Of a stretch of DNA of 64,000 nt, positions 1 through 64,000 are shown piece by piece (position 1 is the stretch's first letter; every line of letters starts with the position of its first letter). Position numbers and translations under genes: made by a program. Under the pieces are notes generated by a model that saw nothing but the letters and a program-made list of their open reading frames with translations, searched no databases and was not told where the DNA came from. Origin of the DNA: a virus. Location: positions 1 to 64,000 of IMG/VR virus record IMGVR_UViG_3300045973_000675, one strand, 5' to 3'.

Positions 1-1249
1 CGTTCATCGGCGTGTAGGTCAAAGCGCTGGTGACGTTGGCGCTCGTGAGAGCGTGCGTGGCGGTGATGGCCCCGCTCGTGACATCGACGAGAACGTCGCT
101 TCCGGTCACGGTGCTGGTTTGCAGCGCTCCCGCGATGCGCGAGTCATCCCCCGCCGCAACGGTCCCGGCAGTCGTTCCAACGGGCAGCCAGCCAACGTCG
201 ATCTTGTGGTTAGTATCGGCTTGTGGGATTGCACTTGCCATTGGGGTGAGTGTGATGTTGGGTGCGAAGACGTTGGCAGAGGCGTCGAAGCCGGCGAGGC
301 CAGAGGCGCCGACGCGAAGCAGGTAAGAGCCGCACGTGCTGTTGGCTATGTCAATTTCTCCGCTTGGGCACCAAGCGAGCCGCGTGGTGAGTGGGGCTGA
401 TGTCCCACCCGTCCCATACGGTGCGTTGGCAAAAGTTACAATCCCACTTGCCAGGGCAAGGGAGAACACCGACGCATACCCGGCAACTACATATTTATTC
501 GTTGGGTTGTAATTGAATCCGATCCTTCCCGTGCTCATTGACACTGGGGCCGCGAAGGTGCTGGCAATATTCATGGCGTTCAACATCAATGCTCCGGAAG
601 CATCAAACTGTGCCTGACCAGTGGATCCGATAGACAACGGTGCAGGAGCCGCGCTCGCATTCCCCACGCTGACGTTTGTCTCGGTCGTGGTGCTGACGCC
701 GGTTCCGATGCCCGTCACGGTTCCGGTCCACGACGCGGTGCCACTGGCCGTAGCACTCGCGGTCCCGCTCACGGTCTGCGTTCCCGTGACGGTGCCAGTC
801 CCCGCACTCGTGCCTGTGCCTGTCGCGGTCGCCGTGACAGTTCTGGTTCCAGTGTTGGTGCTGGTGGCGTTCGTGGCGGTCGCGGTGAGCGAGCCAGTTC
901 CAGTCAGCGAGCCGGGGAGAAGGTAGATCGGAACAAGCGTACTGCTCAAATTTGGGATGACCGACGTGCTGAGCTTCGTCGCGCTGTCCAGGCACGGGAT
1001 GCCGTTGGCCGTGTTCGAGCAGATGTCGGTCGCGGAGACGGTGACGGTGCCATCCGCCGTCAACGTCTTGGTCGCGTTCGGGAACACAACGGTGGTGTTC
1101 CTCTGCTGCGACTGGAGAATCTTGTGGTCCGTCGAGCATATCTCGGCCGGTCCTTCGGTGTAGTCACAGTCGGCGGACCACGCCCACTTAGGTAGCACTA
1201 GGCCAGCGAGTGCGAAGGCGAGAAGGACCTGTGTGACCATGGCCCTCAT
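1..1249 (-). CDS. tail fibre-like protein, C-terminus cut by window edge
   Basis: The frame is open from the ATG at 1249 to base 1 (416 codons, no stop), so the C-terminus lies outside the window. A clear ribosome binding site (GGAGGT) sits 5 bases upstream. The first ~26 residues look like a Sec signal peptide: a hydrophobic core rich in L, A and V, then a plausible cleavage site near AWSA-D. After it comes a Thr/Ser/Gly-rich low-complexity stretch (about residues 115-190), then beta-rich sequence. The last visible residues, SALTYTPMN, resemble the short repeat seen in many phage tail fibres. A fibre role is inferred from this and from its place at the end of the tail operon. A signal peptide on such a protein is unusual. 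Confidence 0.7.
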   Translation of the reverse strand, partial: MRAMVTQVLLAFALAGLVLPKWAWSADCDYTEGPAEICSTDHKILQSQQRNTTVVFPNATKTLTADGTVTVSATDICSNTANGIPCLDSATKLSTSVIPNLSSTLVPIYLLPGSLTGTGSLTATATNATSTNTGTRTVTATATGTGTSAGTGTVTGTQTVSGTASATASGTASWTGTVTGIGTGVSTTTETNVSVGNASAAPAPLSIGSTGQAQFDASGALMLNAMNIASTFAAPVSMSTGRIGFNYNPTNKYVVAGYASVFSLALASGIVTFANAPYGTGGTSAPLTTRLAWCPSGEIDIANSTCGSYLLRVGASGLAGFDASANVFAPNITLTPMASAIPQADTNHKIDVGWLPVGTTAGTVAAGDDSRIAGALQTSTVTGSDVLVDVTSGAITATHALTSANVTSALTYTPMN

Positions 1250-1353
1250 TGCGCACCTCCAAGGATCAATCCCGCCAGCCATGCGCCAGCGCATGCGGTT
1301 GCGACGAAGATGGATCCGCTGAGTAGGCCGTAGGTTTCTTGTTGTTTGGTCAT
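1246..1353 (-). CDS. 35-residue single-span membrane protein
   Basis: This short gene has a good Shine-Dalgarno sequence (GAGGAA), starts at ATG 1353, and its TGA overlaps the ATG of the fibre gene (ATGA), which supports real translation. The product has a polar start (MTKQQETYG) and then one hydrophobic segment of about 25 residues rich in A, G, L and I. It could be a small holin-like or lysis accessory peptide, but nothing specific identifies it. Confidence 0.55.
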   Translation of the reverse strand: MTKQQETYGLLSGSIFVATACAGAWLAGLILGGAQ

Positions 1354-1363
1354 TGATTCTTCC

Positions 1364-2791
1364 TCATGCTGACACCGTGTACGTCTGGTACGCCTTCAGG
1401 CACCATCGATTCTCGCTGAGATTGAGCCAGAACCACAGCGCCGTCGGTCCGCCGAATTGCTTCGACTTGCCCGTCCCCGCAACAGCATCGAGGGCGAGCG
1501 GAAGAAAGTCACTTCCACCAGGCGGCGTCGCCCCGTTCACGACGACGATCTTGTTGCTCGGGGTGGCGTTCTTGAGATAGACCATGAACTCGAAGTGATC
1601 GGGAATAGCTCGGCCGTCGTTCCACTTCTTGTTGATGCCCTGGAAGGTGTTGTCGCCCCCTACCGTGAAGTCGCAAGCGTTAGCCCACGTGGTCGCGTGC
1701 TTTGATGGCATCAACCACGCGCCGCTAGTGGTCTGGTCAACGACGGGCGCGCTCACGCCGGGGACTGCCTTCAAGTCGAGCTTGTGCGTGCTCGCGTCAA
1801 CCGACGCAATTACCGAGCCGTCCGCCGACTGCACCACCTCGGACAGGTAGCCCGGCGTCGATCCAAACTCGACGCTGACCTTGTGATCGTTGATCGGCGC
1901 TACAGTGCTTCCCCCAGGCGGCGCGAGCAGTGGGGCATTGATGCTGCTGGGATGGTCGAGCCCTAGGCCAACCTCTACAGTGGCCGTTCCCGCAGAGGTA
2001 ATCATGAGACCAATGCGGATCACGTCGTCGACGCTGTCGACAGTTTCCGCTATAGGAACATCAACCCGAAACAACGTCCATGTCGCACTCGACGCGGTCC
2101 CGACGGCTATGTCGGTATTGAGATTGACTGCTGGTCCCGTCGGATGTTGGCGGAATAGTCCGGCCGTCAGGGTAGCGGTTCCTGCGGTGGCGCGTGCCCA
2201 AATCCGTAGGCGCCAAACCCGCGCCGGCCAGATTGCCAAATGGGGATCTCCAGCGGTACTGGCGTATGAACCCAAAAACTCGGAGCCACCGCCCGTTACA
2301 GTTGCGGATAACACCTCAGATGGTCGCCCGCTATCCGGGTTGCGTTGCAGTGATGTCGGGACGTAGGGAGAACTGTAAAAAGGCGGCGAGGCTTTAGTCT
2401 GGTTCGATCCGCCGTCGCCTCCGACATGGATGATCGCGCCGGGGTCGCCTGCACCGTCGTCTCGCTGACCTAAAATCCAAAGGAACAGTCGGTCAGAGGT
2501 CAGGCCGGAAAGCGATTGAACAGGGACAGAGAATGTGTACAGTGCCCACGAGCTCGACAGTGTCTGCGGCGTCAGCCCAACTGGAGGAGCAGAGTCCGTT
2601 CCGGTGTCGTACGGGGTCCAACTCCCGTGGGCATACTGCCCACGCATCAAGCGAGGAACTATCGTGTAGGTGTGGCCGCTTGTTGGATTTTCGACCTTCG
2701 CATAGATGGTCACCGGCACGGTCCCCGGCGGCCAGATGGCAAGGTTCGGGCTTGTATCTGGCTCAAAAGTCCATATTGACCAGCCTGCCAT
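1364..2791 (-). CDS. tail fibre/receptor-binding-like protein with two related beta-sandwich domains
   Basis: The product has 475 residues. The start chosen is the ATG at 2791 (MAGWSIW), which overlaps the upstream TAA as TAATG; a longer frame would only read into the previous gene. Two internal segments look alike: PNLAIWPPGTVPVTIYAKV near the N-terminus and PHLAIWPARVWRLRIWARA near residue 190. Each is followed by a beta-rich stretch, which suggests a duplicated carbohydrate-binding-type sandwich. The C-terminal third ends in a Trp-rich beta domain. Its position after the spike gene and before another fibre suggests a surface tail protein. Function is inferred from context only. Confidence 0.55.
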   Translation of the reverse strand: MAGWSIWTFEPDTSPNLAIWPPGTVPVTIYAKVENPTSGHTYTIVPRLMRGQYAHGSWTPYDTGTDSAPPVGLTPQTLSSSWALYTFSVPVQSLSGLTSDRLFLWILGQRDDGAGDPGAIIHVGGDGGSNQTKASPPFYSSPYVPTSLQRNPDSGRPSEVLSATVTGGGSEFLGSYASTAGDPHLAIWPARVWRLRIWARATAGTATLTAGLFRQHPTGPAVNLNTDIAVGTASSATWTLFRVDVPIAETVDSVDDVIRIGLMITSAGTATVEVGLGLDHPSSINAPLLAPPGGSTVAPINDHKVSVEFGSTPGYLSEVVQSADGSVIASVDASTHKLDLKAVPGVSAPVVDQTTSGAWLMPSKHATTWANACDFTVGGDNTFQGINKKWNDGRAIPDHFEFMVYLKNATPSNKIVVVNGATPPGGSDFLPLALDAVAGTGKSKQFGGPTALWFWLNLSENRWCLKAYQTYTVSA

Positions 2792-3447
2792 TACGGTGTA
2801 CCCGGTGCTCCGCGTCCGGAGCCTCCGTCTGTGACGGCTACGCCGATGTCCCAAGATGCAGGCGAAGCGGTCACGAGTTTAGGATTTGCGTACTGGTTGG
2901 GGATAACATCCGAGGCGTAGTAGACGATCGGGACTGCGGCGGTCGAGTCAATCAGGTACAGGTCGCCGCCGGCCGTGTCCTTGGTCGGGTGGACGTGTTC
3001 CTTTGCCGTCGCCTCTCCGCTGCTCGTAGCGCCGGGGTCGGCAATTCCGTCTTCAAGGGGGAGCTCGGTGCTGAGGGTGACGCTGTCTTGACTGTCGATG
3101 CGCTGCCACGCCGTCGCGGCTGCACCGGTCTTCCACCAGAGCGCAACGAAGTTTCCAGAGCCGTCAACCTGCTGAGCCACAGCGGGGATCTGACGGTTGA
3201 ACGATGTTCCTGGCGCCTCCGGATCGTCATGAGTCCCCGACGATGGATCGAAGGTGATCCGCACCCACCCTGGGACGTGCGTGACCGTCGCGTTGCCGGC
3301 GATCTTCGCCATCAGCACGGCGAGGGCTGCCGCCTGAGCGGCATTCGGCAGAGCGCCGTTGAGCGATTGCAGGAATGCCAGCCCCTCCGTCACCTGCGCG
3401 TCGTAGGTGTCCTGGCCGAGCGCGCGCCCTGTTGGGGTATCGTTCAC
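2791..3447 (-). CDS. tail/baseplate-associated protein of unknown function
   Basis: The product has 218 residues. It starts at a GTG that overlaps the TGA of the spike gene (GTGA). The N-terminal ~50 residues are helical (LAFLQSLNGAL...AALAVLMAKIAG); the rest is beta-rich and hydrophilic, with a KEHVHPT segment of the kind found in fibre or virion surface proteins. I recognise no family. Its place directly after the spike suggests a baseplate or fibre-attachment component. Confidence 0.45.
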   Translation of the reverse strand: MNDTPTGRALGQDTYDAQVTEGLAFLQSLNGALPNAAQAAALAVLMAKIAGNATVTHVPGWVRITFDPSSGTHDDPEAPGTSFNRQIPAVAQQVDGSGNFVALWWKTGAAATAWQRIDSQDSVTLSTELPLEDGIADPGATSSGEATAKEHVHPTKDTAGGDLYLIDSTAAVPIVYYASDVIPNQYANPKLVTASPASWDIGVAVTDGGSGRGAPGTP

Positions 3448-4151
3448 TGGTACTCCGAAAACGCGACCTTCGACAGGAAGTCCGTGGTTGCTCCCGCTTG
3501 GGTGAAGACGGTGATGTCCTGCATGAGGGCCTGGAACCCAGGCTGCAAGGCTGACAGCGGCCCCTGGGAAGCGGCCACAAGAGACGCCAGGGCGGCTAGG
3601 TCGTTCTGTAGGCGCGCCTTCTCGGCGGTGCGGTAGCTGGTGCCGAGCATGATGGCCTCGTCGGCGCTCTCGCTGCCGAGCTGGATTGGATGATCGGTAG
3701 ACTTCGCACGCAGGCGGATGACCGTCCCGTCCGGCTTGCGACGGATGAACATCTGCTCTTGTCCTCCGCGGCTATCCAGCACGATGTCGAATGCCTTGGT
3801 TTCGATGATCCTGACCAGGTGGGCGTCCTTAGGTGCGATGGTCTGCGCGTAGGTCGGGGCCTCGCTCTTGCCGCCAGGCTTGCCCCAGTGGCCGCCCTGG
3901 TACTTGGGCCTGTCGGGGTCGCCCATAAGAAACTGCACCGTTACGGTGGCCCCCATCTCGGGAACGTCGAAGTCTCCGGTCTGCGCACTGCCGCTGGCCT
4001 TGCCGACAGGTTCAGCCCACGCCGAATCAGGCTCAATCAGTCCGGGGATCATCACGCGCACGCGCCCCAACAGCAGCGGATCTGCGTTGTCGACCACCGT
4101 CCCGTCGTAGAGACCGAGGTATCGGAGCGCTTCTGGATCGTCGAATTCCAT
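3444..4151 (-). CDS. baseplate spike protein, gpV/gp5 OB-fold type
   Basis: The product has 235 residues. The N-terminal region YLGLYDGTVVDNADP followed by LLGRVRVMIPG is typical of the OB-fold of phage baseplate assembly protein V, T4 gp5 N-domain and VgrG. A PEMGATVTVQFLMGDPDRP segment follows, where these proteins usually carry the line about size and value of the mesh of strands. In virions this protein sits on the hub and forms or carries the membrane-piercing spike. The C-terminal part is helical, not a long beta-helix, so the piercing tip may be short or supplied by another protein. It follows the hub gene directly (TAATG overlap), as expected. Confidence 0.8.
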   Translation of the reverse strand: MEFDDPEALRYLGLYDGTVVDNADPLLLGRVRVMIPGLIEPDSAWAEPVGKASGSAQTGDFDVPEMGATVTVQFLMGDPDRPKYQGGHWGKPGGKSEAPTYAQTIAPKDAHLVRIIETKAFDIVLDSRGGQEQMFIRRKPDGTVIRLRAKSTDHPIQLGSESADEAIMLGTSYRTAEKARLQNDLAALASLVAASQGPLSALQPGFQALMQDITVFTQAGATTDFLSKVAFSEYQ

Positions 4152-5383
4152 TAGTGCCTCGGGTGGAAGGACGTGCCCTCTGATTCGCTGGTGCGACGGT
4201 TGATCTTTTCGATCTCTTCCAGCTTATCGTCGTCGGCCGATTCCTTCTTGTTCAGCGCGCCCTTGGCCTTCACGTCGCGCTTGGGATCTGCCCAGCCGAA
4301 GTGAGCATCGCGGGTGCATTCGAGCGCGATGACGTACGGACCCGTCCCGACGGGCTTGTGGTTGGCCTTCTCGATGTACCACTTACCCGACAGGCGCTGG
4401 CCAATGCCGGCCACCACCACCAGGTCGCGCGCTCCGACGTTCTTGTCCCCCACGATGGTGCACGACATCTTGAGCAGGCCCTTGCGGCTCTTGTGGTACT
4501 TGGCGTCCGATTCGCGCTTGGCTGCGGCCTCGGTGGGGGCCGAGGTTGAGGACGTGGCCTCGGACGCCGCCTTGGTGGCAAGTCCGAGCGATTGGGCGCT
4601 CTTCTGGTCGAATAGTTCGATGGTCGTTCCCAGCGTGGGATCCGTGTGGTCGGCGTTTCCACGTGAAACGGCAATGGCCTTCTTGGACATCGGGTCGATG
4701 CCCTTATGGGCCATGGCCCCAACCTTCCCTTTCACCTCTTCCGAGATAGTCGGGAAGGTCACGAACACGCAGTTTGGATCTTGGGCATTGGTCTTGCCCG
4801 CCCACACGAGGGTCTTGACTGGCTGCTGGTCGAACTTGGCGCGGTGGAAGTGCAGTTGCCCGCGCGAGATCACAAACTCGAATCCTTCCTGATCGGCGAG
4901 GTGGCGGATGAACTGGGCATCCGTGCACCGGGCCTGCGTGATCTGCGGGTAGATGACCTTCGTGTCCTCGACGTAGGCATCGGTCCCGAACCCATATTCG
5001 GCCGCGACCTTTCGCACAACATCGGACCTGGTCATGCTGGACCAGCGGCGCGACTTGCGCTCGCCGTCCATCCACACGGCCTGCCCGTGGGCCTTGATGG
5101 ACAGCAGCTGCCCGCCCGAGATTTCGACGATCACGCAGCGGCGAACCTCGGTCATGTCACCGTGGTAGCCCCACGAGACATCGATCTCATTCTTCAGGCG
5201 GAACAGCGGATCGTCGAAGAACGCCAGGTCCCAGTTGTCCAGCGAGAGCGTGACCTCGTCGACCAGCTTGGCGTTGTCGTCGTAGGAAAACGAGACGATG
5301 CGCTCGCTCAAGTCGAGCGGGATGGAGTTCTTGTCGCCGATCCGCTTGATCGCCACCGTGACGTGAGGGGCGTCTTGGCTCAC
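4151..5383 (-). CDS. baseplate hub protein, late control gpD family
   Basis: The product has 410 residues and matches the phage late-control protein D/T4 gp27 pattern: a beta-rich N-terminal domain (RIVSFSYDDNAKLVDEVTLSL), a middle region with the LADQEGFEFVISRGQLHFHR signature, and a C-terminal barrel (DLVVVAGIGQRLSGKWYIEKANH). The hub forms the centre of the baseplate between tube and spike. It overlaps the LysM gene upstream (GTGA/ATGA type junction) and the spike gene downstream. The last ~50 residues are charged and probably disordered. Confidence 0.85.
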   Translation of the reverse strand: MSQDAPHVTVAIKRIGDKNSIPLDLSERIVSFSYDDNAKLVDEVTLSLDNWDLAFFDDPLFRLKNEIDVSWGYHGDMTEVRRCVIVEISGGQLLSIKAHGQAVWMDGERKSRRWSSMTRSDVVRKVAAEYGFGTDAYVEDTKVIYPQITQARCTDAQFIRHLADQEGFEFVISRGQLHFHRAKFDQQPVKTLVWAGKTNAQDPNCVFVTFPTISEEVKGKVGAMAHKGIDPMSKKAIAVSRGNADHTDPTLGTTIELFDQKSAQSLGLATKAASEATSSTSAPTEAAAKRESDAKYHKSRKGLLKMSCTIVGDKNVGARDLVVVAGIGQRLSGKWYIEKANHKPVGTGPYVIALECTRDAHFGWADPKRDVKAKGALNKKESADDDKLEEIEKINRRTSESEGTSFHPRH

Positions 5384-5715
5384 CGCTGCCCCCGCGTTGC
5401 ACTGAGGATCTTCTCCAGCACGGTGCGCTCGCTCGGGAACACGAGTTCGCGCCCGGGCGTGAGGGCAATGGTCGGGTCATGGATGGGCTGTGGCTGGAAC
5501 CACGCGACGATGGGCCACAGGTGCTGGCCGTCCTTGATGTTCGGGAAGGCTCGCGCAGACAGTCCCCAAAGAGTGTCGCCATCCACCACCGTGTGGTACT
5601 TGTTGTCGGGCAAGTCCTGGTAGCGAAATGGATCTGGGTCCGTCAGAAACGTCCTGCCCTGGTCGTCCTTGATGGCCAACGAGAGCGAGTAGCGGGAGAG
5701 GCGCGAGGGCGGCAT
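5380..5715 (-). CDS. LysM-domain baseplate/tail protein (gp53/XkdP-like)
   Basis: The product has 111 residues. A LysM motif is visible from about residue 40 (YHTVVDGDTLWGLSARAF...LWPIVAWFQP...PGRELVFP), ending with the classic LVFPS. In contractile-tail loci a small LysM protein lies between the tape measure/tube-initiator genes and the hub, and links tube and baseplate. Gene order here fits exactly. Confidence 0.8.
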   Translation of the reverse strand: MPPSRLSRYSLSLAIKDDQGRTFLTDPDPFRYQDLPDNKYHTVVDGDTLWGLSARAFPNIKDGQHLWPIVAWFQPQPIHDPTIALTPGRELVFPSERTVLEKILSATRGQR

Positions 5716-6440
5716 CAGCCAATCCCCTGTCGAGAGCTGCGCTGATTACCCGAGACCAGAACGTCGGTCCTGGTCATGTGGGCGTCGCGGATTTCCTTGA
5801 GCGAGATGGCCGCGCTGAAACGCAATACCTCTCCAGTCCTTGCCCATCCGGTGTACTCGATTCCAATTTCCTCGACTGTGGCCGTCAGGCTGATGAAGTT
5901 GGGCCAGTAGAACAGCACTCGCGGGGGTGAACCGGTGGTGGTTGATGCGTAGCCAAGACTGCGCAGAAAATTCATCGCGCTATCTACGTAGTCAACCCCA
6001 GCCGTGATGCCGGGATTCTCAAACTGATCGACGTTCGCGTTCTGCATGTATTCGAGGGCGTCGAATTGCAGCGTGAACTTGAACGGAACGCTCTTGGTAT
6101 GTGAGTAGTGCCGGCGTTCGTGACTGAGCCCTGGCACCACAATGTCAGACCACACGGCACTAATGGTCTCGCTCAACTTGTCCGGGTTGAACTGGGCGTC
6201 CATCCACGTGGTGAACCGACCCTCTTCCTTGTTCTGCAGATCGGCATCGTCATACAGATGCAGCTCCATCTTGGCCGCCGGAATAGAGAGCGACGACATC
6301 TGGCCCGCGGGAGCGGCGGGGCGGATGGGCGGGTTCTGGTCGCGCGCCACGGCCTTGCTGGGCTTGGCGGTCGGCTGTGCAGCCGCGATGCTGGCCGCGA
6401 CGTTCACGCCGAAGAACTTGGTGAGGACGGGAATGGCCAC
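5715..6440 (-). CDS. contractile injection system tube-initiator protein
   Basis: The product has 241 residues. After a disordered, Ala/Pro-rich start (residues 1-50) it carries the segment WMDAQFNPDKLSETISAVWS, typical of the CIS tube-protein family found in phages and in Afp/MAC-type systems. This family makes the first layers between hub and tube. It lies between tape measure and LysM genes, the usual place. It overlaps the LysM gene by one base. Confidence 0.75.
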   Translation of the reverse strand: MAIPVLTKFFGVNVAASIAAAQPTAKPSKAVARDQNPPIRPAAPAGQMSSLSIPAAKMELHLYDDADLQNKEEGRFTTWMDAQFNPDKLSETISAVWSDIVVPGLSHERRHYSHTKSVPFKFTLQFDALEYMQNANVDQFENPGITAGVDYVDSAMNFLRSLGYASTTTGSPPRVLFYWPNFISLTATVEEIGIEYTGWARTGEVLRFSAAISLKEIRDAHMTRTDVLVSGNQRSSRQGIG

Positions 6441-6443
6441 GGC

Positions 6444-8723
6444 TTAGCCCCCTACCGGGATGGGGTGGAAGGCGCGCGCCCGCTTGCGCAGGTCGGCCTT
6501 GCGCACGGATTCCGCGACCTGCTCGCCGTCCAGGTGCAGGTGGGTGTGGATTTCGGCGACGGCTGGACCCACGGATTGGACGTCGGATACCGAAGACTGG
6601 TTGGCGGCATGCTGTGACGACGTCGGTCCGCGGGCGATGACGCTGGCCATGGCCGCAACGGGGATCGTCGACGCGCCGGCCGCGGACGACATTTGGCCAA
6701 CGTCCATGGACGCGATCGGGCTCTGCTCTGGCGCGGCCACCACCACCGTCCTGCCTGTGAGGTCGTCGCGGAACTTGTTGATCGACGTTTCGACCTGATC
6801 GAGTTCGCGACCCACGCTGTTGGACAGGCCGAGATCTGCACCGAACAACGAACCAACGAAATCCGCCGTCTTGGCCAGGATGCGAAGAAGCGACGAGGCC
6901 ATGCCGATCACGAAACCAATGGCGTCGAGCGCGATGGCCGCGAACCCTTGCAGTGCCCCCTTCATGTCGCCGTCCAAGATCGCCACAACCAAATTCAGGC
7001 CGTCGCGCAAGAAGTAGAGCACCGGCTTGATGACCGGACCGAGCACCTCCCATGCCTCACGAAATATCCCGATCAAGGTAGTGGCCACGCGGAATTCAAA
7101 CGCTACTTTCTCAGCCAGAATGCCAGCAACCCATGCCAGAAGAGTTCCGACGTAGGCTGCGACATCTCCGAACGTATCCCAGGTGGCAGCATTCCCCTCT
7201 GCGGAGTCGTCCGCCAGCCCCAGGGCAATACCGATTCCCTTCCATGCGAGCAGCAGTCTGTCGAAGGTCGGCTGCAACTTTTCCATTGTGTTGTCCCAGC
7301 CATTCATGAACCCTTCCCAGGCGTTCTGGATGACCCCGACCCAGTGCCAGACCTGAACGGCAAACTTCTTGATCCCGGAGTTCTCCGCCTTGTCCATCTC
7401 TTCACGGACCTTGCCGGAGAAGCCGCCTTGGTCGAAAAGCTGCACGAGACCCTGGAAGACGAGACCGACCGTATTGGCCGCAGCGGCGAAGCGGCCCCAA
7501 AAACCGTTGCCCTCGACGATCTCCCGGTTGAGATCTTTGATGGCCAGGTTGAGAAGCATTAGGGCCGGCGCGAATACCTTGGTCAGCGGCCCGCCGATGA
7601 AATCGACCATGTTGGCAAAGTTCGCCCTGAGTCGGTTTTCCTGAGTCCCCATCTCTTCCGCGACGGACTCGGTCATGGCCTGCGCGGCCCCGCCGGCGCC
7701 ATTCATCTGCTTGCCGATCTCCGCGGCTGCCTTTGCACCGTAGACCATCTCGCCCGAAGCGCTCCGCACGCCGCGCGAAAGTTCGCCCATGATGGCAACC
7801 ATGGTGCCGGCGCCGCGAGGCCCGAAGACCTTCCCGATCTTCTCTGCCTTGTCGCCTTCGGATAGCGATCCCATGCGAGCGTCGAGTTCGGCCAGGATGG
7901 TCAGGAGGGGCTTCATCCCTCCCGTGGCGGCGTCTTTGGCGCTTACCCCTAGTCCGGCCAGCTTCGCGCGCGCAGCCCCTCCCGCGAGCCCCGACAGCGC
8001 CATGTTGACGCCCATGATGGCCTGGCCGGCATCGGGCAAGACCTTCTTGGCCAAGCCGACGGCCGCCAAGGCGTCGTTGAAGTTGGCCCCCGCGAGTTCC
8101 GCGCCGCGGGCCACGCCGGTCACCATCGGGACGATATCGGCAGCTGATACCCCGAACATCCGCATGGCCACGGCCATCTTGTCGACCGTGGGGGTGGCGT
8201 CGGCGGCCGTGAGGTGAAATTCCTTCAGGATGCTGGCCACCGCCTGCGCGGCCTGTGGCCCCGCCAGCTCCCCGAAACTCGCCTTGGCCAGAAGGACGCT
8301 GGCATTCAGAGCCTCGATGGCACCCTCTGCCCCCATGCCGTTGGTGATGAGCATCTTGAGGTCTTGGGCAGCCTCGTCGGCCGTGACGCCAATGCCCCGC
8401 AGCCCAACGTCGTCCGCAGCCTTGCGCAGTTCTTCCAGTTGCTCGGCAGTGGCACCAGCGCGGGCCCCGGCCTGGGCCAAGGTCAATGAACCCTCGGCCG
8501 CCTCGTGGGCGAACCCGTAGGCGATGGCGGTACCGGCGGCAACGGCCGCTCCCGCAACGGCGGCAAGGCCAAGCGCCCACTTCCCGAGATGCAGCGCGGA
8601 CCCGGTCGCCAAATCCTCGGCCGCCTTTTCGGTGGCGTGGAACTGATGCTTGGCCTTCTCCATCACGGTGGAGAATTCGTCCTTGGCCTCCAGGAGAATG
8701 CCCAGCCCGAGATTGTTCAGCAT
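6444..8723 (-). CDS. tail tape measure protein
   Basis: This is the longest minus-strand tail protein after the SGNH fibre (759 residues). The N-terminal third is helical (MLNNLGLGILLEAKDEFSTV), a central part has the Gly/Ala-rich pattern seen in tape measure proteins (LAAVGLAKKVLPDAGQAI, then GPRGAGTMVAIMGEL), and there are several hydrophobic segments after residue 370. It sets tail length and is ejected with the DNA. It starts right after the frameshifted tail chaperone, as in most tailed phages. Confidence 0.9.
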   Translation of the reverse strand: MLNNLGLGILLEAKDEFSTVMEKAKHQFHATEKAAEDLATGSALHLGKWALGLAAVAGAAVAAGTAIAYGFAHEAAEGSLTLAQAGARAGATAEQLEELRKAADDVGLRGIGVTADEAAQDLKMLITNGMGAEGAIEALNASVLLAKASFGELAGPQAAQAVASILKEFHLTAADATPTVDKMAVAMRMFGVSAADIVPMVTGVARGAELAGANFNDALAAVGLAKKVLPDAGQAIMGVNMALSGLAGGAARAKLAGLGVSAKDAATGGMKPLLTILAELDARMGSLSEGDKAEKIGKVFGPRGAGTMVAIMGELSRGVRSASGEMVYGAKAAAEIGKQMNGAGGAAQAMTESVAEEMGTQENRLRANFANMVDFIGGPLTKVFAPALMLLNLAIKDLNREIVEGNGFWGRFAAAANTVGLVFQGLVQLFDQGGFSGKVREEMDKAENSGIKKFAVQVWHWVGVIQNAWEGFMNGWDNTMEKLQPTFDRLLLAWKGIGIALGLADDSAEGNAATWDTFGDVAAYVGTLLAWVAGILAEKVAFEFRVATTLIGIFREAWEVLGPVIKPVLYFLRDGLNLVVAILDGDMKGALQGFAAIALDAIGFVIGMASSLLRILAKTADFVGSLFGADLGLSNSVGRELDQVETSINKFRDDLTGRTVVVAAPEQSPIASMDVGQMSSAAGASTIPVAAMASVIARGPTSSQHAANQSSVSDVQSVGPAVAEIHTHLHLDGEQVAESVRKADLRKRARAFHPIPVGG

Positions 8724-8725
8724 GG

Positions 8726-9699
8726 CTAGCCGCCACTCTGCCTCTTGATCGCGTTGGCACTGTCCTTGCGCGCCTTCATGAGGCGATTGAAGAACCAGTT
8801 GATGCGATCGAGCGACATGTCCATCACGTCCGATAGAGAAAACCCGTAGCCGTACCCACCTTCAAGGTACTGGAGCCAATGGACCTTCTCCCAAAACGTC
8901 TCCTCGTCGAGAGCGGGGAAGATGCAGTGAGGACCGGGGATTAGGTCGTCGGATCCTTCTTCTGTGCCGCCCGATTCGGGACGAAGAATCCACCCTCCCC
9001 GAAAGGGATCTGCACCTCGCGCGACCACCCGCATTCCGGGCATTCGATGAAGGTCGCGGTGTCGACCCCGCAATCGTGCTCGTCCATGGCCCGCAAGGCC
9101 TCGAACTGCTTCTCCGCTCCCTCGGTCTCAAAGAACTTGCGCAGCCCACCTTCGGGCACGCCATCGATGTCGTGAATTCGTGCCACCAGCGAAGGGATGA
9201 ACGCCTTGGCCTGTGTGCCGAACTTGGCAATCTTCACCTCGTCGACGCCGATCGCCAGCTTGAAGTGGAATTGCCTTCCATCGGGGAAGTTGGACTCGAA
9301 GCGATTGCCGTTCTTGAAGGACTCCAGATCCTCGGGAGATAGGGTCTTGACCGTCAGGTCGTTGACCAAGTCCGTGTGCCAGTAGGGGAAGGGCTTGCGG
9401 CACTTCGGCTCCCCGCACTGGGCCGGAAAGGAGAACGTCTCCCCGTACATCAGGATGCGGACCTGAATGGACGCGTAGACACGGTCGCCGGACAGGACGT
9501 TCTTCCAATCGAGATTGCCGCCTTCGTCCGTGGTGTACGGGCCGGGATCTGCGGTCGACTGCCAGCAGGCCTGCATGAGGCGGTCGACGAACAGGCCGGA
9601 CCGCTGCAATTGCCGATCGCCAAGCAGCTCGAAGTTCTTCCCCGTCAGCTTGTCGATATAGCCCGAGAGCCCCGACGGGCAGGTGATGATCTTGCTCAT
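8726..9699 (-). CDS. tail assembly chaperone long form (G-T fusion by -1 frameshift)
   Basis: Ribosomes that slip back one base on CCCTTTC (9001-9007) leave the short-form frame after residue 233 and continue for 91 codons to the stop at 8726, giving a product of about 324 residues. The added segment ends in a helical stretch (LSDVMDMSLDRINWFFNRL). This downstream frame has no good ATG, GTG or TTG of its own after the short-form stop, which supports production by frameshift. In many phages the long form recruits the tape measure protein during tail assembly. Frameshifting itself is inferred; it cannot be proven from sequence. Confidence 0.6.
8941..9699 (-). CDS. tail assembly chaperone short form (T4 gp26-like baseplate/chaperone family)
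   Basis: The product has 252 residues. The opening, CPSGLSGYIDKLTGKNFELL, resembles the family first described from T4 gp26 and often found upstream of the tape measure gene in myophages. Two Cys pairs near the middle and end (CGEPKCRKPF and CPECGWS) may bind zinc. The start at ATG 9699 is preceded by GGGGGTTAGAACAAC, without a strict Shine-Dalgarno match. It shares its first 233 residues with the frameshifted long form. Confidence 0.7.
   Translation of the reverse strand: MSKIITCPSGLSGYIDKLTGKNFELLGDRQLQRSGLFVDRLMQACWQSTADPGPYTTDEGGNLDWKNVLSGDRVYASIQVRILMYGETFSFPAQCGEPKCRKPFPYWHTDLVNDLTVKTLSPEDLESFKNGNRFESNFPDGRQFHFKLAIGVDEVKIAKFGTQAKAFIPSLVARIHDIDGVPEGGLRKFFETEGAEKQFEALRAMDEHDCGVDTATFIECPECGWSREVQIPFGEGGFFVPNRAAQKKDPTT
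9001..9007 (-). other. -1 ribosomal frameshift slippery site
   Basis: On the minus strand the bases read CCCTTTC. In the chaperone frame they are split C CCT TTC, the canonical X XXY YYZ arrangement (X=C, Y=T, Z=C). Slipping by -1 enters the frame that stays open to 8726. Position, frame and gene context all agree. Confidence 0.65.
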
Positions 9700-9714
9700 G
9701 TTGTTCTAACCCCC

Positions 9715-9735
9715 GGCGGCTCGTAGCTGGCCGCC
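9715..9735. other. hairpin between tail tube and chaperone genes
   Basis: GGCGGC (9715-9720) and GCCGCC (9730-9735) form a 6-bp GC stem with a 9-base loop. It lies in the 54-base gap after the tube gene. No T-run follows on the minus strand, so it looks more like an RNA-processing or attenuation hairpin than a full terminator. Confidence 0.35.
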
Positions 9736-9753
9736 AACAGCGTGAACTTGCGG

Positions 9754-10233
9754 CTAGCCGGTAAGGTCCCAGCCCAGATCCGTCAGGACCAATTCCTCGA
9801 TGAGGAATTCCTTCGAGTCGCCCTTCCACGATCCAGGCTTGAACTTTTTCGGGAAGCAGCGAGCGGTGTACGACTTCTTGATCGAGCCATCGGCGTCGAG
9901 TTGGCAGATCTCGATGTTGCGGACCATGTTCGGAAACGTGAGCCCGACCGCATCGGCGCCCGCCTGGGCGGCGGTCAGCTGCACGACCGAGCTGAACCAC
10001 AGATAGGCGTCGTAGTCCTGGCACGACGCCCGGCGAAGCGTGATGTCCGGGAACACCACCTTGCCAGTGGGCTGCTTATGCTTGGTGGCCTCGCCGCCCG
10101 AACTGTACTCGGCAACTTCGAGTTCGGCCTCGAGGCCATCGCACTCGGCGAAATCCGTGTCCTTGAATCCGTCGATGCGGACCCGGAAGTGGCCCGCGAC
10201 ATCGAGGTTCTTTGCTTGCCCTGCGGTTCCCAT
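9754..10233 (-). CDS. major tail tube protein (T4 gp19-like)
   Basis: The product has 159 residues, the usual length of the gp19/CIS tube family. It has the expected pattern: an N-terminal strand (FRVRIDGFKDTDFAECDGLEA), a loop with KPTGKV-like sequence (KHKQPTGKVVFPDITLRR), and a C-terminal strand ending FLIEELVLTDLGWDL. It stacks as hexameric rings inside the sheath. It lies directly after the sheath gene, and a good GGAG site precedes the ATG. Confidence 0.85.
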   Translation of the reverse strand: MGTAGQAKNLDVAGHFRVRIDGFKDTDFAECDGLEAELEVAEYSSGGEATKHKQPTGKVVFPDITLRRASCQDYDAYLWFSSVVQLTAAQAGADAVGLTFPNMVRNIEICQLDADGSIKKSYTARCFPKKFKPGSWKGDSKEFLIEELVLTDLGWDLTG

Positions 10234-10242
10234 GATGTCTCC

Positions 10243-11829
10243 TTACTGAGCGTTCGCGTAGGCCGTCTTGTCTTCCGAGAAGAGCAAGTTGATGAATTCG
10301 TTTGGTTCCGCAGTCGCAACGCCGATCCGGGCCTTCGTGGTGTTGGGCGTGGCGGCCGGATTGAGAGCCTTCCCGAAGTCGGAATAGAACGCCTGCTTGG
10401 GGTTCTTGGTGATGAATGCCCCGAGGCCGCACTGGATTTCCATGAACTGATCCACGGTGCGCTTCTCCTCGGCCAGCAAGTCGTCAGTTCGGTTCTTGTG
10501 GCGAAACACCTGCATGGACCGCTTGATCGACTGTTGAATGTGGCTGACGCCGCGGCGCTGGCCAGTGCTGGGCCAGTTGCCATTGCCCTTGAGGTTACGA
10601 GCTCCGTCCAGGAACACGCCGGTCCCGCTGATCTTGGTCACGGGGTTGATGCGCTCCGGGAACACTAGGGCGCGCTTTCCGAGATCGAGAACTTCCTTGG
10701 TTTCCGGTTCGAGCAGACCGAGGAGCGCCCCAGTCTCGGTTCCGGCCGGCTGGTCATACACGCCACCCGAACGAGCGCCGTCCGTGCGAGCGAACATGCC
10801 GGCGATGTGGCCAGAGATTGGAACCGTGATTTTCTTTGCTGGTCCGAACACGGTCGGATTCGGATTCGAGATCTTCCACCTCGGCCAGTGGATGTGACCA
10901 CATTCGGTAAGCCCCTGAAGGGCCGCCGTGGTCTTGACGTAGATGATGATCTGGGTCGCCGACTGGCTGGCCGGAGGGTCAAGAAGAGCGTACGGCTGAC
11001 CGCCGCGCGCGACCGTACAGTAGGTCAGCATGGCGTTCTGGACAGCGCTGGTCGCGATGCCAGGAACAACCAGCAGGGTCATATCCTCTACGTAGTCTCC
11101 GGCGTAGATGCCGTTCTTCGCACCGGGAGATCCGATGTAGTCGGAATCGACAATGCCGGTCAGGCCATCGTTCCCGGTAGCCAAGACGGCGCCTAGGCCA
11201 AGGGCCGGGAGGTTGTTCGGAGATGCCGTGGCATTCTCCAGATCCGTAACCGCAACGTACTTGGACCCCGTCTCCGGATCGTTGATGACGGTCTCCACGT
11301 ATCGAGGATCCGATGCGTTGGCCGCCCCAATCTTCAGGTTGGGGAATGTTTCGAGCCTCACGCCCGACAGATTCACTGTCGAGTAGTTGAACTCGTTCGC
11401 GTTGCCACTCGTGGGCGCCTCAATGAGAGGCTTGAGCGAATGCGCATACGTTCCGTCGGTCTTCCCGTCGATCTTCAGGGTAGCGATGGGAGTCACGGCC
11501 GCGCGATCGACCAACGATAGCGTCGCAGCCGTGCTGGTCTTGGTTGAGGCGATCAGTGGATCCGTGTAGTGAACAACGCGCGCAATCCAGGCGTTGGTCC
11601 CGCCATTGGCGAAGAATGCAGCAACGGCAATCGCCACCCAGCCATTGGGCGTGTATCCGCCAAATACATCGACGTACTCACCGAACGAGGAGACCTGCGT
11701 CGCCTCTCCCACCGGCCCGCGTTCCGTTACGCCAACGAAAAGACAAACAGACGTCGGAAGAACCGGCACCGAGCGCTGCTTCGGGGCCTCTTCGCCAATT
11801 GTGACATCGGAAGCAAGATTCTCAGCCAT
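10243..11829 (-). CDS. tail sheath protein
   Basis: The product has 528 residues. The start at ATG 11829 (MAENLASD) has AGGAG six bases upstream; an upstream extension of the frame only overlaps the previous gene. The N-terminal domain has the sheath pattern TSVCLFVGVTERGPVGEATQ and VSSFGEYVDVFGGY, and the C-terminal domain has the conserved helical region with FMEIQCGLGAFITKNPKQAF. The sheath contracts to drive the tube into the cell. It is followed by tube and tape measure genes, as in other myophages. Confidence 0.92.
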   Translation of the reverse strand: MAENLASDVTIGEEAPKQRSVPVLPTSVCLFVGVTERGPVGEATQVSSFGEYVDVFGGYTPNGWVAIAVAAFFANGGTNAWIARVVHYTDPLIASTKTSTAATLSLVDRAAVTPIATLKIDGKTDGTYAHSLKPLIEAPTSGNANEFNYSTVNLSGVRLETFPNLKIGAANASDPRYVETVINDPETGSKYVAVTDLENATASPNNLPALGLGAVLATGNDGLTGIVDSDYIGSPGAKNGIYAGDYVEDMTLLVVPGIATSAVQNAMLTYCTVARGGQPYALLDPPASQSATQIIIYVKTTAALQGLTECGHIHWPRWKISNPNPTVFGPAKKITVPISGHIAGMFARTDGARSGGVYDQPAGTETGALLGLLEPETKEVLDLGKRALVFPERINPVTKISGTGVFLDGARNLKGNGNWPSTGQRRGVSHIQQSIKRSMQVFRHKNRTDDLLAEEKRTVDQFMEIQCGLGAFITKNPKQAFYSDFGKALNPAATPNTTKARIGVATAEPNEFINLLFSEDKTAYANAQ

Positions 11830-11837
11830 GTGCGCTC

Positions 11838-12125
11838 CTACTCGGCGTTGACGACGATCAATTCGCGGCGATCGATGGCACCCTTGACGTCGGGGCAATC
11901 GAGGATGGTTTCGGAAAGGTCGGTCTTCTTTTCGCCGGCCAGGAAAGTGATGGACGTGGCCAATTTCGCCTCGCGCTCAGCGATCCCGGTCATTCCCGAG
12001 ACGTTGTCGTGCTCGGCCGAGTGCTGCTTGACATCGACACAGCGGCACTCGCCGTCCTCGCAGTAGAATTTATGGGGAAGGTTGAACGTCAGGAGCGTTC
12101 GAGATCGGCTCTTCAGCGTCGCCAT
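11838..12125 (-). CDS. small virion-region protein, unknown
   Basis: The product has 95 residues. It contains a short Cys pair (FYCEDGECRCVDVKQ) and otherwise mixed sequence; I recognise no family. It lies directly upstream of the sheath gene and so may be a tail-completion or sheath-associated protein. It is one of four small genes that carry the shared upstream element described at 12152-12171. Confidence 0.5.
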   Translation of the reverse strand: MATLKSRSRTLLTFNLPHKFYCEDGECRCVDVKQHSAEHDNVSGMTGIAEREAKLATSITFLAGEKKTDLSETILDCPDVKGAIDRRELIVVNAE

Positions 12126-12151
12126 GCCATCAGGATTGACGGCGCGGGCGA

Positions 12152-12171
12152 GCTACTCAAAAACTGGGCGG
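12152..12171 (-). promoter_or_regulatory. repeated intergenic element, copy A
   Basis: Minus-strand sequence CCGCCCAGTTTTTGAGTAGC directly follows the TAG of the gene at 12172 and ends exactly 26 bases before the ATG at 12125. Three other junctions (19864, 23148, 28088) carry versions of it with the same 26-base spacing. Candidate phage late promoter or other expression signal; the role is inferred. Confidence 0.5.
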
Positions 12172-13149
12172 CTACGTTTTGGCCACCACGTCGAGATCGA
12201 ACTCTTCTTGGGTGCCAACGCCGACGCGATCGAGGGACTGGCCCGGGAATCCGGCTAAGTCCTCGAGCCCCACGCCATGGATGACCACCGTCAGTCCGTC
12301 GAACGAATGGTTGCCGTCCTGATTGGGCGTGGACGTGTCGCGCGCCTCCGAGTCGGCTGGGACGATGACCTGGTAGCGGATCGTTCCCTTGCTGGCGTCG
12401 TTGGCGTCTCGTTGCACTTCCAGGTAGGTGAACAGATCGAGCACCTTCCGGGTGAGGAGCATCAGGCTGGTGTTCTGCGCGCCGCTGTTGGTGTAGCCAG
12501 CGATGCTGTATTCGAGCGCGACCGCCATGGGTGGCGCCTTGATGTCGACCAACCCACCGCCAAGCTGGCTCGGCACCGCGATCGGCGTGTGGGTGTTGAA
12601 GTGCGGCCGATCTTCCCTGCACCGCGGTCCCGTGACGACCAGGCCCGGAGGATTGGCCAGTCTCGTGACTGCAAATGGAGCGTCGCCGAAGTCCGGGCTG
12701 ATGGCCAGCTTGACCACGTTGTCGACGATCCGCCGCTTGAGCATCCGCAGGAACGCGCGCTCGACCCGGCCGCCATCGTTTTCGATCGCGAGATCTGGAC
12801 GCGCGTAGGTGACGGCCGCCGGCGACGTTCGCGATTCCCCGGCAATCGGCGCGCCAGCATCATCGAGATTGGTCACCGTCAGGGCCGCCGGCACCACCGT
12901 TCCGTCGTCCAGTCGGGACGGGTCATGTTCGGGAAGGTGGCAGGACAGCACGGTGCTGGACAGCACCTCGACCTGTGTCGCCGCTCGAGCTTCGACGGTT
13001 ACGGCCACGGTCGGGATTGGGTCAGGCAACGGACCGTTGGTCGGCGACGGCGGCGACGGCAAACGGAAGTTCGTGCCGCGCACGATGACCAGTTGCCCGC
13101 CGGTCCAGACGGTCGACGGTGTGATGGAAGTGATGGTTGGGGCGGCCAT
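12172..13149 (-). CDS. neck/tail protein with N-terminal IPT/TIG-like Ig domain
   Basis: The product has 325 residues. Residues 1-100 read as an IPT/TIG immunoglobulin-like fold (ITSITPSTVWTGGQLVIVRG, then LPEHDPS...VPAALTVTN). The remaining ~220 residues form a separate domain (FDGLTVVIHGVGLEDLAGFP) of the size of a tail terminator or sheath-initiation protein. It lies between the gpG-like neck gene and the small gene before the sheath, which is the usual place of a tail terminator. IPT domains on phage particles often display or bind sugars; that use here is inferred. Confidence 0.55.
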   Translation of the reverse strand: MAAPTITSITPSTVWTGGQLVIVRGTNFRLPSPPSPTNGPLPDPIPTVAVTVEARAATQVEVLSSTVLSCHLPEHDPSRLDDGTVVPAALTVTNLDDAGAPIAGESRTSPAAVTYARPDLAIENDGGRVERAFLRMLKRRIVDNVVKLAISPDFGDAPFAVTRLANPPGLVVTGPRCREDRPHFNTHTPIAVPSQLGGGLVDIKAPPMAVALEYSIAGYTNSGAQNTSLMLLTRKVLDLFTYLEVQRDANDASKGTIRYQVIVPADSEARDTSTPNQDGNHSFDGLTVVIHGVGLEDLAGFPGQSLDRVGVGTQEEFDLDVVAKT

Positions 13150-13158
13150 GTTTCGATC

Positions 13159-13797
13159 CTATTTCGAGAGGGTGCCCTTCAACATTTTCGCCATCCGTTC
13201 TTCGAGGCGCTTCTTCACGTCGTCGGGTTTGGCGAACACCTCGAAGATCGGGCGGATGAATGGGCGGGCCGGAATCTTGATGAGGAGAAACTTCTTCGCA
13301 TTCGCCTTGGCCTTGATGAGCCAGAACGGCTTGGGGATCGCGCCTTCGCCGTTGAGTTCCTTGAACACCAGGGCGAGGTACCGCATCACCTTCTTGGTCA
13401 ACTCGATCCTGAATGGCCCGGCGCCAAATTCCTGCGTCTCGGCGACGTTGACCAGCGTCTTTCCGTCGGCAGTCTTGGCCGTGCGCAAAATCCCGATGAA
13501 TGCCCCCTTGCCCTTGCCAAGGCTCTCCACGCGGATCCCGTTGCGCAGATCACCATGCACCATCAAGGCCTTGGTGCCGCGGAACCCTGCCAGCCTACGC
13601 GCTGCCAGCGTGAACGGGGACAACGGCTTGAATGCCTTCCCGCCGGGCTCCTGCGATTGTAGGCCCTTGACGATCTCACCCCGCAGGTAGTGGGCCTCTT
13701 GCAGGATGGACTGCTGCGAGGCTGCGGCCATCTCGACGGCCATTTTGTCGAAGGTCTCGCGCGCCTTGGCCCAGTCGCCTGTCTTGCGACTCGCCAC
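13159..13797 (-). CDS. virion morphogenesis/neck protein (gpG-like)
   Basis: The product has 212 residues. The segment FKPLSPFTLAARRLAGFRGT followed by KALMVHGDLRNGIRVE is typical of the Mu gpG/HK97 gp10-like virion morphogenesis proteins that join head and tail. The C-terminal RPFIRPIFE is also usual in this family. It starts at GTG 13797, 2 bases after the upstream TAG. Confidence 0.65.
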   Translation of the reverse strand: MASRKTGDWAKARETFDKMAVEMAAASQQSILQEAHYLRGEIVKGLQSQEPGGKAFKPLSPFTLAARRLAGFRGTKALMVHGDLRNGIRVESLGKGKGAFIGILRTAKTADGKTLVNVAETQEFGAGPFRIELTKKVMRYLALVFKELNGEGAIPKPFWLIKAKANAKKFLLIKIPARPFIRPIFEVFAKPDDVKKRLEERMAKMLKGTLSK

Positions 13798-13799
13798 CG

Positions 13800-14300
13800 C
13801 TACGACCTCGACTGCATGCGGACCAGCAGCAAGTTGCGCCGGCCACCCAATCCAAACTGCGGCGTCGCCTCGTTGACGTACATGCCCGGCGGATCGGGAA
13901 ACTGCTGCACCAGCGTTCCGTCCATCTGATAGATGGCGCCCATCCGGTCGGCGGGGCGGATGAGCGCCACCCCAGTGGCCATATCCACGAGGCCCATCTG
14001 CTCGAGATCGACGAAGTGAAACGTCACCGCGAACACACCAGCCTTCTGGTCTCCGAGTTCCTTCATGGTCTGGCGATTGAACGAATCGGGTTCGATCTGC
14101 GCCGGAATCATGATCGAGGGAAGCTCCTCGCGCTTGGGCAGGCCGCGGCCATCGTCGGTTGCGACGAGAACAGGCTCTTTGTAGTCCGGGTCCAAGGCAG
14201 CATCAGATCCGTCTACCGTCGTCCCCTCGCCCATACCCTCCAGATCGAGCTGGAACATCTCGACTAGGAACTTTTGGAGAAGCCTGCCCCGGTATGCCAT
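13800..14300 (-). CDS. putative head-completion protein
   Basis: The product has about 166 residues. The ATG at 14300 overlaps the upstream TGA (TGATG); a GTG one codon earlier is also possible. The N-terminus is helical with an acidic central part, and the C-terminal half is beta-rich (VFAVTFHFVDLEQMGLVDM). No family is recognised. It lies between the connector-like gene and the gpG-like gene, so a neck role is likely. Confidence 0.45.
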   Translation of the reverse strand: MAYRGRLLQKFLVEMFQLDLEGMGEGTTVDGSDAALDPDYKEPVLVATDDGRGLPKREELPSIMIPAQIEPDSFNRQTMKELGDQKAGVFAVTFHFVDLEQMGLVDMATGVALIRPADRMGAIYQMDGTLVQQFPDPPGMYVNEATPQFGLGGRRNLLLVRMQSRS

Positions 14301-15343
14301 CACGCCGCCGCGAAGGTTGGCGGACGGCGGAATGACTCCAGCATCATGTCGATGTCCGAGTCTCCGGTCCAGATGCCGTTGAGTCCCGTGTCGCTGTACT
14401 GGACCTCCTGGTCACGCGTCTTTTCCATCGTGACCGGCCCGGAAGCTGGCGACCGATTGGCAATTTTCTCCATCGCGCGCGTAATCGCAATCGCGATGGC
14501 GATCTCGCGAACCTGGTCAGGTGTCTGGCCGGTTGGGCTGCCGTCGTAGTTCGTGTAGCCGAACACGCCCTTGACCTGAATGTTCTTCGTCCCGCGGGGC
14601 CACACCCCCATGTCGACACCGATTCTGGCCAACGTCATGGCGTCCCGCAGATTGATCTTCGGATAGGCCCGATCATCCTCGGTCAGCATCCCGTCGGTCA
14701 GGTGGCGAGCGTAGACGCGGAATCCCGCTGCGTCCATCGACATTGCCCCGGCAAACACCCCGTCGAACGTCACCACCACGCTTTCGATCGCGATGATGGG
14801 GGCGGGAATTTCCAGAACGCGGTTACCCGTGCCGTCCAGGGAGAACGTGCGATACCGCGGCTCGAACCAGCGCTCGGTCACGCGCTCGATGTAGCGAGAC
14901 GCGGACGAAATGGATTGCAACACGCGGGCGTCGTTGGCAGTCCCGGACAGGACGCCCTCGGCGCGCACGTCGGACAGCGAACAATACCCGGTCTGAGCCA
15001 ACGAGGGGACGTTCAGGACTTCGATGGGGACGACCGACTGCCCCTGGAATCCCGACGCCATCGTGTAGAACCATTGGATCTGACCGGGGCCAACCTGGGC
15101 ACCGCTCGGCATGGTGAACGTCGCGAAGAAGTGGCCTATGCCGATTCGGTTCGTAGACAGATTCACCGCCTGGACCTGTCCGGGCGTGGTCGGAAATAGC
15201 TGAACCAGAGAACCGCTCGACGTGCTGTAGACGGCGAACGCCAAGGACACCGGATCCTGCATAAGAGCATCACCAAGCGATGGGTCGGTCAAGAAGACCT
15301 CGACGGCCTTCCCCGATGCCTGTCCCTTGGCGATTGCGATCAT
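14300..15343 (-). CDS. head-tail connector/adaptor-like protein with N-terminal beta domain
   Basis: The product has 347 residues. The second half starts with GYCSLSDVRAEGV and continues through SISSASRYIERVTERWFEPR, which is the pattern of helical gp6-type head-tail adaptor proteins. The first ~120 residues are beta-rich and look like an added Ig-like or decoration domain. This fusion is longer than the usual ~100-200 residue adaptor. Its position after the capsid cluster fits. Confidence 0.6.
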   Translation of the reverse strand: MIAIAKGQASGKAVEVFLTDPSLGDALMQDPVSLAFAVYSTSSGSLVQLFPTTPGQVQAVNLSTNRIGIGHFFATFTMPSGAQVGPGQIQWFYTMASGFQGQSVVPIEVLNVPSLAQTGYCSLSDVRAEGVLSGTANDARVLQSISSASRYIERVTERWFEPRYRTFSLDGTGNRVLEIPAPIIAIESVVVTFDGVFAGAMSMDAAGFRVYARHLTDGMLTEDDRAYPKINLRDAMTLARIGVDMGVWPRGTKNIQVKGVFGYTNYDGSPTGQTPDQVREIAIAIAITRAMEKIANRSPASGPVTMEKTRDQEVQYSDTGLNGIWTGDSDIDMMLESFRRPPTFAAA

Positions 15344-15384
15344 GTGGCGCTCTTTCTCACCCGTCCCAAAGGAGGGCGGGCGCT

Positions 15385-15951
15385 CTACTTGGAATCTGCC
15401 TTGGCCTGTTGGCGGGCCGAGCGGGCAGCCCTGCGAGACGATGCCGGGGTGGCATCTGTCGCGTCACCAGCGGTATCTTCGGTTTCCTTCTCAGCCTTCT
15501 CGGCCGCAGCGGCCTCCGCGGCTTCCTTCTCTTCCTGGCTGATGATCTCTTCTCCGTCGACATGCTCCTGCGAGGGATTGAGATACTTTCGACCACGTAA
15601 GGGTTCCTCCAGCGAGGGAGCTGCTACCGTCCCAGCCGGCGTGGTCGCTCGGTCGACCAGGGACAACGATCCAGGGGTGGGACGCGCAGCCAATGCTTCG
15701 CGCTCCGCCCGTGCCCGTTCCGCAGCTTCGATGCCCTTCGCTCCGGCTAGGTCTGTGACCTCGAACAGCGCCTGGGTATCGTCGTCGCTCCGCAGAGATC
15801 GTAGGTACTCCGCCAGTTCGAACGTATCGTTCCCGACCTTGATTGCCTCGGGAATTTTCGCCCACACCCCGACGTTGAAATGGATCCCGTGAACCGAATA
15901 GGTCACGGGACCATTGCGGAAATTGCGCAGCCTTATGAATAGCTCGTTCAT
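15385..15951 (-). CDS. virion-region protein with acidic coiled C-terminus
   Basis: The product has 188 residues, starting at ATG 15951 (MNELFIRLRNF); the longer frame upstream reads over the preceding gene and is unlikely. The first ~75 residues form a compact domain (VTYSVHGIHFNVGVWAKIPE). From residue ~130 on it is rich in E, A and K and ends RRAARSARQQAKADSK, probably a helix or disordered tail. No family recognised. Confidence 0.5.
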   Translation of the reverse strand: MNELFIRLRNFRNGPVTYSVHGIHFNVGVWAKIPEAIKVGNDTFELAEYLRSLRSDDDTQALFEVTDLAGAKGIEAAERARAEREALAARPTPGSLSLVDRATTPAGTVAAPSLEEPLRGRKYLNPSQEHVDGEEIISQEEKEAAEAAAAEKAEKETEDTAGDATDATPASSRRAARSARQQAKADSK

Positions 15952-15991
15952 GTCTTCTAACCCCCGTTGAAAACCCGTGAAGAAACGTCGA

Positions 15992-16330
15992 CTACTTGGA
16001 GTAAACGACGAGCTTGAACGTGACGCCCGACAAGCTGGTCGCGTTCGCCAACTCGGCCGGGGCCGTGCCGGCAGAACCGCCGGCCGTGTAGACCATGAGC
16101 TTGCTGTTGGCGAAGTCCCACACGAGCAGGTACCCACCGTTGGCGCTGACGCTACGGACGTCGAGAATCGCCCTCTGGTCGCCAGTCAAAGCATCCAGGG
16201 CAGCCTGGACACCCGTCATGCCACCCGTGGGGTAGGAGCTATCTCCGACCAGGGTGATCTGATCAACGTAAAGGACCTTCTGGGGTCCATCGATGGACTT
16301 CTCGACTAGGGTCATTGTTCCGATTGCCAT
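15992..16330 (-). CDS. small capsid-region protein, possible decoration protein
   Basis: The product has 112 residues and directly follows the capsid gene with a good AGGAG site. It is beta-rich and Gly/Ser/Ala-rich (ILDVRSVSANGGYLLVWDF). Size, composition and position resemble small capsid decoration or head-fibre proteins, but no specific family is recognised. A GC hairpin (16362-16381) separates it from the capsid gene. Confidence 0.5.
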   Translation of the reverse strand: MAIGTMTLVEKSIDGPQKVLYVDQITLVGDSSYPTGGMTGVQAALDALTGDQRAILDVRSVSANGGYLLVWDFANSKLMVYTAGGSAGTAPAELANATSLSGVTFKLVVYSK

Positions 16331-16361
16331 TGCTGTTCTCCTGAATCAGGTTGAAAGGTTA

Positions 16362-16381
16362 GGGGCGAATTTCTCCGCCCC
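16362..16381. terminator. hairpin after the capsid gene
   Basis: GGGGCG (16362-16367) and CGCCCC (16376-16381) form a 6-bp stem with an 8-base loop, located 19 bases past the capsid stop. On the minus strand no clean U-run follows, so partial termination or 3'-end protection of the capsid mRNA is more likely than full termination. Confidence 0.4.
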
Positions 16382-16400
16382 ACAAATTTGGTTCGGTCGA

Positions 16401-17348
16401 CTACGCGGACTTGACCTTCACGGCCTTCGCTACCGCGGGCTCGTGGAGGTACTTGACCGCGACGCGCGCCCGGCAGACCACCATCAGGACACCAGCCTGG
16501 ATGTCTTCCTGGGTCTTGAACGTGACGTCCTTCCAGACGCCGACGCAGATGTTCTTGGGATCGCAGAAGATGATGTTCGATTCGTTCGTTCCACCACCGA
16601 GGTTGGTCGGGAACATCGGAACCGGGATGACCTGCACCCCGTAGGCCGGGATGGGGGCTGCCGACGTCAGGGCGCTATCGCCGAGGCCGGTGAAGCGCGG
16701 GGCAACGAGGTCGCGCCACTTGGTCTCGATGGTGGGCGCCGTGTAGAAGCGCATCTTCGACTTGTCCTTCTGGAACTGGCTGGGCAACAGGTTCGCCAGG
16801 TGGAGGAAGTGCGCTTGCGCGAGGACGATCGAACCGTCGTCGACCACGTAGGTGCTCGACTGCTTGAGGATGCCGTCGAGCAGCTTGAGCAGAGGATCCG
16901 TCGACGTGGTGTCGCCGTTGATGGCGAGGTCTTCCATGTCGAGGCCGAAGCGCTCGCCCATGAGCTTCTTGACGTGCGTCGCGAGGGCATCGCCTTCGAT
17001 GTTGTCCTCGATGTCGACGTCGGTCAGGTTGACCTGGCACTTCATCTGGACCGTGGTCAACGTGACCTTGCCCGTGGTGGGGGCCGCACGATCGGTGTAG
17101 CTGAGGGACTGACCCTCGACACCGCCGCGGGTGATGCGCGACAGGAAGCCAAGCTTGTCGACCTCCTGGACGGGCGCCGACAGTGGCTTGAAGAAGACGT
17201 CCTTCAACAGACGCTGGTCCTGGATCGAAATCTCCAAGAACTCTTTGGACTGGGCCGGAAGGAGCACGCCGCCATTGGTGGTCATGTCCGAGACCTTCAT
17301 GTCCGCCTTCTGGATGTTGGTACGGGCGATTTGTCGGTTCGATTCCAT
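16401..17348 (-). CDS. major capsid protein
   Basis: The product has 315 residues. It lies after the protease and scaffold-like genes and has a strong AAGGAG site. The sequence has the look of the P2/HK97-fold capsid group: MTTNGGVLLPAQSKEFLEIS near the N-terminus, a loop with GEL-like content, MGERFGLDMEDLAINGDTTS in the middle (typical of capsid E-loop/spine helix regions), and a C-terminal DIQAGVLMVVCRARVAVKYL. It has no long N-terminal delta domain, in keeping with the separate scaffold-like proteins upstream. Confidence 0.85.
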   Translation of the reverse strand: MESNRQIARTNIQKADMKVSDMTTNGGVLLPAQSKEFLEISIQDQRLLKDVFFKPLSAPVQEVDKLGFLSRITRGGVEGQSLSYTDRAAPTTGKVTLTTVQMKCQVNLTDVDIEDNIEGDALATHVKKLMGERFGLDMEDLAINGDTTSTDPLLKLLDGILKQSSTYVVDDGSIVLAQAHFLHLANLLPSQFQKDKSKMRFYTAPTIETKWRDLVAPRFTGLGDSALTSAAPIPAYGVQVIPVPMFPTNLGGGTNESNIIFCDPKNICVGVWKDVTFKTQEDIQAGVLMVVCRARVAVKYLHEPAVAKAVKVKSA

Positions 17349-17383
17349 CTGATTGCTCCTTGGGGTCGTTGTCGTTGCGAAAA

Positions 17384-18070
17384 CTACGTGCGCTGCGCGT
17401 TCATGTCGTTCGGCCAGGAGAATGGTTTCGCCGTCGACTTGGCGACCTCTTCTGGCTCGTTTGAATTCGGCGCGGGTGTCTGCTTGGCCGCCTTGATGAT
17501 CTCTGCCTGCTTGGCGATCGACACGCTCTGATCGGCGATCTGCTTGGCCTGCGCATCGAGCTTTACTTGAAGATCGGATACCGACTTGGTCAGCTCATCG
17601 ACCTTGGGCGCAAGCGGATTGGGTTCATCTGCCTTGGCGACCTTCGACTTGTCGGTCGATTCTCCCTCGGCGTCCACCTCGTCCTGCAGCTCCTTGACGA
17701 TCTTGGTCAGCTCTGAAACCGAAGTGGCCAGGCGGTCAAGGCGCTCCTTGGCCATCTTGGCTCCACGCTTTGCCACGGGCTCCGGCGCGGGCGTTGCGGC
17801 CAACGCGGCAGCCGCGGCGACGTCGGTGGCCTGCTGTTCGAGCGTGACGGGCGCGGTGACGGTTTCCGTGGCGGGGGTAGATGGCGCTCCGGTTTCAGCA
17901 GATGCAATAGGTTCGGCAGGGAGCACGGTTCCCTCGGCCGACTTCACAACCACGAACGGGCGCTTGTTCGCCGGGGCGTCGACGTTGGCCACTTCAAGGA
18001 CTTCGACGTCCGTGAGTTCCGCGGTGGCCGCGGCCGCCTTGGCGATGCTTGTTCGAGTTGCTGTTCGCAT
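17384..18070 (-). CDS. scaffold-like protein with WPNDMN C-terminal tag
   Basis: The product has 228 residues. It is Ala/Pro-rich and disordered in the first 100 residues, then has a long predicted coiled coil (about residues 105-200, e.g. VDELTKSVSDLQVKLDAQAK), and ends PFSWPNDMNAQRT. Long coiled coils upstream of the capsid gene are typical of scaffolding proteins. The C-terminal PF-WPNDMN motif is shared with the 227-residue protein at 18809, suggesting a common binding partner such as the capsid or protease. Function is inferred. Confidence 0.6.
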   Translation of the reverse strand: MRTATRTSIAKAAAATAELTDVEVLEVANVDAPANKRPFVVVKSAEGTVLPAEPIASAETGAPSTPATETVTAPVTLEQQATDVAAAAALAATPAPEPVAKRGAKMAKERLDRLATSVSELTKIVKELQDEVDAEGESTDKSKVAKADEPNPLAPKVDELTKSVSDLQVKLDAQAKQIADQSVSIAKQAEIIKAAKQTPAPNSNEPEEVAKSTAKPFSWPNDMNAQRT

Positions 18071-18112
18071 GGTCTATTTCAGGGTTGCAAGCGGAATCGA
18101 CGTAATCAAAAA

Positions 18113-18805
18113 TCAGTCGAGTGGGTTGACGACGGCGGTCCCGCCAATCGAGAATCCGGTGATTTCGCCCTTCTTGATGGCGGACCACATGTCATCGTCC
18201 AGCACCCTCTCGGCCATCATCCAAGACCCGGCCTTGAGGAATTGCCCCTCGTAGGTCTCGTCTGACTTTTGGATGTAGCACTCCAGCACGGCGAACTTGT
18301 CGTTGGAATCGAGCACCTTGCCGTCCTTGGTACGCGCGTGCTGGACGGTGAAGTGCCCCGCCTCCCCATCGGTTCGGTACGCCTCCATCCAAGCCTGCTG
18401 TGCCTTGCGAATGGTCGCCGACGTCTCGGTGTGGCCCTGGGTGTCGACCTCGTCTGGTTCCATGACGACGCCCAGGACGTAGCGCTCTTCCTCGGCAGTC
18501 TCGGCCTTGGAAACGATCACGCGGGCGAACTTGAGCGTCGGAGATGGCTCGACGGGCGTGACGGTCGGCGGCGGTTCAGATGGCGCGGTGGCCTTCTGGA
18601 TTGCCACCACAATCGCCTTCGCAAGCGTTGGGTACATTCCTCCATCGCCCATCGATGCCATCGCCTTGCGGGTCTCACCGCGCACGCGCAGCTTGACCAC
18701 GACGTCCTGGTAGTCGTCGGTAGCGGTAGTGGCAGCGGCGATCACAGGGGAGGTCACGGATGCCGTCTTCGCGATAGGCTCTCTGAATCGCCGGCTGCGC
18801 TTCAT
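18113..18805 (-). CDS. prohead serine protease-like protein, XkdF family
   Basis: The product has 230 residues. From about residue 105 it shows the XkdF-type pattern: RYVLGVVMEPDEVDTQGHTE, then AWMEAYRT, and near the end KKGEITGFSIGGTA. In the PBSX-like families this putative protease processes scaffold and capsid precursors. The first ~85 residues are basic and Ser/Thr/Pro-rich. It lies between scaffold-like genes, directly upstream of the capsid. Confidence 0.7.
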   Translation of the reverse strand: MKRSRRFREPIAKTASVTSPVIAAATTATDDYQDVVVKLRVRGETRKAMASMGDGGMYPTLAKAIVVAIQKATAPSEPPPTVTPVEPSPTLKFARVIVSKAETAEEERYVLGVVMEPDEVDTQGHTETSATIRKAQQAWMEAYRTDGEAGHFTVQHARTKDGKVLDSNDKFAVLECYIQKSDETYEGQFLKAGSWMMAERVLDDDMWSAIKKGEITGFSIGGTAVVNPLD

Positions 18806-18808
18806 GGC

Positions 18809-19492
18809 CTACCGACGGTTCATATCGTTCGGCCACGCGAACGGGGCGGGCGCGACGGGGGCAGGATCTGCAGCCTTCGCGATGGAGTCGATCTTGGTGA
18901 TCTTCTCGTCGGGCATGGCCGCTGCCTTCTTGGCTTCCTCGGCCGCCTTGTCCTTCTCGGCCGCAACTGCTTCGTCCTTGGCCTTCATCTTCTTGTCACC
19001 GCACGCCTTGGCTAGCTTCGCCAGCGTGGCGCACCGGAACACGCGAACCTTGGCGCCCTCGACATCGGTCTCGCCGGTGGCGGACCAGGTGGCCAGGGCA
19101 ACCTTCACGGTCGCGACCATGGGACCGGCATCCATGCCCTTGGCGACCGCGGCCTTTTCGAGGGTCGTCGCGCACATCTCGACCATCTCGTCGGCGCCCA
19201 TATCCTCGCCAGCGTCATCGGTGGCCAGGGTGGCGACGTCCTCGGCGGGGACCATCGGGAACCCGTAGTAGACGCTGTCGAGCACCTTTCCGCACTCGTA
19301 GAGTTCGTCCCACATGTCGATCGAAATGTTGGGATCGATCTCGCCGGCGGTGGCGATCTGGTCCCGCAAAGCGGACAAGCGGGTCACTACCAGCGTGAGG
19401 GCCGTAACCACTCCACCAGCAAAGTCGCTCTGCTTGAGGACTCGGGTGCAGGCGTCGTTGAGCTTCTTGATGATTTCGGTCTTGGTGGCCAT
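18809..19492 (-). CDS. head-assembly protein sharing the WPNDMN C-terminal tag
   Basis: The product has 227 residues. The first ~150 residues are mostly helical with several Cys (MWDELYECGKVLDSVYYGF), followed by an A/K/E-rich helix and the C-terminus PFAWPNDMNRR. That end nearly repeats the end of the scaffold-like protein at 17384 (PFSWPNDMNAQ). Strong Shine-Dalgarno (AGGAG) before ATG 19492. Candidate second scaffold or internal head protein. Confidence 0.5.
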   Translation of the reverse strand: MATKTEIIKKLNDACTRVLKQSDFAGGVVTALTLVVTRLSALRDQIATAGEIDPNISIDMWDELYECGKVLDSVYYGFPMVPAEDVATLATDDAGEDMGADEMVEMCATTLEKAAVAKGMDAGPMVATVKVALATWSATGETDVEGAKVRVFRCATLAKLAKACGDKKMKAKDEAVAAEKDKAAEEAKKAAAMPDEKITKIDSIAKAADPAPVAPAPFAWPNDMNRR

Positions 19493-19504
19493 GGGTCGGG
19501 CTCC

Positions 19505-19837
19505 TTATTGGGTGTCGTCGCTGCCGGCCCAACTCGCGCGCTTACTGGGTTCCCAGTTCGTGCCGTCGAGATGCGCCTTCAGGGCTGCGGGAAGTTCGTC
19601 GATGATTCGTTCGCTGCTCCACTTCATCACGTGGTGAAGCTCCGCCGCCTTGGCGATGCAGAAGTCGATGCGCTCCTTGATCTTCGCGTCGGTCAGGTGG
19701 CGGACGGGGTGGCTGTCGAAGCTGCTGCGAACGACGCGCCCGACGCCGGCCTGGATTCTCGCCATGTAGACGCCGAAAAGCGAGCCGACGGACGCTCCAC
19801 GGACGTGGCCGTAGGGCGATACGATGAGGCTGGACAT
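19505..19837 (-). CDS. small head-region protein, unknown
   Basis: The product has 110 residues, predominantly helical in its second half (IKERIDFCIAKAAELHHVM). No family recognised. It follows the MuF-like gene and carries the shared upstream element (19864-19884) exactly 26 bases before its ATG. Confidence 0.45.
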   Translation of the reverse strand: MSSLIVSPYGHVRGASVGSLFGVYMARIQAGVGRVVRSSFDSHPVRHLTDAKIKERIDFCIAKAAELHHVMKWSSERIIDELPAALKAHLDGTNWEPSKRASWAGSDDTQ

Positions 19838-19863
19838 GACCCAATGGTCGGGGTGGGGTGCTG

Positions 19864-19884
19864 GCTACTCAAAATCGGGGGCGG
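19864..19884 (-). promoter_or_regulatory. repeated intergenic element, copy B
   Basis: Minus-strand CCGCCCCCGATTTTGAGTAGC directly follows the TGA of the MuF-like gene (19885) and ends 26 bases before the ATG at 19837. Same arrangement as copies at 12152, 23148 and 28088. Confidence 0.5.
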
Positions 19885-20946
19885 TCAGAAGACCGGGATG
19901 ATGGTTGTCCGGCACGACCCGTGGTAGGGCGGCATGCCGATCCCAGCCTTCATCATGGTCTCGCTGGCCATGGCCTCGGAGTAGGTGCCGATCTTGTCCT
20001 TCACGCCCTCGCCGGGCTCATCGATGACAGCCACCGTGTGGGAGCGGGTGCCCCGCTTGTAGTAGAGGATGTCCTGTCCATCGTCGTTCTTGCCCTTCTG
20101 GATCCAAGGCATCTGGTCGACGATGCTTTCGGGATCGTCGCTCTCCTGAACCTGCTTGATTCGCTTGACCGACTTGTCGACCGGGAATTGCTGACCGTTG
20201 AGGAATCTACATGTTTCCGATGTAACCTCGTCGAGGATCGCGCTTGGCGAGTAGGCGCGGATCCCAGCATCGTCGAGCGCGTGGACCTGGGTGAAGTTTC
20301 GCGCCCGGTTCGAGAAGGTTGTGGCGGTGAAGTTCCAGTAGGCATCCGACCGCTTGGCCGCCTTCATGGTGATGGCCAACTCTTCCGAGATGTCGTCCCG
20401 CCCAAGGCCCTTTTCGAGCCCAGCGGCCACGATGTCCCGCGCCTTGGTGGACAGGCGTTTTCCGATCTCCCCGTAGTTGTTGCGCACGAATAGCGCGCTG
20501 GTCTCGCGCAAACTTTCGGCGGTATCGAGGTCTCGCTTGGTCAGATCCGTCTCGATCGCCAGGTCGTACCGTTTCACTAGTTGCTTGCGGGTCGGCGGGA
20601 TGATCTGGTCGGCGCTGATCTCAAACGTGGCCCGCAGTCCCGGCAGCTCCTTCTCGCCGGACGCCGCCAACAGCTCTTCGATCTCGTGCATCTTCGCCGT
20701 GCGCTTGGCCGCGGACATCTCGGGCCAGTTGGCATCGACGATCTGGGCGGCCTCATCGGCGGTGGCGTTCTCGATCGGAGCAACCTTGGCCCGCAGTGCC
20801 CTGGCCACCCGGCGGACCATGGTGACGAACTGCACCGGATGAAGCGGGTTCAGCGCCTTCTCGATGGGGACGCGTAACACATCATCAAGGAGCCAGTCGG
20901 CTGCCTCGACCCCGGCTTGCAGCGTTTCACCGCAGCGGTCGCACAC
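19885..20946 (-). CDS. MuF-like minor head protein
   Basis: The product has 353 residues and starts at GTG 20946, 3 bases after the portal stop. The region TTFSNRARNFTQVHALDDAG and the C-terminal GIGMPPYHGSCRTTIIP, with its His and Cys, match the phage Mu gpF/SPP1 gp7 head morphogenesis family. These minor head proteins lie inside the capsid near the portal. An N-terminal CDRCGE motif could bind metal. Directly downstream of the portal, as usual. Confidence 0.8.
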   Translation of the reverse strand: MCDRCGETLQAGVEAADWLLDDVLRVPIEKALNPLHPVQFVTMVRRVARALRAKVAPIENATADEAAQIVDANWPEMSAAKRTAKMHEIEELLAASGEKELPGLRATFEISADQIIPPTRKQLVKRYDLAIETDLTKRDLDTAESLRETSALFVRNNYGEIGKRLSTKARDIVAAGLEKGLGRDDISEELAITMKAAKRSDAYWNFTATTFSNRARNFTQVHALDDAGIRAYSPSAILDEVTSETCRFLNGQQFPVDKSVKRIKQVQESDDPESIVDQMPWIQKGKNDDGQDILYYKRGTRSHTVAVIDEPGEGVKDKIGTYSEAMASETMMKAGIGMPPYHGSCRTTIIPVF

Positions 20947-20949
20947 GGG

Positions 20950-22830
20950 CTACGTCTCCGTGATGAAAGGGGCCAGCTCGGAAGCGGGCACGCGGATGAC
21001 CTGCTCGTCGTCATCGCTCGATTGCTTGTGGACTGCGAATTCCTTGGCCGCACTATCCTGCTCGGCAGCCAGCACGCTCTTTCGAATGGCGACGAGGTGC
21101 TTGGCCATGGCCACGATGTTGCCCTCCTGACGTGCCTTCTCAGCTCCGGCAAGGTTATCGGAGATGCCAAGCCCACCGCCGCCGGCGGCGCCCGCCAGCG
21201 TGAGGGCGAACGGTTCATCCCCGCCATCGACAGGCTTGTAGTCGCGGCCGAACACGTCCTCGGCCACGGCGCGAATCTCGTTTCGGCTGAGGGCGTTCTC
21301 GAACTGCTTCGCCGCCAGGGCCAGTGCTTCGGGATTCTTGAGGTCCGCTCCCAGCGACTCGAATTTGTAGTAGCGGATCCCGAGGTCGGTCAGGATGGTG
21401 CGATCCATCAAATAGTCGAAGGCGTTGCGCTCGCCCGAGAAGACCTGCTGTTCGGCGAATGCCAGGGCAGCGTCGGCTGTAGCCCTATTTACATCGCTGG
21501 AATCGCCGCGAAGAATCTTGGGAAGCCGAAACGACTCGCCGATCTTGTTTCGGTTCCGCTCGTCGTACTCCATGAACAGGCCATCCTTCAGGATGGCGTC
21601 GGTCAGGGGTTGGATCTTGATCCGCACCTTCCCGTCGGCGGTCGTGCCGGTGGAGTTCTCGGCCGGCATCGCCTCGAGGATGATGGCCTTGTGGAAGTTG
21701 CGCGCTCCCCTGATCTTGTTCTCGATGAAATCCTTGAACGCCTTTACCGATTGGCTCGATAGCCTGCCGCCTTCAATCAGCACTGCCATCGGCGGGATCG
21801 ACTTGTTGTCGAAGAACAGATAGTTGATGTACTCGGCCTTTCGACTTCCCTGGACGGACAGGTAGTTGCCAATCCAGCGCGGCAACCCGTAGGGGCCGGT
21901 CGGATTGTAGAGGGCATCGCACCACAGCTCGGTCGCCTCCATGGTGGTGGGCTCGGCTGCCATCATGGCATCGACGCAGGCTTGGCGATCTTTTCCCGCC
22001 TCGTAAAGCGTCCCTGTCTTTACGCTCATCACGCGCGTGTCGCCGAACTCCTTGAAGTACGCCGGGATGCCCTCGCAGAGTTGGATGTAGCGGCGAAAGC
22101 GGCGCCACTTCAAGATCGTTCTGGTCGTGATCGGTGAGATGCGAACTGGCACCGAAACCTTGATCCATGGCCCACGCTTGAGCATGCGAATCGTGTACGA
22201 CGGGACGTGCCTTAGCTCGGCGATCTTCCTCAGTCCGTTGCGGATGACCTCCCAGTAGCCGCTGCCGTTCGTCTCCTTGTCGTGCCGCGATCTCCGCCGC
22301 AGCTCCACAAACGAATATTGGTCGGTGCAGTAGTCGAAGAACGAGGTGATGCGCGCCAGCTCCTTGCGCATCTCGGACGCGACGATAGCTTTGCGCTGGG
22401 CCACTTCAGCCGACGTGGGCTCGGGCGGGTCGGGCTGGGTATCGGCGCCGGACGCTTCTTCCATGGCATCCAATCGTTCCAGATAGATGACGTCGGCGAT
22501 TTTCTTGTCCGCGTCCTCTTTGGTCAGGTCGATGATGGGGACGAAGCGATGACCGAAACCGTCGCAGTTGGTGACGTATGAGTGCACGCACTGGGGGAGG
22601 ATGTTGGACTCCTCGACCATGCGGCCGAGCAGCTCGGGTGGATAGGGGGGCACGAGCGCCCCTGCGTCGCCGAACATCCCGGCGATACGCTTGTCCTCTT
22701 CCTCGCGGACATTGCTCGGCGGCGCATCGTCGTAGCTGATGACGTGCATCTTGGTGATGGCGGTGCGGTCGTTGTCCGCCACCTCTTCGTCGTCGTCGAC
22801 CTTGGCGATCGCTTTCCCTTCGTCAGCCAT
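20950..22830 (-). CDS. portal protein (PBSX-type)
   Basis: The product has 626 residues. After a disordered acidic start it shows the PBSX-family portal pattern: VEESNILPQCVHSYVTNCDG, then GSGYWEVIRN, LPRWIGNYLSVQGSRKAEYI and FKDFIENKIRGARNFHK. The portal forms the dodecameric DNA gate at one capsid vertex. The C-terminal ~120 residues are longer than in smaller portals and charged. It is followed by the MuF-like gene. Confidence 0.9.
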   Translation of the reverse strand: MADEGKAIAKVDDDEEVADNDRTAITKMHVISYDDAPPSNVREEEDKRIAGMFGDAGALVPPYPPELLGRMVEESNILPQCVHSYVTNCDGFGHRFVPIIDLTKEDADKKIADVIYLERLDAMEEASGADTQPDPPEPTSAEVAQRKAIVASEMRKELARITSFFDYCTDQYSFVELRRRSRHDKETNGSGYWEVIRNGLRKIAELRHVPSYTIRMLKRGPWIKVSVPVRISPITTRTILKWRRFRRYIQLCEGIPAYFKEFGDTRVMSVKTGTLYEAGKDRQACVDAMMAAEPTTMEATELWCDALYNPTGPYGLPRWIGNYLSVQGSRKAEYINYLFFDNKSIPPMAVLIEGGRLSSQSVKAFKDFIENKIRGARNFHKAIILEAMPAENSTGTTADGKVRIKIQPLTDAILKDGLFMEYDERNRNKIGESFRLPKILRGDSSDVNRATADAALAFAEQQVFSGERNAFDYLMDRTILTDLGIRYYKFESLGADLKNPEALALAAKQFENALSRNEIRAVAEDVFGRDYKPVDGGDEPFALTLAGAAGGGGLGISDNLAGAEKARQEGNIVAMAKHLVAIRKSVLAAEQDSAAKEFAVHKQSSDDDEQVIRVPASELAPFITET

Positions 22831-22833
22831 GGG

Positions 22834-23121
22834 CTAGCCTTCGGAGGACAGCACGGCCTGCGGGGTTCCGCTCGTGTAGGCGGTCACGTTAGCCCGCACC
22901 TTCTTGACCCGCAATGGAATCTGAACCTGCCCGGGTGCCGTGATGGCCGCGCCGATGTTCACCGGATCTGCATCGGTCGCCACCGTGTACTGGAGCTGCA
23001 CCGTGGCCGAGAACGTTCCGAAGACCGTGATCCAGCCGTCCTTGATCGAATCGCAGGTCAACCACGCCCCGGCGGCGACGGACGTTGGAACGGCTAACGC
23101 ATTGAAAGATGAGGAGGCCAT
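22834..23121 (-). CDS. small structural-region protein, unknown
   Basis: The product has 95 residues from ATG 23121; a TTG start 10 codons upstream is possible but would run into the shared element. It is beta-rich and reads like a small decoration or surface protein (SIKDGWITVFGTFSATVQLQ). It has the repeated element 26 bases upstream of its ATG. Confidence 0.5.
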   Translation of the reverse strand: MASSSFNALAVPTSVAAGAWLTCDSIKDGWITVFGTFSATVQLQYTVATDADPVNIGAAITAPGQVQIPLRVKKVRANVTAYTSGTPQAVLSSEG

Positions 23122-23147
23122 GCCCCCATGGTCGGCGCACTCGTTGC

Positions 23148-23166
23148 GCAACCCAAAATCGGGGCG
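23148..23166 (-). promoter_or_regulatory. repeated intergenic element, copy D (diverged)
   Basis: Minus-strand CGCCCCGATTTTGGGTTGC directly follows the TAG of the repeat-protein gene and ends 26 bases before the ATG at 23121. It differs from the other copies at GAGTAG (here GGGTTG), but keeps the C-rich block, the T-run and the spacing. Confidence 0.4.
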
Positions 23167-24564
23167 CTACTCGAAGGTCGTCTCGGCGGCGTACCCGTCC
23201 AGGAACGTCGTCCAGAAGTCCATCGGGATGAACGTCGTCTCTCCTGTTTGGCTATCCAGGAAAAACGTGTCGTAGTCGGTCTGCTCGAAGGTCGTGTCAG
23301 CAGCGTAGCCGTCCAGGAACGTCGTCTCGGATTCAACGGTCGTACCGTACTGCGGGGTTGAGGCGTGTGCATCCGCTGACTCGGCGCTGGCTTCCGCCTC
23401 CGACGTGGAAGCGGAAAAACTTGCTCCCGCGTTCGCTTGCTCAAGCTCTGCCTCGGATTCTCCGATCCCGACCGCTCGAACCGCGGTGGCGGAGACTTGC
23501 TCGGATGACGTTTCCGATTCAGACATGGACGCCGTGACCAGGCGCCCAGCCACGATCTGTTCAGATTCCGATTCGGACTCGGCCGCTGCAACGGTCGCGG
23601 CCTGCACCTGTGACGTCTGTTCCGATTCAGCTATGGAATCTGACGCGGATACCACAGCGACGCGTGCTACAGCGGCTGTCTCGGTTTCAGCTTCCGATTC
23701 GGCCACGTTGGCGGATAGGGCCAGTCCCCCCGATATCTGCTCGGATTCGGTCTGTGCTTCACCCACCGCGACCGTTGCTGCCGTTGCCGCGGATGCCTGT
23801 TCGACCTCGGATGCAGATTCGGCGAGCCCGACTACCCGCGCGGCAGACGCGCCAACGCCTTCCGCTTCTCCCTCCGATTCGCTCACGTTGGCCGTGAAGG
23901 ACAGTCCCGCCGCGACTTGCTCCGCTTCTGCTGTAGCCTCCGCCACCCCTGCCGTTGACGTCGCGGCAGTCGCGACCTGCTCGGCTTGGGCCTCGGCTTC
24001 CGAGACGCCGGCCGCGGCCACCGTTGCCGCCCCGGCGATTTCCGTTAGGCCTTCCGACTCCGCGACGGGCGCCGTGAACACGAGTCCCGTGGCCACCTGC
24101 TCTGCTTCAGCTTCGGATTCGCCGACAGTCGCAGTCGTGACCCGCGTGGCGGACGCCGATTCAGCTACGGCTTCTGCATCGGCTACGCCCTGGGTAAACG
24201 ACGCGCCTGCCCCGATAGCCTCAGTCTCCGATTCCGATTCAGCGACGGAGGGGCGCAGCGTTGTAGTCGTCGCGGTCGCCTCAGCTTCGGCCTCCGACTC
24301 TGCAACGGACGCGGACAACACGAGCCCGGTTGTGACCTGCTCGGCCTCGGCTTCGGATTCGCTGACCGCCCCTGTGGTGGCGCGCGAAACGGCCGCCGAC
24401 TCTGTCTCTGCCGCTGACTCTGCAACTCCAGCACTCGCCGACGTCTGGGCCGCAGTTCCCTCCCCTACCGCCTCGCCCTCTGCAACGTTGGCCGTGTAGA
24501 GCGTAGAAGAACCAGCATCGAACGCGTCGGCCTGGAATGCGTCCGTCTGGAACGCTTGCGCCAT
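23167..24564 (-). CDS. tandem 20-residue repeat protein (likely virion fibre or surface protein)
   Basis: The product has 465 residues. After a short Phe/Asp/Ala head (AFQTDAFQADAFDAG, seen at the start of some phage surface proteins), residues 27-406 consist of 19 in-register repeats of exactly 20 residues. The consensus is V-A-E-S-E-A-E-A-E-Q-V-A followed by x-G-x-x-x-T-A-x. Residues after 406 form a different Tyr/Thr/Phe tail with two copies of TTFLDGYAAxTTFE. Regular alternation of acidic and small residues could make a solenoid or trimeric fibre. Lying between fibre and portal genes, it is probably displayed on the particle. Function is inferred. Confidence 0.6.
   Translation of the reverse strand: MAQAFQTDAFQADAFDAGSSTLYTANVAEGEAVGEGTAAQTSASAGVAESAAETESAAVSRATTGAVSESEAEAEQVTTGLVLSASVAESEAEAEATATTTTLRPSVAESESETEAIGAGASFTQGVADAEAVAESASATRVTTATVGESEAEAEQVATGLVFTAPVAESEGLTEIAGAATVAAAGVSEAEAQAEQVATAATSTAGVAEATAEAEQVAAGLSFTANVSESEGEAEGVGASAARVVGLAESASEVEQASAATAATVAVGEAQTESEQISGGLALSANVAESEAETETAAVARVAVVSASDSIAESEQTSQVQAATVAAAESESESEQIVAGRLVTASMSESETSSEQVSATAVRAVGIGESEAELEQANAGASFSASTSEAEASAESADAHASTPQYGTTVESETTFLDGYAADTTFEQTDYDTFFLDSQTGETTFIPMDFWTTFLDGYAAETTFE
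23347..24486 (-). repeat. 19 diverged 60-bp coding repeats
   Basis: These bases code the 19 in-register 20-residue units of the protein at 23167-24564. Units differ at DNA level but keep reading frame and exact 60-bp length, so selection acts on the protein. No CRISPR-like spacers. Confidence 0.75.
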
Positions 24565-24567
24565 GGC

Positions 24568-27072
24568 CTACCCAGGTACTGCCGAGAGCATTGCTAGGTA
24601 GGGGGCGCTCGCGACCATGACCGCTCCAGTGGGCCATTTCGGCCCGAAGGCGGCGTTGGCCTGCCCCGTGAGCTTCCATCCTACCGGACCCAACACACCC
24701 GAGAAAGGCAATCCCGTCGTGGCAAGTGTTGGCATGTCGGGAACGGGGCCGTCGATCTGTCGAAGAATCGGAACCGTGGTGGGAGCGACGTTGATCTTCA
24801 TGACCAACCAGTACAGGCCCGGGTCGAGTTCCAGGTCATTTAGTCCGGTGGCCGACTTAAACGCCGCAGTTGTTCCAACGGCAACGCCGGCGCTCTTCTC
24901 GCTCATCAGCGTACCGGGCTGACCAGGCGAGCAAGCATCGTCGGCAAAGATGGCCAGACGCACGGTGGTCCCAGTGGTGGGCGCATTCGTGCACTCGAAG
25001 CCAATCGCTGTGAATCGAGTGCTCCCCTGCGTGATCCGAAAGGGCACAGCAAAAGTGTCACCAGCCACACATGTGTACGTGGCTGCTGAGATTCTCGCAC
25101 CGGGGGTATGGTAGTAGTTGCCGGGTCTAACCGTGTACTGAACGGCGCCACTTGCAGCAGGGGATCCCGCCATGCAGGCCGCGTTTCCGTAGCTGGAAGC
25201 CGGTGGCGCGAGGCGATTGAACGCGTCCACCAACGCCTGTGCCGCCTTGACCGCCCCGATCTCATTGTAGTGTAGGCCCGCAGGTGCGTTGGGCGAGTAG
25301 CAAAGATCGACTGCCCCAATGGCGCCATCGCAGTCCGCCTCTTGGACCATCGAATCGAATTCGCCGATCAGGCTGCGAAGGGCGATGTTCCAATTCAAAA
25401 CGTCCGTGTCTCGATTTGCTCCGGTGTTCGACGTTGCCTTCCACGGAGCGTAGAACGATGCCGCGTCGATGGCGGCGTGACCGATGGCGCTCAAGCGCGA
25501 TAGGCTGCAGACGATGACCGGCGAGGGCGAAAGCGATTCAAGCCACCACGAATCGAAGGACACGTTGCCGCTGGCATCCACAGAGGACACGGTTCCGATG
25601 ATCGTTTGCGTGGCGCCTGTGACCGGGGCTGTGTAGCGCACGATCACCGGGCAGGTGACGGCGTCAGCTGCGGCCTTGATGTTCGAGCACGAAAGCGTGC
25701 CAGTGAGCCCGGCGGTTCCGGACCATGTGACCACCCCGCCCACGACGCCTGGGCGCCCGATCAGGCAAATCGCGATCTTCTCGCCCTTGTAGTCGGCGGG
25801 AATCGTAATCGTGAACGTCGCCGACGTGGTCGTGGTGGAGTTGCGAAGCGTGCCGGTCGTGCTGCGGCCTTCCTGCGCCGTCAGGGCGGTCATGCCAGCG
25901 CCGTAGGCAACAGATGCGTCCGCGTTGTCCCGCACCGTCGAGGCTCGGCAGCGGCTGATCGCAAATCTCATTGCGTGGATGAATGCCGTCTGCGACTGCG
26001 CGGAATTTCCGTAGTTTCCGAGGTCGTTCAAACCAAAGCAGAGCAGGTGTCCGCCGCCGCTGGCGGTGTAAGGCGTCGTCTTCGCGGTGGTCTTGGTACC
26101 CCTGTACTGCGTGCCAAACGCGACTGCGTGCCATCCGCCGAGTCCATTCTGAATGAGGCCGTCGGCCGTAATGCGTGAACCGTTGACCGCTCGGTTGGTC
26201 CAGTCTAGAGTCGAAAATCCCAGCATCGAGCGTGCGAGGGCGTCGAAGCGTCCCGTCTGATCGTAGGTCGCAACGCCATTCATGAAGTACGAATGTCCCC
26301 ACGCCGTCCACTGACGAACCGCGAGCTGAGCAAGCTGCGCCGGCTTGTTCATGATGTCCGGCTCCCACGCCCCTGGCGCAGTCGCAATCGACGTGGCGTT
26401 GACGTAGAGGTTCTCGCCAGGGCGAACAAAAGCAATGAACCCGCCGCCATTGGCGTTGACCGTGACGACTCCAGACCCGGTCGTGAGGTTGTCGATCTCG
26501 TAGGCCCAATCCGCGAACGGAAGTGTGTTGGCCGCGGGCAGGATAACCGTTTGCGCTGTTATTCCCGATCCAGTCAGGATGAGCTGGCGCGGACTTGCGT
26601 TCGTGAGGGTTGTGGTTCCGCCCGACATCGCGACGGTCTGTGTGCCCTGCGGCTGCACCAAGAGCGCAAGCTGCGTCTCCGCCACATTCGATGCGACCAC
26701 GTGGGGACTCTGCAATCCCCACACGCCGGCCGCCTCGTCGATGAGCACGCACCAGTCCGAAACCCCGCTGAGGACAAACGAGGTCGCGCCTCCGATGGTG
26801 TCCGCGCCCGAGCGATTCAGTGTCACGATGCCCGCGCCGAGCATGCAGACGAAGATCGGCTTACCCGATCCGGTCGCAGCCGGGACCGTGACGGCGTAGG
26901 TCCCCGCGGCCAGCGTCACCGCGTCGTCAGCAAGCGCGATGGTGTCTGCGCCCGAGATGGCGTGCTTGGCGTAGTCCAGCGAGTGGGTTGCGTTCCAATT
27001 ACTCGGACGTACAAGGGTCGCGTCGGCCCCATCGGCCTTCCCCGATACAAATGGATGTGTTACCGATGGCAT
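24568..27072 (-). CDS. tail fibre/spike with SGNH-type hydrolase domain
   Basis: The product has 834 residues. The start, VTHPFVSGKADGADATLVRP, is a common opening of phage fibre genes. Residues ~255-620 read as an SGNH/GDSL hydrolase: WTAWGHSYF (nucleophile Ser261), AVNGSRI (block II, near 297), FGLND (346-350, block III Asn) and GLHYNEIG (His601, block V). The usual Asp three residues before His is an Ala (598). A beta-rich C-terminal domain follows (residues ~640-834). Such fibres often remove O-acetyl groups from host surface sugars; the substrate cannot be told. It lies between the terminase and portal genes, an uncommon place for a fibre. Confidence 0.65.
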   Translation of the reverse strand: MPSVTHPFVSGKADGADATLVRPSNWNATHSLDYAKHAISGADTIALADDAVTLAAGTYAVTVPAATGSGKPIFVCMLGAGIVTLNRSGADTIGGATSFVLSGVSDWCVLIDEAAGVWGLQSPHVVASNVAETQLALLVQPQGTQTVAMSGGTTTLTNASPRQLILTGSGITAQTVILPAANTLPFADWAYEIDNLTTGSGVVTVNANGGGFIAFVRPGENLYVNATSIATAPGAWEPDIMNKPAQLAQLAVRQWTAWGHSYFMNGVATYDQTGRFDALARSMLGFSTLDWTNRAVNGSRITADGLIQNGLGGWHAVAFGTQYRGTKTTAKTTPYTASGGGHLLCFGLNDLGNYGNSAQSQTAFIHAMRFAISRCRASTVRDNADASVAYGAGMTALTAQEGRSTTGTLRNSTTTTSATFTITIPADYKGEKIAICLIGRPGVVGGVVTWSGTAGLTGTLSCSNIKAAADAVTCPVIVRYTAPVTGATQTIIGTVSSVDASGNVSFDSWWLESLSPSPVIVCSLSRLSAIGHAAIDAASFYAPWKATSNTGANRDTDVLNWNIALRSLIGEFDSMVQEADCDGAIGAVDLCYSPNAPAGLHYNEIGAVKAAQALVDAFNRLAPPASSYGNAACMAGSPAASGAVQYTVRPGNYYHTPGARISAATYTCVAGDTFAVPFRITQGSTRFTAIGFECTNAPTTGTTVRLAIFADDACSPGQPGTLMSEKSAGVAVGTTAAFKSATGLNDLELDPGLYWLVMKINVAPTTVPILRQIDGPVPDMPTLATTGLPFSGVLGPVGWKLTGQANAAFGPKWPTGAVMVASAPYLAMLSAVPG

Positions 27073-27099
27073 GGCTGCTCCGGGACGAGCGATGCCTGA

Positions 27100-27738
27100 T
27101 TACGTCAGCGTGATCGTGAACGTGACCGCGAGCTGGTCGCCGACCTGTAGTGACCGCTGTGTGAAGGCCAGCACGTGGTGCATGGTCCCGGCACTGGAAG
27201 CCGAGAAGAGCGCGGCCTTCTGCGCCGACTGTGCCCCGGTCGAGCACGTGAATGTCTTCGAGATCGTTGCGGTACTGGCACCCGCTGAGTGGGCATAGGC
27301 TCCGATTGCCCTCGTCAGTCCGTTGGCCGCAATCTCGGTCGATAGCGTGGTGCTGGCCGTGGTCTCGGTCAGGGTGTCATTGGAGAGCGCGATGTAGTTG
27401 AGCCCGTTCGCCTGTGCGCTGGTCCCGTAGGTCTGGGCGAATGTGAAGTCGATCCCCGCAGTGGTCTTGACGTTGTAGACGGTGTCGGATCCGATCACCT
27501 TGCACCCGGTGTGCTTCACCGGGTTCGCGCAGCGGATGTGCTGGATGACGCCCTTGGCTCGGTGGACCTGCACGGCGTCGGAGGTCTGGGTGTTGGCCGT
27601 AAATCCCGTGGTTGCCCGCTCTCCCGCGCTGACCACGTCACGGGTTGCGCTGAGTCCGAGCAGGGGGTTGAGTGCGGCGCCCAGTACCAGGGCGCAGAGG
27701 ATGGCTGCGAAATTGACGATTCTGCTTTGCTGTCTCAT
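27100..27738 (-). CDS. secreted or surface protein with signal peptide
   Basis: The product has 212 residues from ATG 27738, with GGAG six bases upstream. Residues 1-33 look like a signal peptide (basic start, hydrophobic VNFAAILCALVLGAAL core, cleavage near LSA-T). The mature part is Thr/Ser/Ala-rich and beta-type with four Cys (C71, C79 region and C in KTFTCSTGA). It sits directly before the SGNH fibre gene. A signal peptide on a protein in the virion operon is unusual; it may act on the cell envelope. Confidence 0.55.
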   Translation of the reverse strand: MRQQSRIVNFAAILCALVLGAALNPLLGLSATRDVVSAGERATTGFTANTQTSDAVQVHRAKGVIQHIRCANPVKHTGCKVIGSDTVYNVKTTAGIDFTFAQTYGTSAQANGLNYIALSNDTLTETTASTTLSTEIAANGLTRAIGAYAHSAGASTATISKTFTCSTGAQSAQKAALFSASSAGTMHHVLAFTQRSLQVGDQLAVTFTITLT

Positions 27739-27740
27739 GG

Positions 27741-28061
27741 TCACTCCAAAATGAAAAGGTTCAACGGAACCCCGCGGGCGACTCCCCCGCCGGGCAAATC
27801 CAGGTGTGGATACAGACGGTAACGGCCGGGCTGCGCGGTCTCCAATCCCAGGGCGTCGAACGTGTGGACCATGGTCGCGACGTCCATGGCAGCCGCCGCG
27901 ATGATGGCGGGCCACACGACCTCGTCGCCGTTCTCGGCCCGCACGATAAAGTGGCATGCGGTCCCGGTCGTGGCGTCGAAGGTGCTGCCCGCCTTGCGGT
28001 GAACGCGCACGGTCAGCGACTCGGGAGCGAGCGCCCCGGCGTAGATTGAGATCGATGCCAC
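27741..28061 (-). CDS. small beta-rich protein, unknown
   Basis: The product has 106 residues and starts at GTG 28061. It is beta-rich (SISIYAGALAPESLTVRVHR) and ends FILE, with its stop just before the RBS of the signal-peptide protein. No family recognised; it could be a tail or fibre-linked beta-sandwich. The shared element (28088-28106) lies 26 bases upstream. Confidence 0.45.
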   Translation of the reverse strand: MASISIYAGALAPESLTVRVHRKAGSTFDATTGTACHFIVRAENGDEVVWPAIIAAAAMDVATMVHTFDALGLETAQPGRYRLYPHLDLPGGGVARGVPLNLFILE

Positions 28062-28087
28062 CCACCGAGTGTCGGGCGTGGTGGCGC

Positions 28088-28106
28088 GCTACTCAAAAGC
28101 GGGCGG
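28088..28106 (-). promoter_or_regulatory. repeated intergenic element, copy C
   Basis: Minus-strand CCGCCCGCTTTTGAGTAGC directly follows the TAA of the RHH gene (28107) and ends 26 bases before the GTG at 28061. This is the cleanest copy of the four. Confidence 0.5.
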
Positions 28107-28457
28107 TTAGGCGCGGGCCTTCTCCGCCCAGTGCCGCTCGGCCTCGTCCACCACCGCCACCAGCTCGGCGAAGAACAGGTCGCCCAGCTTCTTGGACAGC
28201 GCTGTCTTGCCGGCGTCGGCGACGGTTGCGGGCACGTGGATCGCCGAATGCCCGGCCGCCAGCCACCGCTCGTCCAGGGCCTCAAAGATGGTCTCCCACT
28301 CGGCCTCGGTCAGCTCGGGCTTCTCGCGCCGGCAGATCTCAGCGTAGCGCTCGACACACGCCCGGATGACCTCGGAGCGCGTGCCTGGCCCGACCTCGCG
28401 CGCGGCAAGGATCGCCTGGGTGTCGGGGTCGAGGTAGATGCTGGTCTTCTTTGGCAT
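28107..28457 (-). CDS. ribbon-helix-helix-like DNA-binding protein
   Basis: The product has 116 residues from ATG 28457. The start KKTSIYLDPDTQAILAAREV followed by TRSEVIRACVERYAEICR matches the ribbon-helix-helix pattern (one strand, two helices) used by phage Arc/Mnt-type repressors and antitoxins. The second half is helical and acidic. It lies just after the large terminase gene and ahead of the fibre genes, so it may regulate late genes; the target is unknown. Confidence 0.6.
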   Translation of the reverse strand: MPKKTSIYLDPDTQAILAAREVGPGTRSEVIRACVERYAEICRREKPELTEAEWETIFEALDERWLAAGHSAIHVPATVADAGKTALSKKLGDLFFAELVAVVDEAERHWAEKARA

Positions 28458-28470
28458 GCTCTTCTTCCTT

Positions 28471-29832
28471 TCAACCAATGACCGTGATCCCGACCTCGCC
28501 GCGCACCTTCACCTTCTCAAGCATCAATTCGGTGAGGGCGATCGTGTTGGCATCGATTCGATCTGGGCTGTCTCCCTGGGTTGGATCCCACTGCGTCTGC
28601 TGGTCCTCGAGCCGCGACAGCACCCCCACGTGGTGGCACTTCCCCTGCTCGTACAGGTTTGAGATCGGCTCGTGGCGCATCTGCTTGCCGCGGCTGGCGT
28701 GCACGCCCTTGTAGGAAATGTTCTCGCCGCCCTCGGTGGCGCGGACGTTCCGCTCGACCATGTCGCCTCCCTGGTTCACCTCGGCCACCACCAGGTCGGC
28801 CATGTATTCGTCGTATGTGTCGACGACTATGCGGCCCCACTTCTCGGGCTTGTAGATGCCGCTGCGGTCCTCGAACACGAACCCGTGGATCTCGCGCGCG
28901 CCACGGCACTTGCACCAGGCGGTGCCGGCACCGATGATGCCCGTCTCGTCGCTCTTCTTCTTGGCCGTGATGGCCGGGTCGACCGCCACCACGACCCGAA
29001 TGAAGTCCTGCGGCATTGCCGAAACCCGCAGGTCGTCGATCTTCTTTTGCAGCCACAGGGCGTTGGGGTTGTCGGTGAGGATCTCGGCGAAGATCTCCTG
29101 TCGTCCGAGCCTGGTGCCGTCGTATCGCCGCTTGAGCTTGGCCAGGTACTTGGTCGGCAGATTGCCGGCGTTTTCGTAGGTGCTGCCCCAGTGGGTGATG
29201 CTTTCGGGGTCGGACTCCAGGTCGCGGAGAAACTTCAACGGCCGCGGCGAGCTGGTCACCAGACAGCGCGCATCGCGCATGCGCAAGCCGAACTGTAGGT
29301 TGTCCCAAGAGTCGTCGAGGTAGCGCCAGTGCGCGAGCTCATCGCACCAGGCGGTGTCGTATTGGGGACCGCGGAGTGAGCGGGGCTCGTCGGCGGAGAA
29401 GGTCGTGGCAGTGGCGCCGTTGGGCCAGGTGATGCGCCTCTTCGAGGGCTCGTACGTCGGCCGGAACCACGGCGGCGAGATGGCGAGGATCCCGCTCGGG
29501 CCCTCGACCATGACGTCGCGCACGTCGGCGGCCGTGGGCGCCACCAGGGCGATGTTGCGAGCGCCCTGCTCTTCCACCCGCATGCGGACCCACTCCGCTC
29601 CGGTGAGGGTCTTGCCCCAGCCGCGGCCGCACCGGCAAATCCAGGTCGACCAGTCGCCGTCGGGCGGCAGTTGTTTGGTGCGCGCCCTGAATTTCCAGTC
29701 GTAGGCGGCGCGGAGCTTGTAGTCTTCGTCCTCGACTTCGTCCCACCACGCGTAGAACTTCTCGGGCCCGCCCATCGACATGATGGCCAGGTCGAGGTTG
29801 GAATAGTCGATACCGGATACCAGTTCCGGCAC
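28471..29832 (-). CDS. terL: terminase large subunit
   Basis: The product has 453 residues from GTG 29832, 2 bases past the small-subunit stop; a longer open frame upstream only shadows that gene. ATPase motifs are clear: Walker A CRCGRGWGKT (66-75), Walker B TAWCDE (160-165, Asp164/Glu165) and coupling motif VTSSPRP (192-198). The RNase H-like nuclease has VVAVDPA (Asp285), VVAEVNQGG (Glu351) and DRIDANT (Asp424/Asp427). It packages DNA into the prohead. The family looks like the PBSX-type/COG5323 group. Confidence 0.92.
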   Translation of the reverse strand: MPELVSGIDYSNLDLAIMSMGGPEKFYAWWDEVEDEDYKLRAAYDWKFRARTKQLPPDGDWSTWICRCGRGWGKTLTGAEWVRMRVEEQGARNIALVAPTAADVRDVMVEGPSGILAISPPWFRPTYEPSKRRITWPNGATATTFSADEPRSLRGPQYDTAWCDELAHWRYLDDSWDNLQFGLRMRDARCLVTSSPRPLKFLRDLESDPESITHWGSTYENAGNLPTKYLAKLKRRYDGTRLGRQEIFAEILTDNPNALWLQKKIDDLRVSAMPQDFIRVVVAVDPAITAKKKSDETGIIGAGTAWCKCRGAREIHGFVFEDRSGIYKPEKWGRIVVDTYDEYMADLVVAEVNQGGDMVERNVRATEGGENISYKGVHASRGKQMRHEPISNLYEQGKCHHVGVLSRLEDQQTQWDPTQGDSPDRIDANTIALTELMLEKVKVRGEVGITVIG

Positions 29833-29834
29833 GG

Positions 29835-30275
29835 CTACTTTCGGTGAGGCGTGGCCTCGTCCTCTTCTTCCTCTTCCTCTGCGGCCTTGGCGTTGGCTCG
29901 CTTGACGTCCTCGCGCGCCTTCGTGGCGAGGTCCGACAGGAACGAGGTCAGGGGATTTTCGCCGGTGTCGACCTTGCCGCTGACGTGCACCTTGTCCGGA
30001 ACCTTGCCGTAAACCCGGTAGTACCAGACCTCGATCGCCTTCATGCAGTCCTTGCGCCGGCGGTCGATTGCAATCATGTAGTGCGTGCGCATCACAGTAT
30101 CGTTGCGACACGGCAGCGCGGCGCCGTTCTTGTCGACGCCCGGACTCTCCAGCGCGAACTCCTGCCAGTCCTTGCGGGTGGGCTCGTCGGGCTTCTTCTT
30201 CGGGCGGCCGTTGATGTTGCCGCTCTGGCCCTTCTTGAAGGACTTGAGATTTGCGAGACTGCGGGCGGATGCCAT
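29835..30275 (-). CDS. terS: terminase small subunit-like protein
   Basis: The product has 146 residues. It begins with basic FKKGQSGNINGRPKKKPDEP, the same K-G-Q-S-G-N-x-x-G-R-P signature found in DUF5681-type small terminase-like proteins. The C-terminal end is highly acidic (a run of Glu), as in some small subunits. It lies directly before terL. DNA-binding role inferred from position and family likeness. Confidence 0.7.
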   Translation of the reverse strand: MASARSLANLKSFKKGQSGNINGRPKKKPDEPTRKDWQEFALESPGVDKNGAALPCRNDTVMRTHYMIAIDRRRKDCMKAIEVWYYRVYGKVPDKVHVSGKVDTGENPLTSFLSDLATKAREDVKRANAKAAEEEEEEDEATPHRK

Positions 30276-30297
30276 GCCTCTAGCTTCGATCCGCTAC

Positions 30298-30325
30298 ACG
30301 CCGGGCACGAAATCCGTCCCGGCGT
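30298..30325. other. strong hairpin before the terminase genes
   Basis: ACGCCGGG (30298-30305) and CCCGGCGT (30318-30325) form a perfect 8-bp stem with a 12-base loop. On the plus strand it is followed by TTTTGT, so it could terminate plus-strand transcription. It lies in the only gap between the ParB-like gene and terS, so it might also be part of a packaging site. Both roles are guesses. Confidence 0.4.
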
Positions 30326-30342
30326 TTTGTACCAGCGATGTG

Positions 30343-30804
30343 CTACCCGCCTTGGTCAAAGCCAGGCCCGCTCATGATCTCGAACATGCTGACCTCGTGA
30401 AGCTGGGCCACGGCATCTTCCGTGAACTCGCCTTGGATCTCGGGATTGTTGGCGACCAGGTTGCCGAGCCGCTGCTTGGTGGCATCCCAGTCGACGAACC
30501 GCACAGGGAAGCGATCGCCGGTCTTCGGGTGCACGATGTAGCCAGTCTCGCCCTCGCGCACGACCTCGGTGGCGCCCGCCTCCTTGAGTTGTTTGATGCG
30601 CTGGTGGCCCGACACCAGTTCGCTGGTGCGAATATTGAATGTGATGTCGAGAGGGCCGAAAGTCTCCATGCTGACGCCGAGGCCGACCGCCGCCGTGCCC
30701 TTCATCTTCCGCGGGTTCCTCGGGTCTGGCGCCAGTGCCGCGATGGGTAGAACGTCCCTCACTGGTTCGTCACTGTTTTTGATTCCGGCCTTGGTCTTGC
30801 TCAT
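30343..30804 (-). CDS. ParB/Srx-type nuclease-domain protein
   Basis: The product has 153 residues. LAPDPRNPRKMKGTAAVG followed by TSELVSGHQRIKQLKEAG is the ParB N-terminal domain signature (region with the GHxR box). In phages, single-domain ParB-like proteins are common near terminase or methylase genes; roles in DNA modification or packaging are suggested. It has no HTH domain for plasmid partition. ATG overlaps the stop of the sigma-like gene (ATGA). Confidence 0.75.
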   Translation of the reverse strand: MSKTKAGIKNSDEPVRDVLPIAALAPDPRNPRKMKGTAAVGLGVSMETFGPLDITFNIRTSELVSGHQRIKQLKEAGATEVVREGETGYIVHPKTGDRFPVRFVDWDATKQRLGNLVANNPEIQGEFTEDAVAQLHEVSMFEIMSGPGFDQGG

Positions 30805-31667
30805 GGATTCGATTCCGCTCTCCGGTTCCGGATGTTCACCTCTTGCAGCGCCTGCGCTTCAAGCTGCCGCGCCCGCTCCAGTGTCAACCCCAGCTTCGCC
30901 CCCACAACTTCGAGCGGCAGCACCTTCGGGTCTCGCCCTACCCGCCCAGCCTCGCGTTCGGCCACATCCTGCGCGCACGTGTCGGCGAGCTCCGCCATGT
31001 TCTCGGGCCGCACCTTCGGGTGATTGAGCTTGATCGAGCCGCAGTCCTTGACCTCCAGGTACAGGTGTCGACGGCACCTGGCCCACACGCACGGCCGGCA
31101 GCGGTTCCTCGCCCGCATGGGGATCTCGTCGGCGTTGTAGATAGCGGTCCGGTTGCCCGTCCCCAGGTCCAGCCGGCACCACGACCACTCCCCGCCCTTG
31201 CCTTGCCTGTACCCGACGATGCCTCGGCACTCTGGGCAGGAAATGCGCGACGTCTCGCCCTCGCTCCCCTGAACGGTCGTCACCTGCATGGCCACCTTGG
31301 AGCGGCACCACGGGCATTCGCGGTCGCCCGCACAGTCGCCGCGCATCTTGGGGTAGCCGGCGTCCCACCCACGGGGTAGCGCCACCCACGATGAGCGCTC
31401 GGCCCGCGTGGCCTTGCCCGGGTGCAGAGAGCGGCGAACCTTGCCGGCGCCGGGCGACGCCGCGTCTTCCTGTTCCTCTTGGTCGAGGTCGATATCGATC
31501 CACCAGTACAGGGTGGGGCGCTCCGCTGACCCGAGCGGCTTGAGCTTTCGGCGACGGTGGTTGTGGCGCTCGGGCGGCGAGGAGTGCCGACACATGACCG
31601 CCTCCTCCTCCACCCCATTCGTGAATTGGGATAAGCAGCGCTGCTGGTAGCTGATCTCGGAGATCAC
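30801..31667 (-). CDS. zinc-cluster protein with sigma-70 region-4-like C-terminus
   Basis: The product has 288 residues from GTG 31667 (GTGA overlap). It carries three Cys pairs that look like zinc ribbons (ECPWCRSK, SCPECRGI, CRPCVWARCRRHLYLEV). The last ~50 residues, LPLEVVGAKLGLTLERARQL followed by EAQALQEV, resemble the sigma factor region-4 HTH. The block CRHLYLEV...GSIKLNHP is shared with the protein at 36990. It may guide RNA polymerase to phage promoters; this is inferred. Confidence 0.55.
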   Translation of the reverse strand: MISEISYQQRCLSQFTNGVEEEAVMCRHSSPPERHNHRRRKLKPLGSAERPTLYWWIDIDLDQEEQEDAASPGAGKVRRSLHPGKATRAERSSWVALPRGWDAGYPKMRGDCAGDRECPWCRSKVAMQVTTVQGSEGETSRISCPECRGIVGYRQGKGGEWSWCRLDLGTGNRTAIYNADEIPMRARNRCRPCVWARCRRHLYLEVKDCGSIKLNHPKVRPENMAELADTCAQDVAEREAGRVGRDPKVLPLEVVGAKLGLTLERARQLEAQALQEVNIRNRRAESNP

Positions 31668-31924
31668 GCCACCCCTTCGGCGGCCGAGGCCTCGCGCTTG
31701 GCCAGCTCTTCCCTGATGAGCGCAAGGCTTCCCCTCCCCACCGGCATGCCGGCCAGGGCCGCGCACAGGGTATTGCCCGAGACACCGAATGCACCGAGTG
31801 CCCGTCGGCTCGTCTGGCCCGCTAGGGCTGTCCTGATGCGCGCCTGTAGCTCCGCTGGCGCAGGGATGGCCGCTCTCGTGTTGCCTTCCGGTCGTCTGCA
31901 TGTTTGTTCAACTTTCAGATGCAC
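31664..31924 (-). CDS. small HTH-like regulator
   Basis: The product has 86 residues from GTG 31924. The central part SRRALGAFGVSGNTLCAALA followed by GMPVGRGSLALIREELAKR resembles a Cro/lambda-repressor-type HTH of the kind found in small phage proteins. The start has only a weak binding site (GAAG). It overlaps the sigma-like gene by 4 bases, so the two may act together. Confidence 0.45.
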   Translation of the reverse strand: MHLKVEQTCRRPEGNTRAAIPAPAELQARIRTALAGQTSRRALGAFGVSGNTLCAALAGMPVGRGSLALIREELAKREASAAEGVA

Positions 31925-32044
31925 GCACTTCAGGGTTGAACGGACTGGCTAGGTTCTCAACTTCGGGCGCGGCGCTACCGGCTCCTCGCTTTCGAGAACG
32001 CTTGCGATTAGCTGCCGTTGCGGCGGTACGACTTCCAGAACCGC

Positions 32045-32164
32045 CTACGCTGGTCCACCGACCACCTCCCCATTCGTGATCGTCACGGGATCGAAAAGCC
32101 AACGGTTCATCAGGTCCCGCATGGACCGGGCAGAGAGGCGCTTGAGGTTCAGGGTTTTGCGCAT
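32045..32164 (-). CDS. 39-residue basic peptide
   Basis: ATG 32164 overlaps the end of the zinc-finger gene, with GGAGGT directly before the ATG (closer than usual). The product is basic, LNLKRLSARSMRDLMNRWLF near its start. No homology known. The 120 bases downstream (to 31924) hold no gene that I can support; only a 16-codon GTG frame at 32008-32058. Confidence 0.3.
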   Translation of the reverse strand: MRKTLNLKRLSARSMRDLMNRWLFDPVTITNGEVVGGPA

Positions 32165-32346
32165 ACCTCCCTGGCCTCGCCTTCGTCCCCGCTCTCCGAT
32201 CCGTTGTACATCGGGCTGTCTTCGCACTGCTCGTTTGTGCACCCTTCGTTCCCAAGAATTGGATCTCCGCACGTTGAACACGTGGTGCCCTCCGCCACGT
32301 ATCCGCGTTGCTTGGCGAGAATCCGTATCCGGTTCTTGTCGATCAC
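32149..32346 (-). CDS. small zinc-ribbon protein
   Basis: The product has 65 residues from GTG 32346, which overlaps the stop of the DUF5131 gene (GTGA). CSTCGDPILGNEGCTNEQC is a four-Cys zinc-ribbon pattern. The rest is acidic. Role unknown. Confidence 0.5.
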   Translation of the reverse strand: MIDKNRIRILAKQRGYVAEGTTCSTCGDPILGNEGCTNEQCEDSPMYNGSESGDEGEAREVCAKP

Positions 32347-33353
32347 TGATTCACTGCTCCTCTCGGGAATTCCTGCACTCGCAGATCGGCGGGCCATTCC
32401 GATGGGTCAGCGCCAGCGCGGTCGCGGATGGGTATCAGCATGCCGTTCGAATCGACGAAGTTGGCGCCCATCTGTTTCACGAAGCACGCCACGCCAGCCG
32501 CCTTGCACTGGTCACGAATGGAGCGGGCCCACTCGACCTGGAAGGGCCTCGCACGCGGTCCCGATTCACCTCCCACAATCACCCACTGGATTCCCCGGTC
32601 GCGCGCCATCCAATACTTCCAGTCGTCCCATTCCTTGGGGTTGGCCGTTGGGTGGGTGGGCGCCGTCTCCGGCCAAGCCGAGACTTCCGGGTGGGTCAGC
32701 GTGATCGCTTCCAGCATTGGCTCGACGCTCAAGAACCTGCACGCGGCCGGCGTCTGCAATAGCTCTGGGATATCCCGCTCAGCCTCCTTCTGCGTGCAGA
32801 CGGTTGAGCCCTCGCGCACGTTGGGGAGGGGCCAGACGCAGTGACAGTCGTTCCAGTGGCTACGCCCGTTGCGCCCAATCCTCACGATCTCGTCTCGCGT
32901 TGCCTCCTCAGCGTGTATCCGCAACTTTCCGAACGGATGACCACCGCGATTCACCCACTCGAACCACTCCCGTCGCCGCTTCGCCCGCTTGGTGAGCACG
33001 TGGAAGGTGTGCTGCGGGCACGCCGCCATCACGCCGTACATGGCCGCGATCTGTTCATTGGTGACCGACTCGTGGTACAGGTCGGCCATGTCGCAGACAA
33101 AGATGCCGGCCGGCTTACGGTGGCGCAGGGACTCGGCCAGCTTCTCGGGGAAGAACCGCACGACGTTGTTCCACTTCCCATCGTGGGCGAGGCCGGCGTA
33201 CTGGGGAAGGTGGGCCAGGCGCGTACCGGCCAGTCGGGCGGCGTAGCAGTGCAGGCACCCTGGCGAGACGGCCTTGCAGCCGACCAGGGGGTTCCACGTG
33301 AAGCCCTGGCTGCCGTCTGGGTTGCGGACCCAGGCGATGCTGGTGCGGTTCAT
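32343..33353 (-). CDS. DUF5131 (phage Gp37/Gp68 family) Fe-S-type protein
   Basis: The product has 336 residues. FTWNPLVGCKAVSPGCLHCY gives the three-Cys cluster typical of this family, which resembles radical-SAM or Fe-S enzymes. FVCDMADLYHESV and FLSVEPMLEAI, then IVGGESGPRARPF are also family features. The biochemical reaction is not known. Members are common in phages and mobile elements. Confidence 0.8.
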   Translation of the reverse strand: MNRTSIAWVRNPDGSQGFTWNPLVGCKAVSPGCLHCYAARLAGTRLAHLPQYAGLAHDGKWNNVVRFFPEKLAESLRHRKPAGIFVCDMADLYHESVTNEQIAAMYGVMAACPQHTFHVLTKRAKRRREWFEWVNRGGHPFGKLRIHAEEATRDEIVRIGRNGRSHWNDCHCVWPLPNVREGSTVCTQKEAERDIPELLQTPAACRFLSVEPMLEAITLTHPEVSAWPETAPTHPTANPKEWDDWKYWMARDRGIQWVIVGGESGPRARPFQVEWARSIRDQCKAAGVACFVKQMGANFVDSNGMLIPIRDRAGADPSEWPADLRVQEFPRGAVNQ

Positions 33354-33437
33354 GATTCATCCTTTTGCAGCGGAGGAAGCAGGTGGCTACCGTCGCTGGC
33401 ATTTTTGATTGCCTGGTAGATGGTGAGCCCAGCCGGG

Positions 33438-33468
33438 TTCACGATGTGGGCAAGGAAAGTGGTATACT
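33438..33468 (+). promoter_or_regulatory. candidate promoter for the LAGLIDADG gene
   Basis: TATACT (33463-33468) is a good -10 box 7 bases before the ATG at 33476, with a weak -35-like TTCACG at 33438 (spacing 19). The ATG would be nearly leaderless. Being the only plus-strand gene in this region it needs its own promoter. Confidence 0.4.
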
Positions 33469-33475
33469 TCTTGTT

Positions 33476-34009
33476 ATGCCGTACAAAGACCCGATCATGC
33501 GTAAGCGCTGCGCCCAGAGGTGCATGCGCACGTACCGAGCTACGCTCACGGCCGCCAAGGTTGAGAAGATCGAGAACGGAATCAAGAAGCGAAAGCGCTG
33601 GCCCGTGCGCGATCTTGCGTGGGCTGCGGGAATGTTTGAGGGTGAGGGGACGGCGGCGATTTGTGGCAGCCGCTACTCCCGTAGCGTCGTTAGCCTGTGC
33701 AACACGGACTTCGAAATCGTTGCCTTCTTTCAGAAACGATGGCCTGGACTGGTGAGAGAGGTTGTACCAAAGAATTCCCGCCACAAGCCCCACCGAACAT
33801 GGCGGCTCCAGGGAAACCAGGTGTTCGGCTTTCTTCTCGATGTCATGCCGTTCTTGCGAACCACCGCAGAAAAGGAGAAGGCAAGGTTGCTCATGGCCAG
33901 CCAGCGAGCGCGTTGGGCCGGATATCGACTTCCCGGGCACCTTGCGAAGATGGCCGCTTTCAAGGTCAAGATGCATCGGCTGAACCTCCGGGGACGGCAG
34001 TCAGCATAA
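33476..34009 (+). CDS. LAGLIDADG-type homing endonuclease
   Basis: The product has 177 residues, starting MPYKDPIMRKR. LAWAAGMFEGEG is a LAGLIDADG motif (D/E at the end of the helix), followed by the usual strands (VSLCNTDFEIVAFFQKRW). Only one motif is seen, so it likely acts as a dimer. It is coded against all neighbouring genes and its end overlaps the end of the gene at 33966 by 44 bases. Freestanding homing endonucleases copy themselves into related phages. Confidence 0.7.
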   Translation: MPYKDPIMRKRCAQRCMRTYRATLTAAKVEKIENGIKKRKRWPVRDLAWAAGMFEGEGTAAICGSRYSRSVVSLCNTDFEIVAFFQKRWPGLVREVVPKNSRHKPHRTWRLQGNQVFGFLLDVMPFLRTTAEKEKARLLMASQRARWAGYRLPGHLAKMAAFKVKMHRLNLRGRQSA

Positions 34010-34463
34010 GCATCCCGGCGCCAGTTTCGTAGGCGCGAGCAATGGCTGGGATGATCAGTTCTCCAACCGTCTTGCCGTCCGGCAAGACAATGTTCGCTGC
34101 AAACTCTTCCTCGAACGAGGCGATCCCGCTCTCCACCACTTCGAGCTTCGCTTTGACGGCCAGGACTAGACAGCGCCAGCGGCGCATCGACTCGCGCTCT
34201 ACCCAGGCCTGGCGTCGGCCGACGTCCTTGATCTCGTAGTAGTCGCGCTTCCCCATGGCGCCCTTCTTGGCCTCGTCGAGCGTCGGTAATGGCAGCGTGA
34301 AGCGCACGCGCCGGCCGTGGGCTGCAAATACGATGTCGGCCGATCCCTCCCGCTGCATGTACGCCAACTCGGCGCCCTGGCCGGCGTACTTCAGAATGAT
34401 TTTCTCGACCTCGATCCGCGAGTTGATGACGCTCACCGTCGTTCCATCGGCGTACTTGGACAT
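33966..34463 (-). CDS. conserved phage hypothetical protein
   Basis: The product has 165 residues. The start, MSKYADGTTVSVINSRIEVE, recurs in phage proteins of unknown function as far as I recall. It is an alpha/beta mix with no clear active site. It ends inside the 3' end of the plus-strand homing gene. Confidence 0.5.
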   Translation of the reverse strand: MSKYADGTTVSVINSRIEVEKIILKYAGQGAELAYMQREGSADIVFAAHGRRVRFTLPLPTLDEAKKGAMGKRDYYEIKDVGRRQAWVERESMRRWRCLVLAVKAKLEVVESGIASFEEEFAANIVLPDGKTVGELIIPAIARAYETGAGMLMLTAVPGGSADAS

Positions 34464-35125
34464 CAGCGCTCCATCGCAATTCGCGGCGCAACGGCCGCAA
34501 GAATCAGTTCAACCAACCGCCGCACCCGCCCGCACTTCGTCCTCAGCCGCACGCCGCCCAGTGCCGCCTCGACCACGCGCACCTTGCGGCTGTAGCCGTT
34601 GGGCTTGCTCGCGCCGTTGTAGCGCCAGGCCCAGTCCTTGCCGAACCGAGCGCGCTTGTCGGCCATGATCTGCGCTGCCACGTGAATGTTGGTAACCGGG
34701 TCGGCGAGGGTTACCAAAGTGTGCCCGCGAGCCGGCCCGTTCTGGCACCGACCCGCGAGCATTCCGTCCGTTTGGGTTTGTGTAGAGGTAAGGATTTCCG
34801 CTGACCGAGATCCGGTATCTCGCGCGGTGAATCCTGGACGGACTACACACCTGACACCAAGCAGGCCGACGTCGAACACGCCTGGCTTCGCCTCGACCGC
34901 CACGCCGACCCGCAGGTCACTTTCTAGCACCGCCATGGCGAGCGTCGTCCGCGGCCGCGCGGTCTGTTCAATGGCCCGGGCTACGTCCCGACAGGTCGAG
35001 GCCTCCCAGGCCGGCGCGCGGTGCCGGATGGCGCGCTGGACGTTGCACACCAGGTCGGGCGACACGGCAACGCCAGCGTGGTGCCCGGGGGCGAACAGGG
35101 TGACGAGGAGGAGGGCGGGAGTCAT
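34463..35125 (-). CDS. lytic transglycosylase-like protein with N-terminal hydrophobic segment
   Basis: The product has 220 residues. The region TTLAMAVLESDLRVG contains the SLT-type catalytic Glu (E68, ESxxR), and IMADKRARFGKDWAWRYNGA fits the later conserved block. The N-terminus (MTPALLLVTLFAPG) is hydrophobic and may be a signal or SAR anchor. It cleaves peptidoglycan, as an endolysin or export helper. No separate holin is found next to it. Confidence 0.65.
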   Translation of the reverse strand: MTPALLLVTLFAPGHHAGVAVSPDLVCNVQRAIRHRAPAWEASTCRDVARAIEQTARPRTTLAMAVLESDLRVGVAVEAKPGVFDVGLLGVRCVVRPGFTARDTGSRSAEILTSTQTQTDGMLAGRCQNGPARGHTLVTLADPVTNIHVAAQIMADKRARFGKDWAWRYNGASKPNGYSRKVRVVEAALGGVRLRTKCGRVRRLVELILAAVAPRIAMER

Positions 35126-35523
35126 GCTGCACCCACAGGGCGGTCCGCCGTCGCGAGATGGTCCAGTAGCCGCATCACGCTTCCAACTCGCACCACGCTG
35201 GGCAGTCGGTGGAAGATGTGCTCGACCGGACCGCAGATGATGATCCCTTTGCCAAGCGCGGCAGCGGCGCCGAATTCCACGTGTCTCCCGCCACGCTCCG
35301 CACCTGGCGTCCCGGGATGATCGGTGAAGGCCACGAACACGTCAGACTCGCCGATCTCACGTAGATCTAGTCCTGCCAGGTGGGGGGAATCCGGCGACTC
35401 GATCGCGTCCTCTTCCTGTTCGAGCCAACTCGACATCACGGTGTAGCCCATCCGGCGGAGCGTGCGGGCAATCTCTCGGAGTTCGTCACGTCGGCCAAAG
35501 CGCGCGGCGAGGTAGATCTTCAC
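35122..35523 (-). CDS. nucleoside 2-deoxyribosyltransferase-like protein
   Basis: The product has 133 residues. KIYLAARFGRRDELREIART at the start, DLREIGESDVFVAF in the middle and GRHVEFGAAAALGKGIIICG near the end (Glu as nucleophile candidate) match the nucleoside 2-deoxyribosyltransferase/DUF4406-like group. These enzymes exchange or cleave deoxyribose-base bonds. In phages they may serve nucleotide salvage or DNA modification. Confidence 0.7.
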   Translation of the reverse strand: MKIYLAARFGRRDELREIARTLRRMGYTVMSSWLEQEEDAIESPDSPHLAGLDLREIGESDVFVAFTDHPGTPGAERGGRHVEFGAAAALGKGIIICGPVEHIFHRLPSVVRVGSVMRLLDHLATADRPVGAA

Positions 35524-36080
35524 TCCCGCACCTCGCCCGTCCCTTCGAGCGTCGCGCTCTTGCCCTCGAACTCCATCGTCATGCTCGTGCCCTTGGGGAT
35601 CGCTCCAGCCATCTTCTTGACCGCAGCCACGAGCGGCGCCAGGTTGAGTTCTTGCTGGGTACGCTTCACGTCACAGTCGATGTATTCCTTGAGCGAAAGT
35701 CCGAAGAACACCAGTAGGCTCGCCTCGCAGGGTGCCTCGAACTCGAACGTGATCTCCTCGTGCTCCTGGTCTTCATTCCCCACGACAGCGGCCTTGACCA
35801 CGAGCCCGTCGATCTCGGCAGTTGCGCTTCCGCGGGATCCCGAGAATTCCGCCTTCGCGTGGTAGGCGTTGATCGGGATCTCACCCTTGTTGAGCACGCG
35901 ACCTTGCAGGTTTTCGAGAAGCTCGATCCCGACCTGGCCGAGGAATTCCGCTTCCTCGTGGCCGAAGGTTTTTGAGAGCGAGAACTGCACCCGACGAATG
36001 ACGGTGTCGGGGTGGTCGGGGTTCTTGCGCGCGGTCAGCTTGGCCGACTTGAGGGTTGCTGAGAAAACAATGTCGTTCAC
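35520..36080 (-). CDS. conserved phage hypothetical protein
   Basis: The product has 186 residues from GTG 36080, overlapping the preceding stop (GTGA). It is beta-rich with many E and K residues (IVFSATLKSAKLTARKNPD). I recognise no family. It lies in the middle block between lysis and regulation genes. Confidence 0.5.
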   Translation of the reverse strand: MNDIVFSATLKSAKLTARKNPDHPDTVIRRVQFSLSKTFGHEEAEFLGQVGIELLENLQGRVLNKGEIPINAYHAKAEFSGSRGSATAEIDGLVVKAAVVGNEDQEHEEITFEFEAPCEASLLVFFGLSLKEYIDCDVKRTQQELNLAPLVAAVKKMAGAIPKGTSMTMEFEGKSATLEGTGEVRE

Positions 36081-36313
36081 GGGGTGGTCCTTTCGCCGCA
36101 CTTTGCGGCATTCGAGAATTGCGTCCGGGTCGCGTCGATGCGGTCGAGCTTGTCCGAGGTCCAGGTCCGGTTTCTCTCGAACCACGGAAACATCCGCATG
36201 TGGTTCTTGAGCTTGAATCCGGCGGGGCCGGCGTGTTCGATCTCGGTCTTCTCGTCCGGCGCATCCACGAGCCGGACGCTGTCGTCGAACTTCTTGAGGG
36301 GTGTGTCGGCCAT
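36077..36313 (-). CDS. small hypothetical protein
   Basis: The product has 78 residues. It begins MADTPLKKFDDSVRLVDAPD and is charged, with FPWFERNRTW near the middle. No family recognised. It overlaps its neighbours as ATG follows TAG by 2 bases and its TGA overlaps the next GTG. Confidence 0.5.
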   Translation of the reverse strand: MADTPLKKFDDSVRLVDAPDEKTEIEHAGPAGFKLKNHMRMFPWFERNRTWTSDKLDRIDATRTQFSNAAKCGERTTP

Positions 36314-36315
36314 GG

Positions 36316-36981
36316 CTACTTCTTGGCGACGAGGCCGTGGCGGTGCTTGTCGGTCTCGCTGATTTCGAAGCGGTAGACGTGGTGGCCGTGGCCGGTGGAA
36401 TCGGGTGTCGTAGTCCCGTTGCCAATGCGGTCGACGCGGAACATGTGGCTGTGCTTCTTGGTCACCGTGCAGCCGAGGATCACGACCTTGCCGCGGATTC
36501 CGCCCTGCTGGCGCGTGACCTCGGCCATGAGCGCATCCTTCGAGTCGCCCTTCTCGCCGGCATCCTGGGTCTCGGCCGGGACTTCGGGTCCATCTGTCTC
36601 GGCGTCGGACTCTTCAGCATCGTCGTCGCGGGGCGAAGTCATCTCGCTTGGCTTACCCTTGTCGACGATCTTGCCCTGCCGGCGGAGCACACTCAGATCG
36701 TTGTCGATGAGCGCACGTCTAGTGCCCAATTCATCCGCGATTTCATTGATCGACTTCCCGGATCCGAGAAGCTCGACGATCCTATCTCGGCGAGTCCCAA
36801 CTGAAGCGCAGCCAGGCCGTCCTCCACGCGGAGTGGTCATCACGATGCCGAGTTCGTCGGCTATGTTCTTCGCGAATGCGTCGCGGTCAGCCGTGGCCTC
36901 CGCCAGGGCGGCCTCGCAGGTGCGGACGCGAGCGTGTTTCGTTTCGAGTGCTGCTTTCAAATCTGCAATCAGGTCGGGCAT
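36316..36981 (-). CDS. HTH-containing protein with C-terminal His-rich domain
   Basis: The product has 221 residues with a strong AGGAGGA site before ATG 36981. Residues ~65-110 (RDRIVELLGSGKSINEIADE followed by LGTRRALIDNDLSVLRRQGK) form a winged or Lrp-like HTH. The middle is acidic and disordered. The C-terminal 80 residues (VTKKHSHMFRVDRIGNGTT, then GHGHHVYRFEISETDKHRHG) are rich in His and Gly. Role unknown; probably DNA-binding. Confidence 0.5.
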   Translation of the reverse strand: MPDLIADLKAALETKHARVRTCEAALAEATADRDAFAKNIADELGIVMTTPRGGRPGCASVGTRRDRIVELLGSGKSINEIADELGTRRALIDNDLSVLRRQGKIVDKGKPSEMTSPRDDDAEESDAETDGPEVPAETQDAGEKGDSKDALMAEVTRQQGGIRGKVVILGCTVTKKHSHMFRVDRIGNGTTTPDSTGHGHHVYRFEISETDKHRHGLVAKK

Positions 36982-36989
36982 GGGTCCTC

Positions 36990-37382
36990 CTATCGGTCTG
37001 CGAAGATTCCGGCCGAGGCCGGCATGCTTTCTTGGGCGTGCGCAAGAGCCATGATTTCGATTTGGCGGATGCGCTCGCGGGTGAGGTTCAAAACGTCGGC
37101 GACGTACTCCAGGACCGAACCACCACGGTCGGCAATGTCGAGAGCGCACGTCTCGGCGATCTCGTCGACCTCGAGGGTGGGGTAGGTCAGGTGGATCGAT
37201 CCGCTGGTGGGATTGACGTGCAAGTACAGATGCCACTTGCAGGAAACGAATGGGCACGGCCGCTCGCCGTTCTCACACTCTCCGCGGGTCTTGGGGCGCT
37301 CAATGTCGTCCGGGTACTCGACAGCGTTGCGACGCTCCTCGCGCGTGAGATGGTCGCCGGCAATGGTGCAGCGTGGTTTCAT
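36990..37382 (-). CDS. sigma-70 region-4-like DNA-binding protein
   Basis: The product has 130 residues from ATG 37382 (ATGA overlap with the helicase loader). CENGERPCPFVSCKWHLYLH is the Cys cluster; VLEYVADVLNLTRERIRQIE is a sigma region-4 helix, ending with R-I-R-Q-I-E as in true sigma factors. From memory this type is common in deltaproteobacteria and their phages. It shares its central block with the protein at 30801. It may bind promoter -35 sites. Confidence 0.65.
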   Translation of the reverse strand: MKPRCTIAGDHLTREERRNAVEYPDDIERPKTRGECENGERPCPFVSCKWHLYLHVNPTSGSIHLTYPTLEVDEIAETCALDIADRGGSVLEYVADVLNLTRERIRQIEIMALAHAQESMPASAGIFADR

Positions 37383-37918
37383 GCTGCCGGCTTCCTGCGC
37401 ATGTCTCGGCCACCGCAAACTACGAACGCGCCATCCTCGTGGATGCGGCTGACGATGCGCTCTCCATACCGCTTGGCGAACAGTGCCGGGTCGGTGATGT
37501 TGGTGGTCACGAGTGTCTTCCGCATCTTCGAGAAGCGCTTGCTGATGATCTCCTCGAACAGTTCCAAGAAGCGCCCCTTGTCGTCGAGGTGTTCGAGCCC
37601 CAGGTCGTCGATTACCAGCGCATAGGCGCCTACCAGGCCCTCGAATGCCTCCCGGTCGTAGGCGTAGCCGCGGGCCAGATCTCCAGACTGAATCCACCGC
37701 ATGCACTCGGGCTTCCCGTTGCAGAGGCGCCATAGCCACAAGCAGGCCGCGACGCTCTTTCCGACACCTGGCTCACCACCCAAGATGGTCAGGTCCTCGG
37801 TGCGCTCCGAGGCCTGCACTTGAGCTTCCGTGGTGATGGTTGCAATTGAGGCGCGGGCTGTCCGCTCGGGGACTCCCCTACGCATGAGGGCCGGGATGTT
37901 CTCTGCTGCGATGCTCAT
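37379..37918 (-). CDS. DnaC-like helicase loader ATPase
   Basis: The product has 179 residues. Walker A GGEPGVGKS (47-55), Walker B ALVIDDLG (100-107), and the sensor-type FSKMRKTLVTTN segment mark an AAA+ ATPase of the DnaC/IstB type. It loads the replicative helicase at the origin. It directly follows the initiator gene that carries the iteron array, as in many temperate phages. Confidence 0.85.
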   Translation of the reverse strand: MSIAAENIPALMRRGVPERTARASIATITTEAQVQASERTEDLTILGGEPGVGKSVAACLWLWRLCNGKPECMRWIQSGDLARGYAYDREAFEGLVGAYALVIDDLGLEHLDDKGRFLELFEEIISKRFSKMRKTLVTTNITDPALFAKRYGERIVSRIHEDGAFVVCGGRDMRRKPAA

Positions 37919-38940
37919 GGTAGCTCCAACACACCTGTTTTCTTCACTGCCCCGACGGTTGCGCGGAAGGATCCGCGAGTGGGGTCAATGGATTTGGCCT
38001 GCGCTGGCTTCGGGGCTATCCCGTGAATCGACTCGCGCAATCCCGCGAACCCGCTCTTCCAGGATCCAAACGCGAAGCTTGGATCCACGTTGCGCTGGTC
38101 GTTCCACCCGACGACGCCGTCGCGAATCCGCTCAAGCGCCAGCCGCATGGTGGGCTTGACGTCGACAATCTCGGCATCCGTTAGGCTCGCCGCGAATGTG
38201 CTGGCCTTCCCGTTGGTGTCCTTGGGGACTTCGCTTCCGGGAGGGTTTTGCACGTTCAGGACATCGCGGCGGAGCCTCCCGAACCAGGTCAGCAGGTCCA
38301 GTCCGCACGGTCTGTCCGCCGGTGCCGAACGCGCCTCTTGCTCGATCGTCCCGCACAGAGACGGGGTCAGGCACTTCTCGGGCGTCGCTCCGCACGTGCA
38401 CTTCTGCGGCAATCGCTCAACGTGCGCGCGCTCCGGATCCGGATCGGAGGCTGATAGCGCGGAAGATCCAGAGGGAGAAGACAGCACAGCAGAGCACAGA
38501 GTGACATCTTGTGACGGCTCGTGACCGCGCGTGACCGATTCGGTTTTTGCGTGACGAATCGTCACGTTTTGTGACGGCGGCGTCACGTTTTGTGACATTT
38601 CATCGTCTCTCGCCCTTACTCGACGCTCCTTCTGTCGCAGCTTGTCCGACTTGGTGCACTCCTGTGCGGCCATGAAGTTTTTGCAGAACAGAGTGGTGCC
38701 GTTCATGGAAAGTACGCCGTCTTCAAGCAGGACATCCATCGCCCGGTTGACCACGTCGAGCGGGATAGAGATCAGCCCGGATAGACCACGCCTGCCAGAC
38801 TTTCCAAGCTCAAGAATTCCAGCCCTGTCCATCTTGCGGAACACTTCCCACATCACCGCGCGCGCCTCCCATCCCATGGCCGCAAGGTCGGGGGTGTCAC
38901 GGGTGAATACCCGCACGTAGCTTTCGTCTTCCCACCGCAC
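37915..38940 (-). CDS. replication initiator/replisome organiser-like protein
   Basis: The product has 341 residues from GTG 38940, 3 bases before which the methylase gene ends. Residues 1-85 form a winged-helix-type domain (YVRVFTRDTPDLAAMGWEAR, VFRKMDRAGILEL) like the N-domain of replisome organisers. The middle (residues ~105-145) is low-complexity and is coded by phased GTGAC repeats. The C-terminal domain may bind helicase or loader. As in phage lambda O, the origin seems to lie inside the initiator gene. Confidence 0.65.
   Translation of the reverse strand: MRWEDESYVRVFTRDTPDLAAMGWEARAVMWEVFRKMDRAGILELGKSGRRGLSGLISIPLDVVNRAMDVLLEDGVLSMNGTTLFCKNFMAAQECTKSDKLRQKERRVRARDDEMSQNVTPPSQNVTIRHAKTESVTRGHEPSQDVTLCSAVLSSPSGSSALSASDPDPERAHVERLPQKCTCGATPEKCLTPSLCGTIEQEARSAPADRPCGLDLLTWFGRLRRDVLNVQNPPGSEVPKDTNGKASTFAASLTDAEIVDVKPTMRLALERIRDGVVGWNDQRNVDPSFAFGSWKSGFAGLRESIHGIAPKPAQAKSIDPTRGSFRATVGAVKKTGVLELP
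38501..38596. other. candidate replication origin, GTGAC iteron array
   Basis: GTGAC occurs at 38501, 38511, 38521, 38531 and 38551 with exact 10-bp steps, then GTCAC/GTGAC pairs at 38561/38571 and 38582/38592. The last two units share the near-palindrome CGTCACGTTTTGTGAC, spaced 21 bp apart. Helical phasing inside a replication-initiator gene, next to a helicase loader, is the hallmark of a phage origin. Confidence 0.65.
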
Positions 38941-38942
38941 AG

Positions 38943-39707
38943 CTACATCGCCTCTCTTGCAATCGTCGGGAGTACTCCAACGACGTCGTGACCTGGTTCG
39001 AACGACGTGCCGGCGCCGGACGACTCCCGGTACCCGGACGACACGTCGCCTAGAGATCGGGACGACAACTCTCCCCACGCCCTCAGCACGCCACCGGTTC
39101 CAGGGAACAGGTCGACGAGGTCATCACCGGGCGACATCCCGAGCGCCTCGAATAGAAACGCGCAGAACTTGAGCGGCTTCCTACCAATCAGGGTCTCGCC
39201 TCCAAGCCGCGCCGGCGCCGCGCACAGCACGTTCTGGAATCCATCGCGCCATGGGCGGCCGGGGACGACGATCAGGGGCTCCCAGAAGTCGTGGCGCTGA
39301 CCGTTTCCGGGCCCGACGAGTTTGTGCCACGAGCAGATCTTCACCGCGTCTTTCGCCGCCGCCGGCACCAGCGACAGAACGTCGCCCAAGGCCTTCGACG
39401 ACGTCGAAAGTGCCCATCCTGCGATCTCGCCGCTAGTCCGTCGCCGCTCGAGGACGGACAGCAACTCGGAGTGGTTCACCTCGCCCGCAAAGTCCGGATG
39501 GTCGCCGTAGTATTTCCTGGCCAGACCAGGGTACGGCGGATCGGCATAGGCCATCACCAGGCGACGGTCGGAAATCTGCGCGGACGGCGCCGAACGACGC
39601 AGCCGGAACGCGGCCTGGCGGCACTTGCGCGAGCAGAACCTGGCGCGCGCGCTGACCTGGGTGCGGCGACACCAGGCGCAGAGCATGGGAGCAGCGGACT
39701 GATCCAC
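38943..39707 (-). CDS. DNA adenine methyltransferase-like protein with N-terminal zinc finger
   Basis: The product has 254 residues from GTG 39707. CAWCRRTQVSARARFCSRKC at the start is a zinc-ribbon pattern. MAYADPPYPGL holds the DPPY catalytic motif (IV), and LVDLFPGTGGVLRAW looks like the AdoMet-binding motif I, placed after DPPY (beta-type order). It probably methylates adenine N6 to protect or regulate phage DNA. Confidence 0.7.
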   Translation of the reverse strand: MDQSAAPMLCAWCRRTQVSARARFCSRKCRQAAFRLRRSAPSAQISDRRLVMAYADPPYPGLARKYYGDHPDFAGEVNHSELLSVLERRRTSGEIAGWALSTSSKALGDVLSLVPAAAKDAVKICSWHKLVGPGNGQRHDFWEPLIVVPGRPWRDGFQNVLCAAPARLGGETLIGRKPLKFCAFLFEALGMSPGDDLVDLFPGTGGVLRAWGELSSRSLGDVSSGYRESSGAGTSFEPGHDVVGVLPTIAREAM

Positions 39708-40304
39708 CTACGCCACCCTCGTCTTCTCATCCCGGCTCCACGCCGCCCGCAGCGTCCCGCCCAGCTTCAGGGCCTTCGCATACTGGACCGGCCACCGCCT
39801 CCGCATAATCCCTTCCCAGTCGATGCTCCCCCCGCGCTTGAGCTGCAAGATCAGCTTCGCCCGCGTGGGCCCCAGTCTTCCTTTCCGGCAATGGTGGTGC
39901 ATCGTCTCAGGGATGTAGGTCAGGGCTACGAGTGCGAACCAGCGGGCACAGGTGTTCTCTGAATTCTCGAACTCGCTTTCCACTATTTGAAACGTGCGGA
40001 GCGCGGTCTTGACCACCACGTCCCGCAGTTCCGCGGCATTCTCTGGCACGTCCACCCGCAACGTCACGTCGCCTGGAAGTCGCTCTTTCTTATTCGCAAT
40101 CTCAACCGCAGACTGGTTGCGCATGGCTGCCTTCGCCTCTTCGAGAGACTTAGCTCGATCGGCATATGCAGCTCGCTCCTCGTGGGTGCGTGCGCCACAC
40201 GTGAGGTATTCGCGGCGCCAGATCTCGTCGGACGTCGCTGGCGGATCGCCACTGGAGACGATTCGGCGCTGATACGGATCGAGTGATGATTCTTCGGCGA
40301 TCAT
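39708..40304 (-). CDS. hypothetical protein
   Basis: The product has 198 residues, helical and charged. TFQIVESEFENSENTCARWF is a distinctive internal segment; the end is basic with several Trp. It is packed between two enzyme genes (ATGA overlap upstream, direct abutment to GTG downstream). No family recognised. Confidence 0.45.
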   Translation of the reverse strand: MIAEESSLDPYQRRIVSSGDPPATSDEIWRREYLTCGARTHEERAAYADRAKSLEEAKAAMRNQSAVEIANKKERLPGDVTLRVDVPENAAELRDVVVKTALRTFQIVESEFENSENTCARWFALVALTYIPETMHHHCRKGRLGPTRAKLILQLKRGGSIDWEGIMRRRWPVQYAKALKLGGTLRAAWSRDEKTRVA

Positions 40305-41305
40305 GTTTCCCCGCTAGGGTTGGTGTCGCAAAGTCCCCAGCGCATGCACCCAGCGTCCCCTGGGGCTGCGGCGAACATTTCGACCTGGTCTTCGTTCTGG
40401 TCATTGCGCGACCACTCGACTACGGCATCGATCGGGATGCAGGGGCGCTTGCCGTCCTTATTCCGCGTCGATTGCTGAAACCAGGTCGGAGGAACGAATG
40501 GCCCAATCAGACGGTCGCGCTTCTTCTCCCAGCGCTTGTGCTTGGTGGCGTCTTCGATGGGTGGCTCCAGGTCAGGGTTGGCCAGCCACGCGGCGCGGTC
40601 CCGCTCGTATCGAGCGTGTGCGACTGGGAGCACACGCTCCTCAAGCGCGCGAATCCTGTCAATGCGAACCGGGTCGATGTCCGCCATCAATCGAATCTCG
40701 CCCTTGCGCGCGAAGATGCATGGCCAGCACCCAACCCGATTCGCACCGGCCAGGTAGAGCGGATTCGGCCGCAGCCCGTACTTGGTGTGCATGTCGATGA
40801 CCGCTTGTTCGGACCACGTGATCAATGGGCGCCACACCTCACAGTCGAAACCGTCGGACCACTCCCACTCTTTCATCCCAGAGCGCGCCTTGCTCTCGGC
40901 TGCCCGAATTCCGACGGCATTCACGCAGTCCTCGCCGGCATCGACAAGACCGTTTAGGTATTCCTGCATCGGGAACACCTTCAACTCCTCGGTGCAGAAG
41001 CGGATCTCGCGCGACGGGAACATGCCCTTGCTGGCGATCAACTCCTCCATTTGCAACGGGGCGCTAATCTCGGTGATTGGCCCCAGCATCGCAGTCAGGG
41101 GACCGCGTAGGTATTCGTAGGTCCAGGGGTGCTCCCACCCGGTGTCCATGAATACCATCTCGAATTCGATTCCAAGCTCCTTGAGCAGGAGGCACATGGC
41201 CGCCGAGTCTTTGCCGCCACTCACGGAGACGACGACACGCCGGCCGGCCAGGCGCTTAATCAGCTCTCGAACTTGTTCGGTATCCATATTTGGAAAGGCG
41301 CTCAA
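40301..41305 (-). CDS. PAPS reductase-like/DndC-like ATP pyrophosphatase
   Basis: The product has about 334 residues. The start chosen is TTG 41305, because AGGAG lies 7 bases upstream and the small gene at 41322 ends just before; ATG 41287 is an alternative. VVVSVSGGKDSAAMCLLL is the ATP-pyrophosphatase P-loop (SGGKDS). ICTEELKVFPM and GANRVGCWPC provide Cys and substrate regions. Relatives activate sulfate or, as DndC, take part in DNA phosphorothioation. The substrate here is unknown. Confidence 0.75.
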   Translation of the reverse strand: MSAFPNMDTEQVRELIKRLAGRRVVVSVSGGKDSAAMCLLLKELGIEFEMVFMDTGWEHPWTYEYLRGPLTAMLGPITEISAPLQMEELIASKGMFPSREIRFCTEELKVFPMQEYLNGLVDAGEDCVNAVGIRAAESKARSGMKEWEWSDGFDCEVWRPLITWSEQAVIDMHTKYGLRPNPLYLAGANRVGCWPCIFARKGEIRLMADIDPVRIDRIRALEERVLPVAHARYERDRAAWLANPDLEPPIEDATKHKRWEKKRDRLIGPFVPPTWFQQSTRNKDGKRPCIPIDAVVEWSRNDQNEDQVEMFAAAPGDAGCMRWGLCDTNPSGET

Positions 41306-41321
41306 CTTCGTACTCCTATCG

Positions 41322-41489
41322 TCACTGCGTGCAATTGCGGCCACACCGAGGGCATTTCAACCCACAAGCCCAGCCGGTGCCTTTGCAGGTTTCCAGGCAG
41401 TCGTCGGGCAGGGCGTGGCCGAACCAGGCGCAATGGGCAAGTCGGCATTCCTGGACCACAAGGGCCAGCCAAAGGCGAATCCTCTTCAC
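41322..41489 (-). CDS. 55-residue Cys-rich protein
   Basis: GTG 41489 overlaps the TGA of the upstream gene (GTGA). The product has eight Cys (CRLAHC, CLETCKGTGWACGLKCPRCG), suggesting one or two zinc sites. This gene is short and fills what looks like a 180-base gap. Function unknown. Confidence 0.5.
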   Translation of the reverse strand: MKRIRLWLALVVQECRLAHCAWFGHALPDDCLETCKGTGWACGLKCPRCGRNCTQ

Positions 41490-42046
41490 GACGACTTCTT
41501 GCCCCGCGATTTCTTGGTCTTCTTCGCTGGCGCTTTTGGCTTCATGAATTCTCGTCGCGTTTCCCGATCTTTAAGCGCATCCGGAAGAGGAAACTCGTAG
41601 CCGTCCAGGTACAGTTTGCCCGTCGTCGTGAGACCAGCGGGCAGAGCGTGGGCGTAGCCGCGCAGGTCCAGGTTGCCATGGATCGTTTTCATGTCTTCCG
41701 GGATCCAAGCCTCCCCATTGCGGTACCACATGACCAATCCGCCTTCACCACGCGTCTCGAAGATCGTCGCCAGCATTGCGGTTCGATTTACAAAACGCTC
41801 GATCAGCATGGCCTTGATCGTTTTTGCCATCGCAGGATCCGCGTAGCGCACAGTGAGCGAATCGTGATTCTCGCCCGTCCACTCGACTTCTGCACCGCCC
41901 TTGATACCCCACCCAGCGCGCGCGTTGCCGTTACTATTAATTCCGGGTGCCGCGTACAGGTGCAGCGGCCCATCCGTTGTTGCCAATGCAGATGCGAATT
42001 CACTCATTGACGACTCCAGTGCAATTAACGATGCCTTTACGCACAT
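41486..42046 (-). CDS. hypothetical protein with leucine-rich-like segment
   Basis: The product has 186 residues from ATG 42046, with GGAAAGGA upstream; it overlaps the previous stop by 10 bases. The segment GNLDLRGYAHALPAGLTTTG followed by KLYLDGYEFPLPDAL looks like leucine-rich repeat units. The C-terminus is Lys-rich (KKTKKSRGKKSS). Role unknown. Confidence 0.45.
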   Translation of the reverse strand: MCVKASLIALESSMSEFASALATTDGPLHLYAAPGINSNGNARAGWGIKGGAEVEWTGENHDSLTVRYADPAMAKTIKAMLIERFVNRTAMLATIFETRGEGGLVMWYRNGEAWIPEDMKTIHGNLDLRGYAHALPAGLTTTGKLYLDGYEFPLPDALKDRETRREFMKPKAPAKKTKKSRGKKSS

Positions 42047-42507
42047 GTTTTCCTTTCCACTTTCGGCCAAATCACCGGCGCGCCCTTCACCGCGGGCAAC
42101 CTTTCCGCGATCATTCCCGCCACCTGGGCCACCTCTGCCTGCAAGTCCTCGTGACGATCAACGCTATGGCAGGCACGAATTGCGTCCGTGTTGTTCTTGC
42201 GTCCGAGCGCCTTTGCCGTTTCGCCGTAGCTGTAGCCATTCGCCCGCAATAGCCACGCGGCGGCCCGTCGCGCCCGTGACACCGTCGAGGTGCGGCCGTC
42301 GCCAAGCAGGTCGTCGAGCGCGACGTCGAAGTGCTCGCACGTGCATTCCAGGATCAGTTGTCTGGGTCGACGCTCAATTTGCCCGCGCACCGAAAGCGCG
42401 AACGCCCGCATGGCCACGGCCATCCCGGCCTCTTCGCTGCCCAATTCGGCGCTGGCGAAGCGAAAGGTGGCGAGAACGGCCGCTATGTCGACGCGGGGCA
42501 CGGGCAT
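42037..42507 (-). CDS. DnaA domain-IV-like DNA-binding protein 1
   Basis: The product has 156 residues from ATG 42507. HFDVALDDLLGDGRTSTVSR followed by ARRAAAWLLRANGYSYGETA, then KALGRKNNTDAIRACHSVDR, follows the DnaA C-terminal domain that binds DnaA boxes; the DHTTV signature is altered to NNTDAI. There is no AAA+ domain, so it binds DNA without ATP control. A second such protein lies at 48331. Confidence 0.65.
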   Translation of the reverse strand: MPVPRVDIAAVLATFRFASAELGSEEAGMAVAMRAFALSVRGQIERRPRQLILECTCEHFDVALDDLLGDGRTSTVSRARRAAAWLLRANGYSYGETAKALGRKNNTDAIRACHSVDRHEDLQAEVAQVAGMIAERLPAVKGAPVIWPKVERKTCA

Positions 42508-42511
42508 GCTC

Positions 42512-42940
42512 CTAGGAGTTGTGCGGATGCGCGCCCGATGCGTAGCCGGTGTGGCGCGGGCTTTTCGGTTGACGGTTGCGCTTCGCCGCCAAGTCGATGG
42601 CCAGCGGTAATGTCGGTTTCGGATCCATGCGCGTCCCGCCACCCGTTCGCCTTCCACCCGGCATCACTGCGAACTGATCAACCACACCCAAGAAGCGAGG
42701 CATGCCGAACTTGCGCCCGATGCGCTCGGCCTTACTTCTCCAATTGGGACAACCGCCCTTGGCCACGTGCGGATTCTTCCCTGCCGAAGCGAAGCGACGT
42801 GTGTGCCGATTACCGTGCGGATGCGTCTCATTCATGATTGGCTGGAACATGGCGCGAGCGTCGTTCTTTGGAAGCTCTCCGCGAGTGATCATCCTGGCGA
42901 AATGGCGAGCGTTCGCCTTGCGTTGCTGTCGTGTTTTCAT
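42512..42940 (-). CDS. hypothetical basic protein
   Basis: The product has 142 residues, rich in Arg, Lys, His and Pro (MKTRQQRKANARHFARMITR). A Shine-Dalgarno-like AGGAG lies upstream. Probably nucleic-acid-binding, but no family recognised. Confidence 0.45.
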   Translation of the reverse strand: MKTRQQRKANARHFARMITRGELPKNDARAMFQPIMNETHPHGNRHTRRFASAGKNPHVAKGGCPNWRSKAERIGRKFGMPRFLGVVDQFAVMPGGRRTGGGTRMDPKPTLPLAIDLAAKRNRQPKSPRHTGYASGAHPHNS

Positions 42941-42970
42941 GGTTCTCCTGATTGGTGTGACGTTTTGTGC

Positions 42971-43207
42971 TTACGCACTTCCGAGCCTCGCCCCATCGGG
43001 CGCGCGACGCTGTGGTGACGACTGCGACAGCCCGGCCGCGGCCCCGCTGCCGATGCCACGTTGGAGCGTAAATAGGGCGAAGCGCATGCCGTCGAGGAAG
43101 GCGTTCTTGCGTGGCTGCCTTGCCAGGTACTCGTCGAGGTTGCGACCTTGCGCTTTGATCAGCGTCTCGATGTCGGCGGCGGTGGTGCGAGAGGGCGGTT
43201 TCTTCAT
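42971..43207 (-). CDS. small hypothetical protein
   Basis: The product has 78 residues. It starts MKKPPSRTTAADIETLIKAQ and is basic and helical. The ATG overlaps the preceding TGA (ATGA). Upstream of the next gene the sequence GTGTGACGTTTTGTGC (42957-42972) resembles the iteron core at 38563. Confidence 0.4.
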   Translation of the reverse strand: MKKPPSRTTAADIETLIKAQGRNLDEYLARQPRKNAFLDGMRFALFTLQRGIGSGAAAGLSQSSPQRRAPDGARLGSA

Positions 43208-43368
43208 TGCTGGTCTCCAATTGAAAAGTTAGGCACCACTCCGCGTGTTGAGATTGGGGCAGTCCCGGAATGGGGTGCCTCCGGAGCGGTGCCTGGGATA
43301 TCGGAATCGTCGAGAAATTGCGGCCAGTCGTCCCAACAGGTGAGGCCGCTGATGTCACAGTCGAACAT
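43204..43368 (-). CDS. 54-residue acidic protein
   Basis: ATG 43368 overlaps the Dcm-type stop (TGATG). The product is MFDCDISGLTCWDDWPQFLD followed by a Pro/Ser-rich end. Conserved Cys and Trp suggest a fold, but no family is known. The longer frame upstream would read into the methylase gene and is unlikely. Confidence 0.4.
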   Translation of the reverse strand: MFDCDISGLTCWDDWPQFLDDSDIPGTAPEAPHSGTAPISTRGVVPNFSIGDQQ

Positions 43369-45038
43369 CACGCCACCGCCGCCATTCCAAATACCTCGCG
43401 GCGCTCCAGCACCACGGCCTTGATTAGCGCCTTGACCGTGCCCACCGGGCAAGCGTTGCCGATCATCTTGACGGCATCGCGCTTCGTGAGGGGCGAGCCG
43501 TCGGCTTTCTCCCAGCGGTACCAGGAAGGGAAGCCCATCGCGAGGGCGAGCTCGCGCGGTTCGAGCATGCGCAGGCCAATGTCCGTGATGACGTAGCTCG
43601 CGCCATCGATGTCGACCGTGACCAGGCCGTGCCTAGCGATGGTCGTCACCGTATGCAAGGGAATTTCGGGCGACTGGTGCTGGCCGCGCGTGCCGTAGTA
43701 GTGGGTGAGAAATGCGGCGACCAACTTTGCGCGCGGCCCGCCTGCCTGGTCCAGGTCAACCTTGGCGACTGCGTGGTGGTCGACGGCGGTCACCGATCCC
43801 AAAGGACTATTGGGGCTCAGTCCAGGTGGAATCTCTCCATTGGGACCGCCGCCGTAGTGCTTCGCCAGAAACGCGGCCACGAGCGCGTGGTTGTTACCGC
43901 CGGCGTGGATCGTGCGCAGCGGTTCGGTCGCAGGTGCTACGCGCGGTTCATGGCGTCCGACATGCTCTCCGTGGGCCAATCCTGCGATGAATGGAGTGAC
44001 GATTCCAGCGTGGTTCCCGCCCGCCGATACGGTGCGCAGCGGTTCGTCGAGGCCGCCGGCCGCGCTGGCGATATGGCTGTCTTCACCACCGCGGAAGTTC
44101 ACGACGAACGGCTCGACGGTCGGCACTACCGCGCCAAGTCCGCTGCCTGACGTGATGGTGCGCATCGGATCCTTTGGATCGTAAACGTACTGCCCGCGGC
44201 CGGTCGTTCCCGCGTAGGCCGTGTTCACGATGAACGGCTTACCGTTGAGCACGAATCTAACAACTCCGGTGGCGATCCTGCGCAGCGTTGCCTCGGCCAG
44301 CAGCTTCTTGCGGTCGAAGATGCTTCGGCACGGTAGCGACCAGTCGATACACTCGGCAGCCGTGCGCCAGGGCAACAGTCCTTCGCCGCCGGCCTTGCGT
44401 GGATCGTGGTGGCTGGGCTCCGGCCACACGACCGGATGCCCATCGCGCGCCGCCTGCAGAAAGAACCGCCGGCGGGTCGTGGGGTCGCCGTAGTCGGCGG
44501 CGCACAGGACGCGCCACTCGACCTGGTAACCGAGCTTGCGCAGGTCATCCACGAAGGCGCGGAAGTCTTCACCCTTGCGTGCCTTGATGGGCTGGCCGTG
44601 CTCGTCGAGTGGTCCCCAGTCCATGAACTCGGCCACGTTCTCGACCAGCAGCACGTCGACCTTAGCCACGCGCAGCCAGCGGTCAACTACCTCCCAGGCG
44701 TGCGAGCGCTGCTGTTCCTCTCGCGGCTTGCCGCCCCGGGCCCGACTATGGTGCACACACGAGGGCGAGGCCCAGAGCAGGTCGATGTGCCTCAGGCCGT
44801 ACGTGGCGGCCGTCACCTGTGTGATGTCCTCTTGATGGACGGAGATCCAGGGCAGGTTGCGGCCATGCGTGCCCACGGCCAGATCCCAGTGGTTGATCGC
44901 GTGCGACGGAATGTCACGCGACGGGATGCCAAGCTCCTCGAGGGCGAGGTGCTTGCCAACGGATTCACCACCGCCACCGCAGAAAAGGGAAACCGTCGAG
45001 GCCGTCGCGATGCGCTGCCGCTGGGCGCGGGCGCTCAT
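43368..45038 (-). CDS. DNA cytosine-5 methyltransferase
   Basis: The product has 556 residues. C5 MTase motifs are clear: LFCGGGGES (18-26, motif I), SPSC (91-94, motif IV with Cys94 nucleophile), VENV (132-135, motif VI), TRRRFFL (motif VIII) and IGNACPV near the C-terminus (motif X). The region between VIII and X is long and contains repeated PLRT-AGGNHA-like segments, which probably form the target-recognition domain. Likely blocks host restriction. Confidence 0.9.
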   Translation of the reverse strand: MSARAQRQRIATASTVSLFCGGGGESVGKHLALEELGIPSRDIPSHAINHWDLAVGTHGRNLPWISVHQEDITQVTAATYGLRHIDLLWASPSCVHHSRARGGKPREEQQRSHAWEVVDRWLRVAKVDVLLVENVAEFMDWGPLDEHGQPIKARKGEDFRAFVDDLRKLGYQVEWRVLCAADYGDPTTRRRFFLQAARDGHPVVWPEPSHHDPRKAGGEGLLPWRTAAECIDWSLPCRSIFDRKKLLAEATLRRIATGVVRFVLNGKPFIVNTAYAGTTGRGQYVYDPKDPMRTITSGSGLGAVVPTVEPFVVNFRGGEDSHIASAAGGLDEPLRTVSAGGNHAGIVTPFIAGLAHGEHVGRHEPRVAPATEPLRTIHAGGNNHALVAAFLAKHYGGGPNGEIPPGLSPNSPLGSVTAVDHHAVAKVDLDQAGGPRAKLVAAFLTHYYGTRGQHQSPEIPLHTVTTIARHGLVTVDIDGASYVITDIGLRMLEPRELALAMGFPSWYRWEKADGSPLTKRDAVKMIGNACPVGTVKALIKAVVLERREVFGMAAVA

Positions 45039-45286
45039 CGTGGCGACCTCGCGGCGAACATGGCGAAGAGAGCGCGCACCCGCTTGCGCAGGGAACGCTT
45101 GGGCTTGACGTGGGCTGGGGTTGCGGCCTTGAGCAGGTACGGTCGACCCGACGGCTTGAGTAGAACACGCGGCCCCCTGACCCTTCCCAGGTCACTTACC
45201 TCGTAGCGTGGAAACCCGGCCACCGGGCGCCACTCTTCCGCTTCTACGTCGTTCGTTTGGCGCGCCAAAGCACCCGCGACCGCCAC
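45035..45286 (-). CDS. NUMOD4-domain protein lacking HNH
   Basis: The product has about 83 residues from GTG 45286; a TTG 18 bases later is also possible. EEWRPVAGFPRYEVSDLGRV is the NUMOD4 pattern usually placed before an HNH domain in homing endonucleases. No HNH follows, only a basic tail (KPKRSLRKRVRALF). It may be a truncated homing gene or DNA-binding remnant. The longer frame upstream crosses attP and is unlikely. Confidence 0.4.
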   Translation of the reverse strand: MAVAGALARQTNDVEAEEWRPVAGFPRYEVSDLGRVRGPRVLLKPSGRPYLLKAATPAHVKPKRSLRKRVRALFAMFAARSPR

Positions 45287-45592
45287 AACATTGCGGGACG
45301 GTTCGGTTAGCTCAGCGCGCCCGACATGACTCGAACATGTAACCCCCGGCTTCGTAGTTCCGAACACCAGGCAGTCGTGGATCTCTCGCGCGCCCGAGGG
45401 GCCACTTGCTCCAACCGATTCGACTCCCAGCGGATCAGGTTGTGGACAAGATGCTACTGGGGGAGGAACACTCGAAGAAGCGAGTGGCCTCTCTGGCACG
45501 CGAAAATCTAAAGCAGCAACCTTATCCACGTATCCAAGGTGGACCCGTTGCGATTCGCTGTCAAGATACTTTCTGGTATCCCGGAACTTTTT
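45287..45592. other. non-coding attP region between integrase and the NUMOD4 gene
   Basis: About 306 bases without a gene that I can support. It holds the tRNA-like attP core (45316-45357) and then ~235 bases before the integrase stop; the expected home of integrase arm-type sites. AT-rich words such as GATACTTTCTGGTATC (45562-45577) are noted but not proven. Confidence 0.45.
45316..45357 (-). other. attP: attP core: 3' half of tRNA-Arg(ACG)
   Basis: On the minus strand, read from 45357, CTACGAA is the tRNA-Arg ACG anticodon loop, followed by GCCGG (stem), GGGTT (variable), ACATG-TTCGAGT-CATGT (T-arm with all invariant bases) and CGGGCGC (acceptor), then discriminator G. The 5' half of the tRNA is not present upstream. 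This is the standard form of an attP that restores a tRNA gene on integration. It lies downstream of the integrase on the same strand. Confidence 0.75.
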
Positions 45593-46597
45593 CTACAGTT
45601 CTGCTCTCGCCGGCCTTCCCTTGATCGCGTTGACCATCATCTCGTTCGTCGGCCTGATGTAGTGGCGCGTGTCTACCGTTGGCCGGCGCGCCCCGATGAA
45701 AGTGCCGTCGATGGCAAACTCCGGGCTGCCAGCGTGGCCCTGCGCGATCCTGATGTAGCTTTCCGTGTAGCCCCTGGCGGCGAGCATCGAAGCGAAAGAC
45801 CGGCGCAGATCGCGGCTTGGGCACACGCGCGGCATCTCGCAGCGGTCGCTCGCGGAGTTGAACGCTTTGGACAACCCCCACACCCTCCCCAGGATGAGCG
45901 ATTCAGTCGATCCCGGTTCGGCAAGAATTTCGGTGGCCGCCTTCTGTAGCTCTTCCTCCATTGGAATCCAGCACGGCTTGCAGCTCGGGTATTTGTGGTT
46001 GCGCCGCCAGAAGCGACCGCGGGCGATCACGTTGCCATCGTCGTCCTTCCACTCGTAGAGAGGATCGAGCATCCACCGGGCAAACGTCCAGATGTCCGTC
46101 GAGTGGTGGCCGGTCCACATCGCCAGATCCGCGTAGGTGCGGAAGCGACCGCACATCGCCAGTCGCAGCCGATTGAATTCGGCAACACCAAGTGCCCGCT
46201 GGCCAGGCCTGCCATCGTTCTTGATGAACGGAAGATCGGGAACCTCGTCGCGCTTGATGATCTTCCTTCCCGCCGCGTACTTGATGGCCGCGCGCAAGTG
46301 CCAGAAGCGTTTTTTGATGGTCACACCCATCATTCCACGCCCCATCGGCCCCTCTTTCGCCAACGCCGATTCGAGCTCTTCGAGGCCAATGGAGTCGATG
46401 GGGCACGACTCTCCGAAGACACCAAGAAGCCAGTTTTCCTTCTCGCCATAGTCGCGCAATGTCTCCTCTGCCAGATGCGGCGCTTTCATCCGCTTGTACG
46501 CCGACAGAGCCTCCTTGAGCGTCCCGCGCGGCCAGAATTGCAACTCCATCTGGTAGGGGCTCGAATTCCGGGCAAAGCTACGCTGTACCGTCTGCAT
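45593..46597 (-). CDS. int: tyrosine integrase
   Basis: The product has 334 residues from ATG 46597, with AGGAG 7 bases upstream. The C-terminal domain shows CPSRDLRRSFASMLAARGYT (box II, Arg265), QGHAG (His288) and RHYIRP (nucleophile Tyr313). The first catalytic Arg is not obvious: the usual TGxR position reads TGHHSTDIW. Box II has Arg where His is usual. It integrates the phage at a tRNA-Arg gene, as shown by the attP next to it. Confidence 0.8.
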   Translation of the reverse strand: MQTVQRSFARNSSPYQMELQFWPRGTLKEALSAYKRMKAPHLAEETLRDYGEKENWLLGVFGESCPIDSIGLEELESALAKEGPMGRGMMGVTIKKRFWHLRAAIKYAAGRKIIKRDEVPDLPFIKNDGRPGQRALGVAEFNRLRLAMCGRFRTYADLAMWTGHHSTDIWTFARWMLDPLYEWKDDDGNVIARGRFWRRNHKYPSCKPCWIPMEEELQKAATEILAEPGSTESLILGRVWGLSKAFNSASDRCEMPRVCPSRDLRRSFASMLAARGYTESYIRIAQGHAGSPEFAIDGTFIGARRPTVDTRHYIRPTNEMMVNAIKGRPARAEL

Positions 46598-46697
46598 GCT
46601 AGGTCTCCTGGTTTTCGGGGAAATGCGCGCTCTACTCCTGCACGACATCCCTGGTAACGAGGCCCGGCGCACTGGCGCAATGACTACGCCGCTGGGC

Positions 46698-46725
46698 ACC
46701 ATATGCCTCACTCACTGCGTGTCAA
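46698..46725 (-). promoter_or_regulatory. candidate integrase promoter
   Basis: On the minus strand TTGACA (46725-46720) and TATGGT (46703-46698) are spaced by 16 bases; transcription would start ~95 bases before the int ATG. The surrounding 46598-46809 holds no supported gene. Confidence 0.45.
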
Positions 46726-46778
46726 CTATCACGGCGGAAAATCAACTGGTGTGCCGCGATACAGATCACACCCTAGAC

Positions 46779-46794
46779 TAGGGATATTATCCCT
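46779..46794. promoter_or_regulatory. palindromic operator candidate upstream of int
   Basis: AGGGATATTATCCCT (46780-46794) is a perfect 15-bp palindrome, extended by T at 46779. The minus-strand hexamer TTGACA (46799-46794) abuts it. The word TAGGGATA-Y-TA recurs at 47010, just before the RHH gene. Likely binding site of the RHH protein or another repressor. Confidence 0.45.
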
Positions 46795-46809
46795 GTCAAG
46801 CAGAAATCG

Positions 46810-47004
46810 TTACGGCTTTGACGGCCGCGCTTTCGGCATCATGCCCTTGCCTGTCCAACCGGACCGTCGCTGAATCCACTCCGACCGGGTGACTCCGGCC
46901 TTCGCCGCGAGCGCGTCCACCCTCGCCAGCGCGTCGACCGAAAACTTGACTGAGGTCGGAGGGACCTTGCGACCCATCCCTGCTGAAATGTAGCGATTGC
47001 CCAT
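46810..47004 (-). CDS. small ribbon-helix-helix-like protein
   Basis: The product has 64 residues from ATG 47004; ATG 46977 is an alternative start. VPPTSVKFSVDALARVDALA followed by AKAGVTRSEWIQRR is the strand-helix-helix pattern of Arc/CopG-type regulators. It is flanked by two TAGGGATA sites, one just upstream of its start and one at the int side. It may control its own gene and integrase. Confidence 0.55.
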   Translation of the reverse strand: MGNRYISAGMGRKVPPTSVKFSVDALARVDALAAKAGVTRSEWIQRRSGWTGKGMMPKARPSKP

Positions 47005-47009
47005 GCGGG

Positions 47010-47022
47010 TAGGGATACTACC
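47010..47022. promoter_or_regulatory. second TAGGGATA site, before the RHH gene
   Basis: TAGGGATACTACC (47010-47022) lies 6 bases upstream of ATG 47004. It matches the first eleven or so bases of the site at 46779 (TAGGGATATTATCC) with two changes. Candidate autoregulatory operator. Confidence 0.4.
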
Positions 47023-47048
47023 GAAGCGCCCGATCGTCCACGACGTGG

Positions 47049-47243
47049 CTACCCCTCCCCCGGATTCATCCGCCTGTCCGCAATCACGACGTCCGGGTCG
47101 GGCGACCCCACCGCGCACCCGACGTGACACACGTGGCGACGCGCATCCGAGAGCCTGGCCTCATTGTCCACGCGCAGCCAGCCTTCGAGGCGCCAGTTGA
47201 GCGGCGGGAGCATTCCAGGTGGTTGGCAAAGCGAGTCCGTCAC
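47049..47243 (-). CDS. small hypothetical protein
   Basis: The product has 64 residues from GTG 47243, which overlaps the upstream TGA (GTGA). Three Cys and three His near the middle (ARRHVCHVGC) could bind metal. No family recognised. Confidence 0.4.
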   Translation of the reverse strand: MTDSLCQPPGMLPPLNWRLEGWLRVDNEARLSDARRHVCHVGCAVGSPDPDVVIADRRMNPGEG

Positions 47244-47638
47244 GAGGCGATGCCCTCGCAGTGGTTCACCAGGCGAGCACTCCACAGTGCCTGGAACCTC
47301 GCCACCTGCTCGGACTGCCACGCGCGTCGACCTTCTCTGTCCATCCCTCGAAAAACGCCGGCCGCTGCGTGGAAATCACGGTGGGACTGTCTGCACATAG
47401 GCATCCCGCGTTCGTGGCCGGCCTTGGTCCCGAGCCCTCGATTCTGGGTGTCGTGGTGGACCTCGACGGGTGCTCGGCAGTGCTCGTGGCCGGGGGCACA
47501 GCAGGGGAGCGAGTGCAGCCAGTCGAGACGCTCGCGATCCTCGGGCGATGGCTGGCGGGGCTTGCGCGCTCGCTGGCGCATGGGCTTCGATCGGCGCATG
47601 GGCTTGCGCGCGCGAAGCTTGGCGTAACGACGGAGCAT
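47240..47638 (-). CDS. HNH-type nuclease (Ref/DUF968-like)
   Basis: The product has 132 residues. A basic start (RRYAKLRARKPMRRSKPMRQ) is followed by LPCCAPGHEHCRAPVEVHHD and PMCRQSHRDFH, which give paired Cys and the H-H motif of an HNH nuclease of the Ref/recombination-enhancing type. It overlaps the next gene by one base. Confidence 0.6.
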   Translation of the reverse strand: MLRRYAKLRARKPMRRSKPMRQRARKPRQPSPEDRERLDWLHSLPCCAPGHEHCRAPVEVHHDTQNRGLGTKAGHERGMPMCRQSHRDFHAAAGVFRGMDREGRRAWQSEQVARFQALWSARLVNHCEGIAS

Positions 47639-47940
47639 CAGCGCGACCTATTGGGCAGCCGAAAGAATCGGCGCAGCCATCGCAGCAGCCCTCCGCGTGA
47701 CTGGCCTCTGCGCCACCAGCACCGCATGTACTTGCGACGCATGTCGAATTGCTGGACAAAGCGCAGCCACCAACAATCGGGGCACAGCTCAGATTTCCAC
47801 TGTGGCGGGCGCATCTTGCAGCCTGGACACAGGAGGCCGTCGCTGGGGATGGCCAGGCTGGCGAGTTCGGCCTTGCGCTTCTCGCGTGCTGGCTTGCGCT
47901 TCAGGCGCTTTGCGATGGAGCGCTGGCGCTCGGTGGTCAT
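47638..47940 (-). CDS. small basic zinc-ribbon protein
   Basis: The product has 100 residues. LLCPGCKMRPPQWKSELCPD followed by CWWLRF forms a C4 zinc ribbon; both ends are strongly basic. Likely nucleic-acid-binding. Overlaps both neighbours. Confidence 0.45.
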   Translation of the reverse strand: MTTERQRSIAKRLKRKPAREKRKAELASLAIPSDGLLCPGCKMRPPQWKSELCPDCWWLRFVQQFDMRRKYMRCWWRRGQSRGGLLRWLRRFFRLPNRSR

Positions 47941-48239
47941 GTTCCAGCGTCCCGTTCTGCCGCTTCCAATTGCACGATCCGCGCCGCCGCCCTGGCATCA
48001 CCGCGAGCAATGACATCGGCGGCGTGTCTCGCGGACGTGATGACCTCACCACCGACAGTGCGTGAGGTTTTGAGCAGAGTCACGACTTCGGCGATTGCTT
48101 GGGCGTAGCCTTGCTCGCGCATGGCTTCGTTCTGCGCACGTAGGCGATCAATCTCCGTTGACAGTTCAGCCGCGATGCAGGGGAAGCAGTCGCCGAGCAC
48201 TAGGTCGGGATCTAGCCGTCCGCACTTCACACACTTCAT
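47937..48239 (-). CDS. zinc-finger plus coiled-coil protein
   Basis: The product has 100 residues from ATG 48239. MKCVKCGRLDPDLVLGDCFP followed by C gives a C4 zinc knuckle. After it comes a helical coil (ELSTEIDRLRAQNEAMREQ). Typical of small phage accessory proteins; role unknown. Confidence 0.45.
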   Translation of the reverse strand: MKCVKCGRLDPDLVLGDCFPCIAAELSTEIDRLRAQNEAMREQGYAQAIAEVVTLLKTSRTVGGEVITSARHAADVIARGDARAAARIVQLEAAERDAGT

Positions 48240-48334
48240 CGTTGCACCTTGGCCGGGGCCGCGTTCCCGCATCCCGGTGTTGAGCAATGTCCGGTGGCAG
48301 GGTCTTGCGGGGCTTTGCAGTAGGGGCACCTCAT
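48236..48334 (-). CDS. 32-residue zinc-ribbon micro-protein
   Basis: ATG 48334 and TGA 48236 overlap the flanking genes with ATGA junctions on both sides. MRCPYCKAPQDPATGHCSTP followed by GCGNAAPAKVQR has four Cys in a zinc-ribbon spacing. The double overlap supports it as a real gene despite its size. Confidence 0.5.
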   Translation of the reverse strand: MRCPYCKAPQDPATGHCSTPGCGNAAPAKVQR

Positions 48335-48780
48335 GGTCGAAACTCGAATTGAGGTTCCGCGATCTCTGGCCCCGAACTTTCGGCCTCGGCCGTTGGCTCC
48401 GGCGCCATGATCTGGCACACCAGAAGCGCGCCCTGGGCGAGTAGCTGCGGGGCCTTGTTGACCCGGCGGATATTGTGGATCACGGTGGCGTGATGGAATC
48501 CGCCGAGGTGCTGGCCAATCTCGGGCAAGCTGGCGTCGCTGCACTTCCGCATGACCCACATAGTGACGGCGCGGATGTTGGCCAGCAGCCGGTGGCGTTC
48601 GCCGCTGGCCAGGTCCCTCCGCTTGATCTGGTAGTGGGCACAGCACTTCTCGATCACGTCGTCGAGAATTGGCAACGGCTGCACAACCCTCCCAATGGCA
48701 ATAGAATCGACCGCAGCGTCCAGGCCGTAGGCGTTGAAGACGGCGCAGAAAAGCGCCAGGTTTTCGTTGTGCGTGCTCAT
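48331..48780 (-). CDS. DnaA domain-IV-like DNA-binding protein 2
   Basis: The product has 149 residues from ATG 48780. DVIEKCCAHYQIKRRDLASG and RLLANIRAVTMWVMRKC, then LPEIGQHLGGFHHATVIHNI, closely follow DnaA domain IV, with HHATV in place of DHTTV. There is no ATPase domain. It may compete with host DnaA at DnaA boxes or act on the phage origin. It differs strongly from the similar protein at 42037. Confidence 0.75.
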   Translation of the reverse strand: MSTHNENLALFCAVFNAYGLDAAVDSIAIGRVVQPLPILDDVIEKCCAHYQIKRRDLASGERHRLLANIRAVTMWVMRKCSDASLPEIGQHLGGFHHATVIHNIRRVNKAPQLLAQGALLVCQIMAPEPTAEAESSGPEIAEPQFEFRP

Positions 48781-49106
48781 GCATTCCCCTTTCGCAGCCA
48801 GCGCTGCACCCAATTACCGTTGCCCACGCGCTTCCGGAGGCTGGCCACCTCTGCACTCAGCCGCGCGTTCTGGGCCATCAATCCGCCGTAGAGCGTACCC
48901 AGCGCATCCTCAGCGCGTGCGAATTGCTTCTGGTCAAGCTCAGCGTGGTCACAGTCAATCTTCTCGCAACGCCCATCCGCGCACGGATCGCAGCACATGA
49001 ACTCGACGGGGCCGCCTGCCAGCACGGGGCCGCCAGTGTCTCCTGGGCGCGGGTCTGGTCCGCTGTCGTCGGGTTCGCCCCAGGGGTGGCCGGAGAAGCT
49101 AGCCAT
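48777..49106 (-). CDS. Cys-rich coiled-coil protein
   Basis: The product has 109 residues from ATG 49106, overlapping the NUDIX stop by 8 bases. EFMCCDPCADGRCEKIDCDH is a five-Cys cluster; the C-terminal half is a coil (GLMAQNARLSAEVASLRKR). No family recognised. Confidence 0.45.
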   Translation of the reverse strand: MASFSGHPWGEPDDSGPDPRPGDTGGPVLAGGPVEFMCCDPCADGRCEKIDCDHAELDQKQFARAEDALGTLYGGLMAQNARLSAEVASLRKRVGNGNWVQRWLRKGNA

Positions 49107-49563
49107 GCGGCGCGTCCATTTCCGCGATGTCGAAGAACTTGGCCGCGTCCATCCCTCGCGCGTGGTTCTTGGCCATGGGGATGAGGTAGCGAAGATTCGG
49201 CAGCACCGCCCAGTGGCCAAGGTCTTCCACCTGGACGACTTGCGTGACGCCCTCGCCAACGTCGATAGCGCTCAGATCGGGCGGGAATTCCAACATCACC
49301 TTGGCATGGAACAAATGGACCTCCCAGCCGTCTCCGTTGGTGCCGTGGAGTCGTCCGAAGGGCTGGAACTGCGGCTCCATATCGTAGCCCGCCGTCTCCT
49401 CGCGGAACTCGCGCGCCATTGCTTGGGTCGGTGTCTCTCCCTCCTCGATCTTGCCGCCGAGTCCGTTCAGCTTCCCGAATTGCCAATCGGGCTTGGCCTT
49501 GAGAATCAGCAGCACGTTGTGGTAGCCGAAGTCGAATGCGAAGCCGAGCACATAGCGTTTCAT
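49099..49563 (-). CDS. NUDIX hydrolase
   Basis: The product has 154 residues. GLGGKIEEGETPTQAMAREF followed by REETAGY is the Nudix box (Gly37, Glu43, REF-x-EE). It cleaves nucleoside diphosphates linked to another group, such as damaged or modified dNTPs. The preferred substrate cannot be told. Sits in the accessory operon. Confidence 0.85.
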   Translation of the reverse strand: MKRYVLGFAFDFGYHNVLLILKAKPDWQFGKLNGLGGKIEEGETPTQAMAREFREETAGYDMEPQFQPFGRLHGTNGDGWEVHLFHAKVMLEFPPDLSAIDVGEGVTQVVQVEDLGHWAVLPNLRYLIPMAKNHARGMDAAKFFDIAEMDAPHG

Positions 49564-49817
49564 GGGGCATCTCCCGTCTCATGCCCAGGGCATCCGGACT
49601 TGTGGTCGAATCCCGGGCACTCCTTGGACTCACACCCCGGCACGACCTCGCGACCAAGGAAGGCCTGGTCCATCCAAAAGGTGCGGATGTCGTAGGTGGT
49701 ACGAAGGGCGCGGCCGGAGTCGTCGGTGATTTCGCCGGCCCAGTCCTCAACCAATTGCCGGTCGGACTTACGCAGGTTGCCCCGCACTGAGACGCTGAGA
49801 TGTCGACGTGTCCCCAT
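49560..49817 (-). CDS. small Cys/His-containing hypothetical protein
   Basis: The product has 85 residues from ATG 49817, 2 bases after the upstream TAG. RTTYDIRTFWMDQAFLGREV is followed by CESKECPGFDHKSGCPGH, a possible zinc site at the C-terminus. No family recognised. Confidence 0.45.
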   Translation of the reverse strand: MGTRRHLSVSVRGNLRKSDRQLVEDWAGEITDDSGRALRTTYDIRTFWMDQAFLGREVVPGCESKECPGFDHKSGCPGHETGDAP

Positions 49818-49819
49818 GG

Positions 49820-50380
49820 CTACGACCGCCCCTCCGCCCGCAATTCCTTCATTCGCGCGCAGAGCTTCGGCGCCGTCCCGCTCGGCAGTTCCTCCTCGTA
49901 CAGCGCCGTCAGGGTGTCCCACTCGCGCACCAGCGGGCCCCACGCCGGGTAGCCATCCGCCACCGCGGGAAGCTTCGCGCGCATCCACGGGAACAATTTC
50001 AGCAGGCGATGGCACCGACCGAAGTCGCTGGGATCCATCGGGGTCGAGGGATGCTCGGGTGTATCTCCGATGGCTACCCGGCAGATCGTTTTTGACGAAT
50101 ACCCAGTGTCCGGCCCTTGCAACCATTCACGCGGCGTCTTGACTTTCAGCCGCTCGCACACTTCTGGCTTGTGGCCGAATTCCAAGCAATAGGTGCAAGC
50201 CTCTCCCTTCGGTCCGAGCTTGCAGCGCCGGTGCTCGTCAGCGAATGAATTCAGGATCGCCGCGTAGACACCCGCGGGCGCGGGCAAGCTCGGCAGGTAA
50301 GTTCCCCCACAGTGCAAGCACTGCAACAGGCCTTTGTGGGCGGGATTGGCGATCACGTGTTCGGCGGTCTTCTTGGGCAT
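49820..50380 (-). CDS. conserved phage hypothetical with Cys motifs
   Basis: The product has 186 residues. LQCLHCGGTY and CKLGPKGEACTYCLEF are Cys-pair motifs. The C-terminal half (SDFGRCHRLLKLFPWMRAKL, WGPLVREWDTLTALYEEELP) recalls conserved sequences in other phages, of unknown function. Confidence 0.55.
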   Translation of the reverse strand: MPKKTAEHVIANPAHKGLLQCLHCGGTYLPSLPAPAGVYAAILNSFADEHRRCKLGPKGEACTYCLEFGHKPEVCERLKVKTPREWLQGPDTGYSSKTICRVAIGDTPEHPSTPMDPSDFGRCHRLLKLFPWMRAKLPAVADGYPAWGPLVREWDTLTALYEEELPSGTAPKLCARMKELRAEGRS

Positions 50381-50383
50381 CGG

Positions 50384-50896
50384 TCATTCTCCTGGCATGG
50401 TCCACGGAATCAACGAAGCGTCGGCGCGTAGGTAAAGGGGATGGCGAGGCCACCCTGCCTGCGTGACGCCCAAGCAGTGCAGCGGCTTGCCGTCCGCCAG
50501 CTCGACCAGGCGCCGGGCCCGGGCGGCGGCCAGCGGGAACGCGCCCCACCCCACAACGATGACGGCCGCGGCAGCCATCCGCTCGGCGATGACCTGGTCG
50601 TTGTCGGGCCCGACAGGGTCGGCGAGGTGATGTAGGCCCTTGGGGTCGGTCGAGCGGAATCCATACATGTTCACCATCTCAAAGCGCGCATACCCAAGGC
50701 GCCGGGTGAACCCGATGAATCTCACCATCGTCGGGTCGAGGATTAGGTGAGTGGCCGTCGATGGGTTCAAGCCACAGCCGAGGACCGCGCCCTCGCGCGC
50801 TCCAATCTCCTCCCATTGCCTCCACAGCAAGTAGCGATAGGTCTCACAGTCGGAGAAGACAGCGCCGGCGAACTTGGATGGGGAGCGGGTGATCAT
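50384..50896 (-). CDS. DUF1643-like protein
   Basis: The product has 170 residues from ATG 50896 (ATGA overlap). GCGLNPSTATHLILDPTMVR, NMYGFRSTDPKGL and VVGWGAFP are the marks of the DUF1643 family found in many phages and genomes. The biochemical role is not known; a nucleotide-binding role is sometimes suggested. Confidence 0.75.
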   Translation of the reverse strand: MITRSPSKFAGAVFSDCETYRYLLWRQWEEIGAREGAVLGCGLNPSTATHLILDPTMVRFIGFTRRLGYARFEMVNMYGFRSTDPKGLHHLADPVGPDNDQVIAERMAAAAVIVVGWGAFPLAAARARRLVELADGKPLHCLGVTQAGWPRHPLYLRADASLIPWTMPGE

Positions 50897-51525
50897 GGTG
50901 TCTCTCCAAATAGTTCCTGTTGCGGTCGTTTCGCGCGTGCCCGCCTGGCGGCCAACTTCTTCGTCGCGTCCTTGTGGCAGCGCAGGCAAACGGTGCGCAG
51001 ATTTTCTAGCCCGCATTCCCCGCCGCCCTCGATGACCGGCACAATGTGGTCGGCCTCCCAGAGGTGGCGGATCGAAATGTTACCCCGCCAGTGGCTGGTC
51101 GCGACCCAGTGGCCAGCCCACAGGCTCAGCAGAGTCACCATGATCTCAAGCTGCTGGTGACGACGCTCGTGCGACCGAAATGGCATCATGTGGACTTCCT
51201 CGTCGTCACGCGTCCACGCGGACCTGAATTGCCCATCCTTCCAGGTCCTGCCAAATGCCAGCGTGTGGAGACGATCGGCGATCCGTTGCAGACGGTCGGT
51301 GTCGATGTGGCAAACCGAGCACACCCCGTGGTCGCGCTTGTGGACCTGGCGGCGGGCATAAGCAGGATCCGTCCGGATGTTCCACTCGTGGACGCAGTCC
51401 TCGCCACAGAAGGTCCGTCGCCCCTTCGGAACAGGCTTCTCGCACCACCGGCAGAGCGCACGTCCGGTCTCGTCGCGCTTGAGCTTCGTGTAGATGGCGC
51501 TGGGCATTGCGCGGCGAGTACTCAC
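50893..51525 (-). CDS. HNH endonuclease
   Basis: The product has 210 residues. CRWCEKPVPKGRRTFCGEDC and CSVCHIDT are zinc-type Cys motifs; LWEADHIVPVIEGGGECGLE and NLRTVCLRCHKDATKK hold the HNH active-site core (DH...N...H). It may cut host or competing phage DNA or assist packaging. It is on the operon strand, not placed like an invading homing gene. Confidence 0.75.
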   Translation of the reverse strand: MSTRRAMPSAIYTKLKRDETGRALCRWCEKPVPKGRRTFCGEDCVHEWNIRTDPAYARRQVHKRDHGVCSVCHIDTDRLQRIADRLHTLAFGRTWKDGQFRSAWTRDDEEVHMMPFRSHERRHQQLEIMVTLLSLWAGHWVATSHWRGNISIRHLWEADHIVPVIEGGGECGLENLRTVCLRCHKDATKKLAARRARAKRPQQELFGETP

Positions 51526-51782
51526 AGCTTCAGTTCCTCTTGCTTCGGTGCCAGCTTCGCGTGCGGCGGGCAGAAATCACGATCCGGCCCGGCGTGCACG
51601 GCGTGCTGCCCGCACAGCTCGGCGTCACAGGTCCCGGCCACGCCCGCGCGGGTGACAGGGTAGTCGCACAGCCGGCAGTGAGGGCGCGTGCATCCCGGAC
51701 TCGAGCACGGGGCGGGACGATGGCCGCGGGTGCAGATGATGCCCGTGGTGCCGTTTCCCAGGTTGAAGGGTATGCAGGGCAT
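51522..51782 (-). CDS. multi-Cys zinc-binding protein
   Basis: The product has 86 residues from ATG 51782. MPCIPFNLGNGTTGIICTRG is followed by at least eight Cys and several His (CSSPGCTRPHCRLCD, CDAELCGQHAVH). The start resembles small phage zinc-finger proteins I recall. Function unknown. Confidence 0.5.
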   Translation of the reverse strand: MPCIPFNLGNGTTGIICTRGHRPAPCSSPGCTRPHCRLCDYPVTRAGVAGTCDAELCGQHAVHAGPDRDFCPPHAKLAPKQEELKL

Positions 51783-51784
51783 GA

Positions 51785-52081
51785 CTAGGGAACCTCGCAG
51801 TCGACGCAATCGCAGTCCCCGGGGTGTTGCTCGTCCCCAAGGTCGTCCTCGTCGCAGTTGTCGTCGTCGAATTCGCCCCACAGCCTTGCAGCGGGCTTCG
51901 GCATGTCGTCAGGGTACTGGTCCAGGACCTCGCGCAGAAACTCGCGCAGCGGGAAGTCAACCCCGAGAACGACGGTGACGCCGGCATTCGACGTGACCTC
52001 CAGTTGCCACTCGGTGCGCGGGTTGGGGGTCAGTACCTTGCAGATGCGGATGGAGCCGTCGAGGAGTTGGGTGGTGGCCAT
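51785..52081 (-). CDS. small hypothetical protein
   Basis: The product has 98 residues from ATG 52081, which overlaps the upstream TGA (TGATG). Beta-rich first half (ATTQLLDGSIRICKVLTPNP) and an acidic Asp/Glu-rich end with Cys (CVDCEVP). No family recognised. Confidence 0.45.
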   Translation of the reverse strand: MATTQLLDGSIRICKVLTPNPRTEWQLEVTSNAGVTVVLGVDFPLREFLREVLDQYPDDMPKPAARLWGEFDDDNCDEDDLGDEQHPGDCDCVDCEVP

Positions 52082-52758
52082 CAGATGCCATCCCCGCCGG
52101 TGCCGGCCGGCGCCTTGGCGGCGTCGTACATCGCAATCCCCCACGCGATGGCGTAGCAGCACCACACGTAGTGGCCGGCGAATGCGTTCAGATTGTGTTC
52201 CCAGAAGTCATCGAAGCTGTAGGTCCGCCCTCCCGCGCCGTGGCCAAAATCGCAGGCAGCCGAAATGGCCTCCTGTTCGCTGTCGTGGGCTCGGTCCAGT
52301 ACCTCGTCCTCGATGGCCTCCCACAGCTCGCGCCGCTCGTCCTTGTCGAGCAGTTGTTCGCGCGCGGCCTCTTTGATCCATTCGAGCCGTTGCTCGCGGA
52401 TGACCTCCTCGAATCGCTCGCTGTCGAAGCAGTGAACGCTGTGCCTCTTGTCGACCGATTGGACCTTCTCGGCCCAGTAGCCCAGATTGATCCCAAGCGT
52501 CGTCCCTGGGTTCAGATGGCCGCTGTCGGTCCGGAAGAACTGGAACATGTCACGCAGGCGACTGAACGTGTAGTCGCCCATGTCGCCCGAATAGCTGAGA
52601 TAGCCGGGCCACGTGACGAGGTCGAATTGCCGGTTGCGCGTACCAGGCTGCGCGAATCGAATGTGGCGATAGATGCCGTCGTCCGCGAGGATCGTCATCT
52701 GGTGATCCTTCACGTTGGCGAGGAAGTCAGCCTCGCTGCATTTCCAGTTGGTGCTCAT
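52081..52758 (-). CDS. conserved phage hypothetical protein
   Basis: The product has 225 residues. MTILADDGIYRHIRFAQPGT, DLVTWPGYLSYSGDMGDYTF and SRLRDMFQFFR recall conserved sequences found in phages and mobile elements, but the function is unknown. Trp/Cys-rich C-terminus (YVWCCYAIAWGI) may be partly membrane-associated. Confidence 0.55.
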   Translation of the reverse strand: MSTNWKCSEADFLANVKDHQMTILADDGIYRHIRFAQPGTRNRQFDLVTWPGYLSYSGDMGDYTFSRLRDMFQFFRTDSGHLNPGTTLGINLGYWAEKVQSVDKRHSVHCFDSERFEEVIREQRLEWIKEAAREQLLDKDERRELWEAIEDEVLDRAHDSEQEAISAACDFGHGAGGRTYSFDDFWEHNLNAFAGHYVWCCYAIAWGIAMYDAAKAPAGTGGDGI

Positions 52759-53315
52759 CCGACTGCCTCCTGTGCTGGCACTTCATTCCCGAGCGCGTCC
52801 CATCGCGGCCGCCGGCGACGCGCGAACATCTCTACGTAGGGGCCGGGTGCCAGCGATTCGACGATCTGAAAGAACGCATCTGGCTTTTGGGAGTGCTCTC
52901 CGGTCGCAGCCTCGAAGATGCTCCGCACACTGTGCGACAGAACTTCGGGCGTGCCTCTGGTGGCCACAATGCAGATCTCGTGGCTCGCTCGGACGTAGCG
53001 CCCCATCCCGAAATGCTCCTTGCCGGTCGAGGTCATCTTCCGCCAAACGATCTCGCTCTTTGGCGTGAAGCCCCACGCCCGCACCACTTTGTAAGCCTCC
53101 TCGACCATCGCGGCCACGCGCCACAGGAACAGCCAGGCGTTGTCAGCGATGATGGGGAATTCCTCTGAGCCACGAAACGGAAAGCGGAGCAACTCATCGA
53201 CGGAAAGGCAGGCATAGTTATTGGCGGCTCCACGTGACTTACCGGGGAGAGCGTCGCCGAACTTCCACGGGGGATCGGCCACCACGCAGGCGTATTCTTG
53301 TCCGAATAGATTCAC
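52755..53315 (-). CDS. MT-A70 adenine methyltransferase
   Basis: The product has 186 residues from GTG 53315. CVVADPPWKFG gives the DPPW catalytic motif (residues 14-17). PGPYVEMFARRRRPRWDALG is the typical C-terminal block of MT-A70 phage enzymes. It methylates adenine N6, probably in phage DNA. One of four methylases in the window. Confidence 0.88.
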   Translation of the reverse strand: MNLFGQEYACVVADPPWKFGDALPGKSRGAANNYACLSVDELLRFPFRGSEEFPIIADNAWLFLWRVAAMVEEAYKVVRAWGFTPKSEIVWRKMTSTGKEHFGMGRYVRASHEICIVATRGTPEVLSHSVRSIFEAATGEHSQKPDAFFQIVESLAPGPYVEMFARRRRPRWDALGNEVPAQEAVG

Positions 53316-53554
53316 ACGGCCCTCCGTAGTGCCACGGGTCGAGCCTTCGCCGATTGTTCTGCCATTACCGCCTCGTCGAGCGCATCAGATGCCCGCGCCT
53401 GTTCTTCCAGCGCGTGAGCCAGCCGCTGCTCGGCCTTGTGCACATCGACGCCGCACCGGTCGAGACGAAACTGCGCGCTCTGACGGTCGTGCTGGAGGCG
53501 CGATAGTTCAGCGGCCGAGACCGGCCCGGTGGGCTTTCCGATGTCAGGGCTCAC
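53312..53554 (-). CDS. small coiled-coil protein
   Basis: The product has 80 residues from GTG 53554. It is helical with heptad spacing (LSRLQHDRQSAQFRLDRCGV, AEQRLAHALEEQARASDALD). It may be a partner of the adjacent SbcC-like ATPase, with which it overlaps. Confidence 0.45.
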   Translation of the reverse strand: MSPDIGKPTGPVSAAELSRLQHDRQSAQFRLDRCGVDVHKAEQRLAHALEEQARASDALDEAVMAEQSAKARPVALRRAV

Positions 53555-55149
53555 GCTGCACCGTCCGGCATGATGCCCTTGACCCGCTTCTTGCCCCGCG
53601 CCTCGGCCGCCGCTTCCTTGATGGGGACGATGATCGGCTCGGTGACTTCCTTCTCGGGGTCACACCACGGCCGGATGGCGATGAGCGACCACCCGCCCTC
53701 GATGACCTTTTCGTAGAAGCGGGCTCGCGTCTGGTCGTCCATGCTGCCCACTTCGTCCACCTTGATGAGCTTGCCCAATGGATTGGCCCGCTTCGCCAGG
53801 TCGACCGCGAAGTCGATCTTCTCGTGGCCACCGCAACGGTCGAAGCTGACCCCATCGAGGAAGATGTTTCCGTCGACGATGGCCAGGCCTGGAATGGCCT
53901 TGGAACGCTCAACCATCTCGGCGGGTGCATCGGTGGTCAAGCGGTCAACGATGGCCTGCAGGGCCTTGGCCTTGGTGGTGGCGTCGGCCTCGACTTGACC
54001 GAGGCGGATCTCCTCGTAGAGGGCGTCGTGGGCCTCACGTGCCGCGCGGATGAGCTCGACCTTGGACATGGCCGCTGTCACGGCGTCGCCGGCGGCCGCC
54101 ATCTCCGCTTCGGTTGGGGGCACGATGGTGGCGGAGGCCAGGGTGGCTTCGAGGTCGTCGGCCTGCGTATGGCAGGACTCGGCCTGGTCGAGCAACCTCT
54201 TCGCCTCGACATCGGCGATCTCTAGTTTGTCGAGTTCATTCCGTTTCGTTTCCACGCGCAGGCGGGCCCGCTCAAAGTCCTCCTGTGCCTCTTCCAATTC
54301 AGCGTGGACGCATGCGATGGTTTGGGCGTCGCGAACAGCATCTGGTCGGGCCAGAATGTCGTCTCGTTCGGCGCGCAACTCGGCGATCCTGGACCGCGTC
54401 CCCTGGGTCCGCACGGCCATGGCCTCGGCGTCGGCCTTACGCTGGACGAGCGCATCCCTTGCCTTCTCGGCCTCGCGCAGGGGCAGATCCTCCTCGCCCT
54501 CGAGCGGGACCTCGACGCCCTTGTGCTCGGGACGGTCCAACGACTTGGCCTTGGTAACGGCCGCGGCGTGGTCGGTCTTGGCCTTGGCCGCGACCTTGTT
54601 GGCCTCGGTGCGCCTGGTCTCAAAGCCGGCCCGCACGTCGTCGATGACCTCCAGGCCGAACTTGCCCGCGGGCACCTCGCAGACCTCGCCAGTCCAGCGC
54701 TCGAGGTCTTCCGCGGTGACCGGCATTTCGATCACCTCGGACAGCATCTCGATGCGCCGGGACTTGGTCGCCTTCAGGAACTCGACCGGGTCGAACAGCT
54801 TCCCGAACTTCTCCAGCATCTTCTCGCGTGGGCTTTGCCATGGGCGGGTGTCGCCTTCGTTGTTGCGGATTGTGAGCTTGGGAGAGCCTTCGCGCGGAAT
54901 CACCTGGCGGGCCGTGAAGCTGGGATTCGGCGGGTCGTCGAAGTGGGCCATCAGCTCGGCACGGTCAGCGCCCTTGCGGATGGCGTCCTTGCTGATGCCA
55001 AGCCCGGTGAGGGTCATCTCGATGGCGTCGCCGATGGTGGACTTGCCGGTTCCACACGGGCCCTTGATCTCGTTGCCGTCGGGGCCGATCTCAATCACGC
55101 GATATGAGATGCAGCCGAGGTCGCGGATGCTGATTGCGGTGAGTTTCAT
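53551..55149 (-). CDS. SbcC/RecF-like AAA ATPase
   Basis: The product has 532 residues. Walker A GPCGTGKST (30-38) at the N-terminus, a long coiled coil (about 165-380), LDGVSFDRCGGHEKIDFAVD as the ABC-signature-like segment and KLIKVDEVGSMD as Walker B at the C-terminus. This is the layout of SbcC/Rad50-type proteins. No SbcD nuclease is coded next to it. It probably handles DNA ends during phage recombination. Confidence 0.75.
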   Translation of the reverse strand: MKLTAISIRDLGCISYRVIEIGPDGNEIKGPCGTGKSTIGDAIEMTLTGLGISKDAIRKGADRAELMAHFDDPPNPSFTARQVIPREGSPKLTIRNNEGDTRPWQSPREKMLEKFGKLFDPVEFLKATKSRRIEMLSEVIEMPVTAEDLERWTGEVCEVPAGKFGLEVIDDVRAGFETRRTEANKVAAKAKTDHAAAVTKAKSLDRPEHKGVEVPLEGEEDLPLREAEKARDALVQRKADAEAMAVRTQGTRSRIAELRAERDDILARPDAVRDAQTIACVHAELEEAQEDFERARLRVETKRNELDKLEIADVEAKRLLDQAESCHTQADDLEATLASATIVPPTEAEMAAAGDAVTAAMSKVELIRAAREAHDALYEEIRLGQVEADATTKAKALQAIVDRLTTDAPAEMVERSKAIPGLAIVDGNIFLDGVSFDRCGGHEKIDFAVDLAKRANPLGKLIKVDEVGSMDDQTRARFYEKVIEGGWSLIAIRPWCDPEKEVTEPIIVPIKEAAAEARGKKRVKGIMPDGAA

Positions 55150-55313
55150 CGTGTGTTTCCCTTCTCATTGAGGAATTGCTGGGCGGCCTTCTCGGCTGCA
55201 TTCAATTTATTCGACCACCGTTCGTTCCTATCGAGTGCCTTCAATACGGCTCGCAGGTGGTCGACTGCGGTGGTGGGCGCTGGCGTCTGTTCCTGTTGCT
55301 TCTTCGACTTCAT
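55146..55313 (-). CDS. small hypothetical protein
   Basis: The product has 55 residues from ATG 55313, overlapping the ATG of the SbcC-like gene. Helical and charged (HLRAVLKALDRNERWSNKLN). No Shine-Dalgarno; the ATG follows a tRNA-like element (CCACCA-A-ATG), so translation might start after RNA processing. Confidence 0.4.
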   Translation of the reverse strand: MKSKKQQEQTPAPTTAVDHLRAVLKALDRNERWSNKLNAAEKAAQQFLNEKGNTR

Positions 55314-55314
55314 T

Positions 55315-55383
55315 TGGTGGAGAGTCCGGTTTCGAGCCCGGCCGTGCGCGATGATCAATCGCGACGTGACACCTTCACTCCCC
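55315..55383 (-). tRNA. tRNA-like element without D-arm, anticodon GAT (Ile)?
   Basis: On the minus strand GGGGAGT/ACTCTCC form a complete 7-bp acceptor stem (one G-U), with A discriminator and encoded CCA. The anticodon arm CGCGA-TTGATCA-TCGCG has a perfect 5-bp stem and loop TTGATCA (T33, anticodon GAT). A T-arm-like CCGG-GCTCGAAA-CCGG follows with a 4-bp stem and one extra loop base. No D-arm can be folded; total 69 bases. A CCCCG/CGGGG hairpin (55389-55404) precedes it. It may be a degenerate tRNA or a tRNA mimic. Confidence 0.35.
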
Positions 55384-55441
55384 TTGCGCCCCGTTCGGCC
55401 GGGGCCACGCCTTCCACTCCTTTCCGCTGCTATTGGGTTGC

Positions 55442-55906
55442 CTAGAACGGAACGTCGTCGTCCACTGGCGGACGCGAGGCGTGTTCCTCGCGGTGCTGTG
55501 CGCCCGAATTCTTCTCCTCGCCCCAGCCGCGCTTGCCGCTCGACTGCTGATTGCCGCCCTGCTTGGTATCGCCGTCGCCTCCGCCCAGGAACACCACGCG
55601 ATCAGCGACGATCTCGGTGGTGTAGCGGTCCTTGCCTTCCTTGTCCTGCCACTTGCGGGTTTGCAGCTTGCCCTCGAGGTAGACCATCCGGCCCTTGGCC
55701 AGGAACTTGTGGCAGTTCTCCGCCTGGTCGCCCCACACGTTCACGCGGTGCCACTCCACCCGCTCTTGCTTCTCGCCGGCCTTGTCCTTCCAGACCTCGT
55801 TGGTGGCGATGCTCAGATTGCACACCGGGCGGTTGCTCGTGGTGTACTTCAGCTCGGGGTCGGCCCCGAGGTTGCCGACCAAGATCACTTTGTTGACGCT
55901 GCCCAT
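55442..55906 (-). CDS. ssb: single-stranded DNA-binding protein
   Basis: The product has 154 residues. [20 protein letters not shown], then KTVW-type [20 protein letters not shown] and [19 protein letters not shown] are the OB-fold signature of bacterial SSB. The C-terminus VDDDVPF is the acidic partner-binding tip. It coats single-stranded DNA for replication and recombination. Confidence 0.93.
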
Positions 55907-55909
55907 CGC

Positions 55910-56833
55910 CTACGCCGCGCCCTTCTGGTCCACGGCCTGGGCTGGCTGCGCCCGCTCGCTCGCCACGTCCTCAAGTAGCTTCTTGATGTTCGGCAAGGAC
56001 AGGTCGCCAGACGAGCGGATCTCGAATCCCTTCGGGGGATTGAGCTTTTCGTTGATCCAGGTGATAGCATCGGCCTTCTCTTTGCCGATCTCCTTCATGG
56101 CCGTGAAGAGTTCCTGGAGCTTGACTGCCTTCTCGTCCTTGTCCTCGCCATCGTTGAGCCAGTCGCGAAATGTGCTCCCGATGTTGTCGACGTGCTCCTT
56201 GTCGAATGTCTTTCCGTCGAGCACGTAGCACCGTGTCTTGTCGACCTGCACCTCGTGATCCTGGTCGACGTTCAGGACCAAATCGAACTCGTAGTCGACG
56301 TCCTGACGTTGCACCGGGGCGGTCCCGATCTTCTTGGGCACCGTCACCTCTTTCCCGTCCCGATTCTTCTCTTTCTCCAGAACCCACTCGGTCTTCGTGC
56401 GCATGGTGCAGATGATGTGGAGTTTTGCCGACAGCAGAGCCTCGATGAATTTGTTCTGCTGCGGGGTCAGATCCTTCCACACGTCGAATCTCTTCCCCTT
56501 CTTGTCGGCCTGTTCGAGGATGCCACCAGCGCCAGCCCATGCGTGGGACATGGAATCTAAGATCAAGCAATCGTATCCTCCCGCCTCCGCCTCGCGAATC
56601 GACTTGATGTAATCCTCTGGGCTGTGCGAACTAGGAGAGTCCGCGTCGAACACGAACATATCGCTGTATAGCGACGCGCTCTCGTGTTCCGAATCCCGCA
56701 GGGCAATCCTTCCCGTTGGACCGACCAACTGCACCGCGATCTTCAGTGCGTCTATCGTCTTTCCGCTGCCAGTCGGGCCAATGATTGCAATGCGCGCTCT
56801 CTTCTTCTTCTTCGTTGCTCTCGTGAATGCCAT
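55910..56833 (-). CDS. Sak4-like AAA ATPase
   Basis: The product has 307 residues. Walker A GPTGSGKT (19-26) and Walker B DCLILDSMS, then LSAKLHIICTMRTKTEWVLE, follow the AAA_24/Sak4 group of RecA-like phage recombinases. With SSB directly downstream, a strand-annealing or strand-exchange role is likely. Recombinase activity is inferred from family likeness and position. Confidence 0.75.
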   Translation of the reverse strand: MAFTRATKKKKRARIAIIGPTGSGKTIDALKIAVQLVGPTGRIALRDSEHESASLYSDMFVFDADSPSSHSPEDYIKSIREAEAGGYDCLILDSMSHAWAGAGGILEQADKKGKRFDVWKDLTPQQNKFIEALLSAKLHIICTMRTKTEWVLEKEKNRDGKEVTVPKKIGTAPVQRQDVDYEFDLVLNVDQDHEVQVDKTRCYVLDGKTFDKEHVDNIGSTFRDWLNDGEDKDEKAVKLQELFTAMKEIGKEKADAITWINEKLNPPKGFEIRSSGDLSLPNIKKLLEDVASERAQPAQAVDQKGAA

Positions 56834-56875
56834 TGTGAGTTTTCCTCTCGTTGTTTTGTGTCGTCGTCGTCAACG

Positions 56876-57601
56876 TCAAATCTGTGGATCTGGGCGCGGG
56901 TTGCGCAAAAGCGTCTCGGCTGTGAAAGTGGTGTCCGGGTCGAAGCCTCCGGTTCGAAGCATCCATGCCAGGTAGTCGCGCGGCACCTCTGTCCATCGCT
57001 TGCCCGCATGCTTGCCGAAGTTGCACATGGTCAGCAGCAATGGGCCGTCAATGAACAGCTCGAATTCCTTGGTGCCCATGCGCTCAAAGTCCGCACGCGC
57101 TGGGCCTGCCAATAGCCAGCGAAGCAAGGCCGCTGTCACGATGCAGTCGCCGAGCGCGCGGTGGGGCACGATGTCGCGAGGAACATCTAGCTTGAGGGCG
57201 TACCGAAGGAAGCTGTTGGTGTGGTGTGGAAGCTCGGGCAGGTAGCGCTTGGCCATCCGCAGGGTATCGAGCCAAGGTTTGTCCGTGAGGGTGGGCAGGA
57301 ACGACTTGTCGAAGGGGGCGTTGTGGGCGGCGTAGGCGATGGCGTCGTCGCAGCCGGCGGTCTCGCACGCGAGAGACGCCAGCGCGCAAGGCAACGGCCC
57401 GGCATCTTCGAGGTCGGAATCGATCAGGTGATGGCACGCGCTGGCACCTGGCGAGATGGGGACCGTTGGCTTGACCAGGTAGGAGTCACGGAAGCGCGTG
57501 CACTCCAGGTCGGTCCCGACGTAGCCAAGCTCAACAACCTGGTCGATGGCGGGATCCATGCCCGTTGTCTCGACATCGAGGACCACGAACAGAAGGGTCA
57601 T
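56876..57601 (-). CDS. DnaQ-type 3'-5' exonuclease (DEDDh)
   Basis: The product has 241 residues from ATG 57601. LDVETTG (Asp9/Glu11), HNAPFDKSF (Asp98) and HRALGDC (His147/Asp152) are the DEDDh catalytic residues. It resembles ExoX or the DNA Pol III epsilon subunit. The C-terminal 80 residues contain GKHAGKRWTEVPRDYLAWML, an ExoX-type tail (also called DUF3820) seen in phage exonucleases. Adjacent to the RecB-like nuclease gene (ATGA overlap). Confidence 0.85.
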   Translation of the reverse strand: MTLLFVVLDVETTGMDPAIDQVVELGYVGTDLECTRFRDSYLVKPTVPISPGASACHHLIDSDLEDAGPLPCALASLACETAGCDDAIAYAAHNAPFDKSFLPTLTDKPWLDTLRMAKRYLPELPHHTNSFLRYALKLDVPRDIVPHRALGDCIVTAALLRWLLAGPARADFERMGTKEFELFIDGPLLLTMCNFGKHAGKRWTEVPRDYLAWMLRTGGFDPDTTFTAETLLRNPRPDPQI

Positions 57602-58656
57602 CGCTTTCCGCCCTTCACCGCTGACGCTACTTTCTTCCAACTCGACGTCTCGTATGGATTGCCTACCTTGACGAGCGCCTCCAGCTCCGACTTGAGGCAC
57701 ACCACGTGCCCGTCCTGCCCTTTCAAGCTGGACACCACGTCGGCCAGCGCATCCGCTGGTATCGTCCGCATTGCGGAGAAGCTCAGCAAATCGTCGGCGC
57801 TGACCGTCTTGCGCCCATCGCACGATCCCAGGTGCAACTGCTTGCCGTTTTTCACGCATCGGCCTCCGTTGCGGACGAACCGCTTGAGGATGTCCTTGGC
57901 CAACTTGGCTGCCTTCTCGGCGTATTCGATGCGCTCGGAGAATGCACCGGCATTCTCATTGGTCAGGTCCACCTGCGGGGTCGCGTCGGCCTCGACCGAT
58001 GGGATCTGCTCACCCATCACCGCCAGCGCTGTCTTGGCCCTGGCCAGCCACGCCGGGCAGTAGACCGCCTGGCGGCATCCGCCGCACCATTCCCCAGGAC
58101 AAGCTACTCGCGGGCGCCCCACCGCGGCCTTGATGCGCGCAAGCAGCGCCGGGTGGCCAGCGGGCATGAACTCTGGCTTGCCCTCGGGTGAACGACGCGG
58201 GAACGTCTCGCGCCCGCGGATTGCGAGGGTCGCCACGCGGAACGGCTGGCCGCCCGCTGCCATCGACGCCGCAAGTCCCATGGCCACAAGTCCCAGGTCA
58301 TCCTCGGGCTCCGAATCGTCGAACGCATCGGCGTTGCGCCAGGACACGACCATGCACGGGTCGACCAGCACGGCGCCCGGACGCCCGCTCACCAGCACCT
58401 CGCCGGTGGCCTGGTCGACCAGGTCGAGAGATTCGCCGACGGACACGATCTTGCCGGGCTCGCCAACGAGCCAGTGCAGGGCCGCGTCCGCCTCGGTGAT
58501 TGTCGGCTGGTCGTTCGCGTGGAAGGATCGCGCGATTTCGATCTTGGCGAGGCGGAAGCCGCTCGCGTCGGCGCTCGCTTCGGCGTGCTGTTCCGCCAAT
58601 TGCGCAGAAAGCCCGCACTTTTCCAATTGCCCCAATAAGAAACTGCCTACCTTCAT
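57598..58656 (-). CDS. RecB/Cas4-like exonuclease (DUF2800-type)
   Basis: The product has 352 residues from ATG 58656 with GAGGAGAA upstream. The N-terminal half has ADAALHWLVGEPGKIVSVGE and DLVDQATGEVLVSG and may form the PD-(D/E)XK fold. CPGEWCGGCRQAVYCPAW is a four-Cys cluster like the Fe-S motif of Cas4/AddB/DUF2800 nucleases. It likely chews DNA ends for recombination by the Sak4-like/SSB proteins. Confidence 0.65.
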   Translation of the reverse strand: MKVGSFLLGQLEKCGLSAQLAEQHAEASADASGFRLAKIEIARSFHANDQPTITEADAALHWLVGEPGKIVSVGESLDLVDQATGEVLVSGRPGAVLVDPCMVVSWRNADAFDDSEPEDDLGLVAMGLAASMAAGGQPFRVATLAIRGRETFPRRSPEGKPEFMPAGHPALLARIKAAVGRPRVACPGEWCGGCRQAVYCPAWLARAKTALAVMGEQIPSVEADATPQVDLTNENAGAFSERIEYAEKAAKLAKDILKRFVRNGGRCVKNGKQLHLGSCDGRKTVSADDLLSFSAMRTIPADALADVVSSLKGQDGHVVCLKSELEALVKVGNPYETSSWKKVASAVKGGKR

Positions 58657-58667
58657 GGTCTTCTCCT

Positions 58668-58868
58668 CTACTGAATCCCAGCCCGCTCCAACAGCGACGC
58701 CTTGTTGACAAACCAATTGCCACCCACCACCGTCCCGCGCACCAATTCATTTCTGCACCAATAGCGAACCGTCACCTCTGGGATGGTGGCCAGCACGGCA
58801 GCTTCCTTGATGGTGATGAATCCGCGGGTGCGAAGCCTCTCAATCAGTTGTTGGTTTTGTCTTCCCAT
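58668..58868 (-). CDS. small MerR/excisionase-type HTH protein
   Basis: The product has 66 residues from ATG 58868; a GTG 4 codons earlier is an alternative. GFITIKEAAVLATIPEVTVR followed by YWCRNELVRGTVVGGNWFVN is a MerR-like/excisionase HTH with wing. Small HTH proteins of this size act as excisionase or regulator. It stands at the head of the recombination genes. Confidence 0.6.
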   Translation of the reverse strand: MGRQNQQLIERLRTRGFITIKEAAVLATIPEVTVRYWCRNELVRGTVVGGNWFVNKASLLERAGIQ

Positions 58869-58950
58869 TGGTGAATCCACATTGAGCGAATCAAATCAAT
58901 TGAGCTAGCTAAAGCGTGTCTGCACTACCCAGTGTCATGGTTGTGCAGGG

Positions 58951-59178
58951 TCAGTTCTGCACCCGCGCGACTTCGAGCCCCGTCTCGACGCCCCTCACCC
59001 GCAATGACGTGTACTCCGCTTGCCGACGATTCCAAGCGATGCGGCGCAAGCGCGGGTCGAACGTGGGCAGCGCTTCGTAGGTGGCCAGCGACAAGGCGGA
59101 GATTCGCCCAGCGTCGTCGATGCTGTAGACGAGTCCGGTCTCGTTGACGTGGATCATCGCCGCGGTGAATTTGGTCAC
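58951..59178 (-). CDS. small hypothetical protein
   Basis: The product has 75 residues from GTG 59178, overlapping the previous TGA (GTGA). Beta-rich with IHVNETGLVYSIDDAGRISA and an Arg-rich tail. No family recognised. The 82-base gap to the HTH gene holds a direct repeat GCTCAAT, without clear promoter. Confidence 0.45.
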   Translation of the reverse strand: MTKFTAAMIHVNETGLVYSIDDAGRISALSLATYEALPTFDPRLRRIAWNRRQAEYTSLRVRGVETGLEVARVQN

Positions 59179-59468
59179 GTCGCTCGCCCCCCTTCGTCCG
59201 CCGCCCCAACGCACGCGGGGTGCATCTTGTCCGCACCCTTCCTGATGATGAGCCCGTGCTCGATGATCTCGTCGCAAACGGCGCAGCGAACGATCTCGCC
59301 AGTGCCGCCGCAGGCCTTGCACTCGCGTCTCCCGATACAGCCCTGGCCGCGGCACGGCGGGCACTTACCCTCGGCGATCCACTCGGCGTCGGTCATCTCG
59401 ACCGCCCAGCGATTGCCGTCGCTCTCGGCCGCGTCCTGGCGTCGCATCAGTTCGTCGCCCCAGCCCAT
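59175..59468 (-). CDS. DnaJ-type zinc-finger protein
   Basis: The product has 97 residues. CPPCRGQGCIGRRECKACGG followed by TGEIVRCAVCDE has the CxxCxGxG-like repeats of the DnaJ zinc-finger. Likely binds zinc and perhaps nucleic acid or unfolded protein. Overlaps both neighbours. Confidence 0.5.
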   Translation of the reverse strand: MGWGDELMRRQDAAESDGNRWAVEMTDAEWIAEGKCPPCRGQGCIGRRECKACGGTGEIVRCAVCDEIIEHGLIIRKGADKMHPACVGAADEGGRAT

Positions 59469-59722
59469 CAGGACACCTGCCCCAACTCGGCGCCGGCCCG
59501 CAGCAGCTCGTGCTTGGCCGCGTGTAGCAGGTGGCGCTCACACTCGGCAAACGATCCAGCAATCACGCAGACGCGGCCCTCGAATGTTCCGACGAACACG
59601 GTCACGCCGATGGTGGCCGCTCCTCCGCTGGTGATCGTCAGTTCGAATCCGCCGAGTCTCGCCACTTCGCGTGTGTAGCCGGCGCGCGCGTCGGTCTCCC
59701 AGGTGAGCTTGGTGGCGCTCAC
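59468..59722 (-). CDS. small hypothetical protein
   Basis: The product has 84 residues from GTG 59722. Its first half is beta-rich (GGFELTITSGGAATIGVTVF), the second a helix (ECERHLLHAAKHELLRAGAE). No family recognised. Confidence 0.45.
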   Translation of the reverse strand: MSATKLTWETDARAGYTREVARLGGFELTITSGGAATIGVTVFVGTFEGRVCVIAGSFAECERHLLHAAKHELLRAGAELGQVS

Positions 59723-60354
59723 TTCCGCACCGCCTTGCTGTTGAGCGTTGCTCTCGCGGATGCGGCTGCCAGTGCAGCGCTATCGACATCCCTGAATGTT
59801 CCAAAATACATTCTCTTTCCGTACCGGCATATCACCACTACCCATCTGTCCCTTTTTCTATGAACTCCAGCGAATCCACTAGAATTTTGTGATGTCTTTC
59901 CTCTCCTGTTATTTGCCTGCTGCAATTGCGTAGCCCAGCGACAATTGTTAGGTTCGTAGTTGCCGTCGTTGTCCCTGCGGTCAAGCGTCATCCCTGGCGG
60001 GCGAGGCCCCATGTCAGCTAAAAAGTTTTCAAAATTGTTCCACCTTGGACAAACCGTTATTCCTCTGGCCCCGTAACAGCTGAACAAGTATCCCGACTTT
60101 CCCCTCACTCTTGCGCGCATGCCTAGCCATGCCTGATACTCAGGAGACTTTAGCCTGGAATGCCCATGGGTGATCGTTCCCTTCCTGCATCCGCAGGATC
60201 GTGTGAGCCCAGCGCGCAACGCTGATCCGTGAACAATCGATCTTCCGCCACAGTCACACTTGCACAAATAGCGACGGTGGTATCCTGACTTTGATCGAGA
60301 CTCCTCTGACACTACAACTAATAGGCCAAAACGTTTCCCATTCATGTTTACCAT
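59719..60354 (-). CDS. HNH homing endonuclease with AP2-like DNA-binding domain
   Basis: The product has 211 residues. N-terminal GKRFGLLVVVSEESRSKSGY with YLCKCDCGG and SCGC (zinc-type Cys), central PRWNNFENFLADMGPRPPGM followed by TLDRRDNDGNYEPNNCRWAT (HNH), and C-terminal FAGVHRKRDRWVVVICRYGK, then RMYFGTFRDVDSA, which is an AP2/ERF-type domain. AP2-HNH fusions are typical phage homing endonucleases. The gene is clearly lower in GC than its neighbours, pointing to recent transfer. Confidence 0.8.
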   Translation of the reverse strand: MVNMNGKRFGLLVVVSEESRSKSGYHRRYLCKCDCGGRSIVHGSALRAGLTRSCGCRKGTITHGHSRLKSPEYQAWLGMRARVRGKSGYLFSCYGARGITVCPRWNNFENFLADMGPRPPGMTLDRRDNDGNYEPNNCRWATQLQQANNRRGKTSQNSSGFAGVHRKRDRWVVVICRYGKRMYFGTFRDVDSAALAAASARATLNSKAVRK

Positions 60355-60554
60355 GTCAAAATCTCAGCTTTCAACGCTTGTCGCGGCTCGCGCGCCCACT
60401 TCTCGGCCTCGGCCTGTTCGTCGAATTCGAGCGGCTGCCCGTCCACCACCACGAGGCGCGCGGTTCGGCGGTCCGTGGCGGTCCACACCGGGGAGCCCTT
60501 GCCGTCGGTGGCGAGCTTGATGGCGTAGTTGCCGATCAAGATGCGGCTACTCAT
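60348..60554 (-). CDS. small hypothetical protein
   Basis: The product has 68 residues from ATG 60554, overlapping the upstream gene by 8 bases. ILIGNYAIKLATDGKGSPVW is beta-rich, then helical. No family recognised. Its end overlaps the start of the homing gene by 7 bases. Confidence 0.45.
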   Translation of the reverse strand: MSSRILIGNYAIKLATDGKGSPVWTATDRRTARLVVVDGQPLEFDEQAEAEKWAREPRQALKAEILTW

Positions 60555-60819
60555 GACCAGCCTCCAGCCAAGCCTGGAACTTTTCAGGCGATCCCCATGC
60601 CGCACTCGGGACCTCATTGTAGAGGTAGGCCACGATGGCTTGCAGGCTGTCCGTGTTTTCGTCGTCAGCGCACGCGAGCGATTCGCGAAGGTCGTTGCAC
60701 AGGACGGCCGAGAGAAAGCTACCCGGCTTGATGTGCTGGTCGAGGTAGCGGGCGAGGCCAGCTGCCGTGAGTTCGGGAATGGTCCGACCTCTGAAGTGGT
60801 AGCCGGAGGGTGACATCAT
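60547..60819 (-). CDS. hypothetical protein
   Basis: The product has 90 residues from ATG 60819 (ATGA overlap). Helical, with YLYNEVPSAAWGSPEKFQAW near the end. I recall similar small proteins in other phage early operons, without known function. Confidence 0.45.
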   Translation of the reverse strand: MMSPSGYHFRGRTIPELTAAGLARYLDQHIKPGSFLSAVLCNDLRESLACADDENTDSLQAIVAYLYNEVPSAAWGSPEKFQAWLEAGHE

Positions 60820-61073
60820 CGCACGCGCTCCCCGTTGAATAGATCGGCCGTGAGGATGCGCGCCAGCTCGCGGGCCTCGGGAAGATTTGCCGATGCCAGA
60901 CGGGCGTCGAGCTGGCGGGCAATCTGCGCCGGGGTCAGCTCGTGGGGAATGGGCTCGGGGTCGAGCTGCGCCTGCATGCCGTGGTTGCGGACCGTCACAT
61001 TCACCGGGCGGGTCTTCCTGTCGTATGCCTCGCTGGGTGGGGCGATGATCCGGTAGCTGCGTGGGTCGGTCAC
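60816..61073 (-). CDS. small hypothetical protein
   Basis: The product has 85 residues from GTG 61073. Helical second half (HELTPAQIARQLDARLASAN). No family recognised. Confidence 0.45.
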   Translation of the reverse strand: MTDPRSYRIIAPPSEAYDRKTRPVNVTVRNHGMQAQLDPEPIPHELTPAQIARQLDARLASANLPEARELARILTADLFNGERVR

Positions 61074-61462
61074 GAGCGCACCGCCCTCTGCTCAAGCGCC
61101 ACCGCTGCCAGCGTCGCCGCATTGAGCGCGTCCGAGTAGTCGAGGAAAACCTGTCGCACGTCGACCTCGTGGTGGACCTCGAAATCGACGATGTTGGCGC
61201 GCTCTTCATCGCTAAATTCCAGGCCGCACATATCAACGGCGGCCACCTCGCACCGGTAGGCGTCGCCAGCCTGGACGCAGTCGGGACGCGGGCAGTAGAG
61301 GCGGTCGCCGATTTGGTCGCAGTCGTCGGATGGACGGCCGCAAGCGTGGCAGGTGTCGCGGGTGTAGGCGCCCGGGTCATCGGTCGAGTGGGGCGAGGCG
61401 ACGGGGCGGCGTACCGCTGGTGCCAGGATGGAACAGGCAACATCAAACCACGGGATGGCCAT
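61070..61462 (-). CDS. zinc-binding early protein
   Basis: The product has 130 residues. CHACGRPSDDCDQIGDRLYC followed by PRPDC is a zinc-ribbon; the C-terminal part is helical (EVHHEVDVRQVFLDYSDALN). First gene after the HTH gene at 61465, 2 bases apart. Confidence 0.45.
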   Translation of the reverse strand: MAIPWFDVACSILAPAVRRPVASPHSTDDPGAYTRDTCHACGRPSDDCDQIGDRLYCPRPDCVQAGDAYRCEVAAVDMCGLEFSDEERANIVDFEVHHEVDVRQVFLDYSDALNAATLAAVALEQRAVRS

Positions 61463-61464
61463 GG

Positions 61465-61659
61465 CTAACGTCCACCCTTCCCGTCGCGTTCCAAAAGCGC
61501 GCTGGCGATCCTGCTCCTCGTGGCCTCGCGGGTCGGTTCCCCAGCGAGAACGCGGGCCACCGTGCGCGGGTCGGTCTGCGCGGCCACTGCAACCTCGCGG
61601 ACTACTCGCGCGGGGAGTCTGGTGGCAACCTGCTGCTTCTTGGCTTTTGATGTACTCAT
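61465..61659 (-). CDS. small LacI/Cro-type HTH regulator
   Basis: The product has 64 residues from ATG 61659. LPARVVREVAVAAQTDPRTV followed by ARVLAGEPTREATRSRIASA resembles the LacI-type HTH head. The promoter at 61670-61697 would start its mRNA at or very near the ATG, so it may be leaderless. First gene of the long early operon. Candidate lysogeny/early switch protein together with the opposing RHH gene. Confidence 0.6.
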   Translation of the reverse strand: MSTSKAKKQQVATRLPARVVREVAVAAQTDPRTVARVLAGEPTREATRSRIASALLERDGKGGR

Positions 61660-61669
61660 CTTGCTATCC

Positions 61670-61697
61670 ATATTAGCTGTACGCATGTTGTTGTCAA
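61670..61697 (-). promoter_or_regulatory. early operon promoter
   Basis: Minus-strand TTGACA (61697-61692) and TAATAT (61675-61670) with a 16-base spacer. The -35 is perfect. It drives the HTH gene and the operon behind it. Confidence 0.55.
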
Positions 61698-61700
61698 CAT
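61685..61700. promoter_or_regulatory. operator candidate in the divergent region
   Basis: ATGTTG-TTGT-CAACAT, a perfect 6-bp inverted repeat with 4-base spacer, covers the -35 box of the early promoter. Binding here would shut the early operon. Candidate site for the HTH or RHH protein. Confidence 0.5.
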
Positions 61701-61747
61701 TAAAACCGCACTTGACACGAAAAAGACTTTGCCGCGATCCTTGCGTG

Positions 61748-61957
61748 GTGGGACGACCGCCAGCCGACAATCCTCTAGGAGAGCGAATCTTCTTCAGACT
61801 CGACGATTCGGACTACGCTCGCGCCGTCGCGCTGGCTCGGGAGGAATCGGAGAGACTTGGGATCGCACTGTCTGTCAACGCGTGGGCTCGGTGGCTCGTC
61901 AGGCAGGCGGTGGGCGGACGGGTCGATGTCAAGACGCCGTCACCGCGAAGGCGATGA
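61748..61957 (+). CDS. ribbon-helix-helix-like protein, plus strand
   Basis: The product has 69 residues from GTG 61748 (or GTG 61745). GRPPADNPLGERIFFRLDDS followed by DYARAVALAREESERLGIAL, then SVNAWARWLVRQAV, is a ribbon-helix-helix pattern. TTGACA at 61712-61717 may be its -35 box. It is one of only two plus-strand genes and faces away from the HTH gene, as repressors do in phage switch regions. It ends 62 bases from the convergent methylase gene. Confidence 0.55.
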   Translation: MGRPPADNPLGERIFFRLDDSDYARAVALAREESERLGIALSVNAWARWLVRQAVGGRVDVKTPSPRRR

Positions 61958-62019
61958 GTGGCCCCACGCCCGCACGCTATCCCGAGCGGCGCCTGCGTGG
62001 CAAATCGTAACGCGCATGC

Positions 62020-63846
62020 TCACCCCTGCACCGTCAGCAGCACCGTCCGGACGTTGGTGCCCTGGTCGCGGAAAGTACCGTCGGGAAGCTCTTCCCACGT
62101 GGTGGCGAGTGGGCGAAGCTCGGCTTGCTGGCGGGGGCCATCGGCACAAATCGCGACCAGGCGACCGCCGGGCTTGAGAAATTTCAGCGCGTGGCGAATG
62201 TGCTGGCAGTCCTGACCCTTTCCGAAGGGCGGGTTCATCAACACGCGGCGGAACTTCGTCGACGCATCTTCGGGTTCCTCAAGCTGCAAAAAATCACAGG
62301 CAATGACATCAGCGTTCCCTTGCAGTCGGAGCGCATCCGCGAGACGAACGTCAATCTCAATGGCGAGCGGCATCTCTGCCACCAGGCCACGCAGTGCTCG
62401 CAAGATATTCCCCGTCCCCGCGCTCGGCTCAAGCACGTGGTCCCCTGGCTCGATGCCGGCGAGTTCAACCATGCGGGCCGCCAGTGCCGGCGGGGTCGAG
62501 AAAAGCTGCGGTGCCGCCACGACCTGCACCCCGGCCTTGAGCGCCTGCTTGACCGCCTCGAATGGCGCGGCCTCTTGTGCCGCCTTCTCGCGCTCGGGTG
62601 CGTACGCTTTGCTAGCTTCCACCCGCGCGCGTGCCTCCTCGGTCTTGCGGGTGAGCAGCACCTGGCGGGCGGCTTCAATCTCGGCGGCCTTCGCCTTCAC
62701 CACTTCGGCGCCGGGCCGCGGATGCTGCTTGGAGTCCGTCAGGTAGACCACGGACAGCCCGTAGCGCGCTCCCGGCCGGTGGAGCATCGCCGTCCTCAGT
62801 CGGTGCGTGCCGTCGGCGGAAACACAGGTGCCCTTGTAGTCGGCGTGGATTTTCGCCCACTCGGCCTTGGTGATGCCGACCAGCTCCACCTCGACGTCGT
62901 CCTCGGCGTTGCGCCGGTGATCGCGCGTCTTGACCCGGCCGCCGTAATTCAGGATTGGCAGCGCGGCCTTGGTCGGCTTCTTGGGTGGTGGCGTGTAGCC
63001 ACTGCCGGCGAGGAGCGCGCGCTCGTAGGTCAAACGGTGATCGATGTGGGCGATCCATCGGTTGGACTCGTCGATGATCCGCGCGTGGTTCTCCGAGTAG
63101 CGGGCTTGTGCGTCGGCGGCGATCATCCTGCCGCTTTCGATCTCGGACCACAATCCGCGCATGGAGCGATCGAGGTTCGCGATGTGGGCGGCGCGTTCCT
63201 GGAACGTGCTGGCCTCGCCGCTCGTCTTGGAGATGCTTCCATCCTGGTCTAGGCGCTGCCACAGGGCCAGGAACGACGCGCTGGCCTTCAGATCGCGCTC
63301 GTGGCTGCGCCGGTCCGCTTCGAGCTTCTTGATCCGGCGGGCCCGCACGTCCGGCCGCTCGTTGCGTTCGGCGTGCGCGAGGGTGCCAGCGGCGCGCGCG
63401 GCCCAGTAGGTCGACGTCTCCCAGAGCTTGACCGTGCGGCGCATGCCGTTTTCGATCTTCGCGGCGTCGCGCTCGGCCCGGCGCTGAGAATGGTGACCTA
63501 TCAAGATCGGCTGGCCAAATGGGATACCGTCCGCACGTGCCGATACCGCGGCGCGGGCTTGGTGCGCTTCGGCGGCGCGCTTGCCCCGGTAGTCGGAGAA
63601 TCGCGAGGCGCGGGCGGCGGCGCGCTCTTCCAGGCTCGTGCTCTCCTCGTCGATGTCGCCGGCCAGCTCGACCAGCAGATCCTCGCGGGCGGGCGACCAC
63701 ACCGCGAAGAAAAGATCCTGCTTGGGCGCCCAGCCGAAGCCCGCTGCCTTCACGCGGGCGTAGGTTTCGGAGTCGAGGCGGGCACTGGCGCGCAGGCGGA
63801 GCTTGTCGTCGGAGCAATCAAACGTGGCATCAAAATCGGTGGTCAT
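62020..63846 (-). CDS. DUF3560 protein with C-terminal adenine methyltransferase
   Basis: The product has 608 residues from ATG 63846. The N-terminal ~200 residues (FDCSDDKLRLRASARLDSET, AAGFGWAPKQDLFFAVWSPA) are typical of DUF3560, often found in phages and plasmids. The C-terminus has HVLEPSAGTGNILRAL (motif I, near residue 460) and RVLMNPPFGKG (NPPF at 538-541), an N6-adenine methylase. Middle residues are helical. Probably modifies phage DNA; DUF3560 may help target or anti-restriction. Confidence 0.8.
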   Translation of the reverse strand: MTTDFDATFDCSDDKLRLRASARLDSETYARVKAAGFGWAPKQDLFFAVWSPAREDLLVELAGDIDEESTSLEERAAARASRFSDYRGKRAAEAHQARAAVSARADGIPFGQPILIGHHSQRRAERDAAKIENGMRRTVKLWETSTYWAARAAGTLAHAERNERPDVRARRIKKLEADRRSHERDLKASASFLALWQRLDQDGSISKTSGEASTFQERAAHIANLDRSMRGLWSEIESGRMIAADAQARYSENHARIIDESNRWIAHIDHRLTYERALLAGSGYTPPPKKPTKAALPILNYGGRVKTRDHRRNAEDDVEVELVGITKAEWAKIHADYKGTCVSADGTHRLRTAMLHRPGARYGLSVVYLTDSKQHPRPGAEVVKAKAAEIEAARQVLLTRKTEEARARVEASKAYAPEREKAAQEAAPFEAVKQALKAGVQVVAAPQLFSTPPALAARMVELAGIEPGDHVLEPSAGTGNILRALRGLVAEMPLAIEIDVRLADALRLQGNADVIACDFLQLEEPEDASTKFRRVLMNPPFGKGQDCQHIRHALKFLKPGGRLVAICADGPRQQAELRPLATTWEELPDGTFRDQGTNVRTVLLTVQG

Positions 63847-64000
63847 GGTCTGGATTCTCCGGTGGTGGATTGCGGGGAGGTGGCCAGCCTCCGTTTGCAG
63901 CCCTCCCACTGAGCCTGCGTGCAGTGGGGCTCGCGGAAGTCCTGGCAGGCCTCAAGCTCGGGCGGGCAGTCCTGGACAATATGGGAGAGCACGAAGCGCA
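63843..64000 (-). CDS. C-terminus of an unknown protein, N-terminus beyond window
   Basis: The open frame runs from base 64000 to TGA 63845-63843, overlapping ATG 63846 (ATGA). The 52 visible residues include CPPELEACQDFREPHCTQAQ with four Cys or His in a zinc-like spacing. Only the end of the gene is seen. Confidence 0.4.
   Translation of the reverse strand, partial: RFVLSHIVQDCPPELEACQDFREPHCTQAQWEGCKRRLATSPQSTTGESRP

Follow-up and report, generated by a model that had tools for sequence, protein, structure and literature searches.

The sequence analysed here comprises positions 1 to 64,000 (hereafter the window) of the 79,144-bp linear IMG/VR virus record IMGVR_UViG_3300045973_000675. Its minus strand carries the gene set of a myovirus, with terminase, portal, protease, capsid, sheath, tube and tape-measure genes. 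On the same strand, TTTTGAGTAGC was found at positions -37 to -27 before four start codons, each time directly 3' of a stop codon; in one diverged copy (C) it is replaced by TTTTGGGTTGC. The four copies (A-D), their putative -35 and -10 boxes and the first gene after each of them are as follows:

12152-12171, minus strand: copy A of the element, CCGCCCAGTTTTTGAGTAGC, directly after TAG, start ATG at 12125; -35 box TTGAGT (12155-12160)
12132-12137, minus strand: -10 box of copy A, AATCCT, 17 bp after the -35 box; predicted +1 is the ATG at 12125
11838-12125, minus strand: first gene after copy A, 95 aa, ATG at 12125, precedes the tail sheath gene, no Shine-Dalgarno site (weakest of 110)
19864-19884, minus strand: copy B, CCGCCCCCGATTTTGAGTAGC, after TGA, start ATG at 19837; -35 box TTGAGT (19867-19872)
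19844-19849, minus strand: -10 box of copy B, GACCAT
19505-19837, minus strand: first gene after copy B, 110 aa, function not assigned
23148-23166, minus strand: copy C (diverged), CGCCCCGATTTTGGGTTGC, after TAG, start ATG at 23121; -35 box TTGGGT (23151-23156)
23128-23133, minus strand: -10 box of copy C, GACCAT
22834-23121, minus strand: first gene after copy C, 95 aa, no family match, directly 5' of the portal gene
28088-28106, minus strand: copy D, CCGCCCGCTTTTGAGTAGC, after TAA, start GTG at 28061; -35 box TTGAGT (28091-28096)
28068-28073, minus strand: -10 box of copy D, GACACT
27741-28061, minus strand: first gene after copy D, 106 aa, GTG start

Position and context of the repeated element

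The last C of the element occupies position -27 in all four copies, which leaves 26 bases between the element and the start codon. Thus the sequences bore out what the sequence-only reading had described, namely an element at four junctions with a 26-base spacing, direct abutment to the stop codon and a diverged copy at 23148. With up to one mismatch, TTTTGAGTAGC was present in the 79,144-bp record only as its three exact copies; with two mismatches, there were 11 matches in the window versus 6 expected. Taken by itself the word therefore says little, and its position is what counts. The 11-mer (up to two mismatches) stood at one offset before four genes among the 39 upstream regions of the genome, whereas Markov shuffles gave at most three (0 of 2000 reached four), in agreement with the earlier statement that the constant spacing was unlikely by chance. 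None of the other 11-base signals in this genome showed such fixed-offset behaviour, and a comparable scan with 8-mers detected a group of four at one offset in 0 of 13 other phages.

The element had been proposed to consist of CCGCCC, a short spacer and TTTTGAGTAGC. The TTTTGAGTAGC part of this proposal stands, but CCGCCC keeps its register relative to the preceding stop codon, whereas its spacer to TTTTGAGTAGC varies from 2 to 4, and therefore it probably lies outside the core. A search of viral contigs for exact CCGCCC-n-TTTTGAGTAGC returned 10 matches, all of which were discarded as chance judging by their context.

Judged on its position and a weak similarity, gene A is the small pre-sheath gene of other myophages. 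This resemblance makes it doubtful that the element serves small accessory genes, as had been suggested, though in the nearest virion relative (G050; same virion module, about 29-48% identity) no such small gene stands before the sheath, and none of the four junctions is present there. A recently duplicated cassette of stop codon, element, 26 bases and small gene, or a moron insertion, would give a spacing inherited from the duplication, and it would fit both the gap in G050 and the location of all four copies directly after a stop codon and before genes for proteins of about 100 aa. We regard this origin as very unlikely, as no relationship was seen among the inter-box spacers or among the four proteins, gene A corresponds to a conserved gene ahead of the sheath, and the same signal before other genes in relatives, which also speaks against duplication, has partly been seen already.

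Closer relatives were also sought via the portal, terminase, sheath, capsid and 36990 proteins, giving none or one distant match (the exact-peptide search is insensitive). Inside the virion operon, positions 23167-24564 encode a highly acidic, low-complexity protein of 465 aa with ESEAEAE repeats and a pI of 4.05, without a family match. A hairpin, GGGGCGGAGAAATTCGCCCC, at 16331-16400, just 3' of the capsid gene, is a possible terminator or processing site.

Two-box architecture and predicted leaderless transcripts

Copies A-D share TTGAGT or TTGGGT at -35 to -30, a 17-bp spacer and a second box at -12 to -7. The second box is weaker than the first (AATCCT in A, GACCAT in B and C, GACACT in D). 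In four of four copies position -11 is A and position -7 is T; this xAxxxT box is the weaker conservation that had been noticed inside the 26 bases. Within the element, the -35 box is conserved more than the -10 box. A TTG-type -35 box and an xAxxxT -10 box 16-18 bp apart, the bipartite arrangement of the sigma-70 family, were found in A-D and also in two further copies:

18081-18109, minus strand: copy E, TTGATT (18104-18109), 17 bp, AACCCT (18081-18086), 10 bases 5' of the ATG at 18070
31932-31960, minus strand: copy F (the sixth), TTGAGA (31955-31960), 17 bp, AACCCT (31932-31937), 7 bases 5' of the GTG at 31924
31664-31924, minus strand: predicted leaderless gene of copy F, first in its operon; 86-aa ORF with no Pfam match and a 4-base overlap with the start of the next gene

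A two-box profile of fixed spacing, run over the 79 kb, scored A-D at 27-31, F at 15.9 and E at 14.5. Because background sites reach 13.7, E and F are likely but not certain to be promoter copies as well. Copy E is the partial fifth copy already reported before 18070; it is real and its -10 box is intact, but it lies 4 bases further out. The predicted +1 coincides exactly with the start codon in A-D, and is 1 base off in F and 4 bases off in E.

The boxes do not follow the RpoD/SigA consensus of TTGACA and TATAAT, the -10 boxes being poor matches to TATAAT, and TTGAC-TAnnnT sites are present elsewhere in the same genome. Anti-Shine-Dalgarno pairing of the six downstream genes ranked 75, 91, 98, 105, 107 and 110 of 110 (Mann-Whitney p = 1e-4). 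A leaderless mRNA needs no Shine-Dalgarno site, and in A-D we found the start codon at the predicted +1 and no such site, apart from a weak GGGG in the copy C gene. From the -35/-10 geometry relative to the start codon it follows that the start codon would be the +1 and the mRNA would be leaderless; the 26-base spacing would then be fixed because the promoter +1 falls on the first base of the gene or no more than one base from it. Leaderless transcripts, implied by the fixed distance, are a point that goes beyond the sequence-only reading.

We infer promoter activity, late timing and leaderless translation from these sequence features. In the proposed mechanism, TTTTGAGTAGC would act as an extended -35 element and (G/A)AYCMT as the -10 element, 17 bp apart, and an RNA polymerase holoenzyme of the sigma-70 family would read them. 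Transcription would begin at the first base of the start codon, or one to a few bases away, and leaderless mRNAs would arise from A-D and probably from F, making a Shine-Dalgarno site dispensable. The copies are placed before late gene blocks, and such promoters would divide the long virion operon into sub-operons: packaging after F, fibre-like genes after D, portal after C, the protease, scaffold and capsid region after B/E, and sheath and tail after A. That A-D, and with less certainty E and F, are late promoters of this kind, with transcription starting at or near the start codon, appears to us probable. Phage late promoters had been proposed from the outset; this proposal is supported by the -35/-10 pair with a 17-bp spacer in every copy and its fixed distance to the start codon, and also by the weak Shine-Dalgarno sites, the way the copies head virion gene blocks, and the recurrence of this architecture before late genes of other phages.

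Comparable signals in other phages

Two samples were compared: set 1, with 61 records or loci of unrelated, uncultured phages that carry the sigma4-like family described below (the window excluded), and set 2, with 18 further records. Start codons lacking a Shine-Dalgarno site were called with a home-made caller. Among 327 such genes of set 1, TTG occurred 20 times at -35 and 14 times at -36 versus about 4 elsewhere, and AYCNT occurred 17 and 12 times at -11/-12 versus about 2; the AYCNT peak was absent from the set 1 genes with a Shine-Dalgarno site. Set 2 repeated the TTG register (7, 10 and 6 at -37 to -35 versus 1.67). Independently of the window, these counts argue for the use of leaderless promoters by such phages. 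The pattern TTGR(G/A)-N17-19-xAYCxT-N6-7-RTG followed by an open frame was found 4 times in this genome, 11 times in set 1, 3 times in set 2 and 0 times in the controls (400 kb from ten control phages), the corresponding numbers on reversed sequences being 0, 0, 1 and 0.

The narrower TTGRGG-17-GACCAT subtype was clear in only 4 of 31 sigma4-bearing records (G001, G033, G011 and G020) and absent from the 400 kb of the ten control phages. The subtype was not replicated in set 2, and with it fails the strict claim that the sigma4 family implies this promoter. The subtype lies before the head-maturation protease gene in G001 and G033, before an endolysin gene in G001, before a gene with a minor-tail family match in G011, and before others that are probably late. 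A four-site profile scan over all records was noisy (83 matches v 45 reversed) and informative only for matches located at a called start, of which there were 8, compared with 0 in controls.

In G011, two divergent genes (26517, minus strand; 26812, plus strand) have a -35/-10 pair before each, so that transcription fits and read-through RNA does not. This bears on the possibility of an mRNA element that acts in translation on read-through transcripts, as proposed for the Start-Associated Sequences of Cluster K mycobacteriophages (AGGAG-containing sequences found 3-7 bp from the start of non-structural genes; PMC3203893). Like the present element, those are short, asymmetric and repeated, and their distance to the start codon is constrained; a fixed distance with weak Shine-Dalgarno sites is what such an element would show. 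However, GGGATAGGAGCCC was not found 3-7 bp before the starts, the spacing here is bipartite and of the -35/-10 type, and RNA folding gave no shared structure, which together with the divergent genes renders an mRNA element improbable. An RNA hairpin or terminator was dropped for the same want of a common fold, and a haloarchaeal TATA box was dropped since the proteins are not acidic and most of the closest named matches are phages of bacteria.

Some other repeats were observed in the compared records. In G024 (L175, 26824-28725), four small genes carry a near-identical TTGACA-17-TAACCT seven bases before the ATG, resembling a recently duplicated leaderless cassette. In G022, a palindromic operator-like TTGGACA-n-TGTCCAA is common to four genes (L108 10497; L109 16372, 18071 and 19196), three of which also carry AGGTTAGGGAG or a similar sequence 5' of the start; this is probably a repressor regulon. 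Kilobase gaps with repeated GGGGCTTTGCCTC-n-GTAGGAG break the virion module of G050 (L097-L099), which resembles a decaying prophage with repeated insertions. A candidate in G061 (28935, minus strand; TTGAGTAG...) looks coincidental, its in-frame ATG overlapping the stop codon, and a locus found via 30343 (L203) has no element like those of the window.

Candidate specificity factors and known systems

The least certain part of the explanation is the specificity factor, which could be a host sigma factor or a phage protein. Two sigma-like proteins had been pointed out in the window:

30801-31667, minus strand: 288 aa, start uncertain; the C-terminal ~100 aa form a sigma-region-4-like domain
36990-37382, minus strand: 130 aa, sigma region 4 only, LTRERIRQIE recognition helix; 49% identity to the C-terminal domain of the 30801 protein

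Common to both is a domain that combines the region-4 recognition helix with a cysteine-rich HLYL motif. The earlier assignment holds for region 4 (the -35-binding helix-turn-helix), the only part matched, and not for a whole sigma factor; Sigma70_r2 was not among the best 25 of 41 Pfam families from 63 further proteins. The two proteins themselves score just below the Pfam cut-off (21.6 v 24.1 bits), Sigma70_r4 is matched by 49 of 53 family members, and the family profile matched sigma-A region 4 (E = 7e-11) and nothing else in the PDB. A DNA pattern for the shared domain found 78 viral-contig loci in IMG/VR, all 78 encoding homologues. In these loci (L019-L096) the family reads RPxTRGxCxxGxRPCPxVSCxxHLYLDV...TRERxRQIE, that is, sigma region 4 with a conserved cysteine/histidine N-terminal part; tblastn with the 36990 protein gave no match in 50,697 phage or 72,556 plasmid records.

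At the same promoters, these region-4-only proteins may bind the host polymerase, replacing or flanking region 4 of its sigma factor, and read TTTTGAGTAGC as an extended -35. Both keep the recognition helix, the profile points to sigma-A region 4, the -35 of the element is extended and better conserved than its -10, copy F lies just 5' of the operon encoding the 30801 protein, and the window, G033, G011 and G020 show the late subtype, each with two such proteins. On the other hand, the subtype occurs in so few of the sigma4-bearing phages, it is missing from G029 and G036 despite their two sigma4 proteins, and an AlphaFold model of a region-4-only protein, although confident (mean pLDDT 87), gave weak Foldseek matches to region 4 (best probability 0.51, E about 2). 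We consider this role tentative.

The promoters might well be read without any phage factor, by the primary sigma factor of the host or an alternative one. Set 2 phages have leaderless TTGACA-17-TAnnnT promoters in the same register, and therefore the host group evidently uses leaderless promoters. However, TTGAGT/TTGRGG and GACCAT are unlike the TTGACA/TAnnnT promoters of the same genome, and late timing generally requires a phage factor.

Late promoters of phages 7-11 (GTAAtg-16-aCTA) and phiEco32 (tAATGTAtA) are read by phage sigma factors (PMC8948821). They resemble the present ones in being few, phage-specific and at the head of late gene blocks, those of 7-11 being also bipartite; they differ in their boxes and in being read by a phage sigma, whereas no whole sigma was found here, and in the portions of that article used for this comparison their distance to the start codon is not reported as fixed. 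Leaderless SigA-like promoters, one of them within the structural operon, were predicted in Cluster O mycobacteriophages (PMC4351075); in contrast to the non-canonical boxes repeated here within one virion operon, these are SigA-like and in AT-rich intergenic regions, with no repeated late signal. T4 gp33, a mimic of sigma domain 4 that forms a split sigma with gp55, does not resemble sigma in sequence, nor does it read DNA (PMC2988020). The 30801 and 36990 proteins would be similar stand-alone phage counterparts of region 4, with a presumed link to late transcription, but unlike gp33 they keep the -35-reading helix. It is conceivable that a widespread stand-alone region-4 family retargets the host polymerase to the extended -35 and activates a leaderless late regulon, as a split sigma that reads DNA. 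Bipartite phage late promoters and predicted leaderless phage promoters are already known; their combination here would be a new variation on them.

RNA mapping is usually the sole way to find phage late promoters. In this genome their constant spacing before start codons makes them visible in the sequence itself, and TTGRGG-17-GACCAT-6-RTG provides a search rule for uncultured phages. Should the -35 be read by the region-4-only proteins, the phage would have a simple means of taking over transcription, with a DNA-reading part of about 100 residues in place of a whole sigma factor.
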